Part shown: piece after piece, positions 1 through 64,000 of the stretch
Position numbering within the stretch: the first letter of the stretch is position 1
Layout of the letters: each line of letters begins with the position of its first letter
From: Dioscorea cayenensis subsp. rotundata
Taxonomy: Eukaryota; Streptophyta; Magnoliopsida; Dioscoreales; Dioscoreaceae
Reading direction: 5' to 3'
Assembly: GCF_009730915.1 (NCBI RefSeq)
Contig: NC_052489.1
Span: forward strand, 25,785,916 to 25,849,915
Length of the DNA: 64,000 bases
The notes under the pieces: model-generated
Databases searched by the model: none
The model's input: only the letters and a program-made list of their open reading frames with translations
What the model was told of the DNA's origin: nothing
Made by a program: the position numbers and the translations under genes

Positions 1-1175
1 GTGTGTGTATATATAAATATATATCATGCTGAGAGGCTTGTTGAGCTACTGGAGTAAAAAAGATTGTTTTAAAGCCCACATTCGTTGGTTTGAACTTGTG
101 TCCTGGAGCATTGGAAATTAACTGGTATATGCATTACCAAATCTAGTGACTGGATCAGGAGAATTTCTGGTTGTTGATTTGTGAGTTCTTAATGATTAGG
201 CAGATTCGAGCATAAGCATCCACTGTAACTAAAAGATAACACTAAAGTCCTTGATGAGCTCATCTTATTTAGATGGTCGTTCTGAGACTTGTATTCAAGC
301 TAGTTTGAAAAGGAATTAAATTTTTTTTTTCCCAACGTGACCAATGTCTCAAAGAGATCGGTAGGTATGGAGGAGCACCGGATACGTTGGCTTAATGACT
401 TGAAAAATAAACTCCCCTACCATGCAACTATATAGGAGAGGAAACGACGAAATCAACAAACAGTATTTGATCCTAATATAAAGTAAATGAATAGTATTAT
501 AAGATCGTAAAGTTTTGAATCCTCATCTTCTTGCACATATTATGGTGAATTATCACTGAACTATTAATGATTTTTTAACCAAAATAGAAAAAAAAAAGAG
601 TAACTTTTGTTTTCCTCATATCTATATTTATATTTATATGTACCCAATTTCAAAAAAATGATTTGCGTTTAACCTAAAACAAAGTCCCTTGTGAAGTGAA
701 GTCTAACCTCAATCAGAGCAAGGGTGATCCTTGCTCCCACAAAGGTTACTCAGACAACTACTTTAGGTTTTCCGGTCACTTATATATATATATATATATA
801 TGATATGTTTATTTTATCTTTATCACGTTCATTAATTTTAATATATATGGTTGTTATTTTATAAAAAAAAAAAAATCATTAAGACAACGTGTTAATTTGT
901 GCTATCAAGACAAAAATCCAGTGTCGCCAATTTGTCAAAAAACAAAAATCCAGCTATACAAGTAGAAGTATGACCGTATGACTGGTAATGAACCAGACTA
1001 ATATTTAAATCATTTTGCTTGGGGGAGGTAATTGAAGGAGAAAAATGCTCTGCTGTTCCTCTCTCTCCTTCTCTCTTAATTTTTTATTTTACAAATATAA
1101 CAAAGATAATAATCATAACCTGTGCAAAATAAAAAATTAATTAGCCAACCGTACACATTCACTTCATGGTATCAG

Positions 1176-1215
<40 letters not shown>

Positions 1216-1547
1216 GCGCGTGTGAAATAAATGTATACTATACTAATCGGCTCCCAACCCATCTGTGTGTGTGTGACAGTGTTTGTGTGTCTGTGTGTGT
1301 AAAATAATTGATACTATACTAATGTTGGCTCCCAACCCAAAAGCATTAAAAAAAGTCTTAGTTATCCCAAAAAAAAACCCAAAAGCATTGAGTTCCTAAT
1401 GTTGGTTCCCAATCAAGCGAGACTCGATCTCAAAAATAAGTCTTCGTAATTAATGTAGGTTTAAAAAGTTTTTCACATCAAATGATAGTAATTAAACCCC
1501 CATTATTTTGACTTATATATTTGCTAATCAGAACTCCATTAATATAA
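1..1547. other. Non-coding AT-rich flank with microsatellites
   Basis: No coding exon was recognised. The stretch holds a (TA)n run near 781-800, a (CT)n run near 1180-1213, a GT-rich run near 1264-1300 and several poly(A)/poly(T) tracts. A short perfect hairpin with 8-bp arms (GAGCAAGG, 716-723, and CCTTGCTC, 729-736) is the only other structure seen. It is the 3' flank of the first WRKY gene, and a polyadenylation site could not be placed. Confidence 0.6.
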
Positions 1548-2750
1548 TTAGAAACACGGAAAGCCAAAAATATCATCGTATCCAAAGGAAGAGTACTGGA
1601 CCAAGAAATCCATGCTCATAACTTCCCAAGGTGGCGACAGGCATGCACTTGTGGGTATACCTTCACCCTCACTGCAAGCCTCAAAAATAGGCCCCAAGCA
1701 ATCTTCACTGTTTGCCACTGATTCAATTGATGCTTTATCATTAATATTGTGTATGTTTTGAAGGTCAACTGATCTTTCTTGTTCATTAACGCTTTGTTGA
1801 GTTCCTGATACTTTGAGGGATGAGAACATATTGTCATTTGATTCAAAGCTAAACAAGTTTGGCTCTTTTGGAAGAAGTTGATCTAGTTCGATTTCTGGAG
1901 TGGTGATGATGGGATCACTATTGGCTCTGCATGTGTGATTCTCATAGTAAGTGACCGAGAACAAATGTGGATCATTGCAATCCTTCTCTTCAACATGCTT
2001 TGTTGCTCGGCACCCTTCATCTTTGTAAGTGCATCTGTAATAACTTCTGCAAGATCATATATATAGAAAACACATATAAATTAGCTTTTTGCCAATATAA
2101 ATAAGTGTTTTCATAATTAATTATTTTCTCCCTTTGAAAAGAAAAAAACAGGAAATGAGAGGGCACTCTGTCCTTCAAGCAAAATGCGAAAGTAATCCAA
2201 ACAAACCTTGAACTCTTGGACTTCTGTATGTTCTTCTGCCCATACTTCCTCCACTGGTAACCATCATCATGGGGAGCATAAGTAACTTTTGTCCATGGAA
2301 TCACTTTTCTCCTGTATAATCCAAAAGGAAAACCAAGACAGGGAAATATACTGTTAATTATATTCTAATCCAAAAAGAACAACATGTTAATTAAGATCTG
2401 GAGAAGAAAGAATTCAAAGATCCAAGAAGCAGTTCACACCCTTACCTTTTTCTAGATCCACTCTTGATCTCAATTGAAGTGTTAGTCCTGTGATCATCAC
2501 TGATCAGGCAAACAGAGCTTGAAGTAGTTGACTTGAGATTTGTTAAAGCCATGGTCAAAGCTTGAAGTACCTCATCAAAGAGGACACCGGGAAGCTGCAA
2601 CGGCGCCGGCTCACCGCCGAGTTTTGAGACCATGGACTGAATTTGTTTAGTAAGCTGGTAGCCTCTAGTGATCTCTTGGATAGCCATCTCTGTTTCACCA
2701 AATGCGTTGTTTGCCATGATCAAAGGTTTCTCCATAGCTCCCATCATCAT
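1548..2750 (-). CDS. WRKY transcription factor, group III (copy 1)
   Basis: Three exons on minus: 2750-2446, 2311-2207 and 2046-1548. All introns are GT-AG and the join gives 302 aa. The nuclear DNA-binding protein is expected to recognise the W-box TTGAC[C/T]. WRKYGQK is at residues 122-128. The zinc-binding set is C142, C149, H174 and C176, so the finger is C-X6-C-X24-H-X-C, the H-X-C end being diagnostic of group III. The second intron splits the Arg codon before SYYRC, the conserved group III intron site. The N-terminus carries the helical EITRGY segment shared with copies 2 and 3. The C-terminus keeps PNLFSFESN and a late SPPWEVMSMD motif. The start is the first ATG of a run MMMGAMEK, and the ATG at MEKPL would be an alternative. 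The domain is intact with no stops or frameshifts. Roles in defence or salicylate signalling are typical of group III but are inferred here. Confidence 0.93.
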
Positions 2751-2868
2751 CTTCTTGCAAATTAAACTCTATATAATTAATGCACTTTTCCCAAATTCCA
2801 CTGATTGATGTTCTTGATCAGTCTTTTCTCTATGGATTGTGTTTGTGCTTGTTGCATGTGTTCGAGTT

Positions 2869-2900
2869 CTCTCTCTCTCTCTCTCTCTCCGTGGTACTCC

Positions 2901-2928
<28 letters not shown>
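2869..2928. repeat. (CT)n and (AT)n microsatellites in WRKY copy 1 promoter
   Basis: A CT run (about 2869-2890) is followed by an AT run (about 2901-2928), 120-180 bp upstream of the copy 1 start codon. Copies 2 and 3 also carry AT runs close upstream (about 17872-17887 and 25748-25776). They may supply TATA-like sequence, but no single TATA box can be chosen. Confidence 0.6.
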
Positions 2929-2935
<7 letters not shown>

Positions 2936-3081
2936 CATATGGATTGGTTTGGAACTTAATTTGGATTGATCAAGAGGAGTAGAGTAGTGAACCAGAGATG
3001 CATCTCGGAAGGTGACAAACTACGCGGGGTTGTAGAAAAGTTGCTGGCCAACGTCGAATAGTTGAATATATTTACGTTTGA

Positions 3082-3104
3082 TGACGTCACGAAAGTGACG
3101 TAAG
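3082..3104. promoter_or_regulatory. as-1-like pair of TGACG elements upstream of WRKY copy 1
   Basis: TGACG occurs at 3082-3086, inside the palindrome TGACGTCA, and again at 3096-3100 followed by TAAG. The two are 14 bp start to start, close to the spacing of the plant as-1 element bound by TGA-type bZIP factors. They lie about 330 bp upstream of the copy 1 start. A W-box core on minus (AGTCAA on plus, 3272-3277) lies further up. Salicylate or auxin response is inference. Confidence 0.45.
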
Positions 3105-3806
3105 AATTAATTTCTTATGGTACAACTTGGCCTTGGTGCTTCCTCTTTAATTACTTAGGAGTAGTTTATAGAATATGGACCTAGGCAGTGCTTGGAAGTT
3201 TTGTTTTGGTGATAAATTTTTTCCCTTAAATTATAGGATTTGTTTTTGGGTGCTTGTTACTTGAAAATATAAGTCAAATTTACATATTCGCATGGATATA
3301 ACTGTTATTTTTTATTTTTTTGATTTATTAGTGGTATGACTATTATGATTTGACTTTTTAATTTAAGTTCTGAAATCAATTTCTTTTAGTTTTTAAATTT
3401 TTTTTAAAGTATGCGTTTAAAAAGACTTTATTTTGAGCACTCTTTCTTTAAGTTTCTTGATGCCATTCCAAACAAAGGATATGCTTTTAATACACTGCAA
3501 TTATTTTGTGCGGTCATCGAAAGGAAGATGAAGACTAATTAAACATAAGTTACATATGGTACCACTTACATAAGTGTTGATTTATTTATTTTTTAAAATT
3601 TTTTTAGAGTATAAATCTATCCTCCAATCGTTGATTTTTTTTTAAAAAAAAAGAGGTTTACCAATAATATTTTGGTAGTGAGTCTTAAATAATGATCCAC
3701 TCTAAAATTCATTTGAATAGTCTTTTAAAAGAAAAAAATTATATAAGGATTTTTAATTAAGGGACAAATCAAAATTAGTAATTTCTTTGTTCTTAAAATT
3801 TCGAAA
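3105..3806. other. AT-rich intergenic DNA
   Basis: Apart from the W-box core at 3272-3277, nothing is recognised. The region is rich in poly(A)/poly(T) and ends where LINE coding sequence begins. Confidence 0.5.
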
Positions 3807-6352
3807 ACCCAGATATTCATAAATGGTTCTCCCCATGGCTATTTCCGATGCAAAAGAGGTTTGAGACAAGGGGATCCTCTCTCCCCTCTTCTCTTCGCCC
3901 TTGCTACTGATGTGCTAAGTGCTATGTTCAAGCATGCTCTGCGTTCCAAAGTCCTAATTGGTATTTGACTTAATGATATTGAAAGCATCAGCCATCTTCA
4001 ATACGCAGATGACTTAATCATTTTTTTTTTCTGGAAGGCATGAAGACCTTCATATAATCAAGTTAATTCTCTATCTCTTTGAAGGTTCCTCAAGACTCTC
4101 GATCAATTATTAGAAAAGCTGTCTCTATTCTATGAATTATGGTTTCCAACCAAATCTTGCCTCTGTTATGATCTTAAACTGTAGTAGAGACTGTATTCCT
4201 ATAACATACCTTGAGGTCCCGCTTACTGGAAGACGACTGAGGCGCCAAGATTGGTCAAATCTCATAGGACTGATTCAATCTCGACTCACTTCTTGGACAA
4301 CAATTTACCTATCTCTTGGAGGACGTCTAACTCTTATCAACCCAGTCCTCTCCACAATTCCAATTTACTGGATGTCAGTTTTCAAACTGGTGATTCTTGA
4401 AATAGATAAGATCCGCAGAGACTTTCTTTGGAAAGGACCAGATATGGGATCTAAAGGAATTAGATTGGTTGCTTGGAAAAGAATATGTCGTCCTAAAAAT
4501 TTGGGAGGTTGGGGTATTATCAATCTTAAGGAATTTAATCGCGCACTTCTAGGGAAGTGGTGGTGGAAGATCGCAACAAACCCAATTAGTTGCTGGGCCA
4601 AAATAATCAACACCAACTACAACACTTTAATTTTAATCTTCCTGGCGCTCTGTTTCATCCAGCGCCCAGAAATAAATCTTTCTTCTGGCCAGGAGTTTAT
4701 GACTCCTTATCCTCTTTTCGTTTATGCTTTTCCAAATCTATTAATAACGGATCCAACACTTTTTGGTTTGACAAATGGTACAATGGACACTCGTTGAAGG
4801 ATCAATGGCCTAATCTCTTCAACGACTGTATCTATCCATGGATTTCTCTAAGGCAATTCTCTCTGAACATTAGTCACCCTCAAAGACTCTTTCACACAGC
4901 TTCAATAAATGATCTGTCTCCAATCTTGAGGTCTATATCGGCCAGTTCTTCGGACTAGGAGGACCTAAATATCTGATCTTTGGAAAAAAGTGGATCTTTC
5001 TCAGTTAGGTTCTTCTACAAGCTACTTATTGATGGAGGAGCTCGATGTCCACTCTACCCCCAATTTTGGAAAATTCACTCGCCTAGCAAAATCACGCTTT
5101 TTTGCTCGCTTGGGAAGATGAAATTCTTACACTCACAAACCTTTCCAAATTTGGACACAATCTTAACGCTATTGACACTTGTGTCCTATGCCACAGTGTA
5201 GACCTGTCCATGGGCCGTGCTGGTCCAGGTTTGGGCCGGGCTTCGTCCATAATTACTAAATTATAAGCTTGTCCAAACCCGGCCCGGCCCGGCCTGAAAA
5301 TCCGAGCCTTAACTTTTGCCAGAACACACCTAAATTTAATAACCTCTATCGAAGGCCCACCCAAATAGGTTTTCATCAAATAATATATAAGTTATAAAAA
5401 AATTAACAATAATATTAATATGTGAGTATGGCCAAATATTATTCTACAAAACACTTAAAAATTAAAATACCAAAAACAAATATTTAAAAAAAAATTCAAT
5501 TACAACAACTAAAATTCAAACCATTATAATCAATGGTAATCAACAATAAATATATATTATATAATATATAGAAAACTAATTAATAAATAATCAATGGCAA
5601 TTCAAACCATTATATATATAAGTATTATTTGTTGATAAATATCTTTAATAATTCGGGCCGGGCCGGGCTTTTAATAATGAAAACCAAACCCAGCTTGTTT
5701 TTAAAATGTGCTTCTTTTTTTGTCCAAGGCCCGGACATCGGGTCTTATATATTTGTCCAAGCCCTCCCATTTTTCAGACGGGCCTTCGGGCTTTGGCGGG
5801 TAGCCCGGCCCTTGGACATGTCTACCACAGTGCTTCAAAAACTGCGAACCACTTGTTTATTGATTGAGAATACACGGGCATATCTGGTTGGAAAGAAATA
5901 TATGCATTTTTAATTTGAATTCTTTACCTTTCTTTACTATTATCCGTAAAGTGTCTAACACACTCCTTTCTTGGTTTTCTACAACTTCTCAGGCTCATCA
6001 GCAATCTCTTTCTGAAGCCTCGCAAAGGATTAAGCGCTTTCTCGACTTCATGAACGCTAGAGTTGCAGATACCCCTGGCAATATAGAGCGCAACGCAGAT
6101 CAAGAGTAGTCCCCTTCTCCTTGTAGTCAAGACAGGTCTGTATCACTAGATGGTTGTTTTTGCCAGTCTTGCCGCCTTTTTCTTCTGTATCTCTTTTTCC
6201 TCTTCTTTCTTCCCTAGTATATTACTCACCTCTTATGAGGGTTTTGTTTTTCAGTCTATGATTGTCTATTTTCTTTTCTAATTGTCTCTGTTTGCTATAT
6301 TGTTTCTACTTTATTTTAATAAATCAGTGGTTTATTCATTTTATTTAAAAAA
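3807..6352 (+). mobile_element. LINE (L1-type non-LTR retrotransposon), 5'-truncated, dead
   Basis: The sequence starts inside the reverse transcriptase ([20 protein letters not shown] near 3850-3905). It continues with the catalytic YADD at 4002-4013, then the typical plant L1 block SLGGRLTLINPVLSTIPIYW and RRDFLWKG, and the WWWK segment near 4555. A zinc-binding RVT domain follows (TCVLCH near 5180). That last domain is split by a hAT MITE at 5199-5824. The reading resumes in frames ending with a stop at 6107-6109. Several stops and frameshifts make it non-functional. Compared with the minus-strand LINE at 10780-13140, the same subfamily, about 50 residues between the zinc domain and WLERN are missing. 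A short stem-loop (6326-6340) precedes the poly(A) tail. The 5' boundary is approximate, and no TSD was confirmed. Confidence 0.9.
5199..5824. mobile_element. hAT-type MITE with 8-bp TSD, inserted in the LINE
   Basis: The 626-bp element has 18-bp terminal inverted repeats, TAGACCTGTCCATGGGCC and the inverse of TAGACATGTCCAAGGGCC, matching at 16 positions. It is flanked by a perfect 8-bp duplication CCACAGTG (5191-5198 and 5825-5832). The TSD length assigns it to the hAT superfamily. GC-rich GGCCCGG/CCGGGCC subterminal repeats flank an AT-rich core. No transposase is coded, so it is non-autonomous. Removing it restores the VLCHSAS reading of the interrupted LINE zinc domain, which confirms both ends. 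Confidence 0.93.
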
Positions 6353-8897
6353 AATTCATTGTTGAGTTTACTTAGGTTATTGAAAACAATATATTTTAGT
6401 AAAATAAAAAAAATAAAAAAAGAAACATTACCAAGATGGTTCAACAATTTAAACTAAGAAATCTATATTTGAAGGTTTTCGGGGGAGACATAAATTTTTA
6501 AAAGGCAATCTTTAGAATAGTCTTTTTTTCTTGAGATGATTATAAGGCTTTGGATTATGGAATCATTAGGCTCTAATATGTTCCGGCCAAAAACAATTTT
6601 TTTTATTTTTTTTTTACAAAAGGGGGCAAATCTTTGATTGGTCAAAAGTCATGTGCAGAGTTTTCTCGCACACCCTCACCTTGAGTTATTGGGATCCGTA
6701 TTTCAAATCTAACCTCTGATTGAGTTTTTTCCTCTAGATGAGTTATGAATTCATGATTATCTTTTTCTTCCCCCAAGGGATCCAAGATAGTGCTTCTAAC
6801 TACCGAACCAAGTGGCTTTGACTCTTTTTTGTTTTTTTTTCCTTAATACTTACTAATAACCCAACAAATAAATTTGCCATGTAAAATAATTTGCTAAAGG
6901 AACATGATCAATAAAGAGTATCTTTTAATTATTCAATAAAAACTCCCAATGAAATGCCAATGATGGTAAAATCAAATAAAGTTGTTGGTGGGTTCGAATC
7001 CTTCCCTTGATATTATTGCTCATGTACTGTATATGTGGTCAAATACTATTCATTAATACTATTTTTAGACTTGAAATGGATTTTCTGTGGGAGAAATAAT
7101 GGTTTCATCTCTTCAAAATTGTAAAAGAGGGTGAAGGGATAAATGCATCTCAGAAAACAAATGTGAACGAGAATTATGAATCCTGATGACTTCCTTAACA
7201 AAGCCAAAAATATAGTCTAATCTCACCGAGTTGTCAAGATTCAATCTTAGACTTGGTCAAAAGGCTTTGTTGATCATGGGAGAACAAGGCACAATAAAAC
7301 TCATGTGATACATATGGGTCTCCTTTAATAATTTCTAATTAATTAGATTGTTGGGCATAAATATCATTACGTTGTTGATACTTGTAAATTGGACGGGGAA
7401 CAGGTTACAAATAATAATTTTGTCGTGAGAGTTCACTATAAACTTGTAGCATAAAATGGCTTGAGATGGCGGCACTTTGTTAAGTGACTATATTTTCACA
7501 GCAAAAGGCTTGAATTTGACAGTGAAATGGTGTGTGTATATATATATATATATATATCTTGATTAATTTTGAAAATATTAAAAAATAGACAAACATTTTT
7601 AACTGTCTGGTGAATATAATTTTTTAGTTTTTTTTTTTAAAAAAAATGGATAAATTATTTAAATTAAAAACAGAAATTCTTTAGTTTTATTGTATTTTTT
7701 CCTAATAAATATATGATTTATTTATTTTTATAAAAAACAAAAGATTGACCTTAATAAATCCGTATTAAGTGTTTGTTTTGTGTGATGGATTAAAGGAAAA
7801 AAAATGATTAAAAAGTCAATGAAGTGAAGTGAGTCTTAGTTTTTGGGTACCTTTTTACAATATAAATAAAATTGAGCAAGCAGATGGCACGGTACTACTA
7901 TTAAAAAATAGTAAAGATGTAAAGAAGTTGCTGCCTAGAATATAACTAATTAGCTAGCTTCCAGTAAGACTATTCTTCTTTAACTGCATGGGTGGCCACG
8001 TCTATTAGTTTATAAACTATTAAATCACATTAAAGAGCAATAAGCGTGTTAAGGTTGCGAAGTTTTAACAACATATTTACATTCTTTAATTAGTTTATTC
8101 ACACAATAAGAAAAAGAGCACATTATCTTAGCTAATATATTGGAAAACCGAACTTATTACCAGAAGCGAATGTATTTAGAGATTCATAAATAATTATAAG
8201 GTAAATAAACAGATATGAACATAAACGAAGACCAAATAAATCCTCAGTCAAAGGGAAAATATTGCCACATATTTTGCTGCAATAGGCAAAAGAAGACTAA
8301 AACTAGCAATATTCATATGGAACACGCTATATATATATCATTATATGTCTCTCTGCTAGTTGTCTGGTTCTGTTCATTGCATATGTGTTCTGGGATCAGG
8401 AGGACTAAATAAATATGTCAGGAAGTCAATTAAGGGATGTAGTACTTGATTGCTTAGGAAAGCGTGTTGAAGAACTCATAATTCGCCCCTCAACTGCGCC
8501 AGAGACTTTATGGGATAAATTACAGCCACATGTGGAAATAGAAGATGAATCATCTGAGAATATTCATAGATTTGATAGATTTAAAATATATGTGATGATG
8601 AATCATATGCGAACATTCGTAGATATGAAAACCATTGAATTTCAATCTAATAGTTGAGCATTATTTTATGTACAGTATTACTACTAGGCCAACACCAATG
8701 AAACTATAAGGGATGCATAGTTATTTAATCTGAACCGTTCAATCAATTTATGTACAGTAACTAAATAAATATGAACCGTCCAACCCTATTTCTACTAGAC
8801 CAACACCAACGAAACTATAACCCAAACAAAAATTAATTAACCCAACTAACCCTTCATTATGTCTCACTGTAGCAATTAGTTTGGTACTATGCTCACA
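6353..8897. other. AT-rich intergenic DNA with degraded repeats
   Basis: No gene is clear. A SINE-like remnant on minus lies around 6597-6820: its head reads AAGCCACTTGGTTCGGTAG on the minus strand, like the SINEs at 8953 and 9764, and it has a T-rich end. A tRNA B-box-like GGGTTCGAATCC is at about 6991. An 80-codon open frame at 8415-8657 on plus has no recognised family and no splice context, and is probably chance or transposon-derived. Around 8680-8825 a 22-bp segment containing CCAACACCAA and GAAACTATAA occurs twice. Confidence 0.4.
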
Positions 8898-8924
8898 TTG
8901 CGGACGTTCAACGAACGTCCGCAA
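8898..8924. repeat. Perfect 12-bp hairpin
   Basis: The arms TTGCGGACGTTC (8898-8909) and its exact complement (8913-8924) are separated by AAC. It is GC-rich in an AT-rich setting and lies 29 bp before the SINE at 8953. It may be the end of a small foldback element. Confidence 0.6.
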
Positions 8925-8952
8925 ATGATGTTTATTTTATATATGAGGCTAA

Positions 8953-9119
8953 GCCAAAGCCACTTGGTTCAAATGGTTAGCAACACCAAAATAAGTCTCT
9001 GTGTGGCGTGCAGAATGGTGAGGATTCGAATCTTTGTTGGAGGAATTAACTCACAAGTGATGTCGCAACCATCTCACACGGCATAGAGACAGGCGCTTGT
9101 CGCCCTTTTAAAAAAAATT
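8953..9119 (+). mobile_element. tRNA-derived SINE with 13-bp TSD
   Basis: The 167-bp element is flanked by a perfect target-site duplication TATATGAGGCTAA (8940-8952 and 9120-9132). The head GCCAAAGCCACTTGGTTCAA leads into an A-box-like AAATGGTTAGC. A B-box-like GGATTCGAATC lies further in, both fitting an internal RNA polymerase III promoter. It ends in a short A-rich tail. A second copy of the same family lies at 9764-9926 in the opposite orientation. Confidence 0.85.
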
Positions 9120-9132
9120 TATATGAGGCTAA

Positions 9133-9252
9133 ATCTTTGGTCGTTAATTTTGGGAGGATGTTGGTTCTTTTTGTTCTTTTTTTTCCTTTCTGTAGTGTTC
9201 TGCTTTCCGGTGTTTGTTTCAATTGAAGTGATTTATCTATTTAAAAAAAAAA
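9133..9252 (+). mobile_element. Severely truncated LINE 3' end
   Basis: The T-rich trailer ends in AAGTGATTTATCTATTTAAA and a poly(A) run. It resembles the trailers of the LINEs ending at 6352 and 10780 and the fragments near 21800-22026 and 26850-26972. No coding sequence remains. Confidence 0.5.
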
Positions 9253-9763
9253 ATTCGGGAGAAATGAAAGAAAAAAAAGAGACTGTAAGAGAAGTACCAC
9301 TTTTTTAAAATGAAGAAAGTAATTTCACTTATAATATTTTTTGTATTCATTTGTCAGACCATGAGAATGAAATTAAAAAATTTAGATGTTTGGTGGATTT
9401 CTGTGAGTTTAAAAAAAAAATATTAAAGTAAGAGAAAGTTGGTTTTTATAGAATATCTTATTTCCTCCCACTTCAATAAAAATGTTATTGAAGTAGTTTT
9501 AGTTCTAAACTCACTTCACTCAATCGAGGGAAGTCGCATTTTCCCCCACTTCCTCCAAAATGAATGGTCCTTCAATGTCATTAATTAATTCTAACATTGT
9601 ATGTATAATGTAAGAGGTAACTTTTGACTATAGTGTCAATTTAATCCTAGATATATTTTAGAATGGAATAAAATGAACTTAATTTAAATTTAATATCGAT
9701 CATAAATGTTAAAACTTATAAAAAAAATTCTGATATTAAAATTTCCTTATGCTTATGCTGATT

Positions 9764-9926
9764 TGGGAAAAAGGACGACAAGCACATGTCTTTATAGCGT
9801 GTGAGTTGGTTGGGATATCACTTGTGAGTTAATTCATCCAACAAAAATTCAAACCCTCACCACTCCGAATACTACATGAAAAACTTATTTTGGTGTCACT
9901 AACCACTTAGACCAAGTGGCTTTGGC
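9764..9926 (-). mobile_element. tRNA-derived SINE, same family as 8953-9119, inverted
   Basis: Read on minus it starts GCCAAAGCCACTTGGTCTAA. It has an A-box-like AAGTGGTTAGTG and a diverged B-box (GGTTTGAAT), and ends in the family's CTTGTCGTCCTTTTT tail. A 9-bp duplication ATGCTGATT flanks it (9755-9763 and 9927-9935). Confidence 0.83.
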
Positions 9927-9935
9927 ATGCTGATT

Positions 9936-10704
9936 CATTTCCCTTCTTCATTAGTTATATATATATATATATATATTAATTTCAGTTCTCATTAATTAAT
10001 TCCTATGTTAATTATATAAGCTGTATTAAATAAGAAAATGTCTCCAACATCCATGAATGATGCCAGACAAGTAATATAGATAAATAAGTCATTGTACAAC
10101 GCAATGATTCCTTCCAGAAACTCTTTAGGAAAACAAATATAAACAAGTGGAAGTCATAAATATATATATATAATGCCTACATATTAATTAATAATTTAGT
10201 TTGTGATTTGTTGCTTTGCGTTAGTGTCATTGTAAATTAACAAACTCAGGGAAAAAAATGCTTATCAAAATTAATCTAAAGTATTAGTCCAAAATCGTGG
10301 CTTTATTAACAGTATAACTACTGATTTGTGTTTTTAATTCATTGAACATTGTTTAGATTCTAGAAGACGTGTTGACCCTAATTAATTAAGATAACTCCGA
10401 AGGCTATCTATTGTTCACAACCTTGTCATATTATATATATATATATATATATTGGTTACCCTTCAGAATATTCAGAGTTAAACAGAACATGTTACTATTT
10501 ATAGAAGTCTCTAAGGTTGAATTATGAGGCTGATCATGAAGACCCAAATTGGATTGCATCCCCTTGATCCATCACGTTTTTGAATTTGCAAACAAGACAA
10601 TTATTAGCTATATGCATTCTATGTAATTAATTTTTGACTTTTAAATTTTTGTATAAGAGTCAAAAAAGTTAATTACTTGGCTATTGCGATGATGACTTTG
10701 TTTT

Positions 10705-10705
<1 letters not shown>
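9936..10705. other. Intergenic DNA, no gene seen
   Basis: AT-rich, with short (AT)n runs near 9957-9977, 10160-10172 and 10432-10452. Nothing else is recognised. Confidence 0.5.

Positions 10706-10779
<74 letters not shown>
10706..10779. repeat. Compound (TAA)n-(AT)n microsatellite at LINE tail
   Basis: A TAA run (about 10706-10740) abuts an AT run (10741-10779) directly next to the 3' end of the minus-strand LINE. It probably grew from the LINE's A-rich tail. Confidence 0.85.
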
Positions 10780-10782
<3 letters not shown>

Positions 10783-13140
10783 AATAGAGTGAATAAGTCA
10801 CTGCTTTATTAAAAAGAACAAAAGTGAAATAGACAAACCCTGAAACAAATAAAAGATAATAAAAAGAGTTACAAACTAAACGAGAAACTGAGAGCAGTCA
10901 TTAGAGGTGAAGCAAGAACAAGAACGGTTACCCAAAACAAGTACACAAAGCACATAAACATCAAAACAAGAAAAAGGAACAACTTAGAAAGCGAGGTCCA
11001 CCCTCTGGTATCTGAGGCTTCCTCAGCTAACATCAGGAATGAATCACTCCTGTGCGGAAGGCGTGGTCAACGCTCCGGCGCGCTCTTCTGATCTAGCGCC
11101 CAAGAAGTCAAGTGAGCGTCTGAGGTTCCGAATGGAGTCCTCTGGGAAGCAATGGTTAGGGTCTTTAGCTGCAGAGTGCCAAGCAAGTAACATATGAATA
11201 ATTTTGGAAATAACAAAAAAGGAGTCACGAGCATGCAAGTTAAAGACAAGACAATTTCGTTCAAGCCATAAATTCCAAAAGATGGTCCTTGAGAAGATCC
11301 CAAAAAGAACGAAGTTTGGTTTGTAAGGATGGAATACAGGAAGTCTAGACCTCAGCAAAGGTCTGAGGAAGGAAGTACAAACCTAGAACTTGCTTAAAGA
11401 AGTGCCAGATATAGTTGGAGAAATCACACTCAAGCAAGAGGTGTTCCACCAATTCTGAATTTCTATGGCACAAAACGCAGGTGTCCGTTGCACATTGGAA
11501 GTTGCAACCTCTTTTGACTAGATTAACCAAGGTTAGGATTTTGTCATCCCAAGCGAACCAACAAAAGAGAGTTATTTTGCTGGGGCAACCCACTTTCCAG
11601 AAATGAGAATAGAGGGGACTACGAGTACCACCGTCCAACAGAAATTGATAGAAGGATTTTACTGAAAACTTTCTAGTGCTATCTAAGGACAAGGTTCTCA
11701 TATCCTCTAATTCACTTTGACAATATGGAATTAAAGACAGGAAGTGTGAGATTTCTTCTAGTGTGGCTGTTTGGAATCAGGAGACTAAATTTCATTAGAG
11801 AAGAACCTTACAGTTAACCAAGGGGAACGACAATCATTGTAAAGGCCAGGACATAAATCTCTAGGTGTTCTACCGTTTAGCCAGTTGTCATGCCACAGTA
11901 GGGTAGAAGCACCATTCTTGACAATCTTCCAAGAACAAAATTTAAAAGAAGGTAACAAGAGTGTAATTCCAACCGAGAAGAAAGAGTTATTCCTCGGTGG
12001 TGTGTGGAATAATAGCCTCAATGAATCTCTACACAATTAATTGAAGTTAATGATTTTGAGCCAACAATAATTACTATCAGAAGTGATTTTCCACCACCAC
12101 TTTCTTAGGAGAGCCTTATTGAAGTCTTGAATGTTTAGGATGCCCCATGCCCATCCTCCCATGGCACGAGGTCGGCAAATCCTTTTCCAAGCGACAAGTC
12201 TCATCCCTTTGGGGCCCAAATCAGATCCTTTCCAAAGAAAGTCTCTACGGATTCTATCGATCTCATTAGAAACGACCAGATTGGTAATTTAAACATTGAC
12301 ATCTAGTAAATTGGAATTGAAGATAGGACCAAGTTTAGAAGAGTGAGTTGTCCGCCTAGAGAGTGATAACTCGCTTTCCAAGAAGTAAGTTTGGAGCGAA
12401 CCAATAAGATAAGTTTCAACCAATCTTGTCTCCTTGGTCTTCTTCCCGAGAGCTGGACCCCAAGTAGGTAGGAAGACAGTCCCTGAAGCAATTAAGAGTT
12501 GCAGCTGATATTACATTAGGGCAGAAGCCAAAATTGGTAGAATATAGACAATTTTTAGAGAAGTTGATAGTGAGTCCTGAGGATCCTTTTAAAGATATAG
12601 GATTAGTTTAATAATCTGAAGATCCTCCTGTTCACCTGCCGAAAAAATGATTAAATCATCCGCATATTGAAGATGGCAAATATTTCCAAATTGTCCCAAA
12701 GGAACCCCTAATAAAACTCTAAAGCGGAGCGTGTGTGTGAACATTGCACTTAGAGAATCTGCTGCTAAAGAAAATAGCAGGGGGAATAAGGGGCCACCTT
12801 GACGTAGACGGCGTTGGCAATGAATATAACCATGTAGAGATCCATTGATTAAGAGTCGGGCTTTGGTAGAACCAAGGATAATACAAATCTAAGAAATCCA
12901 TCGAGTGTCAAACCCACGAGCAGTTAAGACCTCAAAAAGAAAATTTCAATCAAGGGAGTCAAAAGCTTTTGCAAAATCAACCTTAAAAGCTAACCCTGGC
13001 AGTTTGCGCTTTTGAATATTGAAGATAAGCTCTTGCGCTGCAACTATATTATCCGCTATTCATCTCCCTTTAATGAAGGCCGATTGGGAATCATCAACTA
13101 AAACATCGATAACTCGGCTCAGTCTGTTATTATTATATTC
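10780..13140 (-). mobile_element. LINE (L1-type), 5'-truncated, dead
   Basis: Read on minus it enters reverse transcriptase at VLVDDSQSAFIKGR (near 13100). It continues through KVDFAKAFDSLDW, LRQGGPLFPLLFSLA and YADD (12655-12666), then SLGGQLTLLNLVLSSIPIYW. WWWK lies near 12090, and a zinc-binding RVT domain with CVLCH and HLLLECDFSNYIW near 11400-11480. The final reading ends at 11044. Scattered stops and frame changes make it inactive. It is the same subfamily as the plus-strand LINE at 3807-6352, with similar C-terminal ends (WLERN, SLDFLGAR). A perfect stem-loop AGTGA-CTTAT-TCACT (10788-10802, minus) closes the 3' trailer. Confidence 0.9.
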
Positions 13141-13517
13141 TCTTTTCAATTTGAACATAATTTTTATAGCAAGAAAAATTTAAACAATAAAAAAAGTTCA
13201 TCTTACAAAGTCATTATAAAGTCAACTTTAAGATGCGAACTAGTTTGTCTCCCCAATAATTCATCTGGTAACTAAATTTTAATGATTTGAGTACCACTAA
13301 TATGTATATATATGCTCCAAAGGTTGGGACAATTGTTTATAACCGAGCGACGCCAAGACCAAATTATGAAAATATAGTAAAATTCAATTATAATTAAATG
13401 TAAAAAATAGCCAAATCAATCTATTATGAAATATTTTAATTTTATCTCATATCTTTACTCTCATTGAAATGGTAAATACAAGTGAGTCCCAAGTCCCAAC
13501 TGAAGATAAGGATCTAG

Positions 13518-13520
<3 letters not shown>

Positions 13521-13597
<77 letters not shown>
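13521..13597. repeat. Long (AT)n microsatellite
   Basis: About 77 bp of uninterrupted AT dinucleotides. Open frames over it (poly Ile-Tyr) are artefacts. The flanks 13141-13520 and 13598-13724 show nothing recognisable. Confidence 0.95.
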
Positions 13598-13601
<4 letters not shown>

Positions 13602-13724
13602 TTCTTGTTTATATAACTCAATAGATAAAGAAAATACATGTTGATCCATAGAAATAAATATATGATACGCTTTCTTTCTTTTTTATTATTATTACTCCGC
13701 AAAGTGTAAAGGTCATAAAAAATA

Positions 13725-14870
13725 GTAAACTGTATTGTAGGTCGGGTAGCTAGTCAAATCCACATGGATGACGCTCATGGTACTAACCATTCAATTATGT
13801 AGCGCCAAAAGATTTGATCGGTGTTGCTAATCCTAATTTAGAAAATTAAGAGTTAAGAAGGGAAAATGATGAATTCAAGGAGATGAAATGAGTATCGCAG
13901 ACTTAATTTACCAAGAAATCTTTGCACTCAATTTCCTGTATTGGCTATTGCTTAAGCACTCTTAATTAGACTATGGAGATTCCTAAAATATATAGTCTAA
14001 CCCCCTTGGTCCAAGTAATTAAACTCTAATCCCATACGACAATGATAATTGCCCTATAATTGCATTAAATATCCGGTATTAGGTTTAACCCTAATCTAGA
14101 GAATTCAACATTATATACCCTATCTATAGGCATGCACTTAACCTCTATCTCCTTTGTGCAACCTAGTATAATCGATTTCTCTATCCTAATCACATTTATC
14201 TAATATGCAATTGGGTCTCTCGCACTAGCAATTACAAACATAAAGAAACATAGGAGATTAATTTACAAGAAAATTCAAAGCCAATAATAGAAGGAAATCA
14301 AATACAAGTAGTCTTGAGATTCATGGTTTGAGGCACCAATGAAGGTTTAGCCTCTCATGGTTCCTAATACAATCCATTAGAAGAGAAAATATTGAAAACA
14401 TAATGAGAAACTCCCTCAAACTTCTCTTCAAGTGGATGATGCTAGTAATTGTATTTCCTAATTGGAGAAGACAATGCCGTCCACTTGAAAAGAAAGTTTG
14501 GCACCCAATATTTAAAACTTCTCTTCTAGTTTGGTACCCAATAGGCGCGAAGGAGCAGTGTCTATTCATCGTAGATCGACTATCTTGATTGGAACCCTAG
14601 CAGCTGCTTTGAGAGTTTGTCCAAAGATCTTTCATAAAACCTAACTATTGGGTTTTAGGCTCCTTGTAATGGGCTAGTGCATGCTTCAGGTGTGTTTACC
14701 CGTGCTAATTGTTGGCGGCACTTGGGCTCAATTTTGAGAAAAATCTGGCATCGAAAGATTTGCGCAACCAAGGAGCACGCCTGAATTTTAAGAGCACGAT
14801 CGTGCTCTGGGCAACAGAATTGTGTAGAGGGTTGTGCTCTTTAATTAGATTCTTCTATCATGGGTTCTGC
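13725..14870 (-). mobile_element. Ty3-gypsy (Tat/Athila-like) LTR remnant
   Basis: On minus the region has the layout of a long plant gypsy LTR. A GC-rich part with a perfect 18-nt palindrome AGAGCACGATCGTGCTCT (14791-14808) comes first. Text typical of the transcribed LTR part follows, and a CATGTGGATTTGAC stretch lies near the end (13750-13765). It shares GAGAGACCCA and layout with the solo LTR at 31945-33653. Ends and TSD were not found, and the family assignment is from general resemblance only. Confidence 0.45.
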
Positions 14871-16066
14871 ACAACCTAAACATGCATGTGCTGAGGCAGT
14901 ACTCTTGTTTGGATTATTATTATTATTATTTTGTACTCATTCTGCTCAGAATGATAGCAGTTTTTCTTCTTTTTGTCCCAAACCCTATTTACCTGCACAT
15001 TAAATACAAAATACTTGGCATAGCACTAAAAAAAAAATCATGCAGGATGGCAACAATATGCATGGATTTGCAATATGTAACACATAATACATGCATTTCA
15101 TGCACTCATCAATATATATATATATATATATCACATGATACATTATTATCTTTAAACTCTAAAAATATTATATTAATGTAACAGTACTCATGAGTTGAAA
15201 GATATTGTATATAGCATGAAGATTTTAAAAAAAATCTATTAAGTGTATATAATGAATATATTTTTTGCAATAACTTTGTTATAAATCCATTTTAATAAAA
15301 AATGATTATAAAATTTTATCCTGATTTTTTTAATTTACTATTAACGTGAAGCTTTAATTATCAAGATCTCGTAAAACTAATAGAGAGTGAAAGAATCTAT
15401 TTAATTAGTGGCAAATCCTATTTTTTTTTTCTTAAGAGAAAGAAAATTTGAAAGCGTAGGATTAGAACTCTCAACTTAATTTTATAGAGTACTGTTTACC
15501 TTAATTCATTGATTTTTTTATAAATCGAACAAATTGCATTTCATTAAAACAAAACAGTACATCTAATAAATTAAGAGATATAAAGGAAGAGCAAGCCATT
15601 AATGAATATGCTAATTGTTGAGCATTTATAATATTCTTTTACTTTGATGTATCCCCACCTCTTTATTTGTATTTTTTTTAAAAAAATAAGCACAAGCTCA
15701 AAGTGTGGAGCGCAACTATAAGCTTAATAAGCACTTATGCCCTTGTATTGTGTGGATTTTGATATTCGATCTTGGATTCTCTCCAAAAGAAACACCTTAT
15801 AATATGTGGGACACTAGCTAGGTCAAGAGGCCAATGCATATGTATAAGCCTGATATTTATAATTCATTGATATTACATGTAATCAAAAGATGATCAAAAT
15901 TAAAACTTCATGCTTTACATTTGCGAAATCAAAGCTTAAAAACCCCTAAAATCTATCATTGCGGCCTAGTCTTGCAGTCAAGTAGCCCATGCTCAAGTGA
16001 AGGAAAAGATTTCTCTATATAAAGTGTTCTTACTATGAACAAGCTCAACATATCAAATCATGCTAA
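14871..16066. other. Intergenic DNA downstream of WRKY copy 2
   Basis: AT-rich. It has a TTA run near 14918-14932, an (AT)n run near 15112-15131 and a B-box-like fragment near 15460. No gene is seen. Confidence 0.5.
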
Positions 16067-17824
16067 TTAATTAAGGTCATTAAAAACTCCATTGATGCAC
16101 TTAGAAACGTGGAAAGCCAAATCATCATCAGTTGCTGATGGATCCATCATGGAGTAGTCCATGTTCATTCCATGCCAAGGTGGAGAGAGACATGAATAGG
16201 AAAATATATCCTCAATGTCAGTCCCAGGATTAGGCTCCCAAAACTCTTCATTATTTACCATTGACTCCACTGTTCTTTGATGATCAATGGATACTAGAGA
16301 GTTCTTATAATTTCCATCATGGTTATCATCAGTTGGTTCTGATCCCATAAATGATATCTGATAAGGTGCAGACACATGTTGGTAGTTCAATGTTGAAGAA
16401 GAGCTGGCTGGGGTTTGCATCTTATGAACTTCTTCATGGTGATTGGCTTGCTGATGTGCTGAGTAAAGGGATGACAGCATTGGCCATTCCTTTTTGAAGA
16501 TCATATTGGAATTTGATTCAAAGCTAAGCAAGTTTGCTTCAATGGGGAGAAGGGGAACTTGTGGATTTATTATGGGATTAGTCATGGGTTTGCATGTATG
16601 ATGCCCAGTGTAAGTGGCCAGGAACAGAGGTTGGTCAATATTGCAGACCTTCTCTTCAACCTGCTTGGTTGCTTGACATCCTTGATCTTTGTAAGTGCAT
16701 CTATAATAGCTTCTGCAAAACAATACACACCATCAATTAGTTTTCCCTTAAAGAACATATGTTTATGACTAATTTTCATTAAATAAAATTTTGTATTGGC
16801 TATCTAATTAACAACCTCTATATATGAAGCATGATATATATATATATATACACAGTATTATATATATATATATATATATATGGATGCTCATTTCTCTTTT
16901 GAAGGGCTTAATTGATATGCATATATCCTGGTGTGTTCTTCTTATTTTCAATAAACAGTGGTTTATCCACTTTTTTTTTGGAATAATAGACGACAAGCGC
17001 CCTTTTTTATGAATAGAAACAAAATACTAAACAGTATTGGAATCCGGATGTACATTATATGTACAGTATGAAAATAATATAGGAATCCCGGATGAACAGT
17101 GGTCTATCCACTTTTTTCCAAAAAAAAAATTGATATGCATATATATTCCAACCAAACCTTGAGAGTTTGGTTTTCTGGATGTTCTTCTGGCCATACTTCC
17201 TCCATTGGTAACCATCATCATGTGGAGAATAAGTGACATTAGTACATGAATTCATACTCTTCCTGTAATTAAAAGAAAAGAAATTACAAATAGCCAGCCA
17301 CATGCAGTGTTAATTGTACTCTAGTTTTAATTACTATATATCTAAGAGCTCCCCCATGACATATATTCATATATATATATATATATACATATATCTATGC
17401 TATATATAAAAAAGACAGCAAGAGATCAAAGATGATCCATCAGAAAAACTCACAATTCTTTATTACAAGATCCAGTTGCAGCTGGTAGAGTACTCTTAAT
17501 CTCATCTGAAACCACAGTACTCCCTTGATCACTGAAACTGCAACCTGATGAGCTTGCCTCGTGATCATGATTAAAATCATTGGGGTACTTGAGGATGGAC
17601 AGACTCATTTCTAAAGCTTGCAGTCCCTTCTCAAAAAGGACCTCAGGAGGCTCTCCCTGCGGTTCACCACCGAACAAGAACATGAACTGAAGCAGTTTCA
17701 TGATCTCATATCCTCTGGTGACCTCATATATGGCCATCTCATCTTTGTTACAACTCATGTTCTTTCTCTTCATCATGGCTACTTTCTCCATGGCAAACTC
17801 ACTGTGGTTTCCACTCAAGGTCAT
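16067..17824 (-). CDS. WRKY transcription factor, group III (copy 2)
   Basis: Exons on minus: 17824-17454, 17262-17158 and 16712-16067, joining to 373 aa with GT-AG introns in the same phases as copies 1 and 3. WRKYGQK is at residues 144-150. Zinc ligands C164, C171, H197 and C199 give C-X6-C-X25-H-X-C. The N-terminal helix reads EMAIYEVTRGYEIMKLLQFM. This is the longest copy: exon 3 carries an extra Ser/His/Asn-rich stretch (about 230-300) before the shared CLSPPWHGMNMDY motif. LLSFESN is kept. The region before the domain reads SDQGST, as in copy 3. A second in-frame Met (MEKVAM) follows the chosen start. Intron 2 holds two copies of a LINE-tail hairpin (16957-16971 and 17098-17112). The DNA-binding role is inferred from the family. 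No disabling change is seen. Confidence 0.93.
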
Positions 17825-17999
17825 GTACTATATTAATTATAAGTCTCTCAACTTACTTTGCACTTTTATCTATATATATATATATATGAGTGTTGGAATA
17901 TATAAATACATATGATAGTAGTGATGCCTCCAGGATGGAGAAAGATAGGGGAGAATTATGAGGGAGATGGGAAAGAGATCGGTGGAAAAGCCCTTACAC

Positions 18000-18078
18000 T
18001 TGACTTCACGCTCTTGACCTAAGCATTATTGAGGTACAATTTACTGCTTCTATACTTGTAAATATGTTTAATAGTCAA
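18000..18078. promoter_or_regulatory. W-box cluster upstream of WRKY copy 2
   Basis: Three W-box matches lie within 79 bp: TTGACT (18000-18005, plus), TTGACC (18014-18019, plus) and AGTCAA (18073-18078, a minus-strand TTGACT). They are 176-254 bp upstream of the copy 2 start codon. Clustered W-boxes in WRKY promoters usually mean regulation by WRKY proteins, possibly this cluster's own products. Confidence 0.5.
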
Positions 18079-20021
18079 ATCCGTGTGATAAATTCACCAA
18101 TTTTTTTTTCTTTGTGGTTGGTTTGGTTAATGGAGTTTGATTTGTTATCTGATATTTTTTTTTATTGGTTTTGTCATTTTTTATGTAAATATAAACTAAA
18201 AATGTCAAAGGTCATAATAGATGATGGATGTAACTAATTAAAATAATAGTTCTTTCTGTAGCATTTGCTATCTATTCTTGAACTTTGATTAAAATATATA
18301 AGACAACAGGTTTAATAAAGTCATCTAATTAGAACTTTTGGGTGGCCACATGAAATAGATTATAGAAGAAAAAAATTATCTAGATGGACTGTGCCAATTA
18401 AGTCTAGCATTTTTATCCCCTTCCCACTCCAAGCTTAACAAAACAAAAGCATGAGCTTAATTAGCTAATTAATAGATAAGTACTGAACTTATTAATGCAT
18501 ACAAATATGAATGGTTTGCACATGGTGAAAGTATGAACACGCGTGGAGGACCGAATGACTCCTGACTTGTCAAACAAGGCATAATACTGTTGATTCATTA
18601 ATCTTGATAACATTAAAGGAGGATCATTATGAGCCAAGTGTAGACTTGAGAGGATACTATTTCATCATAGAAAAGAATATAGTTCACACAAGATCAAAAA
18701 CATATCACTTTTGAGAATGACTTGTATAATTGTTTTCGATCATACAAGTTTGATTCTTCAAAGATTGGTTTTGAACAGCTGCACGCACGCATGCATGCAT
18801 GCATGCATGTGTATAATCTCTGAAACACTGTCATGCATGTTGTGAATGCATCTATTGATGATATGATACTTGCCGCATTTTGGTGTCCAAGTAGAAAAAG
18901 AAAATACTTAATTAATGCATGGGTGCTTCTATTCTTTCAATATTTGAGTCAATAAAAAGTTTGATTCCATTCCATAGTACTTGTCATCATCGTTCAAAGT
19001 CTTTGAGCATAGTTTGACCCATAATATTAATGATAATCTAACTCATTTCTAGTTTAGTTAACCAGGTACATGTAAAACCAGCTCAAATTTGTCAAATTTA
19101 TTTGAAGCGTTTGACAAGAGAATTTTAGCTGCCACCTAGAAAAATAACAAAATTGCCTGCCGACCTTCATTTTTTTAAAATAAATATTATTAATTACCAT
19201 TTTCTTTAATTTTATTTATTTTTTATTATCTTAGTATCATTTGGATGTTTTCAAAAATTTCCCATATTCTTTATTTTTAGCTAAATATTTATTAAAATTC
19301 ATTAAATATTTGCCATGAAATAAAGGTTATGTGAAAGATGACGAGTTCTGTGTTTGTATAGTCTGTTTAATAACAAGGATCCTGATTTTTTTATTCACCA
19401 CATTAAATTTTTGGTAAAATTTTTTAAATAGTCTTTATATTAATTATAAAAGTTTTTTTATCTACTTCCTCTTTTATTTTAATTGGGCAAATCAAGTCCA
19501 ATCAAAAACTGCCGTGAGCTTTTCTATTCAAAATTACTGGCGTGGCTTAAAATAATACCAAAAAATTATTAAATATTATTAAAAATTCAAAAAAAAATTA
19601 TTATAATATTATTAAAAATTTTAAAAAACTCAAAAAATTATGAAAACATTATTTAATTTTCCAAAAAAAAAAAATGTTGCGTTAACTTCTTTAGTTGAGT
19701 TTATAATAATGGATAGCTATAAAATTAATAAAATAAATGAAATATGATATAATATCAAACCTTAGTTAAGACAAATAAATTAAGACATAAATTATTTTGT
19801 AATATATAAGCGCACCTATATAAAGATTTATATCTAAAATAATAAATTCTTTTGTGATATAATGTATAATAAAAGAAATCATTTAATACAATAAATAAAG
19901 ATAAATATACAAAAAATACTCATTGTAAATTATCATTTATGAAATTATTATTTTATGTTAAATTTAATGAAATATTTATATTTATATAAATATAAATATG
20001 CTTGTCATTCGGGAAACCTAT
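18079..20021. other. Intergenic DNA
   Basis: AT-rich. A GCAT tetranucleotide run (about 18784-18808) is the only clear structure. GTCATTCGGGAAACCTATT at 20004-20022 recurs exactly at 20924-20942 and belongs to the foldback region that follows. Confidence 0.5.
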
Positions 20022-20282
20022 TTGATAAAAACAGCATCGCTTTATCTTAAAAATCAAAATTAGTCAACCATTTTCTCAACGCGGAGCTCCCTGTGCACGC
20101 CCCTGATGTATATATGCTTCAAGAGTCAAAGTAGTTAATGTTGGGAAACTTCGAAATAGTAATCAAACGAACTCTCAACCTCCTGTGTACTTCTTTGCCG
20201 ATAACTCGATAAGGGAACTCCGCTTCGAGAAAATGGTTGACTAATTTTGATATTTAAGATAAAGCGATGCTATTTTTATCAA
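20022..20282. repeat. Foldback/MITE-like inverted repeat, 71-bp arms
   Basis: The arms 20022-20092 and 20212-20282 are near-perfect inverted copies, both ending TTGATAAAAA. They enclose a 119-bp centre without a coding frame. No clean TSD is visible. The sequence just right (ACGTGG) and the ACGTGGATGCTGATATGGAT segment near 20888 resemble terminal sequences common in plant foldback or Mutator-like MITEs, so the element may be part of a larger remnant reaching about 20945. Confidence 0.65.
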
Positions 20283-20389
20283 TGACGTGGAGGCCCAACT
20301 TGTCATCCACATCCTTATCCACATCTTTATATAAACTTCAAATTTAAACCTTAAAAATCCTTAAATTCTTTAAAAATATTTTAATTTTT

Positions 20390-20610
20390 TTAAACTATAT
20401 CTAAAATCTAAAACCCAAATACTACAAAATCTATACCCTAAAAATCTAAAAACTGAAACTCTAAATAATAAATACTAAACCCTAAACCTTAAATCCTAAG
20501 CCCTAAACTCTGAACCCTATATCCTTTGCCCTAAACCCTAAACTGGAAATCACAAACCCAAATTTTCACAAACCCCCTATGGGGTTTGTGATTTCCAGTT
20601 TAGGGTTTAG
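20390..20610. repeat. Degenerate telomere-like CCCTAAA tract with perfect hairpin
   Basis: At least five CCCTAAA-like heptamers lie in 20430-20545. A perfect 29-bp inverted repeat follows: arm 20531-20559, which contains CTAAACCCTAAAC, and arm 20582-20610. A second stem (CACAAACCCC with GGGGTTTGTG, 20567-20590) can form inside, so two hairpins compete. No telomerase-quality array exists; it is a short interstitial tract. Confidence 0.7.
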
Positions 20611-23600
20611 AGAAAGGGTTTTCAGTTTATCAGTTTATCTTTTACGATTAAATATTTAAATTTAGGATTTAGATAATAAAGGGAAATTAATTTTTTTAAA
20701 AAAAATAATAAAGAAAGAAAGAATGATGTGTGATAGATAAGAGAAGAGACAATAGAATGAATGTGTGTTCATTAGAATGAAACCAACCCATATAAATACA
20801 AGAAGAATGTATACAATAGTATGTATAATCAAAGGTATATATGTATAGGTATACAGTATATGTACAAGTAATATATTACTCTAACAACGTGGATGCTGAT
20901 ATGGATGCCAATTTAGCATTCACGTCATTCGGGAAACCTATTCGGAAAATTTATTCAGTAAAAATATCATTACTCCTCTTAACCTTTTCTAGCCACTATT
21001 ATCTTGATATATGTGAGTGTTTTATCCACTTCATTAATATATATATATATTGTTTCATTTTTTTTAAAGGAAAAAACCAAGATTTATGATTTGTAACTTA
21101 AATTTTTTTTAAAAGAAAACTTTTACATTCAAGAGAGCGTTATTATGAACTAAAGAAAGGAATTTTTTTTAAAAAAAAAAAAACTTCGAAAGAAAAAGCT
21201 AAGAGCAACTACAAAGCTAAAATCTTGATCAAAGGAATTAATTAGAATTGACTGTCATCCACCATTTCAAACCCTAAAATTAAAATATAGATGAAGATGT
21301 ATGTCAACGTATTTATGGACAAAAACATTAAAAATGACAAATGTAAACATTCCTAGTTAATTTCCAAGTAGTTTTAATTAGAACAAGGACTGTGGACTAC
21401 TGCATTAATGAGACATTAATAGGAGAAGAATGATCATATATATTCTTCTTTAATATCATACACAAGATAGTCTTGCATCAAGAGTGTTTAAGGACTCTAT
21501 AGATAATATTAATTAACCAAATTAGGTTTGGGTTGAGTCTCATGGAGAATATTTTACTTTGAAAACCTATTATAAATAGCTGGGTAGGTGACTTTTAATT
21601 CAACTGAAACCTAGACTTGTATTTTCAATACTTTTTTCAGAGCATATAATAATTAAATTGGAATGTGTTTTGGAAACCTAAGTTATACTTTAATTTTCTT
21701 TAGTTGCTCTTTTCATTGAACTCCATGAAGATTGGGAAGGTTCAAAGTTCAAAGCAAATGTAAATGTTAATAAATTGGATTCTTGTTTAAAAGCGTGTTG
21801 AATTCCCTTTCTATCTTTCTTCAGGCGCGTTGTGGCGACCTGTTTGTTGTTGTTTCTTTTTTTTTATTTGTCTGTTTCCCTATTGCTCTTCCTTTTGTTT
21901 CCACTTCTTGTGGTGTGTTACTCGTAGTCTCGGTACTGCATTTTGCATGTTTGCGTGGCTTTTTATAGGTATGTCAGACGGGCTTTTCTTTTTAATTGAA
22001 GTGGTTTATCCATCTTTTTCCAAAAAGCAGTGTTGACATTGCGTAAGAACTTCTTCTGTTCTTTGTTTAGTAGCATGTCTACATTTCGATGTGATTTTTT
22101 TCCCTATTTTTTCCTTAGTTAAAGTTCAGTTCTGTTAATTTCAGCTTGTGACAATAAACAATTACAAGTTAATTCCTTGAAAGTCAGACATGAGACTTGG
22201 TCAGTATTCCTGAAAAAGTAAGATTAGAAAACCTAACCATGGTTTTAATAAAATAATCAAGGTTTTTGGATTTGTAACTTGTCCTATAGCTTCACAATTG
22301 ACTGACTATGCAAATGTTGAATAATTACAGATTCATGAACTGGATTGCATTGTTATATAATTTAATACATAAGACAAGAACTTGCCTGCATTAACAATCA
22401 AGGCATCTTATTAAATTATTTAAAGCAATCTAGTTAAGATTGAATCTTCAATAACTTCTAAGTTACATCCCGAGTGATTAGTCTTGATGACAATTCAAAG
22501 TCAGCGGTACATCCTAATCACTGATTAATTTATTGTATAGTTTTATTTCTATCTCATCAGCATTATCTCACCTTATGTTTTAACTGCTATGTCAGCAATC
22601 CTTACTCACAAAATGACAACTTATGTTTTGGATAAAATTAAGAGATAAAATGGATAAATAATATTCCCTAAAAATATGCACTAAAGAGTTATTTAATTAA
22701 AAAATTAAGAGGAGTTACTAATTCCAATAAAAATTAGATAATAGTAAACATCTCTTTTAAAGTTTCAGTTGGAGCATGCATTATCAAGTAGGTCTTAATT
22801 CAGTCTATCACACTTAATTTACTTGATAATTTACTTGATGATTATAAGAAACTTGTCGGTTTAATCCATGCTCTTATCATGCCTAAACATTTTGCCATTT
22901 GTGAAGATCAATACCCCCCACTTGTCAACTAGTAACTGGATTCATGTGAGTAATTTTCTCAAAGCTAAAGTAATAAGTTAAGGCTTTTATAATTCATAAC
23001 TTCATTAATTAGAGAACAAGGAAATAAACTTCACAAGACCATCACAGCATGTAGATGAAGGTAATTAATATATATTAATATATATATATTCCATTAGGTC
23101 TCAATAATTTAAGCATGGTTTAATTGTCCACCAAAGTGAAGTGACAGAAACACCAGAGGGCATTAATAAAGCATGGGCCTGGAAATGGACCTATCCACCG
23201 GTCATAAATAACAAGTTATATGATCTACCCTCCAATTTATTATGTTTCTTAGGTTGTCTAAACCAAATAACAGTGAGAAAATCCCATGATCAACCAACAC
23301 ATGTTACCACAATTGGATGAAGAAGAATAATAGTGTAATTAAATTGTTAATATTTAAAACATATTAAATAAATAAAGATAAAAACTCCATAAACAAAATA
23401 CGCATGGTATTTGTAGTTTAATCTCTTGTTAATATGTTTTATAGTTTATCTATTTTTTTTAACATATGCATAAGATAATTAGTATGATGTAAAATTATTA
23501 TGATATAGATATTTCTAATAAAGTTTAGTTGTGATTGCATTATGGATCAAGGTATAAAAAGTTTTTTAAAGAAATATATATTAAGAAAAAAAATTGTGAG

Positions 23601-24324
23601 AATTGAATATCCAAAGTATCTAAAGATGACAGAAATAGTATTAAAAATATACATAAATGTGTTCAGAGACCCTTGGGACATAATTAGAGGCCCCAAGTCA
23701 CTATAGAATGAGATAAGAGGCAAAATTATGCTGGCCCAATCCAACTGACAATGTTGATTATTTAAAGTTAAACACCTTTGATCTAAAATAATATGAATGC
23801 ATATATATCATGTGTAGTTGTCATTAGGATTTTTTTAAGGTGGATAGATGGCGACATGAAATTATTTACAAGTAAAAATAAGGTCACCAGAAAGATGCCT
23901 CATTGGCATTCTAAAATTTAACTAGCAGAAAGTCTAACCAGTACCTCAACTCTTCTATTTCTAGAATATAGCTTCATTAATTTACCAATATATATAGAAT
24001 GCGAATTTTTATCACCTAATTTAATTAATAATCTAGAAAATGATGTTCTCTTTTTCTCTGAGCCAGGCAGGTTCCCATTCCTCTTAAAGTCAAGTAATTA
24101 TATTTAAGATTTACAAATTAAGAAAATATCAGTGATGATCTTTAATGATATAAATTCTCATGGCATGATATGGCTACTCTTTCGATACACATACATTAAT
24201 CATTACCCTAAAATAGACGTCTTACATTTCATATATATATATCTATATATATACATAAAGGAATGATTTCATTCTTTACCGGCTTGCCGCTTTTGGTTAC
24301 CTCATTCCTTATGCCTAATTAATT

Positions 24325-24359
<35 letters not shown>

Positions 24360-24407
24360 AAAGAAAAAAAGGAGAAGTCGAGCCCATCAAGTAGCTAGAC
24401 TAAGGAT
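20611..24407. other. Intergenic DNA between WRKY copies 2 and 3
   Basis: No intact gene. About 21800-22026 is a LINE 3'-trailer fragment ending AAGTGGTTTATCCATCTTT and an A-rich tail. (AT)n runs occur near 23065-23090, 24232-24252 and 24326-24355. The rest shows nothing recognised. Confidence 0.45.
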
Positions 24408-25678
24408 TTAGAAGCTTGGAAAGCCTTCATGAAGGGGATCAAATCCAAAGGAATCCATCTGCAAGTAGTCCAAGCTCATCACTTCCCAAGGGGGTGACAT
24501 ACATGCACTCAATGAGAAATCCTCAATGGTAGAGTTAGGTACGGCCTCCAAACAGTACTGTTCATTGTTTACCACTGATCCTATTGCTGTTTGATCAATG
24601 ATCACATTTTGAAGGTCAACTCTTTCTAGGTCAGAGTCTTGTTGATCAGTTGTTGAGGCCTTGAGCATTGCCCTCTCATGGTAGCAGAAGAACTTATTGG
24701 CATTTGATTCAAAGCTAAACAAGTTTGGTTCTACTGGAAGAAGGGGATCTTGTGTGATTTGTGGAGTGATGATCATGGGATTATTATTAGTTTTGCAGAT
24801 GTGCTGCTCATAGTAAGTGACCAAGAACAAAGGTGGATCATTGTTGTCCTTCTGTTGAACATGCTTCGTTGCTGGGCACCCTTCATCTTTGTAAGTGCAT
24901 CTATAATAGCTCCTAATTAAAAAGAAACACATTCATATTATAAACTGTTAAAGCATAAGAAAAATAAAAAATAATTACAAAAACCAAACCAATATTGAAT
25001 GCTATATGATCCATTTCTCTTGTAATATGGGACTAAAAACCCTTCCATATTTATCATGTTCTTCTGTACTGCTTAAGAGGGGATTGATATAGATCTATAC
25101 ATTCATAACAAACCTTGCAAGCTTGGACTTTTGGAGGTTCTTCTGCCCATACTTCCTCCACTGGTGACCATCATCATGAGGAGCATAAGTAACTTTAGTC
25201 CATGGATCCATGGTCTTCCTAAATATCATGATTAATAAAGGAAAAAAAAAAGAATTAAGCAGTGTAATTAATTAAGCAAATATAACTGATCATCTAAATA
25301 AAGATCAAAGAATTAAACAACTTACAATCTCTGTTGACGTTCCCTTTTACCACATACAATACTAGCACTTGTGGGAATCTTGACCTCTTCTGGAGCCTCA
25401 GTACTCCCTTGATCACTGAAAGAAGCTGAGCTGGTCTCGGAGATAATCTGCTCTCTAGAAGCCTGTGTCTGTGTGCATGTATTGCCGGACTTCTTCAACA
25501 TGGACAAAGCCATTGATAAAGCTTGCAAGACCTCCTCCAAGAGAATTCCAACCAACTCCAACTGTGGTTCGCCTTTTGGTATGAAAGTTTGAAGCCTTGC
25601 AGCAAGCTTATATCCTCTGGTGATCTCTTGAATGGCAAGCTCTTGATATAGAACTGATCTCTCTATGATTTCATGCAT
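24408..25678 (-). CDS. WRKY transcription factor, group III (copy 3)
   Basis: Exons on minus: 25678-25326, 25218-25114 and 24912-24408, joining to 320 aa. Introns are GT-AG in the same phases as the other copies. WRKYGQK is at residues 138-144. Zinc ligands C158, C165, H190 and C192 give C-X6-C-X24-H-X-C. Before the domain is DPWTKVTYAPHDDGHQ, with His where copies 1 and 2 have Tyr. The N-terminal helix reads ELAIQEITRGYKLAARLQTF. SDQGST is shared with copy 2. The C-terminal motifs PNLFSFESN and SPPWEVMSLDY match copy 1 most closely. Exon 3 ends with GFPSF*, against copy 1 GFPCF*, so copies 1 and 3 look like the more recent duplicates. The frame is fully open, so it is likely functional. Confidence 0.93.
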
Positions 25679-25744
25679 GATATTCTTGCAAGTCTAGCTA
25701 GCTAGCTCCTTGTATAAATGGATGAATGATCTCTTTACTTGGTT

Positions 25745-25780
<36 letters not shown>

Positions 25781-25783
25781 TAT

Positions 25784-25789
25784 AGTCAA
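25784..25789 (-). promoter_or_regulatory. W-box upstream of WRKY copy 3
   Basis: AGTCAA on plus is TTGACT on minus, 106-111 bp upstream of the start codon and directly beside an (AT)n run (about 25748-25776). A single site can occur by chance. Its interest is that all three paralogues have at least one such site. Confidence 0.4.
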
Positions 25790-27334
25790 GTGGGTGAAAT
25801 TTATATCCAAATTAATGTTTCGGAAAAGTAGGAGGATAGTGCTGAGGAAGCTGGGAAGGTGAGTGAAACACATGGCGGTTGTCTTTATTATGGGCACGCG
25901 GATATGAAGAAGTAGTTGCTGAAATAAGCCTTTCATGTTGGCTTGTCAAACATACTGTGGAAATGATGGATTGATTATTATGTACAAGTTGCTATTTCTC
26001 GTCTTCTAAGTCTTTGTCCATCCTTAGATCGGTCCTCATTGTGGCAAAATTTCCCATGTGAAATTAAGGGTGTGTATCAAAGCAAAATATTCAACTTTAT
26101 AATTAAAAAATTAAGGATTTAGAAGAGTAACATTTAAATAAGTATCTAAATTATTGCTACAGTAAAAAAGCTAATTTATTTATCGGTGGAAGATTGAAAA
26201 TTCAATTTTTTTTTTAACACAATAGGTGAGAATTTATAGTTTAATTAAAAGAATTTGAGTTCGAAACTTCTCAAACACAATGCAAAAAAATAAATAAATA
26301 AATAAATATTTGTTGCCAATTTGTCAAAAAAAATTATAGTTATTCAAATAAATAAATAAATATAAATATCTAAAGTTAATTAGAGATGGTAAATAATTGT
26401 TAATACAATGCAAATTTTCACATGATGAGCTGATGTGGAGAAGAATGAGACGATGGCAATCAACTCTGCAAACATTTTTCCCTGATAATTTTCTCTTGCA
26501 AGTTGAAGGATATTGAAGAGACTGTCAAGAGAAATTTAATTTTCTATCCAAATAAAATGGAACAATGATCAAACAAATAAGAATGTGAAAAACGTTGAGC
26601 GGTATGGAGACAATCTTTCCATCCCTTTATCTTTTCAATTCTTTTTTCTAGTTAAAATACAATGCCATGATGATTAAGCCATCCCCTTACTTTTGCCTTC
26701 CCCTTCAAATAAAGTACAGTGACATGATCATTAGAATAAATTAATCTAGTCTTTACCTTGCTTTTTATTTTCTTATAAAATAAATAAACCAAAATTTAAA
26801 TTAAAATGAAAACTTAAAGTGGTCGTTGTTGAAGTGTGCTTCATCCCTAATAATTGCTTTCTGTATGGGTTTGTTCTTTTCTTTTGTCTTCTTGTTTGTT
26901 TTTTTGTTTGGTTTGTACATATATTTTTTTTTAATAAATCAGTGATTTATCTATTTTATTAAAAAAAAATTAAATGAGAATAGTACAAAAACTCTCAATA
27001 AAATAAAAACAAAATAAAATATAAAAGGAGCCATTCTAATCACCAAAAATGCTTAAATAATCAGATAAATAGAGGATGAAAAAAAAATAGACTCATAAGA
27101 ATTAATTCAAATTAAGAATTATCCGTTTGTGGAAACAACTACAAGATAATTTTAATATTTTAAGGTCTTAGATGGTCACGACCAACCCAAAAGAAGAGCC
27201 TAACAAAGTTCATGCTGCAGTTGATGTAGACACAGTAACCTCTACCATTTTTATTTAATGGCTATAGTTCTTACATTTAATTCAAATATAAATAAATAAA
27301 TAAATAAAGTATAACGTCTACTACAATTAAATTT

Positions 27335-27540
27335 GTAGTGTATGTTCAATGGTATGACATTAAAGTGTAAGGGGAGGTCATGGGTTCAAATCTCTCCCAC
27401 CACAGATCGCTTCTATATCGTTTCACATACATCGCTTACTCGGGATTTCTATATTATTCTCATCATCGTATATATATCAGATATCCAGGGCTCAAGATCT
27501 TTGTTTAATCTTATTTCTATTCATAAAAAAGGCGTTTATC
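27335..27540 (+). mobile_element. Probable tRNA-derived SINE
   Basis: An A-box-like TTCAATGGTATGAC is followed about 35 bp later by a B-box-like GGGTTCAAATC. The downstream body ends in a short A run near 27530. TSD was not found, so the ends are approximate. It is a different family from the SINE pair at 8953 and 9764. Confidence 0.5.
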
Positions 27541-28444
27541 GTTTATTATTAAAATTGGTGGTAGTGTAGCTGGCAGAGGAGAGGAGAATGATAATTACAT
27601 TGAGGGGCTCATGATTAGATGTCTTCTCTCTTGGACTGAAACAAGTAATTTGACGTTGTTAATTTGTTATTAATTGATCATTACTCTAGTAGGCTTAGCT
27701 TTTTACACCATCTATATTTTAATTAATTTTGAATAAATAATTTTGGAAACACACGACATTATTTGGTATTGTAAAGATTGCATGATTATATATATATACA
27801 TATTTTAGAACCATCCTTATTACAACAGAAGAGTGGTAATCATTTTTCTCTTAAATAAAAAATTAAGAATTTAACTTTATCCCAGTGTCATGGTTGAAGA
27901 TTCATTGCTTTTTCACACACACACACACATATATATATATACCCAATGCCATGGTTGAGGGTTCATTGCTTATCCATATATATATATATATATATATATT
28001 CTTTATATAGAATATATATATATATATATTATACTCCGTCATGCAAATGAAGTCCAAAAGAAATAAAAATTCTTAAAAGGAATATCAAAATTTAAACCCT
28101 TATTTTTTTTTATATATTAATATAAACAGGTGAAGGAATGAAACCCTTAACTTTATAATAATAAATAAATAAAATACCAACTCTATTATTGAAGAAATAG
28201 TCAACCCCTTAATAAATTTATTATATTTTTTTCCCATTTGTATCATCTCCTATTTCATTAGATTAAAAAATATAATTTGACATTTAACCTACATGGTTTA
28301 AGATATATACAATGATCTACACATTTCATTTCCATGTCTTTTGGTTTAATGGTCTTTATTAGTTAGGTTTAATGGTCTTCATAACTAATAAAGTACCAAT
28401 AGAGTTCAAAATTAAAAAAACTGTTAATAAGATTTTTTTTTTTT

Positions 28445-28680
28445 TTTTCCAAAGCAACAAGCACTATATACATTAGAGGTGTGCGCACAAAGTAGGAATT
28501 AATCGTCCAATCCACACACCCTCAGCCGAAAACGAGGGGATTACACTGCTAGCCGACACTCATAACTAGTGACCCGTTATCATTATTATTTCTAATGAGT
28601 CTTGAACTCAAAACCTTTTAAATATTTCGCTATTATTTTTCATAATAAGACTAAATACCTTTAGACAGTTAGCCCTTTGG
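28445..28680 (-). mobile_element. SINE-like element, family of 37729-37977
   Basis: Read on minus it starts GGGCTAACTGTCTAAAGGTA, matching the head GGGCTTTTGGTCTAATGGTA of the SINE at 37729-37977. A B-box-like GAGTTCAAGAC follows. Both share a late GTGCGCAC-containing segment and end at an A-rich tail (T-run 28432-28450 on plus). Flanks TAATAAG and TAGTAAG may be a worn TSD. Confidence 0.55.
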
Positions 28681-29549
28681 TAGTAAGTATTTTTACAACT
28701 ATTTGGTTGAACTATAACTATTAACTATTTGGCTGAACTGTAACTATTAACATACACACATAATATATACACTAATCATGCAAAGGAACAACATGTTGAA
28801 TGGGACTTGAGGTTTATCATCTATATAAAATACATAAGAAATGGTGATCACCAAACTTTGAAGAGATTGGCGAACAAAGCATCCAGAAACCATCCAAAGA
28901 TAGCTGAAGTCAGCAGCCATTTTAATTTTCATTTACTTCATTAATTTGAGGACCCCAAACAATTAAAAGAAAAGGATTTTCAAAAAAGAATAGCTGGCAC
29001 TCTGCAATTCTTTGTTAGTGGGAATTGGTGGAACTAGTCTTGAGCTTAAAAAGCAAAAAAAACAAAAAAGCAGGGGGGAATAAAAAGGGTAAAAATATAT
29101 ATACAGGCATATGTGGATAGCATCCAAGAGAACAAATGTGAATGCACAAGGTGGACAAAAATAACTTCCTTGACCAAGTCGAAAGTATTTTCCATGATTA
29201 GATTGCATGGGTTCAAACTTGATCAATAAATCTTGGTGACCAAGAAAGAAAGCACACACTTTTTCGTACATGCGGTATATACCTCTATAAAAGTTTAGTT
29301 GCATGACTGTTATCTCTATATTTAATGTTTTAGTGGTTTAACTTTTTTATTTAAAAAAACTACTTTAATTTTAAAAAATCATGAAAACTTAAAAAAAAAA
29401 AAAAAGAGATCAAATACATATGAACCTTTAGGGGCATTCATATGTTATAACTTCAACACCGTTGTTCAAAACTCAAAAGCCTTCATATGTACATCAATAA
29501 CATTAGCACCTACTTCGTCAACACGGATCTCATTGATGGTAATATCTAG

Positions 29550-30738
29550 TTGACTGATTTGGTTGACGATATGAACTGGAATTTCAATCATTTTCAGTCC
29601 CTCCTAAGTCATCAACTTTGTCTTCCCAACATAACTATGAGCCACATTGATCCTTGATCATAATAATACTTGGGTGTGGCAGCTAGGATCCAGCAGTAAC
29701 AGTATTGTTACTAAGTTTACATCTTTCTAAGCAATGCAACTCTGCTGAGTATAATTGGCAAGGATGGAAAAATCTTTGGAAATTGGATGCTGCAATTAGA
29801 GCTAAGTTCTTTATGTAGCTTTTACTTCATGGTAAGGTTAAAACCTTAGACTTTCTAAAGGCTCTAAACATGGTCTCCAATGCTTGCAATGTCTTATGTG
29901 GAATGCACAGGGAAAATATCAATCATCTCTTTAACACATGCTCCAAAATTCAATTGTTTTGGAGAAAAATTGAAGAGATCACAAAAACTCAATTTACTTC
30001 GGGGCATAGCATCAATACTGGTATATAGTTGGAAAATATTGGCACTACTAAGAATCAATGGGTGGCCTCTATAATTGTTACTAATGTGTGGAATATATGG
30101 AAGGCTAAATGTAATCTCGTCTTCAAAGACCGACGGTTGACCCTCTTTGGATTTCCACCTCCGTTGCGAATTCAGTGAACGAATACACCAAAGATCCAAA
30201 TTATCAAAGGGAGGTCTTCTTTCTCAATATTTTTGACAGTTACTCCTGTCAATGCTACCTCTTTACTGATGCATCTTGGATTCCAGATAGTCAAACTGGA
30301 GATAGTGGCTTCTTTTTTGTTAATGCTCACAAAAAACATTGTGGTTGCAGGAAGCTCAAGAATTGTTGCACGATATGCTCTTGAAGCTGAACTAATTGCT
30401 ATGGATGTTAGGCTCAAAATTGCTACGGATTACCAAAGAGTAGCTGATTTGAAGCAGACCTATAGCTTAAGTATTACTGACGTTGAAGCTATTCCCCGTG
30501 ATTGGCACATCCTTGCGCTAGCAATGCATGGGAGAACTTGTCATGTGATTTCTTTGTTTCACTAAGGGAGAGACCTTCCCAGATGGCTGATGAAATGTGC
30601 CAAAGCATCTGGTTTTTGCTTTTATTAATTTCTTTGTAGCAGGCTCTTACATCCTTCTTTACTTTCTTGTCAAGTTATTTTAGTCTAGTTTCTTTTTCCT
30701 GATAAAATAGCTACATGGTAGCTCTTTTTTTTTTAAAA
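29550..30738 (+). mobile_element. LINE 3' end with zinc-RVT and RNase H-like domains, dead
   Basis: The first recognisable part is a reverse-transcriptase zinc-binding domain. It contains WKLDAAIRAKFF, VKTLDFLKALNMVS, then C-X2-C (NVLCGMH) and NHLFNTCSKIQLFWRKIEE (29760-29990). An RNase H-like domain follows: FTDASW with the catalytic-type Asp near 30265, and after a frameshift ALEAELIAMDVRL near 30385. A stop ends the frame at 30565. Internal stops and at least one frameshift make it dead. The 3' trailer closes with a 6-bp stem AGCTAC-ATG-GTAGCT (30709-30723) and the tail. It belongs to a different LINE lineage from the two near the WRKY genes. Confidence 0.8.
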
Positions 30739-32169
30739 AAAAAGAGAGAATAAATCTCAAATTTATTAAAATAAATAAATAACAATACAAAGAGAAAAAC
30801 GCATGTCCACTAGGGATGAAAATATAAACCAACAACTATAAAAGTACAGGGCCTGGAACATGCCAACACAAATAGAGAAAAAATGACAACGAAACTGAGA
30901 TCACGACCCAGGACTTAGGGAAGCACTCTTTCTCGAGTGAGAAAGATAGTGTGAAGTCACATGCTTGCAATCGAGTCTAAAACCTATGTATCAAGGTCGT
31001 GTTTGTCTCGCATAGAAGACCCTGAGAAATGAATGCTTCTTTTCACTACTTCAGCTGCTTACTCCATCTTTTGCCTTTTGGCTGCAGGAACAGCAAAAAC
31101 CCAAAAAAGAAACATATGACTAATTTTCAAAATAACAAAAGCAAGAGGTAATGATTTGAAATTGAAATTGCATTCATTTTTTGCTAGCCAAATGTGCCAC
31201 ATGATTGCTTTGGCTACGATAGTCCATGCGGCTCTATTCGCCGAACTTAGGTTACAAACCCAGTATTTCCACAATTCCTCCAAGAACAATGGGGTTTTAG
31301 GTTATCTAAGGATTCTTGCAAAGTGAAGCCAAATGTTCCTTGCTAAGGAATAGTGGATAAAGACGTGGTTTGAAGTCTTTGTGTCAATATGACATAGGAC
31401 ATAGGTAGATGTTAGTAGCCGGTTGCATCTCCTCAAAGACAGGTTCTCGAGTGTGAGGATTTCGTTGTTCCAGGTCAACCAGTTGAAAAGATTAACCTTT
31501 AGAGGGCAACCTTTTTGAGCAAGGTTGTAGTTATAGCATAAAGGAAACCCCCATCAATCAAGAAGAGGTAAAATGAGGACACTGTGGACTTACCATTCGG
31601 AGTTAGACCAAACTTTGCTATCCTGTCTAGAAGGGTTCATTGACAAGATACAATTGCAAGTGTTAGTCAAGAAGGGTCTTGCTCAAACGGATTTAGTTAC
31701 AGAAAAGGTGGAAGAAGGCCTTTGACTAAACCTCGTGGACATTGCGATTGAGTGAAGAGCTCAAGCCAAAGATCCTTTGATGCTCGTCCAAGGAACCATT
31801 TATCGTGCCAGAAAAGGATAAAGGTGTTGTAACCGATAACATAAGTGATACATATCCTGGATGCAACGACCGAACACTGGATGCCTTGCCAAAAGAAGGA
31901 TTTCTTGTTGTGGTGCAAGTGATGGAAGTTCCAGATTGGGGTATTGATAAGTGAATGTTATTTAATATCATTTTATACACTTATTTGGCGTGTATTAAAG
32001 TATTCTTATGGAAGATGATACTAAACATGGTGAAAATTGTATTTTTCAGGTATCGGGAAACGCTAAAGGACGAGAGAGAGAGAGAGAGAGAGAAAAGAAG
32101 CAATCAAGAGCCAAAACAAGGAAGATGGAATTCTCTCGGCATCAACAAATGAAGAACATGCGAGACTGA

Positions 32170-32545
32170 ACCACTTACGGGCACTTTATGGTTGTGCTTA
32201 CAGCCATAAGCCTCTTCCAGAGAATTTATGGGCATGTTGATGCTTGTAAGAAGGAGTATAAGAATCAACAGAAGGACTTGCGGGCATGATTTACGCCTGT
32301 AAGTCAGACTATAAGGGTTGTCCCAAGGAGCTTACGAGGAGCAACATACACTCAAAAGGTGGTCACAAGCACAATCCAAAGAAGATTACGGCCCATCGCT
32401 TACGGCCGTAAGCTAGGCCACAACACTAAGACAAAAGACCTTACGGACAGAACTTACAGTCGTAAGGTGTCCTGTAAGGCACATGATCCATCATTTTCAG
32501 GTCCTTACGACCTCGTTCTTACTCCCATAAACAATCCGTAAGTGG
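32170..32545. repeat. Clustered CTTACGG-CCGTAAG palindromes in LTR U3
   Basis: Eight or more CTTACG/CGTAAG half-sites lie in about 375 bp, several paired as palindromes. The best is GCTTACGGCCGTAAGC (32398-32413). They lie just upstream of the LTR TATA box, the position of promoter or enhancer elements. Confidence 0.75.
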
Positions 32546-32550
32546 CTAGG

Positions 32551-32558
32551 TATAAAAG
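32551..32558 (+). promoter_or_regulatory. TATA box of the solo LTR
   Basis: TATAAAAG stands 606 bp into the LTR, directly after the palindrome cluster. It is a plausible core promoter of the former element that could drive flanking DNA. Confidence 0.6.
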
Positions 32559-35500
32559 ATTATGAGGGTTTTGAATCTATCTTTAGACGATCAAGCTTTG
32601 GGAAAGAAAAAGGGGTTTTCTACAGATCTTTGAGGGTGAATCATCAAGGAAAAAAAGCTAATCCACTTTAGAGGAAGAAGACTAGAGCCGTCGAGGAGCA
32701 CCATGGCGACATTTGTGGAAGATAAGGGGGAAGTCCTTCAGCAATCTCAAGAAGCGCAATTGGAAAGGGGTTTTAATGCTTTTAATGATTCTTGTAATCT
32801 CTTTTGAATTATATGATTGTTCTCGCTTAATGGAGAACTAATTTTGTAAGTGTTTGGGCATAAATGAACTCTAGGGTTAAATTTGATTAACATTGGTTGT
32901 GGATCTTTCATGCTTTACTTTGATTATTAATTGCAATTCTTTACTTTTTAATTCAATCGCTTATCCTTATTGTCTTGAATGCTATTGAAGCGAAAGCACT
33001 AGTTTCATGTATGATGTGCTTGTGTGACAAGTCGAGAGACCCACTTAGCATAAGCAAACTGCAATTGTAAGGGATTTGTCATTTGTGAGTAAGCCTAGAG
33101 ATATGGTACTTTAGAGTCAAGAATTCTCCTCCCACAATCCTACCAAGTGAATTGGCAAGCAATTCCGTACTCTATGCAATCATAAGGAGTTGATCTAAAG
33201 AGTGATCTTATTTCTACTTTGTATGGGATTAGGGGTAATCACATTAACAGAAGGGTTGTCTACACTTTGAATTCTTGTTGATTCTTGTTAAGATTTCATA
33301 AAATGCAATACGATCGTGGGATTATCTGTATCAGCAATGTAACAAATAAGTTACTATTCATCTTGAGAGAGAGGATAGTATTCTTTAGGATTTCTCTCGG
33401 TTCAATTAGGATTGCTAACTTACAACCGTTGTCCAGTAAGACACCCCGTCTATACCCAAGCACCCCATCTCTCTCTCTCTCTCTCTTACTTATCCATATT
33501 CATTTCAGTGCTTTTGATTTTTATTTTCTTTTATTTTGTTTTCACATCACACAATTTCGAATAAACTAGTTTTCGGACTAAGGACTAGTACTAATAGACT
33601 CAATTTTCCTAAAAGTTATTACAAGATTGGCACATACACTTGCGTCCCTATCAAGTATCCTAAAAGTTGTTAAACTAGTTGATTTTAGAATCGCACTAGT
33701 CACCACTTGATAGGAACTTCCACCACCACTTACCAAGGAGAGCATTGTTAAAACCCTTAAGGTTAACTATCCCCCAACAACCTTGTTCACGAGGCTTACA
33801 AATTCTATCCCAACACAGATGCATTTGGGTTTCTCTATTTCGAGGTCATGCCATAGAAAATCTCTTCTAATTTAGACGATTGGCTTTCTGACCCAAGTGG
33901 CGAGTTTATAAATGGGCATCCAGTGGGTGAGAATGGATGTTAGCGCTGAGTTAATCAAAGTGATTCTACCACTTAAAAAGAGAAAATTCGTTTTCCAGGA
34001 TAGCAGTCTTGCTCTAATGCCTAAGATGAGAATTCTCTAGTCTTGGCATCTAGGCCTTCTACCAAAGATGGGGATGCCAAGGTAGGTTAGGGGAAGACTG
34101 CCCGCAAAGCAATTAAGAGTGGTTAGGGATACTAGGTCTGGAGATTGTCCCCCACTTTATTGAGTAAAATTTGGTTTTATGAAAGTTGATGGACAACCCA
34201 AAAATGCCTTCGAATAAACTAAATATCAGTTTGATTATTCTCAAGTCATCAATGCCCCCAATTGACAAAATGATTAGGTTATCCACGTACTATTGGTGAC
34301 AGTGTTTCTAGTATTGTTCTAAGAGTACCCTATAAAAGATCCCAGAAGATAGGGCATGGGTGAACATTGAGCTTAAGGTAACAGCAACTAGAACAAAAAG
34401 CAAGAGGGAGAGACCTTGTATGAGCCCTCGTTGATATCGAACATATCCGGAAAGGGTTATGTTGATAAGAATATTTACTCTAAAGGTTTCTAGAAGGTTT
34501 TTGACCTAGCTAATCCAGCGGGGACCAAAACCTTAGCTTGAGAGGCATTAGAGCAAGAACTCACAATCGACCAAATTGAAAGCCTTTGTAAAATTGACCT
34601 TTATGATGTTGCATGTAACACCTTTTTTTTGCAAGTTGAAAATTAGTTCCTCCACTACAACTATGTTGTCCATTATTTGTCTGGCCCTTATAAATGCCAA
34701 TTACGGGGCATCTATAAGAAGGTTGATTTGCTTTCCTAGCTTATTAGCTAGGCCCTGCTTTTACCTTTAACGTTCGGCCTATTAGCCGAATTAAAACCTC
34801 CCTCAAAATCATCTCCAAGGTCCCCTCATAAAAGTCCTTAGAGAGATTGAAAAGATCTTAACCCACCACATTCCAGTATTTTTGGAAGAAGAAAACAAGG
34901 AAACCATCTGGCTTGAGTGTTGTGTCTACTTCTAGTTCGAAAGTGGTTGTTTTAACTTCTTCCAATGTGAATAGTGCCTCTAGTGGGGGTAGGTTTGGCC
35001 TGGTTTTGTAAGAGAGGAAAGACCAATTAAATTTGAATCTGAATGGTTTTTCGGTTCTAGATCAGAAGTAAGAAGTAAAAGCTTTTTCGATCTCCTTGTC
35101 ACCGGTAAAGTCGGTATTATCGTGTTTAACTTGGTGGATGTAATTTCAGTTTTGTCGCATGTTTGCCACTAAGTGAAAAATTTTGGTATTTCCATCTCCT
35201 TCCTTCAACCAAATTGCACAAACTCTTTGCTTCTAGTAAATTTCTTCTTAGCGCATCAGGGTGTCTAGAGACTGTGAAAGTTCTATCGCTTGTGCCTGCT
35301 CATCTGGGGAGAAGACTCAGTGCTCATGGATTTGATCCAAGCTATCTAATTTTTGCTAGATCTCTAGTTTGCACTCTTTGATGGACCTAAAGCTTATTTT
35401 AGCCCAATTGGATAGCTTTTGTTTAAGTTAGGCACCACTCCTGAATGAGCATATCAAAGTTCTCAAAAGAACACCATGGTCGCTCAAATTTGAAGTATCA

Positions 35501-37728
35501 CTGTTTAGGGGTGTGAATTCCAACCTCCAAACGAACGGGGGGCATTGTCTAAGTTAAACTTGGGAAGAGAGATTTGTTGGACTCTAGGAAAATGGGCTAG
35601 CCAATCCATATTCACTAAAAACCTATCCAACCAAACCCAAGTAGGGTCCGATTAGCAGTTACTCTAGGTGAATCTTCTACCTTGCAAGGGTGGTTCTAGT
35701 AAATGTAGGTCTCTAAGTATGTCTTGAGCATTTTGAATGTCTTCTAAGTTAGGGGCTCTTGTGTTTTATTTTGAGGTGAGAAAATCGCGTTAAAATCATC
35801 ATAGATTATCCACGGGAGTGATTTGGAGGCATTACTGTCTCAGATTTCCTTCTAAAACTTTTCCTTAAGCGACCTAGCATTGGGGCTATATACTGAGGTG
35901 CAAAGCCGTTGTAATTGATCATGCACGTTAGTGAATTCTATGATCATGCAAAATTGTCTTGAATGGATAATGTTGCCTATGACTAGTAAATTTTTTCACC
36001 CTATAATCATTTCTCCAAATGAACCTTGAGAATGACAAAAATAGTAACTGTCTAAGTGGGGACCACCAATTGAATTCTAGGTTTGTTTATTAACCTTAGG
36101 TAATTTGGATTCCTGAAGGCAACAAATATCTATTTTGTGAAGGTCTAAGAAGACTAACAAAGAATTTCTTGTTGGGCCTTCTAAGGCCCCTAACATTCCA
36201 TAAAATAATATTCATTGGGTCATATCATTATTCTGGTTAGGTCTGCTAATTGGACCTTGAGGGTGCCTTTAATTGGCTGGACCACCTAGACTCTAAGTGA
36301 CGAACGTGTTTTAAACACTCAGTCTCATTATTGCCAGAGACATTTAAAACAATACCACAAGCTTTGAAATACAAATTGAATATATACCATTTATTCAAGG
36401 ATGGGGGTGTAGAATGTGTACCTTTAGATGAGGGTGTTGCAGCCCCCTTATTCTTTGAAGATTGTGGAGGAGCTAAGTAGCCATCATCATCATTCCAGTG
36501 GGCAGAGGGTTTCTTTTATATGTTGTTGCAGCGGCTGGCTTGAGGGGTTGCTGATGGATTGAGCTCTTTCTTGCCCTCGAGAAGCTGTCATACTCTCTCA
36601 GTGAAGTCCAACCTTAAATTGTATGATTGAGAAGTAGGCCATGAAGGACTACTTGGGGTCTTGCTTACTTTTCCAGGGAGTGGCGGGTCTTCAATCTCCA
36701 CTAGTTCATCAATATGTGACCTCTCTTCTCCCGCTTACTTTCAAGTGGCACTTTATTTTGGGTATCTAATCCTAAAAGAGAATTCAGACTTGATTGGCTC
36801 ATTCCTCCGTGGACCAGATAATCCACAAAATGAATCAGCAATCAAATCCCCTGGCCCAGATGAAAAGTTGTTAAGGATTGCCTTAGGATCAACCATGGAG
36901 CCCATATTGGATTTTGTAGGCTTTGGTGAAATTAGGGTTGGAATCTTTATAGAGATAGGTTGTATATGAGTAGAAATTGCATTTGAAGTGGGTATTGTTC
37001 AAAGGGCGTGTTGATAAAATTTGGAGTAGTTGAATAAATTCCAAATTCATCCAAACCTTCATTAATAATTAGATCAAGCCCAGTTTTTACACTTGGTTGA
37101 GTTGAATCACAACTAGTTACTATAGCTAACCTAATGATCCTGGTCTTGGTGCCCTCATATGGAATGGGCTCATCTTTCTCAACCGGACCCAACCCAATTG
37201 AAGGTGGTCAGGATTGGTCATAGATGTCCTCCTCGCATGGGTTAATCACACCCAATAATGGATCTCGAGTCGGCATGATAGTTTCATGCTTGCCCTCAGG
37301 TGCTATTTGTATGTCAAGGGTGTTTGAATCCCGACGTGACACGCTAGCATCCTAGGAATTGTGCACGAACATGGTGTCAGCCACCAGTGGATAGCTTGAG
37401 GCTCATACAACTGGAGCGACTGGCTTTGAGGGCGTTGTCTTTGCATGAAGCACTAAGAGCTGAGGATGATAAAGCTTTGACGACATCATCTGGACAATCT
37501 TGGGATTGTCGGATTGCTCTAGAAGAGTCATCCTTGTCGGAGTTGCTAAAATTGCTCGAGGCTTGATGTGCATAGACGAGGAGGCCTTCAACTCTATTTT
37601 CCTTTAAACTGTGTTAGGATCTCATGCATGAATATGTGGCTAGAACAGGTATTGGCTCCAAAGGAGAGTTTGACTTCCTATGGTTTCCGGGAGAAGATAG
37701 CACCTGCACTATTAAATTATTGCTATCT

Positions 37729-37977
37729 TTCTTGTTCCTTTGTTTTTTTTACAAAATAGATAAGCCACTTATTAACGACGTGCGCACCACCGGGAATTGA
37801 TTGTCTAGTTCGTGCACACTCATCTAGTGGACTTAAAAATTAGGTTGCAAACCTGCTCTCACAACCGGGGATCCTTTTTGACACCACTGTATTGAATCAT
37901 AAGCAATGCAAATCCCTACAAGACACCTTTCATAGTGGAATAGACAGACAGTACCATTAGACCAAAAGCCCTCTTGT
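37729..37977 (-). mobile_element. Intact SINE with 13-bp TSD and LINE-like 3' tail
   Basis: The 249-bp element lies between perfect duplications ATTATTGCTATCT (37716-37728 and 37978-37990). On minus it starts ACAAGAGGGCTTTTGGTCTA, with the A-box-like TGGTCTAATGGTA. The 3' end reads AATAAGTGGCTTATCTATTT followed by an A-rich tail. That end matches the trailers of the LINEs in this window, including the stem-loop (37755-37769), which suggests it used the LINE machinery. Confidence 0.83.
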
Positions 37978-37990
37978 ATTATTGCTATCT

Positions 37991-38444
37991 CTTGAGTCTT
38001 AGGTTCATCACAAATATACCTTTAAAAAAAAATCCATCAGAACACAATCCGTTTACGTGATGATCAGAATAACTCGGTTTATTATTCTTTGGAATGTTTA
38101 AGCAATAATCTAACTGGCTTGGCCTCAAGGTCACATTAGTTTTTTATAATAACCATGTGCAATAAACCCTTGGCCCATATATTATATATAAATGTATATA
38201 TCCCCCACCTATCTATCCTAAAACAATAACAACTTGTTGTCTGGCTTGATTTCAAGCCTCTTCTTTGGGCAACTCAAATGTCACCGGTTATAATTAAAAC
38301 AGAAATAAGAAAATCCACTTAACGAAATGGTTGAAAAAAAAGTAATTTTAAGATGGTAATTTTTTGACAATATTGCAAATGACTAAAGATGAAGAATTCT
38401 ATTCTCATTAAACAATGCTCTGATCTATTCTTACCGAACAAGTC
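37991..38444. other. AT-rich DNA between SINE and copia element
   Basis: No gene or repeat family is recognised. Confidence 0.4.
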
Positions 38445-38449
38445 CTAAG

Positions 38450-38604
38450 TGTTAGATGTATGTTAGATATATGTATGTATGTATATACGTACAGTTATTG
38501 TTTGGTATACTTATACCATTATCTTCTATATATACCCAATGTCATACTTGTTTACTCACACATTGAATGAGAATCTATGCTTCCCTATCTTCAATCTTCT
38601 AACA
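38450..38604 (+). repeat. 5' LTR of the copia element
   Basis: 155 bp, TGTTAGATGTATG to CTTCTAACA, with a (GTAT)n stretch near its start. It is very short for a plant copia LTR. Confidence 0.95.
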
Positions 38605-38612
38605 TGGTATCA
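38605..38612 (+). promoter_or_regulatory. Primer-binding site of the copia element
   Basis: TGGTATCA directly follows the 5' LTR and is complementary to the 3' end of initiator tRNA-Met, the usual copia primer. The match weakens after eight bases. Confidence 0.85.
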
Positions 38613-38778
38613 TACTAGGTTAGATTTCTCCGGCCATCTTCCGGCCATCCTCTTTGGTCCTCTCTCTGGTCATCCTCATCAGTCCTCCTCCTCTACAGGC
38701 CATCCTCTTTGGGCCTCTCTCCGGTCATCCTCTTTATCTACTTTCTTCTTCCTTCTTCATTCATTTAAAAAAAAAAAT

Positions 38779-39130
38779 CCCATTATCACCACAGCCAGCA
38801 TCATCCCATCATCAACATCACCACTTTCATCATCCCATCATTAACACTATAGCCACGGACAGCATCATTATTATCCTATTATCACCATCCACACCACTAT
38901 CATCCCATTATCACCATCCACACCACCACCACCATCATCATCATCCCATCATCACCATCAACATATTCTCATCACAGCCGCCATTCTCATCAACGCCACC
39001 ATCATCACGCCATCAACATATCCTCATCACGGCTGCCATTCTCATCAACGCCACCATCATCACGCCATCATTCTTGCAGCTATCATCATCAACGTCTCCA
39101 TTATCATCACAATTGCCATTTTCCACACCA
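38779..39130. repeat. (ATC/CAC)n low-complexity leader of copia element
   Basis: An imprecise trinucleotide tract rich in CATCATCAC and CCACCACC lies between the PBS and gag. It gives His/Ser-rich open frames that are not proteins. Two 30-40 bp stretches near 38965-39065 are near repeats. Confidence 0.85.
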
Positions 39131-39329
39131 CCACCGGCCGTCACCTCCACCAATTCATTCTCACAAGACCCAATGCATTTTCACAAGATCCAATGTATTT
39201 TCACATGTGAATTTTTGTCTGGCCAACACCAAGACATGAGTGGTGTTACTGTTACCTTGTGAACTTTTGTTTGGTAAAAGAAAAGCACTGATAAAAAAAA
39301 TAGAATATGGGCTCAATGGTCCCCGCAAT

Positions 39330-40110
39330 CTCCACATTCTGACGTGGTGCTTGATGGCACTAATTACATTCCTTGGCGACTTACTGTCAAGCGAATTCTC
39401 GATGGCGCGCTCGTGTTCTTCGCCATGTTGATGGCACCGGTACTGCCCCTACTGTACCTTCCTTACCTGACACCCTCGTCTCTTCAGAGGCCATTGTTCT
39501 TCTCACGGCATTTGAGCAGCAGCTTGACAAGTAGGCTGCTGAGGAATCTACATCCAAGATGATGATTTGTCAGACGGTCACTCTTGAGATTCGTACCCAG
39601 ATTGCCGATCTTCCCACTGCCCGTGAGATGTGGGAATATCTTGAGCATCGCTACTGTGGTTCCAGTCAGGCGCAGCTTTATACCCTATACCAAGCCCTCA
39701 CCAGTCTCCAGCAAGGCGATGACACAGTTGATCAGTTCTACACTCGATATTGTGCTCTATGGCGTCAGATTAATGCCCTCACACCTCCATATTGTGTTGT
39801 TCATGCTGCCCAGATTTTCACCTGTTCTGAGTCTTGCTCTTGTCGCCGTAGCCATGATGAGACACGGCGTATGTATGAGTTCATTATGCGCCTTCACCCC
39901 GAGTTTGAGCCAACTCGGGCTCAGTTACTTCATGCTCCGTCAGCTTATTCTTTGGATAAGGCCTTCACTCTTGTTCGTGCTGAGGAAACCCGCCTCCGAG
40001 CTTCCTTTCCAGGGGGGTAATGCTCTTGCTGTCTCTCGCCTTCCTTCTGGCTCTTCGACTTCCTCATCTACTCGACCTCCTACTCCCTCTACTGTCTCCT
40101 CCCGGTCTTT
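39330..40110 (+). pseudogene. copia gag, disabled
   Basis: LDGTNYIPWRLTVKRIL (near 39350) is the usual gag N-terminal block. After a frame change and a stop, MMICQTVTLEIRTQIADLPT and MWEYLEHRYCGSSQAQLYTLYQALT (39560-39710) continue the retrotransposon gag (UBN2-type) domain to 40020. The capsid-like protein would package element RNA. The zinc knuckle lies downstream at 40130-40180 and is broken. Confidence 0.85.
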
Positions 40111-40129
40111 TTCATGACCGAAACGAACT

Positions 40130-40698
40130 GAGACTTGTCACTAATGTGGCATGCTTGGTCATCTCGAGCGTGATTCCCGGAAGAAGCAACGTGGGCTTCC
40201 GCGTACTACTTCCTATGGTTCTTCACCGGCTCCACCTCTACTTCCACTGCCTCATTCTCCCAGGCACATTCTGTGCAGACATATCCTACTCCACCGTCTC
40301 CTACTCCATCATCTCCTACTCTGCTGTCTGTTGCTGATCAGCAGTTATTAGTGATGTCCCGACAGTTCCAGCAATCCCACTTAGCAGACTCTACTGGACA
40401 TGCGCGGTCGGCTCAGGTTCCTCCCTCCGCTCAAGGTAGTTCCTGTCCTCTTTGGCTTCTTGATTCTGGTGCTTTTCTTCACATGACTCCTGATCCCACT
40501 TATCTGCATCATTCCCGCCCACCACTGCATATTACTCGTGTTTGCACTGTTGATGGCACACTAGCTCCTATTTCATCCACTAGTCATCTTTCCTCCAATG
40601 CCTTCTCTGTCCTTTCTGTTTCCTATGTTCCTCGTTTATCCATGAACCTTATGTCTGTTAGTCAGCTTACCGATTATGACTGTCAGGTTATTTTTTGA
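40130..40698 (+). pseudogene. copia zinc knuckle and aspartic protease, disabled
   Basis: The knuckle C-X2-C-X4-H-X4-C has a stop between its first two Cys and Ser in place of the last Cys (about 40136-40178). The protease has WLLDSGAFLHMT at residues 61-72 of a 141-codon frame (40273-40698). DSG is the catalytic motif, and the usual SDH after it has become FLH. The frame ends early at 40698. Confidence 0.8.
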
Positions 40699-40859
40699 CC
40701 GTACATCGTGTCATGTGCAGGATCACAGTGGGAAAGTGATTGGAGCTGGCCGCCGCCATAGTGGAGTCTATGTGTTGGATACCCTTCACCTCTCATCTTC
40801 TACTAGGCCACTTCATCAATGTCATGCTACAGTTTTGTCTCCTCATATGTGACACTATC

Positions 40860-41890
40860 GTCTAGGTCATTTGTGTCTGTCTCATCTGTCATCTCTTGTT
40901 CGTCGTGGTGTCTTAGGAGCTGTCTCTCCTTCCTCTGATGTTGTCTATATTGGTTGTAAGCTTGGTAAACAGCTACAACGTCCTTATCCTATAAGTGTAT
41001 CTCAGACCACTGCTCCTTTTGAGCTTATTCATTCTGATGTTTGGGGTCCTGCTCCCTTTGTTTCCAAAGGAGGTAACCGTTATTATGTTATTTTTATTGA
41101 TGACTACACTCGCTACACTTGGATTTATTTCATACATCATCGTAGTCAGTTATTGTCAATCTATCGATGTTTTACAACTATGATTCACACCCATTTTGCT
41201 GCCTCGGTCAAGAACTTTCGATCTGACTCTGGTGGTGAATACACTTCTCAGGCCTTTCGTGCCTTTTTATCTTCTGAGGGCACCTTGCCTCAATTATCTT
41301 GTCCTGGGGCTCATCCTCAGAATGAGGTTGCTGAACGCAAGCATCGTCATATTTTAGAGACGGCTCGTGCTCTTCTTCTTGGTGCTTTTCTTCCTCCTCA
41401 TTTCTGGGTTGATGTTGTTAGTACCGTTGTTTGTCTCACTAATCTTCAACCTTCATCTCATCTTCATGGTCGCAGCCCTGGAGAGTCTCTTCATGGGACA
41501 CCTCCTCGTTATGATCATCTTCGTGTTTTTGGTTGTCGTTGTTTTGTTTTGCTTGCACCTCAGGAGCGAACCAAACTCACTGCCCAATCTGTTTCTTGTG
41601 TTTTCCTGGGATATAGCCTTGAGCATAAAGGTTATTGTTGCTATGATCCAGTTACTCGTCGTATACGTATCTCTCGTGATGTCACGTTTGATGAGACCAC
41701 CCCCTTTTATGCTTCTCCTTCTTCTACTGAGTCTTCCTCTTCATCGATTCCTCCATCTTTCCTTTTCCCTACCAATTCTCCTAAGGATGCTTCCCCTGTA
41801 CCTTCCTCTCCTCCGTTACTTGCTCCTCCAGAGCTTATTAGTCACTCCCCTTTTGACCCCCCTTCTCCTTTATCTACTGAGCCTCCTACC
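40860..41890 (+). pseudogene. copia integrase, largest open segment
   Basis: A 340-codon frame starts at 40871, with the His-rich zinc part at its head (HYRLGHL just upstream in another frame, then IGCKLGKQ). The catalytic triad is visible: Asp56 in HSDVWGPAP, Asp119 in FRSDSGGEYTS and Glu155 in NEVAERKH, with the canonical 35 residues between the last two. The usual NGVAER Gly is Glu here. The linker region is Ser/Pro-rich. Coding is cut at 41890 by the hAT MITE. This is the best preserved domain of the element. Confidence 0.88.
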
Positions 41891-42457
41891 TAGGGGTGGC
41901 AAAATTCGGGTCCGGACAAAACCAAGTCCGGATAACTACTAATATAAATAGAAAAACTTGTGTCCGGACCCGGCCCGGTTTTAAATCCGGACAAACTTGG
42001 CATGTCCAAACCCGGTTTATTTTAAAATCGGGTTGTCCGAATGTCCAAATTTGTCCGAATTCTATAAGCTATTTTTAAGTTCGCTCAAATATTAAATTAT
42101 ACAAAAATAATTTAATTCACATTAAATGCAAAAAAAAAAAACATCAATAATCCAAAACTCAACTCAAATTATAGAAAAATCTAAGTCTTAATAGAAAAAA
42201 CAATAAATGTTTAAAGTTTTTAGAAGAAAGGGCTTAAAAAAACAAATGGGCCTAAGGTTGTGGGCTTTTAAAGTTTTAGGAGTTAAAAGGGCCCGGTTGT
42301 CCGAATTTCTATGTCCGGACCTGGCCCGGATTTAAATCCGGACAACCAAGCCATGTCTGGACCCGGTCCGCATTTGCAAACCTTATGTCTAAACCTTTTT
42401 TATTCCGGGCCGGACAAAACCGGACCGGCAGGTCCGGACAGATTATTGCCACCCCTA
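41891..42457. mobile_element. hAT-type MITE inserted in copia, 8-bp TSD
   Basis: 567 bp with terminal inverted repeats starting TAGGGGTGGCAA, exact over 12 bp, and perfect 8-bp duplications CTCCTACC (41883-41890 and 42458-42465). The YAGGGGTG start and 8-bp TSD are hAT hallmarks. CCGGACAAA/TTTGTCCGG-type subterminal repeats flank an AT-rich core. No transposase is coded. It lies between integrase and reverse transcriptase. Confidence 0.95.
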
Positions 42458-42599
42458 CTCCTACCGTGTCTTCCCCTTTTTCTTCACTTCCTCCTGCTCA
42501 CCCACCAGTTCATTTATTTTACCATCGTCGGGATCCCACCATGACTCTACTTGGGCAGGTACCCTCTGACACCTCTCGCGTCTTGTTGCTCGCGGTTTT

Positions 42600-42827
42600 T
42601 AGCAAGAGTATGGCCGGAACTATGAGGAGACCTTTGCCCCAGTGGCTCACATGCACACTGTGCGTACATTAGTTGCTGTCGCGGCTATTCGCCGATGGGT
42701 TCTTCATCAGCTTGATGTGAAGAACGTATTTCTTCATGGGGACCTGAAGGAGGAGGTCTATATGACTCCTCCCCCTGGCCTTCAGGTGCCTCCAGGGTCT
42801 GTTTATCGTCTTCGCTCACTCCCCGAT

Positions 42828-42859
<32 letters not shown>

Positions 42860-43403
42860 ACTTCGCTATCGGTCACCCAGGAGTATTTAGCGAGCTCTCT
42901 ATGGTCTCAAACAGGCCCCACGTGCCTGGTTTGAGAGGTTCAGCACAATCATTGAGGCTGTTAGGTTTACTCCAAGCATACATGATCCGGCAGTCTTCAT
43001 TCATTCTTCACCTCGTGGCCGGACCATCCTTCTTCTGTATGTGGATGATATGATCCTTACTGGTGATGATTCTGCTCATATTATATTTGTGAAGCAGAAA
43101 CTGTGTGAGACTTTCTTGATGACTGATCTCGGTCCGCTTCGTTACTTTCTGGGTATCGAGATCACATCTCATCCTGATGGCTATCGACTATCTCAGGAGC
43201 GTTACACTTTAGATCTACTTGCTCGCTCTGGTTTGACAGATACCCGTACTACCGCTACACCAATGGAGTTACATCTACAGCTTTGCGCTTCTGACGGGAT
43301 TCCCTTATCTAATCCTTCTCGCTATCGACATCTTGTTGGTAGCTTGGTATATTTGGTCGTCACACGCCCTGACATCTCTCATGCTGTGCATATTCTCAGT
43401 TAG
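42600..43403 (+). pseudogene. copia reverse transcriptase, disabled
   Basis: Reading across frames gives [20 protein letters not shown], then [24 protein letters not shown] is interrupted by the 75-bp 23S-like insert, and RALYGLKQAPRAWFERF resumes after it. LLYVDDMILTG follows, with the catalytic YVDD at 43038-43049. RPDISHAVHILS and a stop end the frame at 43401-43403. The start of the domain is lost near the MITE. Confidence 0.88.
42816..42890 (-). pseudogene. 75-bp plastid-type 23S rRNA fragment inside copia RT
   Basis: Read on minus, the insert contains AAATACTCCTGGGTGACCGA, AGCGAAGTAGTACCGTGAGG and GAACCCCCATCGGGGAGTGA. These are highly conserved stretches of bacterial-type 23S rRNA in the form found in chloroplasts. 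It splits VYRLR from RALYGLK exactly. 75 bp keeps the frame but adds a TAG stop. It is an organelle-derived filler, not a functional rRNA. Confidence 0.88.
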
Positions 43404-43960
43404 TTTGTTACGGCCCCCACCTCTGTTCATTATGGGCATCTTCTACGAGTGTTGCGATATCTTCGTGGCACTGCCTCACGTGGTTTGTTCTACTCTCACC
43501 AGTCCACACTTCAGTTACAGGCCTATTCTGATGCTACTTGGGCCAGCTCTCCTGATGATTAGGTCTCTGTCACTAGCTACTGTATTTTTCTTGGGTCTTC
43601 ACTTGTTGTTTGGAAGACTAAGAAACAACAGACTGTTGCCAAGTCTAGTGCTGAGGCTGAGCACTGACATCTCTCATGCTGTGCATATTCTCAGTCAGTT
43701 TGTTGCGGCCCCCACCTCTGTTCATTATGGGCATCTTCTACGAGTGTTGCGATATCTTCGTGGCACTGCCTCACGTGGTTTGTTCTACTCTCACCAGTCC
43801 ACACTTCAATTACAGACCTATTCTGATGCTACTTGGGCCAGCTCTCCTGATGATCAGGTCTCTGTCACTGGCTACTGTATTTTTCTTGGGTCTTCACTTG
43901 TTGTTTGGAAGACTAAAAAATAACAGACTGTTGCCAAGTCTAGTGCTGAGGCTGAGGTTC
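43371..43960 (+). repeat. 295-bp tandem duplication in copia RNase H region
   Basis: Copy 1 is 43371-43665 and copy 2 starts at 43666. Both begin GACATCTCTCATGCTGTGCA and end near GCTGAGGCTGAG. They differ at eight positions, all transitions. Two of these turn CAG into TAG in copy 1. The duplication repeats the RT/RNase H junction (HAVHILS to AKSSAEAE) and shifts the frame. Confidence 0.93.
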
Positions 43961-44277
43961 GTGCTCTAGCTTCTACAATACAGGAGTTGGATTCATTCAA
44001 TTTTACAGGATTTTGGTGTACCACTTGCTTCTCCTATTCCTATTCACTGCGACAGTATGGGAGCCCTTCAGATTGCTGCTAATCCGGTCAAGCATGAGCT
44101 GACCAAACACATTGGTGTGGATGCTCATTTCACCCGCCGTCATGTATGTGCCCATACAGAGTCCCTTCATTATCTTCCTACAGAGGTACAGGTAGCTGAT
44201 TTTTTCACTAAGGCACAGACACGTGATCAACATCTATTCATGTTATCCAAACTCAAGACGCATGATCCGCCTTGAGT
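43921..44277 (+). pseudogene. copia RNase H C-terminal part
   Basis: [14 protein letters not shown] is followed after a frame change by IHCDSMGALQIAANPVKHELT, KHIGVDAHFTR and ADFFTKAQTRDQHLFMLSKL, ending with a stop at 44273-44275. These are standard copia RNase H end motifs. Confidence 0.85.
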
Positions 44278-44286
44278 TTAGGGGGG

Positions 44287-44449
44287 TGTTAAATGTATGT
44301 TAGATATATGAATGTATGTATGTATGTATATACATATAGTTATTGTTGGGTATACTTATACCATTATCTTCTATATGTACCCAATGTCATACTTGTTTAC
44401 ACACACATTGAATGAGAATCTATGCTTCCCTATCTTCAATCTTCTAACA
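44287..44449 (+). repeat. 3' LTR of the copia element
   Basis: 163 bp, preceded by the polypurine tract AGGGGGG (44280-44286). It differs from the 5' LTR by an 8-bp GTAT-type length change and about seven substitutions. Confidence 0.95.
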
Positions 44450-44454
44450 CTAAG

Positions 44455-46059
44455 AAACACAAAAAAATATAGAATCCGTGAAAGCTTTATACATAATGTA
44501 TACTTTAGATGTTATGTGTATACAGGGGTATAATTGTCCATTGGGTTGTGTTTTGTTCCTATATGTAGGCCATACATGTGATGTTGTACAGGTAAGATGG
44601 TTCCATATATTCTCCCTTCTATCACATTACACCCTAGAAAACCAACTGATTCTATTAAAACAATATTACGATTTCGATAATATTAGGTTTCCACTGTATT
44701 AACAAAGATTCTTAATTTCTTATTTTCTCTCAAACTAGTTACTCTAATTTTCACAAAGATAACATAAAAAACGCAAGAGTGCCCATCTTTCATGGTCCAC
44801 TTGTCCTTTTTTGTATGTTGAGGGCATAACAGAACCTTATTCCTATTATATCAACAAGTTGTTGATCAGATAACCTAGTTATGGTTATAACTGCATTAGG
44901 TAATATAAGAACAGAATGGTTGCGAGAGAAAGAGAAATCCTTGTAATACAAGGAAAGACAATTGTGCATTTCGAGATAGTGGCTGTCGCATCAAATTCTT
45001 TTATAGATATTGTCACTACTAATATGAACTTTAAAACATCTACTTTCCTATAATGAAGTAAAGTGAGAAGTCACATGTAAAGCCAGATAGAAAGGCATGC
45101 AAATCACATGATTCAAAGGTTGTTTGCAGTCAAACAAATATGGATGCACAAAGAAGACTAGCTGATCAGGTGGAATATGGAACATTGAGCATGGAGAGTG
45201 GACTGCAAGTCCATTCCAAACGCACAGTATGGTTGTTTTGGGTTGGGGATTCTATCTATGATAATTATTAATAGAAACTATATCACATAATTGTTTTATA
45301 TTATATAATATAAAGTGATGCTACTGATTAATTTTTGTATTGCATGTTTAAGTGATGTATATAAAGACCATACTGTGATGAATCATATAAACGCACAGTA
45401 TGTTCAATTTTTGTATTGGATGATGAAACTCTGCTGCATGCGCAGCACCTTGGAGAGGGAAGAAATAGAAGAAAGAATAGAAGGAATAATAAAATCAACT
45501 TATTCATGAGTGATAGAAGACAAACCATGTAGAAATCTTCATCTGAGAACTTCACCAATGTGGTTACCTTTTAGATCCATGTCCTATGAAACAATGAGAC
45601 AAAAGAACACAAAACAATTAGTGAAAGTTACACACAAGCAAAAACCCTTATAAAATCCCATACATAACCAGAGCTAAATTATACCGTATTCAAAATCTTT
45701 TAAACAAATAAGAAAGTGGAGGGAGCTTAAAAAGCAAGTGAGGAGAACATGAGTATGTTGTTCTGGGTGTTTAATTCCAAAGGGGTATCATGCAGAACCA
45801 TGTACATGAGCCTACTAGGGAATAATACAATAAACATGACAAATTTTTTGAGTTTATGTTACGACCAACTAATGTACAAGGCTATTTAAGATTAAGGAGA
45901 AGCAAAAATAATAAATCACAAATTAAAAGACGATCCCATGACCCTTATAGCAACTTGATAAGAGCATTCAAATTGGTCATAAGCTTGGGTAAGGCTAATA
46001 ACATATGGATCAAATTATGGCAAAGGAATGAACATTAATAAATGGAAAGCTTGATACTG
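44455..46059. other. Intergenic DNA, start of duplicated block
   Basis: 44455-45440 shows nothing recognised. From about 45460 the sequence runs parallel to 57340 onward, for example AGAAGACAAACCATGTAGAA against AGAAGACAAGCCATGTAGAA. Confidence 0.5.
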
Positions 46060-49000
46060 TACCCTTTCGATAAGATAAGTACAGGATGCAGTAAGTTTGA
46101 TAAGAAGGTTGAATTGAATTCATTTAACACAACAGAAGCAGCAAAATGTGGTGAGCATGATTGCTGCTATTCAATCTGAAATACATATCATGATCTCTCT
46201 AAAGAAAACTTACCTAAAGCTTCATTAAATATGTAGATATGAAGTCAACACACCCCTGGCTAGTGGCTGAAATAAATCGCATGAACTCCTCTGGCATTAA
46301 TGACATAAAATAGATAATCTAATAGCTAACAAAAGAAAAAGAAAAATTTCAAACAGATTCAGCAGTATCACCTTCTCCAATATCATTAAATTCATGTTAA
46401 ACTCATTGAATTGCCTTCTTGAAAAACTCCTCAATGAACTACAGTAGGAACAATATAGCAACAAGGAAAAGTTCAAGCAACTTCTTCCAGTAGTGTAGAA
46501 ATAAAGTCAGCATACACCAGGCTAGAGGTGGAAATAAGTCACATGAGCTCCTCTGCCATTAATGACATAAAATAGATAATCTAATACCTAACAAAAAAAA
46601 ATCCAGAAAATCAGAAACTTCAAACAAATTAAGCAGCATCACCTTCTCAAAGATCATTAAATTCATGTTAAACTCATTGAATTGCACCCTTGAAGAGCTC
46701 CTTAATGAACTACAGTAGGAACAATATGGCAAAAGGAAAAGGTCAAGCAACTTCTTCCGGTATGTCTCCAAGTCAAAAATGTATATGATTTCCATAAAAT
46801 GGTTATTCTTAGATGTTGTGAATTAATTATCTTCTGCATAAAGCAACACAAAATCCTGGATTCACAATAAGCAAAAAAAATTACATTTTTTTCAAGTGTA
46901 AAGAAAAAATGAAAATCAAAGGACTCATAGGGAAGGAAAATGCTGTAATATGAAAAATAACAGGGATGGGTTCAAATAAGGAAGAATGCTTTCAATGTAG
47001 AGGGAAAGAACTTCTCAAAAGATCATCACTAACATCATTATTGACATTCTGAACAAAACCTTAAAAAACCAATGATACTTGCGACTAGAAATGCATGGCA
47101 AGATGTAATCAAGTTAACTTCCATTTTTGTTAAACTGCAACATCTAAAAGCAAGCATAATGGAAACAAAATATACAGAGATAAAAATAATTATATCAGAA
47201 ATGAAAAAGATTATCAACATGTCAAATGAAAATGGCCATCCCTTCAAAATATCAAATCAAATGGAAAGAGAACATAAATTAAGTTCCTAATCAGAACTTT
47301 TAAGACAAATAGTGACCAGAATCCAAGCAAATTAACTAGCTTTACATCATTGTAACAAACAGAAAAAGGTTAAACAAGTATGCGCATAAGGCCTACAAGA
47401 AAAACTTTCACAGACAGTGGGGAAATATATTAAAATAGATGATCTAATTGACAAAGTGCTAATTGTGAGAATCATGACATTCAGTACGCCTTTGCAGCAC
47501 ATAATTAGACATGTTTGCTTTGCTATCCAATCTGAGGTAAATAGCATGATTTTTATAAAGAAACCTTACCAGAAACTTCATTAGAGACGTAGATATAAAG
47601 CCAGACTCTCTTGGCTAGTGTTTGAAATAAATCCCATGAGCACCTCCAGCATTATTGGCATAAATAGATAATTTAATAACTAAAAAGAGAAATGAGAAAA
47701 ATGTGAAGTTTCAAAAAGTTCAGCAGTATCACCTTCTCCAAGGTAATTAAATTCATGCCAAACTCACTTGAATCACCCTCTGAAAAGCTCCTCAAGTACC
47801 TAAGGTAGGAAAAAAAATATAGTAACAAGAAAAAATTCGAGAAAATTATTCAAGTAGCATGTGCATTTTCAAAAAAATGCTTACCCTGATATGTTGTCCA
47901 CAGTTTCTTCTATATAGAGTAACAGTTTCAAGCCACCAAAAATCTTCATGCTAAAATCAAGACACCTTAAGTGTAAAGAACAGGACACCTAAACAAAATA
48001 CTACAAAAGACAACAACATCAAAGATTGTAAAGCCTATCCATAGACCTTAGTCACAAAATGAAAAAAAAAAAGTTACTTTCAAGACATTATTCAAGAAAT
48101 CAGCAGATGAGAATTTGCAAATAAATTCCTGAACAAAATACATTTCAAAAATATGAAACAATAAACTGTGAAGTTAATTACACCCGAAAACTGCCATTAG
48201 CTTTATGGAAGTAACAACTGGTCACCAAGCAAGAAAAGAGGCTTCAAACTGGTTATGAGAATAAGAAAGGAAGGAAATGAACAGAGCATTCAAAGTAGGA
48301 AAAGATTGGAAGTTGATATACAAGGACAAATATAAAATGTGAATGACTGAAAAGAAAGTACTGCATCCTTTTGTCCATCTTATCATTGCAGCATGAATGT
48401 GGAAATCAATTGCTACAAGGCAAAATGACAAAATTGCAAATTTATTTAATTAATTTTTCAAGTGACCCAAACGAATGATAAAGAAAATTCAAATTTTGTA
48501 GAGAAACAATGGACATCCTAAACATGCAAAAGGTCTGAATATAAATGCATTAACATTCTAGAAAGGAAATAGCACCATGGAACTAATATAGCAAAGTAAG
48601 AGCAATAATACAAGACAGAAAACAAGTTCCATGGTAAAATACGCATGTAACCAAAACCACATTCTCAGTATATCAAGCAACACTAATGTCTGATACCATT
48701 TGCGTGGAAGTTGTAAATCAATAACTCAAAGAAAAAGATACAGATGTAACTACAAACTAATTTTGCGAATTGATGAGAGAATTTAATCACAATAGATGCA
48801 CAAGAAAAAAAAATGCTTCCCATGTTCTCAAAGCCAAGTATTACCTAGAAGGTTAATGAAGACTTACAGGCTCAAACTGCCCAAGGCTGAGAATGTCTCT
48901 TGACAATGTCATCATTATATTTGACTCCCGAAGACTAACAAAATCAGCATAAAATCATCCACTAGATTCCTAAATAAGAAACCAATAACCAGTATAAGTC

Positions 49001-51490
49001 TAACAAGTTATAAAGGAATACCAATAAAATAAAGTCAAGAAAAATCAGGCAACCCACTTTCATGTCTCCAGTTAAGCAAGCCTAATCATTTGTTGTGAGC
49101 ATGAAGTAAGTTTTGATAAGAGGGTTAACTTGAATTCATTTAACGAAGCAGAAGCAGCAAAATGTTGTGAGCATGAATGCTGCTATTCAGTCTGAAATAA
49201 ATATCATGATCTTTCTACAAAAAATTACCTGAAGCTTTATTAAAAATGTAGATATGAAGTCAGCACACCCCTGGCCAGTGGCTGAACTAAATTGCATGAG
49301 CTCCTCTGCCATTAATGACATAAAATAGATAACCTAATAGCTAACAAAAGAACATGAGAAAATGAGAAATTTCAAACAAATTCAGCAGTATCACCTTCTC
49401 CAATATCATTAAATTCATGTTAAACTCATTGAATTGCCCTCTTGAAAAGCTTCAATGAACTACAGTAGGAACAATATAGCAACAAGGAAAAGGTTGAGCA
49501 ACTCCTGGCTAATGGTGGAAATAAATCGCTTGAGCTCCTCTGGTGTTTATGACATAAAATAGATAATCTAATGCCTAATAAAAACAAAAAAACAAAACAA
49601 AACAAAACAAAAAAGAAAATAAGAAACTTCAAACAAATTGAGCAGCATCACCTTCTCAAAGATCATTAAATTCATGTTAAACTCATTGAATTGCACCCTT
49701 GAAGAACTCCTCAATGAACTACAGTAGGAATGATATAGCAAAAGGAAAAGTTCAAGCAGCTTCTTCCAGTATGTCGTTAAGTAAAATATTTATATGATTT
49801 CCATAAAATGTTATTCTTAGATGTTATCTAAAGTTAATTATCCTCTGCATGTAGCAATACGAAATTCTGGTTTACAGTCTTCCAGACAATTTCACAATAA
49901 GCAAAAGAAATTACATTTTTTTCAAAAATAAAGAAAAAATGAAAATCAAAGGACACATAGGGAAGGAAAATGCTACAATATTAAAAATAACAGGGATGGG
50001 TTCAATAAGGAAAAATTATTTTCAATGTAAAGGGAACGAAATTGTTTAAAGATCATCACTAACATGATTAACATTCTGAACCATGAAAAAATAATGATAC
50101 CTGCAACCAGAAATGCACGCCAAGATATAATCCACTAAACTCCCCTTTATGTCAAACTGCAAATCTAAAAGCAAGCATGATGGAAATATACAGAGAAAAA
50201 AAATAATTATCTCATAAATGCAAAAGATTATCAGTAAGCTGTTAGTCTAGAACTGAGAAACCTGGAAAAAGCATAGAGCATATACTCAGAATTACAAATA
50301 AAGAAATTCCATATATTATCAAGAAAGTACAATACCTCCGTTTGAGAGAATTCTGAACCTTAAATAAAAAAACCTCAATACTATCTGGAAAATTGCGAGT
50401 TTCCAAGATCCAGAATTTTGACTGACAATTCATGAGCATGTTTAATTACTATCAATAGCATCCCTATGGTTCAAACATAATATTACATTGATCATTAATT
50501 AAAAAAGACAATGTAATCGTATAAAAAAATTACTCTTGTAACTAAAATTTATTTTCAGTTACCAGACCAAAATCACTATGGTACACGTAAATGTTCTTCA
50601 CATATATATCTTCATAATTGGATCCTAAAAATTAATAGATCATTAAAAAAACTCAGAAATATAATAAAAAATGGAAATACAGACAAAATAGATAGTACAC
50701 TGAATTAGATATATACACTATGGTGAGAGAGAAGCTACATCTTTTCACCCATCTCATCATTACTGCATGAAAGTGGAAATCTATTTCTATGAGGCATAAT
50801 GACAAAATTGCAAATATCTGTAACTAAAATTTCAAGTGGACCAGAGGAACAATAAAGAAAATTTGAAATTTGTAGGATCATCCCAACACGCAAAGTAATC
50901 TAAATATCATCACTGCATTAATGTTGTAGGAAGGAAATAGCACCATGGAACTAATACTACCAAAGTAGGAGCAATAATTCAAGTTAGAAAACAAGTTCCA
51001 CGGTAAAAAGTGCATGTCACCCAATCTATAAAGCCACATTCTCACTATATCATGCAACACTAATGCCTAAAACCATTTTCTACGGAAGTTATTAATCATT
51101 CACTCAAAGAAAAAGATACAAATGGAAATACAAACTAATTTCACCAATTTGATGAGAGAAAGTAAATCACAATAGATGCAAACGAGAAAAAAAAAATTTC
51201 TTTCCCATTTTCAAAGTCAAGTATCAACTAGAAGATTAATGAAGACTCACAGGCTCAAACTGCCCAAGGCTGAGAATGTCTCTTGGAAATGTCATCATGT
51301 TATTTGCGTCCTAATGATACCCTCACGACCAAAATCAACATAAAATTATCTACTTGATTCCTAAATAAGAAATTAATAACCAGTATAAGTTTGAAAAGTT
51401 GCAAATAAATGTCAATGAAATAAAGTCAAGAGAAATCGAGCAACACCTCCTTTAATGTCTCCAGTTAAGCAAGCCTAATCATTTGTCTCA
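46060..51490 (-). pseudogene. Two tandem copies of an unrecognised multi-exon gene segment
   Basis: Unit 1 (about 46060-49100) and unit 2 (about 49105-51490) are diverged direct repeats. Unit 2 lacks the part matching about 47290-48230. On minus, both show exon-like blocks with splice signals. One reads MMTLSRDILSLGQFEP before a donor (48880-48945; near 51255). One reads LQFDIKGSLVDYILACISG between an acceptor and a GTATCA donor (near 50100-50165; stop-bearing version near 47085-47150). One reads YLRSFSEGDSSEFGMN (near 47755-47800), and one reads LMAEELMQFSSATGQGC before a donor (near 49235-49320). Some copies carry stops. The family was not recognised. It may be a decayed gene or part of a poorly conserved one. 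Confidence 0.5.
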
Positions 51491-52619
51491 TCTACAAAGA
51501 AAAGAGCAAATTCATTAGTAATTTAAAGTAAAATGTCTAATTGTTTAGAATTCTACAAATGAAAGCTAATCTGAATTAAGTGATAGGGACTTTGATGGGC
51601 TAAGATTCACGAAATAAATAGTGATTAACCACTTGACATCTTGTTGTTCCTCATATGAAGATAAATTATTTATGAGACTTTGTCCTGCGTGCTTCTTTGA
51701 TTGTGCTTAGAGCGGCTATTTGATAAAGGTAGAAACTAAACAACCTATTTTCTGTTAAAAAAATGAAAAAGATACAATATCAGACTTAAGCACAATAATT
51801 TGGAGAAGCACTATTAACAAGTAGAATGCATCATTTTAAAAAAGTTCGATAAAAGCTTCCCTGCCAGTAGAATAATCCCTCTCAAAGAAGCATAACATGT
51901 GCTCTATGGACACCACAGGCTTAATGCTGAAACACCAAATTGTTATCTCAAAATTGGAATTATTCAGAAAAATGGGAAGAAAGAAAAGGTGCATAACATC
52001 AGAAATGATAGTACCTTGAAGAAAAGAATGTATCTGGTGATGTATTTCAGCGGACACTCTACTCGGAACATAGAATTCAGATGAATGCCGTGAATGTATC
52101 TTCATGCAAGTTCATATAAAGGAGAAAGGAATTTGTGTGGCTGGGTGAACAACTCATAATCCACATCTCTTAGAGAATTAACAATGCCAACAAACCAACA
52201 TATACATGACTACAAATAATTAAGCCATTCATGATATAGAAATGCCAAATATTGACAGTGACAGTAGACTTTTCTGAGTAAAGAACCATCACAGTCCATA
52301 CTAGTGTAATGATTGAAGAAGTACATGATGTTCTCGAAAAATGGGTTGATCAAAGATCAAATGTCCACGAATCAGTATCATGTTGTCTTAACCAAATAAC
52401 ACAATTATCTGAATCTTCTAGCAAGCCAAATTCTCATTTCTTCATCAATAGGTAACCAAGGGAAGAGATGATATTCCCAAAAGGGAAGCAAATACTTAAA
52501 ATAAAAGGCCTAAGAGTTAATATCATGCTATTATTAAGATCTTCTTTTGCTCCTTTAAAAGAAAACCTGGAAAAAAGAAAAAGAGCTACTATTAAAAGGA
52601 AAAATTAAGTGGAGTAAAC
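51491..52619 (-). other. Exon-like pieces of the same unrecognised gene
   Basis: On minus, an acceptor TTTGGTGTTTCAG precedes a 30-codon open piece, KPVVSIEHMLCFFERDYSTG and on to a stop at about 51836-51838. Just upstream another open piece ends in a donor TTCTTCAAG|GTACTA (near 52020). Both are plausible exons of a minus-strand gene starting near 53391, but the joins cannot be proven. Confidence 0.3.
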
Positions 52620-53310
52620 TTAGAATTGATAAATAAAGCAATCTACATCTTAAACAGCACTAGTTGCTGCAAATCACTGCTGATGATCCAAAAAACATGC
52701 AAGATAATCAGATAAATCACAAATTAAAAAAACATAGAAAGAACCAGCTACATGAACATAAGATCTAACTCCTCCAAAGCAATCTAGGGTTTTATCCCTG
52801 TTTCTACATCTTAACCAGCACTACTGGCCACAAATCACCAGTGATGATCCAGAAAAACATGCAAGATAATCAGATGAATCACATTAAAATAACAATAGAA
52901 AGAATCAGCTACAAGATTATGAACATAAGACCTAACTCCTTCAAAGCAATCTAGGGTTTTATCCCCGTTTCTGCATCTTAACCAACACTAGTGGCCACAA
53001 ATCGCCAGTGGTGATCCAGAAAAACATGCAAGATAATAAGATAATCAGATAAATCACAAATTAAAATTTAAAAAGAACCAGCTACAAGATTATGAACATA
53101 GGACCTCGCTCCTCCAAAGCAATCTAGGGTTTTATCCCTGTTTCTACATCTTAAACAGCACTAGTTGCCTAGAAATCACCATTGATCATCCTGAAAAGCA
53201 CGCAAGAATCAGTTAATTAGAGAATTAACACAAATACAACAAAGAAGAAAACAGCCATAATATTATGAACATCAAACAACCAGAGCAATCCAGGGTTTCA
53301 TCTTTGCTTT
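52620..53310. repeat. Four-copy tandem repeat, period 166-173 bp
   Basis: The marker AATCTAGGGTTTTATCCCTG recurs near 52781, 52948 and 53121, and as AATCCAGGGTTTCATC near 53287. Each unit also carries ATCACC/ATCGCC, CATGCAAGATAAT and AACCAGCTAC. The last unit abuts the candidate first exon at 53363-53391. On minus the repeated piece reads GGATAAAACCCTAGATTGCT, like plant 5' leader sequence. Confidence 0.85.
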
Positions 53311-53362
53311 CCGGCGAGGAGGGTTTGGAACCTAGAAATCTGGGTATATGGCTAGAACTCAC

Positions 53363-53391
53363 CATTGAAACCAACTCTCGAAGCGCTCCAT
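53363..53391 (-). other. Candidate first coding exon, gene unknown
   Basis: On minus, ATG GAG CGC TTC and so on gives MERFESWFQ, followed by a good donor CAATG|GTGAGTT. It heads the exon-like pieces further left. The GC-rich setting (53330-53480) also contains a 28-bp near-duplicate around AAAAGGCATTTTGAATCAAA (near 53413 and 53463). It is weak because it depends on one short exon. Confidence 0.35.
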
Positions 53392-53479
53392 CGTCGTCCC
53401 CGGCGAGCCGAAGAAAAGGCATTTTGAATCAAAGGAAGCGACCAGCCATCGTCGTCCCAAGAAAAGGCGTTTTGAATCA

Positions 53480-54440
53480 AAGGAAGCGCGAATGGCCCTA
53501 TTTGTAGGAATCCAATCAGCTGCGCAATGACCAAGATACCCTCCAACGGTCAGATAAAATCTAAAGAAATCAGATTTTAGCTTGAGCTCCAAGCATCTAT
53601 TTTAAGAAGGATATAAAGAAATTATTATGGAAATATTTGAATTTTAAATTCTTCTAACGGATCAGTTTTTTCATTAAGGAAATATATTCAAAATAATGAT
53701 GATGACAATAATATAGTATCTAAAACTCATTTTAGCAAAGGGAACTGTTTAATCATGGTCATATTAACAAAAATAGATATTAAACTGAAGCTTTTTCAAA
53801 TGGATTAATGAGGTGGCTTTTTATTTTAGCTTTGGATTGTTTATGAAATTGAACTTGCTTGAGGAATTCATTATTTGCTATTGTATTGAAAATTTAAAAC
53901 AATTGCCTCAAGTATTGGCACGGATTTATATTTATAACTAAAATTTTCTTGTGGGAAAATGGTAGGAAAAAAAAACAGATACTTAATTTCATTTATTTAT
54001 GTCCTGACTTCTGTAGCCATGCATAACCATCAAATATTTGACCTTATAAATATCACCTGATGCGACTAAACTTTTGATTTATATAAAAAAGTAATTATGA
54101 TCTAGATATGATTAAATGTGCTATTTTTCAAAGTTAATTCAATATAAACAGGTACTTATGTTTTTTTGCAAAAATGAAGAAGATAAAATTTATTTTTAAA
54201 AATTAAAAGCATAATATTTTGGTGTTAGATTTTGGTGCTGATTTAGAGTTTAGGGTTTAGCCCAGAGTTTCTAAAACATAAAAGAAATGGAGTTAAAAAT
54301 AAACAAAAAAGATGAAATAAGTATGAGAGGGTATTTAGCAAAGTTTAATCATGGCCATTAAAAACATATAAGACACATGCCAAACATCTATGACTGTATT
54401 GAAAAGCACTGGATGATGGATGGGGATAGTACTGGACTAG
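53480..54440. other. AT-rich intergenic DNA
   Basis: No gene or named repeat is recognised. Confidence 0.4.
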
Positions 54441-54459
54441 AGCCAAAACCTACATCCTT

Positions 54460-54840
54460 TAGTAATTTGTGGGTAAATAATGTGGGTAGCTCTCACCTGG
54501 AAATTACCCACGATATATCCAAAGAATATTTGTGTGGGAGAACTTTTCATGGGTAATTCGTCGATAAATATAATATTCCCATATATTACCTAGCGAAGTA
54601 GTTTGTGGGTGTTACAATTGTGGGTAATCATTGATTGGGTAAATTAAAAAAAAATTTAACATTTGCAAGAACACCCATAAATTACCCATACATGTTATCA
54701 GTGAGTAATATTTGTAGGTGATCTCTAGGTAATTAAATATGTGAACTTTTTGCTTAAATTTTACCCATGGATTATCTAGAGAAATGTTTATAAGTAAAGA
54801 GATCATGAGTAATCTTATTTACCCATAATTTACCCAAGAT
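54460..54840. repeat. Dispersed GTGGGTAA/TTACCCA motif cluster
   Basis: At least ten copies of GGGTAA or its complement lie in both orientations within about 380 bp of AT-rich DNA, for example near 54470, 54481, 54505, 54561, 54626, 54676 and 54823. Such two-way short motifs are typical of transposon subterminal regions. No inverted ends or TSD were found. Confidence 0.55.
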
Positions 54841-55290
54841 TTATTTTCATAGCTAATTAATTTGAAAATAATATTTTAAACTTTCTCTTAATATATATTT
54901 TAAATTTTATTTTATTTTTATTTTTATATTTGGTAAATCCTAATTTTATCAAAACTGAATTTGAGATTTATATTACAAATCACAATTATATTAAAAAATA
55001 AAACATTATAAAATAAATATAAAAAATAATGTCATGATTATTTATTCTACAAATTATAAGTACATGTTGGAAAATAAAATGCTAATGAAAATCAATTGGA
55101 TATATAAATTAATCAATTAAATTTCAAACTTATAAGAATTATTTAATTTACAAATGAATAAGAGTATTACTTGCACTCTTATTCAAAATATCACTAGCGA
55201 TTTATAAATTTTGAAACTATATAAAATATAAATAGTATATATATATGAAAAAATTTTAAAATAAAAACTAAGATTCTATAACCAATAAGT

Positions 55291-55293
55291 ATA

Positions 55294-55333
<40 letters not shown>
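55291..55333. repeat. (AT)n microsatellite
   Basis: About 43 bp of AT repeats. The rest of 54841-55678 is AT-rich and without recognised genes. Confidence 0.9.
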
Positions 55334-55335
<2 letters not shown>

Positions 55336-55678
55336 TTGCATAATAACTTTTTGCAGCCTTTTAAATATAGTAGTATATATATACATATATGTTGGTTTTG
55401 CATCGAAATATATGTGGTTATATATGTACATACATGCATGCATTGACCTGCCACTTGTACTTAGGGACCTAATTCCATCTTTGTTTCTCTCACCTCCTGT
55501 TCTTGTTTTGTTATTCATCTGCTTCTTCATATTCATGCTTCACATCATTGTTATTACCACTATTATTAGTATTGTGCTAGACCTGCTTGTAGACCCCTTT
55601 CAAATTGTTGTTTGCTTTAATTAGAGACTTAGATATAGTTCGATATTTTTATGATAGGACCATTACAGAAAGTTAACT

Positions 55679-57125
55679 GTTATTGTCGGGTGAAGTTCTA
55701 AATCTTGAAGATTTTTTTTTCATGTTGGTAATCCCTTGAACTCTTGTATTTAAAATTTTGTTGTTTTGATTTATTTTTATAAAAAAATTCTAAAATTTAT
55801 TTATGATTATTCTTTAAAGTTTATTTTCTTTTATCAATTAATTTTGCATACTAATATTTTTGCTAACCATTCTGGCTTCTTTTAAGCCTTAAGTATGATT
55901 TATGGATTATTATTGTTATTTTTATCTTTCCATCCAATCATGCAACATGGTGATTTTGAAATGCTGTCATAGTTATTCAAGCAATTTGAAAAGTTGGCAT
56001 ATTCATGATATTTATTCATTATTATTATTGTTATTATTATTTTTGTCGTGATATATTTGTTATAGTGGAAACTTACTATTTCTTATTTCTTAATGTGAGA
56101 ATCTGGCTAAAGCTGGAAGATTGGCACATTTTTGTATATTTATTTATTTATTTATTTAAGTAATGATTTAATTGTTTTTTTATTATTACATAAATTTTTG
56201 GCAAAATATTTGTGAATATTCTGTATTTTGGTTATGGAGTTTTGTCTAAATGTGTTGGTCTTCAAATGAGCGATGTGCAACCCTGTCAGTGGAGGGTTAA
56301 ATTTTGACCTTGTCGACAAGAAGCCCTGGAAAAATAAGATTGCAGTTTCGCACTGTGTTCGTTCGATGAAATAATTAACGACTATCTGATATTCAGTCTT
56401 GGATCACTGAGGGTAAATAAATGGGCTATGTTATTCTGGCTTGGGTCACTGAGGGTAAACAAATGACCTCTAGCATCTATAGTGAATTTGGAGACATACT
56501 CAGAAATTTGTTACATTTTGCTTCGCCTTTTGATTTTTATTACACTATTTTGTGTTATTGATTTTTGTGCAAGTTTTAGATTTGAACTTTTGTTTTTAGT
56601 TTATTTTTAGATTATTTACTGAGCTAGTGAGCTCATGGATTTGTTTTAAATCATTTTCAGATCAGGAGTAGTGCACCCATGGATCTTAAAAAGCTTCCAG
56701 TTGTGTTATTGATTTTTGTGCAAGTTTCATATTTGAATGTTTGTTTTTATTTTTGGATTACTTACTGAGCTAGTGAGCTCATGGATTTGTTTTAAATCAT
56801 TTTCAGATCAGGAGTAGTGCACCCATGGATCTTAGAAAGCTTCTAGTAGATGCTTTTCTTTGAAGTTGTGTTTTATATCTTTTTATTAGTTGTATGGTTG
56901 TTTAAGAACCTCTTTGTGGGTCATTCTGTATTTTTATTTGCTCTATATTTGAACTTGGTTGTAACCCCTAAGTTGTACTTGTATTTTGTATTCCTGTTAG
57001 TTTATCTTCTATTTCCATTATGTGTTAGATTTTGAGACATTGCAGGTTTACTGGGCTCCTGCCCTGTGGGTTTGCGGCTGTTTGTCAGTGCACTGGGTTT
57101 GCCTAGGCCGGGTTCGGGCCGTGAC
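55679..57125 (+). mobile_element. Probable Ty3-gypsy solo LTR
   Basis: The right end, GGGTTCGGGCCGTGACA, is the typical end of Del/Tekay-type gypsy LTRs. The left end is taken at TGTTATTGTCGGGTG (55679), which may be a decayed TGTCAC start. Flanks GTTAAC and ATTAAC resemble each other but are offset by one base, so the TSD is unproven. Inside, 56550-56700 and 56701-56846 are tandem copies. TCACTGAGGGTAAA also occurs twice (near 56406 and 56446). Confidence 0.5.
56550..56846. repeat. Tandem duplication, two copies of about 150 bp
   Basis: Copy 1 (56550-56700) and copy 2 (56701-56846) share TTGTGTTATTGATTTTTGTG at the start, GAGCTAGTGAGCTCATGGAT in the middle and AGCTT(C)(C/T)(A)G near the end. 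They differ by a few substitutions and a 5-bp length change. Confidence 0.92.
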
Positions 57126-57289
57126 AATTAACATCAATGGAATAAGTGGAGGTGAGGCTTATATATACTTGGTTGCTTGGATCATCCGCACACAATCATT
57201 ACTCACGCTCCCAAAAATATACCCTCATCTATGATTTGAACTCTCACCACTTGTGAAAGTCTTAATGGAGACCAGTAATTATTTTTGCT

Positions 57290-59160
57290 GCATAGAGAAC
57301 TTAGCTAGAGAAGGATGAAGATAGAAAAATTAAAGAGTAGAAGAAACAATAAAATACAATTATTAATTCATGAGTGGTAGAAGACAAGCCATGTAGAAAT
57401 CATCATATGTGAAAGTGAATGGAGGTTAAAATCCCTTATAAAATCTCATACATACATAAATTAATTATGGGGCACGTGTCTTATAAAATCATCCTGTACT
57501 TATCATGCTGAACTCTGTACATGAACCTTCTAAGGAATAATACAATGTTGGCACACGAATAAACATGAGATTTTTATTGAGTTTGTTTTACAATATATAC
57601 CGGCAGTTAACATACAAGGCTGTTTAAGGTTAAGGAGAAGAAGCAAGATCAATACATCACAAATAAAAAGACGAGCCCATGACCCACATAGAGCAACTTG
57701 AAATAAATTAAGAACATTCAAATTGGGCATAAGCTTGGTAACATATGGATCAAATTATGGGGAAGGAACATGAATACTAGTAGATGGAAAGATTGATGCA
57801 ATAAGATAAGTACAGATGATGCATGTAGTAAGTTTTGATAAGAGGGTTAACATGAGAATTCATTTAACGCAGCAGAAGCAGCAGAATGTGGTGACCAGCA
57901 TGATTGCTTCTTTTCAATCTGAGATAAATATCATGAATATTTTCTAAAGGAACATTGCCTCAAACTTCATTAAAGATGCAGATATGAAGTCAGCGCACCC
58001 CGGCATTGATGGGCCCTGGCTAGTGGTTAAATAGAGTATATGAGCCCCTCCGGCATTGATGACATAAATACATGATTTAATAGCTAAAAAAAGAAATGAG
58101 AAAATGAGAAACTTCAATTTCCTCTAGTGTAACCTACTTAATTATTCTTTTTTCTTAATATATGTTGTTGATGTACTTAATTTATTTTTTAAAAAAAGGA
58201 AAAGAAACTTTAAACAAATTCAGCATTATCACCCCTTCTCGGAGATTATTAAATTCAGGTTAAACTCATCCAATTGCCCTCTTGAAAAGCTCCCGGATTA
58301 ACTACAGCAGGAACAATAGAGCAACTAGTAAAAGGTCAAATAACTTCTTCCAGTAGTAGTGTCTCCAAGTCAAAAATGCATATGATTTAATATCATAAAT
58401 GGTTATTCTTTAATGTTGTCTAAAGTTAATTATCTTTTGCAAAAAAGAATACAAAATCCTAGTTTTAAGTCTTCCAAACAAATTCACAATACACAATAGA
58501 CATTACATTTTTCAAGTGTAAAGAAAAAAAAATGAAAATCAAAGGACTCATAGGGTAGGAAAATGCAACAATATTAAAAACAACAGGGATGGGTTTAAAT
58601 AAGGAAGAATACTTTCAATGTAGAGGAGGGAAAGAACTTCACGAAAGATCATCATTAACATCATTAACATTCTAAACAAAACCTTGAAAAAAAAAAAACA
58701 ATGATACCTGCAAACTAGAAATTCATGCCAAGATGTATACAGTAAACTCCAATTTATGTTAAACTGCAACATCTAAAAGCAAGAATAAGCATGATGCATG
58801 GGAAATAGAAATTTCAGAGATAAAAATTATAATCTCAGAAATGAAAAAGATTATCTGTATGCCAAATGAAAGAGGCCATCCATTCAAGATATCAAATCAA
58901 ATGGTAAGAGAACAATAGTTTAGTTTCTTGTTGGAACTTTTATAACATATATAGTGACCAACATCGATCCAAACTATTTAACAAGCCTCACATTAGCATA
59001 GCAAAAAGGCTAAACAAGTATGCACCTAAGGCCTACATGATGAACTGTTAACAGACAGCAGTAATCTATCAAAATAGATGATCTAATTAACAAAATGTTA
59101 AGTGTAAGAATCATGTAAATCTATGTTGGACTTGTCTGCTTTAAAGAAAGAAAAAGAATT
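57290..59160 (-). pseudogene. Third partial copy of the unrecognised gene segment
   Basis: It runs parallel to about 45460-47520 over most of its length, in the same orientation. It includes the exon-like piece MLQFNINWSLLYTSWHEFL with its TTTTAG acceptor and GTATCA donor (58708-58775), and the repeated AAACTCAT(C)CAATTGCCCT block (58260-58290). A small extra insertion lies near 58120-58200. The similarity stops close to 59130, just before the coiled-coil gene, so that gene is not part of the repeated unit. Confidence 0.55.
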
Positions 59161-59185
59161 TTCTTGGTACTCCACAAAACCAGCA

Positions 59186-59782
59186 TCAATTCTTCGAGTT
59201 CAAAGCAGCTTTAATATGTTCTTCTAAGCTTTTGGCCTGGCTCAACAAATTTTGAGCTGCCTGACTTGCTTTATTTAATTTCAACTCCACTCCCTCCCTC
59301 AATTTATCCAAATTTGACTTGAAACTAAGCATCCTACTCCTCTGATATTCAAGTCTGGTTATTGCTGGATGATCTAGTAAAGTGGCATGCATCTTCTTGT
59401 ATTCCTCTTCATAAGCCGCCTCCATTGTCTTAAACACTAGCTTAATCAAGGAAAAATCATCAATCTTTACACTTAGAATTCTTGCATGCATTACTTTCAA
59501 TTCATGCAGCATATCAGCTGCCATCTTTCTTTCAATTCCAAGATTCGCACGCATTCTTTCTTTCAGAGAATTCAGCCTCTCCTCAGAACTAAGATTTTCA
59601 GTTTCTGCAGAAATGTCCTTGTGTGCCGCATTGAGATTCTCTGGATTGTCTTCAACAATACTTAGAACTTCATTTCTCAAGTTTTCCAGCTCCATTTGCA
59701 GGGCTTCAACCTCTTGCAGCAAAACAGCCTTGCTTACATTTGCACCTGCAGGTGGTTGTGTATCACTAGATGAGCCTTCCAT
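59186..59782 (-). CDS. Unrecognised 198-aa coiled-coil protein
   Basis: A single open exon starts MEGSSSDTQPPAG and ends AALNSKN before a stop. The start is set at 59782 (context AACGAAATGG). The frame stays open up to an ATG at 59866, which would add 28 residues. A splice acceptor-like TTAAACAG lies at about 59799-59806, so an upstream non-coding exon is possible. The protein is charged and helical. Residues about 20-60 (LLQEVEALQMELENLRNEVL) and 150-195 have the heptad look of coiled coils, with a middle segment KMAADMLHELKVMHARILSV. There is no signal peptide and no membrane segment. The family was not recognised. Good codon continuity over 198 aa without repeats supports a real gene. It is divergent to the SCY1-like gene. 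Confidence 0.7.
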   Translation of the reverse strand: MEGSSSDTQPPAGANVSKAVLLQEVEALQMELENLRNEVLSIVEDNPENLNAAHKDISAETENLSSEERLNSLKERMRANLGIERKMAADMLHELKVMHARILSVKIDDFSLIKLVFKTMEAAYEEEYKKMHATLLDHPAITRLEYQRSRMLSFKSNLDKLREGVELKLNKASQAAQNLLSQAKSLEEHIKAALNSKN

Positions 59783-60426
59783 TTCGTTGTCCACACTGTT
59801 TAACAGCAAACAGATAACAATTTTCTTGGATGTTGAAAAAAAACTTTGTTGTTTCAGATCAACCAAGAACTATAAATTGAAGAACTAATGAAGGAATGAA
59901 GTATTTATTCCAACAACTCTAAGGGCTTCCTTAAAAAATCGGAGTAGTTTGGGTCATTTTTTTTTTTTCTTTTTTCAGAAAAACCCAACATTTTAAAACT
60001 TTACTCCTTTTTGTAAGGGTTGGACAATAACTAAAGTCTGTGTCATTATTTACAAAAAGCGCCTAGTAATTTCAAAATGTCATTTTTGATTTTGTTAGGG
60101 GTGTTCTCATAAAAGTTCACATGTCGTCCAATGTCAATGCCATTTTGTTTTTGAAAATCCCCCCTTGTTTATTAATAATTATTTGGAAAATTAGTTTGTA
60201 AAAATTTCTAAAAAAGTATGTTTTTTTACGACAAACACCCTCTATTATATTATTATTATTATAAAATTTACAACATAACTTGACAGCAGCTCATTCATCA
60301 CCTGCATTCGAATCTGGGTTGATTTCTCGTCTGTTCATACTTCCTCCGGATCGGAAAAAGGAGAAAGGCCAGCCTTCTCTCCTTCGTCTTGGCTCCAGCG
60401 ACTCCATCCTATAGGGGCGCAAGGAG
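59783..60426. promoter_or_regulatory. Shared upstream region of a divergent gene pair
   Basis: 644 bp separate the two start codons. The right third (60290-60426) is GC-richer and probably holds the SCY1-like 5' leader. The left part is AT-rich with T-runs. No clear TATA box or other site could be assigned to either gene. Confidence 0.5.
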
Positions 60427-63400
60427 ATGCTCAAATTCCTCAAAGGTGTCGTTGCCGGATCCGGCGCTGGCGTCAAGGACCTCCCCTATACCATCGGCGA
60501 GCCATACTCCACCGCATGGGGCTCCTGGACTCACTACCGTGGCACCTCCAAGGTCCCCTCTTTATCACCCTAATTACTCCTTGTTTTTCTTTTCATTCAA
60601 TTATGTTCTGGATTTAATGAAAGATCTTGGAGTTTGAATTGCTCGGAGCCTCCCGGATCTTGATCATTAGCCCAGCCTTTGATCTTGTATCAGTTTATAT
60701 TCTGCAAAATTTGGATTTTATGGATGGCATAAATTGGATGATGTAGGGAGTAGTCCCTCCAGATGTACATCTGTTAGATCTTTTCATGGTTTCTTGATTT
60801 GTTTATGATGGATATGGTTGGGATCCTGATTCCCTCTTGATCCTTGAATGCAGCCCAAACCTGGTTTAAGATGCTATAAGGTTCTTGTGTCCTTTCTAGT
60901 TTGAGGTATCTACACTTCTTGTTCCGATCCCAGATGCATATTTCCTCCCAGCTCACTATGTTTCAAGAGAAAATGTTTGGAGAATAAATTTTCAAGAAAT
61001 TTTTGGAGAATAAACACAAACAGTTTGGAAGGAAAACAATATAAAAGAAATTATCAAGAAAATTGGGAGCTAACAAAACCGTCTGACCTGAAATGTTCTT
61101 TTTTTTCTGTTTTTGATAAATATGTTTCCATCTTCTGCTATATGTGATTTGTTACAGCAGAAGGGATGACATAAAAGCAAGAGAGAGGATGGAAACATGA
61201 GTTAATGAAAATATTAAGGTTTCCCCTTTTTTCTTTTTCTTTTCTCATTATTGTAGGTCTAAACGAGCAATTTATTCTCAGAAAATTCTTATATTAAATT
61301 CCTAGAATATGCTAACACTATATGCATTTATTGTTTAAAGATCTTCTTCTTCTTATTATTTTGCATTTTACGCTTGAAGTTCACTTTTTCTCAACCTTTT
61401 AATTGATTGACAGCTAAATTTGTGATAGTTTGGTGCATCTTGTGTTCATGAAATAAGAAACCATGCTGGTTGGATTTGCTATGTCTATTTGGTTAGATTT
61501 TGGATGAGAAATGCTCTGCAATAATTGTTTGCATTTTTGCTTGTTTTTACCAGGATGATGGGTCGGCTGTTTCCATATTTTCTCTTTCAGGGAGTAATGC
61601 TCAAGATGGCCACTTGTCTGCTGGTCGCAATTGTGTTAAACGATTACGTACTGTAAGTTACCAAATTCTTGAATTTTGACTGGTTACAGTTACAACTCTT
61701 GTCTAAGACATTCCCTGCATAATTAGTGAATAATACAGCTTACCTACATACATTACTCGGTTTTCCATTGTCTGTCCCCTTCTCATTTTTCTTCCCTTTG
61801 TTTTTGCCATTGTGCCTTTCTTATGTTTGTTTTCAAATCCATTTTACTCTTATTGTAGTCTGTGCTTTTTATCAATTTCTACCCTTTAGGAAAAAAAAAC
61901 TTGTGTATCTTCAACTGTTTTATGTTTCTTATATTCAAGTAGATATAAGTACGTAGTGTATCTTTTTCTAGGGAAATGATTTGTTACATGTATCTTCACC
62001 TAAATTGTTTAGTTAATACCTTATAATCTGAATGTAAAACTTATGTAATTAAAGAAATACATGAAAAACTTCTAGTATTATTTACTTAAAAAGCTTTTAC
62101 TTGCATGTGATGAAAAGTTTTGGTGTTGGATCTTTACCTTCCAAGTCAGGTTGTCAAACTGTCACATTTACGTAAGAAAGAAATTGGTTGCCAAGTTTGT
62201 CATTCTTATTGCATAATCAAACAGAAAGCAGGATTACTTGAGATGGTTGTCTCATCAATTTTGACACTTTGAGGGTTCATTCTTTCCATTTCCCATTTAA
62301 AGTACATTTTACTCAGATTGACTGAATGCATGTCCTTGCTTTTTTCACTCTCTTAAACATTGTTAAGAAACTTTAGCTTATGTTGTGCAGGTCAGACATC
62401 CAAATATCTTATCCTACCTTCATAGTACGGAGACTGAAGCTTTTGATGGGTCCTCCACCAAAATTACAATTTATATTGTAACTGAGCCTGTTATGCCACT
62501 CTCTGAAAAGATAAAGGAACTAAAATTGGAAGGTACACAGAGGTATATGTACTATCTTTTGGGTGTTTCTATTGTACTCAGGTGCTTCCTACTAACATTT
62601 GCAATTGCAGTTCTCTGTAAAATGTATCTGGAAGGCTGTTTTGCACCCTCTAATATCTTTTCTATGCATGCTAGCTTTCTGAGATCTTGTGACTGATCAC
62701 TGCCTTCTCTGCGTTATTCACCTGTCACTTCTTCTTTGCTTTTGAACTTGCTCATTGATTGCCTAAAAGATAAGATTGTCATTGCAACTGCATGATAATG
62801 TAGTGTTGCTATTTCTCATTGAACCTTAAGCGGTATCTTTAGCATGTGATGTAGCTGATAAACCTGTTTTAAACTTTTTGAGTTTGTTTGATTTAGAATC
62901 CAAGTTTGGAATCAATCATTAATTTTATCATCTTAATGTATGCTCTTAGTAGTTATGACTATCTACTTCATGGTATGCCTAATGTTTAATGCAGGGATGA
63001 GTATTATGCATGGGGACTCCATCAAATCTCTAAAGCTGTGAGCTTTTTAAATAATGACTGCAAACTTGTACGGAATTCCTCTCCAAGACTCCGATGCGAC
63101 ATCTGATTCCATTTAGTACTGGCTTTTCAAAACATAATTGTTAATATGGCATGTGTACTCTCCAATATCTTTGTTAATTCATCTTGTCTGTTGATGTTTT
63201 GTATTATAATTGGGCATATGAGGAAATATAGTAGGCACTGAAATGATCAGAAATTCAGCCAAAAATGGATAAGAGAATGAAAACCAGTTTATCTAGATCC
63301 ATGGTAGATCAGATATGACAAAAAATAAAGTATTATAAAGACTTCCAAATTGTTTATTGCTACTTTTGATATTTGCCAGCAAATGTTTAAGTTCTTAGCA

Positions 63401-63993
63401 AACTCTGCAGCCTCTGTTGACATTGTCACTATTACAAAATCATCATTGTAGCAGTATGTGATCAGCTATATTAGTTAAACATAAATTTGATGGATGATTG
63501 CATGATATAGGTGTCATTTTACATGCTTTTATTTTTGGACAATCACTTATGAAAATCTAAAATGGAGAGAAGATGCTAATGAGAGAATGAAAGAGTTATG
63601 TTGCGACATATGCGCAACTTCAAATTTAAGAATGTCACTTGTACAACCCAATTATTCTAAACAGATTGATTTGCAAGAAAACCTTTTTTTTTGTTATTAT
63701 TTTCTGTGGTACATTCATGTCAAATTTCCAGTACATGCTGATGAGCATTGTTTCTGTTGAACTGTACCTTGTTGTCAACCAAATTAATTATGTTATTCTT
63801 GTAGCATATTGCTGACAAGATGGGATCACCATGTCGTTTAAAAGTATGCACTGACAATCTATAACCTCAGGTCCACGGTAATGTGTGCTTGGCCAGTGTC
63901 GTTGTAACACAAACATTGGACTGGAAGCTGCATGCCTTTGATGTCCTCTCAGAGTTTGATCAGAATAATGAAGCTTCAAACAGGCCAATGCTG
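60427..63993 (+). CDS. SCYL1: SCY1-like pseudokinase, N-terminal part (runs off window)
   Basis: Exons: 60427-60552, 61554-61652, 62391-62542, 62995-63067 and 63871-63993. All have GT-AG borders and they join in frame (42, 33, 50 2/3, 24 1/3 and 41 codons). The protein begins MLKFLKGVVAGSG, with WGSWTHYRGTSK, then DDGSAVSIFSL, VRHPNILSYLHSTETE, IYIVTEPVMPLSEKIKEL, AVSFLNNDCKLVHGNVCLAS and WKLHAFDVLSEFD. These match plant SCY1-like/N-terminal kinase-like proteins. It is a pseudokinase: the glycine loop and the VAIK lysine are absent (VSIFSL), HRD is replaced by VHGNV and DFG by AFDV. Family members act in Golgi and ER traffic or nuclear tRNA export and carry HEAT repeats after the kinase-like domain, here beyond the window end. 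The last donor is ATGCTG|GTATCT. Confidence 0.95.
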
Positions 63994-64000
63994 GTATCTA

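Follow-up and report, generated by a model that had tools for sequence, protein, structure and literature searches.

The question raised by this locus, a yam DNA stretch of 64,000 nucleotides analysed as a whole (the window), is whether LINEs and SINEs carry a common hairpin before their A-tails, and what such a hairpin might do. The initial annotation had proposed, at six sites, a reverse transcriptase (RT) recognition hairpin with a YYTAT loop, and the letters of 6/6 hairpins were found exactly as described. Three of them lie at the ends of putative L1-type LINEs:

3747..6354, plus strand: LINE A, a decayed copy that matches LINEs B and C in order at the protein level; RT and C-terminal region, followed by the 3' UTR, the hairpin and an A8 tail.
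6326..6340, plus strand: hairpin A, AGTGG-TTTAT-TCATT, AATAAATC directly before it.
10783..13080, minus strand: LINE B, 5' limit given by the protein match limit; RT, zf-RVT, 3' UTR and hairpin.
10788..10802, minus strand: hairpin B, AGTGA-CTTAT-TCACT, AATAAAGC directly before it.
30725..34700, minus strand: LINE C, decayed; RT region, zf-RVT and A10 tail.
30745..30759, minus strand: hairpin C, TGAGA-TTTAT-TCTCT, 4 inner pairs, AATAAATT directly before it.

LINE B matches the Pfam domains RT (PF00078, 1.4e-9) and zf-RVT (PF13966, 3.8e-19), and a zf-RVT domain C-terminal to RT is usual in plant L1s. The RT assignment in LINEs A and C rests on protein match to B; zf-RVT was detected in LINE C (PF13966, 1.2e-8) and not in the three LINE A fragments searched. 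LINE C may extend further 5', to an endonuclease-like start recognized only by eye (36099-36224), although none of the nine fragments searched for an APE endonuclease, eight from the LINE C side, gave a Pfam match, and that start gave none either. Against solved structures the RT fragment had weak matches, the best at E 0.0028 (8gh6_A) and L1 ORF2p at 0.23; since 8gh6 and 8ibw, which we take to be R2-like chains, outrank L1 ORF2p among these weak matches, the LINEs are placed only putatively in the L1 clade. No RT relatives were confirmed in the public contigs searched (viral_contigs, genome_contigs), and two exact tail patterns had no match in viral_contigs. The LINEs are decayed, and no active LINE/SINE pair is known.

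Further hairpins were located on LINE-type tails, including four that the initial annotation had missed (26941, 22000, 7712 and 9227, all on the plus strand) and two degraded ones, likewise missed (29332, plus; 7659, minus):

26842..26969, plus strand: LINE tail D, with an approximate 5' limit and without a clear duplication; hairpin AGTGA-TTTAT-CTATT (26941-26955), A-C mismatch adjoining the loop.
16927..17129, plus strand: LINE tail E/F, a LINE end only, with 17-bp target-site duplication AATTGATATGCATATAT, split later by SINE X1.
16957..16971, plus strand: hairpin E, AGTGG-TTTAT-CCACT.
17098..17112, plus strand: hairpin F, AGTGG-TCTAT-CCACT, a copy of E.
21800..22026, plus strand: LINE tail G, 5' limit provisional; hairpin AGTGG-TTTAT-CCATC (22000-22014; model E 0.028), then TTTTTCC and A5.
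7691..7737, plus strand: tail H, marginal; AATAAATA before hairpin ATGA-TTTAT-TTAT (7712-7726; 4 pairs; model E 0.17).
29332..29359, plus strand: tail I, degraded, AGTGG-TTTAA-CTTTT.
9120..9253, plus strand: LINE tail J, 5' limit provisional, SINE T1 directly 5'; hairpin AGTGA-TTTAT-CTATT (9227-9241), A-C mismatch adjoining the loop, then T and A11.
7628..7670, minus strand: tail K, degraded; hairpin AATAA-TTTAT-CCATT (7645-7659), two inner pairs gone.

Tail D matches the LINE A tail at 88% over 50 nt. Mismatched duplications were sought at A, D, G, H, I and J, with none convincing. Tail E/F probably sits in an intron, as it is flanked by WRKY-gene exon matches. While all six of the originally proposed sites are present, hairpins E and F go back to one event and are not independent, because the 23-nt direct repeat that holds them (one mismatch) stands on both sides of the antisense SINE fragment X1. 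Two independent tails were rejected on this ground; most simply, F would be a duplicate of E that arose as the target site of the inserting SINE. A 3' transduction was rejected, as no A-tail follows E and the middle part is an antisense SINE end. Loop F (TCTAT) contains TCT, one change away from E.

The remaining hairpins belong to SINEs or to a SINE-like element:

37729..37977, minus strand: SINE S, 249 bp, 13-bp target-site duplication AGATAGCAATAAT; hairpin AGTGG-CTTAT-CTATT (37755-37769), then TTGT and A8.
8940..9132, plus strand: SINE T1, 13-bp target-site duplication TATATGAGGCTAA, sequences resembling A and B boxes (by eye); hairpin AGGCG-CTTGT-CGCCC (9091-9105; 4 pairs), then TTTT and A8.
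9755..9935, minus strand: SINE T2, 82% to T1, flanking repeat AATCAGCAT by eye; hairpin ATGTG-CTTGT-CGTCC (9773-9787), only 3 pairs, adjoining the loop, then TTTTTCCC.
16971..17097, minus strand: SINE X1, 5'-truncated; hairpin GGGCG-CTTGT-CGTCT (16988-17002), then ATTATTCC and A9.
27335..27568, plus strand: SINE X2, flanked by 8-bp repeats GTAGTGTA and carrying B-box-like GGGTTCAAATC, the two recognized by eye; hairpin AGGCG-TTTAT-CGTTT (27530-27544), then ATTATT and AAAA.
28433..28685, minus strand: SINE-like element L, 5' limit approximate, element status by eye, A16 tail; hairpin AGTG-CTTGT-TGCT (28452-28466; 4 pairs).

SINE S shows the features of a tRNA-derived SINE, namely a target-site duplication, an A-tail, and A-box (+14) and B-box (+80) matches, each box pattern recurring 12-13 times over the whole window. 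T1 does so as well, its duplication coming from a scan and its boxes from inspection by eye, while in X2, T2 and L such features were recognized by eye only. ARAGORN found no tRNA genes, and nothing in the window reached the Rfam gathering score, the matches near T1 and S being at chance level only. Sharing with SINEs, proposed from S, extends to at least three SINE groups, with newly recognized SINE or SINE-like ends at 9091 (plus), 9773 (minus), 16988 (minus), 27530 (plus) and 28452 (minus), all with a CTTGT or TTTAT loop. What SINEs T and X have in common with the LINEs is structure, loop and spacing, not sequence.

Overall, the enlarged set from this single 64-kb window comprises 17 tails (16 independent), which belong to LINEs, to LINE tails and to three or more SINE groups. 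The stem has 4 or 5 pairs in 15/17 tails. Its outermost pair is absent in C, G, H, L and T1, the two outer pairs in T2, the middle pair in I, and the pair or pairs adjoining the loop in D, J and K. That the loop is kept was borne out, but YTTRT describes it better than YYTAT, fitting 15/17 tails (exceptions TTTAA in tail I and TCTAT in F); the class used in the searches was broadened from YYTAT to YYTRT only after T1 had been seen. From loop start to A-run the distance is 11-20 nt in 15/16 tails. The hairpins do lie next to retroposon A-tails, except that the one at 10788 lacks a clean A-tail, with CTATTC, AAAA and a TA microsatellite coming after it.

By itself, the bare motif (loop YYTAT, stem of at least 4 bp, G-U allowed) is mildly enriched, with 39 occurrences versus 24.0 ± 4.8 in 100 dinucleotide shuffles, none of which reached 39; with a stem of at least 5 there were 16 versus 9.4 (3/100 as high). 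Requiring A6 within 25 nt downstream gave 5 versus 0.73, AATAAA just upstream 5 versus 0.32, and both together 3 versus 0.00, with 0/100 shuffles as high in each case. Before A-runs the hairpin was likewise enriched within the window, preceding 13/220 real A-runs versus 29/3311 in shuffles; eight of these 13 are tails of the set, and five (7797, 53967, 30318, 6840 and 6830) fall outside the described tails. Moreover, a duplication scan blind to hairpins (duplication of at least 12 nt, 45-700 nt upstream of an A-run of at least 6) returned five sites, and 3/3 credible retroposons among them carry the hairpin. Two scan sites without a hairpin were judged not credible: 43915, inside a tandem duplication in a Ty1/copia element, and 15519 (12 bp), of a kind that shuffles yield 0.45 times per window. 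When all 1024 pentamer loops were ranked by a following A-run, CTTGT (4) and TTTAT (3, tied with TTTGT, TTTTA and TTTTT) came out on top, in a count that predates the recognition of T and X as SINEs; three of the four CTTGT loops belong to T1, X1 and L.

Matched-pair changes in the stem around the kept loop also exceeded the shuffle and slide controls. In the 16 independent tails, degraded I, K and T2 included, 85.0% of cells are paired versus 66.6 ± 3.8 in shuffles, the covariation score is 0.695 versus 0.332, and two-sided cells number 14 versus 6.7, with 0/500 shuffles as high for any of these; paired cells fall to 40.0-62.5% when the stem is slid by 1-3 columns. Leaving out G, H and L, which were found through hairpin searches, gave 86.2% versus 68.6% and a score of 0.649 versus 0.321 (0/500). 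Stem pairs change from G-C to A-U, from U-A to A-U and, between LINE and SINE ends, from G-C to C-G. The count of pairs with two-sided change showed no excess (388, 440 and 399 of 500 shuffles as high).

In the covariance-model check proposed in the initial annotation, run in the window, a model from A, B and C retrieved D (E 3.4e-4) and E (E 5.5e-4). The model did not retrieve SINE S, which was missing from the window-wide list up to E 10 and reached only E 8.4 with a five-tail model. The match of this SINE to the LINE model, weak in the window-wide search, does appear when tests are restricted to tails, where 2/9754 null A-runs score as high. The stem term brought no clear retrieval gain, sequence-only scores being better for D, F and S and worse for E, G and H. 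Minimum-energy folds of 48-nt pieces from nine tails contained the hairpin in B, C, E, F and partly G and not in A, D, H and S, with pair probabilities in A still at 0.30-0.75.

These hairpins lie before A-tails, covary, and are present on insertions of both LINEs and SINEs that are flanked by target-site duplications; a conserved terminal stem-loop with compensatory changes is one mark of a stringent-type LINE/SINE pair. From position, covariation and sharing, we infer that the hairpin is probably the 3' recognition element of the putative L1-type LINEs in this plant. At its 3' end the LINE RNA would carry a stem of 4-5 bp, free in sequence, with a YTTRT loop, followed by a short spacer that is often T-rich and by the A-tail; the ORF2 protein would grip the stem-loop, set the A-tail onto the nicked target and begin target-primed reverse transcription. 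The tRNA-type SINEs S, T, X and perhaps L, with an equivalent hairpin, would be copied in trans, possibly all by one enzyme.

The hairpin might instead serve LINE mRNA 3'-end formation (AATAAA, downstream element, cleavage site), as a by-product or polyadenylation aid; in a variant, the TTTAT loop would be paired with AATAAA, and two mutually exclusive hairpins would act as a switch on the polyadenylation signal. In A, B, C, D, E and H an AATAAA does stand immediately upstream of the hairpin; in all of these but B it pairs with TTTATT over 6-7 bp, free of mismatches (one G-U in A), as ATAAG does with CTTAT over 5 bp in SINE S. This pairing reaches 75.8% paired cells (16/500 shuffles as high), a figure that is too low since the alignment has E out of register, but its covariation score of 0.198 ranks below the 0.517 of the originally proposed stem in the same nine tails. 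An H-type pseudoknot of both pairings was dropped, by reasoning only, as sterically impossible because no loop is left between the two stems. As the hairpin occurs without an upstream AATAAA in tails G, J and L and in SINEs T and X, and SINEs are Pol III transcripts, we regard a role in 3'-end formation as rather unlikely.

Unlikely, too, is that shared descent explains everything, with a few LINE masters, SINE hairpins due to chance or old capture, and relaxed plant L1s needing only an A-tail. The pair-count shuffles do leave relatedness in place, and when the letters of the S tail are shuffled, 63/500 shuffles align with LINE B, and 23/500 with LINE C, no worse than the real tail does. Yet the last 34 nt of LINEs A, B and C are 76-79% identical, versus 31-51% in the other aligned 3' blocks upstream, two-sided stem changes set the LINE and SINE groups apart, and the signal is lost when stems are slid. 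Far less probable is a transcript-end or stability element made of hairpin and T-run, with a Pol III terminator-like end in SINEs and a U-run pairing with the A-tail: T-runs of at least 4 follow the hairpin directly in C (after one C), E/F, G, K, T1 and T2, and in the fold of tail D the upstream T-run and AATAAA pair with downstream TTTATT and the A-tail, but in T1 and E/F the T-run lies within the copied element, ahead of the A-tail, and B, J, L, X1 and X2 keep the hairpin without T4 between loop and A-run.

We would tentatively suggest, with somewhat less than even confidence, that what joins an L1-type LINE to several sequence-unrelated SINE families in this angiosperm is a structural ticket, made up of a free stem, a YTTRT loop and a distance of about 15 nt to the A-tail, and not shared sequence, making A-tailed plant L1s stringent rather than relaxed. 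Plant partner pairs would then have been overlooked so far because they were sought by sequence; a fixed loop with a free stem offers a search rule for pairing SINEs with partner LINEs in any plant genome, and the hairpin a short, mutable target for in vitro priming. The literature covered here is that of open-licence papers, and we do not claim that the YTTRT loop class is absent from print.

Only three plant SINE/LINE pairs were listed in 2013 (PMC3747384). The closest likeness is to monocot L1 lineage 1a (Ohshima 2012/2013; Baucom 2009), where LINE1-1_ZM has a 3' hairpin in common with ZmSINE2, ZmSINE3 and sorghum SINEs, and the last 45 nt diverge by 0.144 versus 0.570 for the whole element (PMC3747384; PMC2774510). 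There, as here, a plant LINE and tRNA SINEs have a common 3' hairpin with compensatory stem changes, but the monocot loop has UCU and a CGAG 3' flank, whereas the yam loop is YTTRT and a CGAG flank is absent from all 17 tails; in addition, the monocot partners have about 50 nt of sequence in common, while in SINEs T and X the likeness lies chiefly in structure, loop and spacing. Many angiosperm SINEs are also marked by a 3' motif, the 37-bp Angio-domain (Seibt et al. 2020, as told in a review, PMC9033089). UnaL2 and SART1 likewise end in a stem-loop and a simple tail, TGTAA repeats and poly(A), respectively (PMC3747384), and in zebrafish L2-clade LINEs the LINE protein binds such stem-loops, stem and loop both mattering in assays of stringent-type LINEs (PMC4176376). 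UnaL2, ZfL2-1, ZfL2-2 and SART1 are alike in terminal stem-loop and simple tail, but belong to other clades with other loops, and experiments have shown that they need their 3' stem-loops, whereas our case is built from sequence. Finally, the 3' stem-loops proposed for human L1/Alu have a bulged stem of 8-10 bp and a loop of 5-7 (PMC5135761); the yam stem has 4-5 bp and no bulge, yet in both cases an A-tailed L1 would be matched to its SINEs by structure rather than by sequence.

All six hairpins that the initial annotation had placed just 5' of retroposon A-tails (those of A, B, C, E, F and S) are present letter for letter, and the observation stands with a broader extent than reported, as the structure was found in 17 tails, including further LINE tails and SINE ends:

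6326 (plus), 10788 (minus) and 30745 (minus): hairpins of LINEs A, B and C
26941, 16957, 17098, 22000 and 9227: LINE tails D, E, F, G and J
7712: tail H, marginal
29332 and 7645-7659: degraded tails I and K
37729-37977, minus: SINE S
8940-9132, plus, and 9755-9935, minus: SINEs T1 and T2
16971-17097, minus, and 27335-27568, plus: SINEs X1 and X2
28433-28685, minus: SINE-like L

The stem has five pairs in 7 of these tails, four in 8 and three in 2 (K and T2), and the pair or pairs adjoining the loop are absent in D, J and K. The loop, initially described as YYTAT, is YTTRT in 15 of the 17, the exceptions being F (TCTAT) and I (TTTAA); every SINE end (S, T, X) and the end of L combine such a loop with a stem of 3-5 pairs. 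The first A4 run lies 11-20 nt from the loop start in 15 of 16 tails, and T2 has no A4 run.

Compared with 100 shuffles, the bare structural motif is only mildly above chance in the window (39 against 24.0), while it is far above chance with an A-run behind it (5 against 0.73) or AATAAA before it (5 against 0.32); with both, the count was 3 against 0.00. When all 1024 pentamer loops were counted, hairpins followed by an A-run were led by CTTGT (4) and TTTAT (3), the latter tied with TTTGT, TTTTA and TTTTT. SINE ends were recognised after this count to carry CTTGT: T1, X1 and L account for three of its four cases, and the remaining one (53944) belongs to no recognised tail.

Sites were also chosen independently of the hairpin. 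A-runs were scanned for an accompanying target-site duplication of at least 12 nt (0.45 sites expected per shuffled window), an approach that cannot reach long LINEs or elements with shorter or decayed duplications; of the five sites found, T1, E/F and S carry the hairpin. Sites 43915 and 15519 were rejected as retroposons, being a tandem duplication in copia and a chance-level match, respectively. Among A-runs of at least 6 nt, 13 of 220 have the hairpin in the window, against 29 of 3311 in shuffles. Eight of the 13 are tails A, H, T1, F, S, C, L and X1, and the other five (7797, 53967, 30318, 6840 and 6830, the last two having one hairpin in common) are none of the described tails. As the loop class was widened from YYTAT to YYTRT only after T1 had been seen, T1 is no independent test of it; family X, found as a repeat, is.

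The claim that stem bases change in matched pairs was supported: the signal resides in the cells paired, the two-sided cells and the covariation score, all of which exceed shuffles, and it is gone when the 3' arm is slid by 1-3 columns. Since relatedness persists through the shuffles, the figures are not probabilities: the initial nine tails, with E and F counted separately, have 91.1% of cells paired and a score of 0.517 against 0.345, with 6 of 500 shuffles as high, whereas none of 500 was as high for 13 tails (89.2%; 0.790 against 0.366), for all 16 independent tails, including degraded I and K as well as T2 (85.0%; 0.695 against 0.332), or for these 16 minus G, H and L, which had been found by hairpin searches (86.2%; 0.649 against 0.321). 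The reduced set retains J, I and K, whose detection relied on a sequence matrix of the hairpin. It likewise keeps A, B, C, E and S, first flagged for their hairpins and also backed by protein matches or duplications. In the 13-tail, 16-tail and reduced sets, pairs with two-sided change (3 against about 3) were not above shuffles, and further pair types were only moderately so (6, 52 and 21 of 500 as high, respectively). Among the changes, the pair adjoining the loop goes from G-C to A-U, LINE C has A-U in place of U-A, and G-C in the LINEs corresponds to C-G in SINEs T and X.

LINEs A, B and C, which we take to be L1-type from plant-LINE features rather than from a tree, are tied together by collinear protein matches, with the hairpin closing each of them about 220-245 nt past the last match. 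Identity over their final 34 nt is 79% (A-B), 76% (A-C) and 76% (B-C), compared with only 31-51% in four aligned blocks upstream; further upstream, A and B share 70% identity across 604 columns of coding DNA. A covariance model of these three tails, searched against the window with rough E-values, retrieved D (3.4e-4) and E (5.5e-4), with G and H at 0.17 and F at 2.0; S was missing from its list up to E 10. The equally rough values of a sequence-only model (D 3.1e-5, E 1.2e-3, H 0.44, G 0.49, F 0.64, S 2.1) indicate that the stem term gives no clear gain in retrieval. A five-tail covariance model brings G to 0.028 and S to 8.4.

In its content the window resembles plant nuclear DNA: it holds WRKY-domain genes (PF03106, Pfam), a Ty1/copia element with RVT_2 and rve domains, and decayed LINEs in which RT and zf-RVT domains are found. 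Further features noted in it are:

1548-2367, 16067-17323 and 24408-25271, minus: three mutually related WRKY-type genes, the first and last assigned by Pfam, the middle one by protein match to those two
43366-43956: 296-bp tandem duplication (97%) within the Ty1/copia element
45453-59115: diverged direct repeats (about 70-86%) spanning several kb
20022-20282 and 20469-20671: imperfect palindromes, about 70% identical to their own reverse complement, perhaps foldback elements
59186-59869, minus: open frame of 227 aa, with no Pfam family above cut-off

At the E/F locus, 17 bp of duplicated target site (AATTGATATGCATATAT) enclose a LINE insertion from which all but the element's last part before the A-tail is missing; matches to WRKY-gene exons lie on either side. 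Both hairpins reported here (16957 and 17098) exist, but they are not independent: a 23-nt segment containing the hairpin is present in two copies, with one mismatch, flanking an antisense piece that matches 27441-27550 and has its own terminal hairpin and A-run. This is most simply read as SINE X1 having inserted into the LINE hairpin and duplicated it, so that E and F count as one tail. X2 is a fuller relative of X1; the loop is CTTGT in X1 and TTTAT in X2, and two outer pairs each show a one-sided difference (G-C in X1 against G-U in X2, and G-U against A-U), which retains the helix.

Among the other SINEs, S spans 249 bp, with a perfect 13-bp duplication and A-box and B-box matches at +14 and +80. 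Its tail score was matched by 2 of 9754 null A-runs in a search restricted to the tail position. Aligned to D, A and E, S did better than 500 of 500 letter shuffles; against J, G, C and B it beat all but 1, 2, 23 and 63 of 500, respectively. It is plausible that S captured a LINE tail. T and X have structure in common with LINE tails more than sequence. T1 also has a perfect 13-bp duplication, and T2 is a nearby relative (82%). LINE tail J follows T1 immediately on its 3' side (8940-9253 for the two together), and T1 may have jumped into it. L, judged an element by eye, is SINE-like in plan, with an A16 tail. Three occurrences of CACCTCTWATG, the only ones in the window, lie in the 3' UTR of LINE A (6227, plus), in that of LINE B (10909, minus) and close to the L end (28481, minus); this is possibly a second block common to LINE and SINE.

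AATAAA is able to pair with the TTTAT loop, an arrangement mutually exclusive with the stem originally described, and S has a 5-bp equivalent. This alternative covaries less than the original stem, in a count where E is out of register. When nine tails were folded, B, E and F kept the original stem, as did C (about half) and G in its inner part; A gave a mixed result, and the stem failed to form in D, H and S. AATAAA probably also serves polyadenylation of the LINE mRNA, alongside rather than in place of the proposed role of the hairpin.

Our best reading, unproven and drawn from one window, is that the hairpin is a putative reverse-transcriptase recognition element. LINE protein has been shown to bind such stem-loops in zebrafish L2-clade LINEs (PMC4176376), a 37-bp 3' Angio-domain is reported for many plant SINEs (PMC9033089), and maize ZmSINE2 and ZmSINE3 have a 3' end in common with LINE1-1 (PMC2774510). 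Ohshima describes, for a maize/sorghum L1 lineage, a 3' hairpin common with SINEs and bearing compensatory changes, with loop UCU and flank CGAG (PMC3747384). The hairpin here is of the same kind, but it has another loop and flank, and it extends to SINEs without sequence in common.
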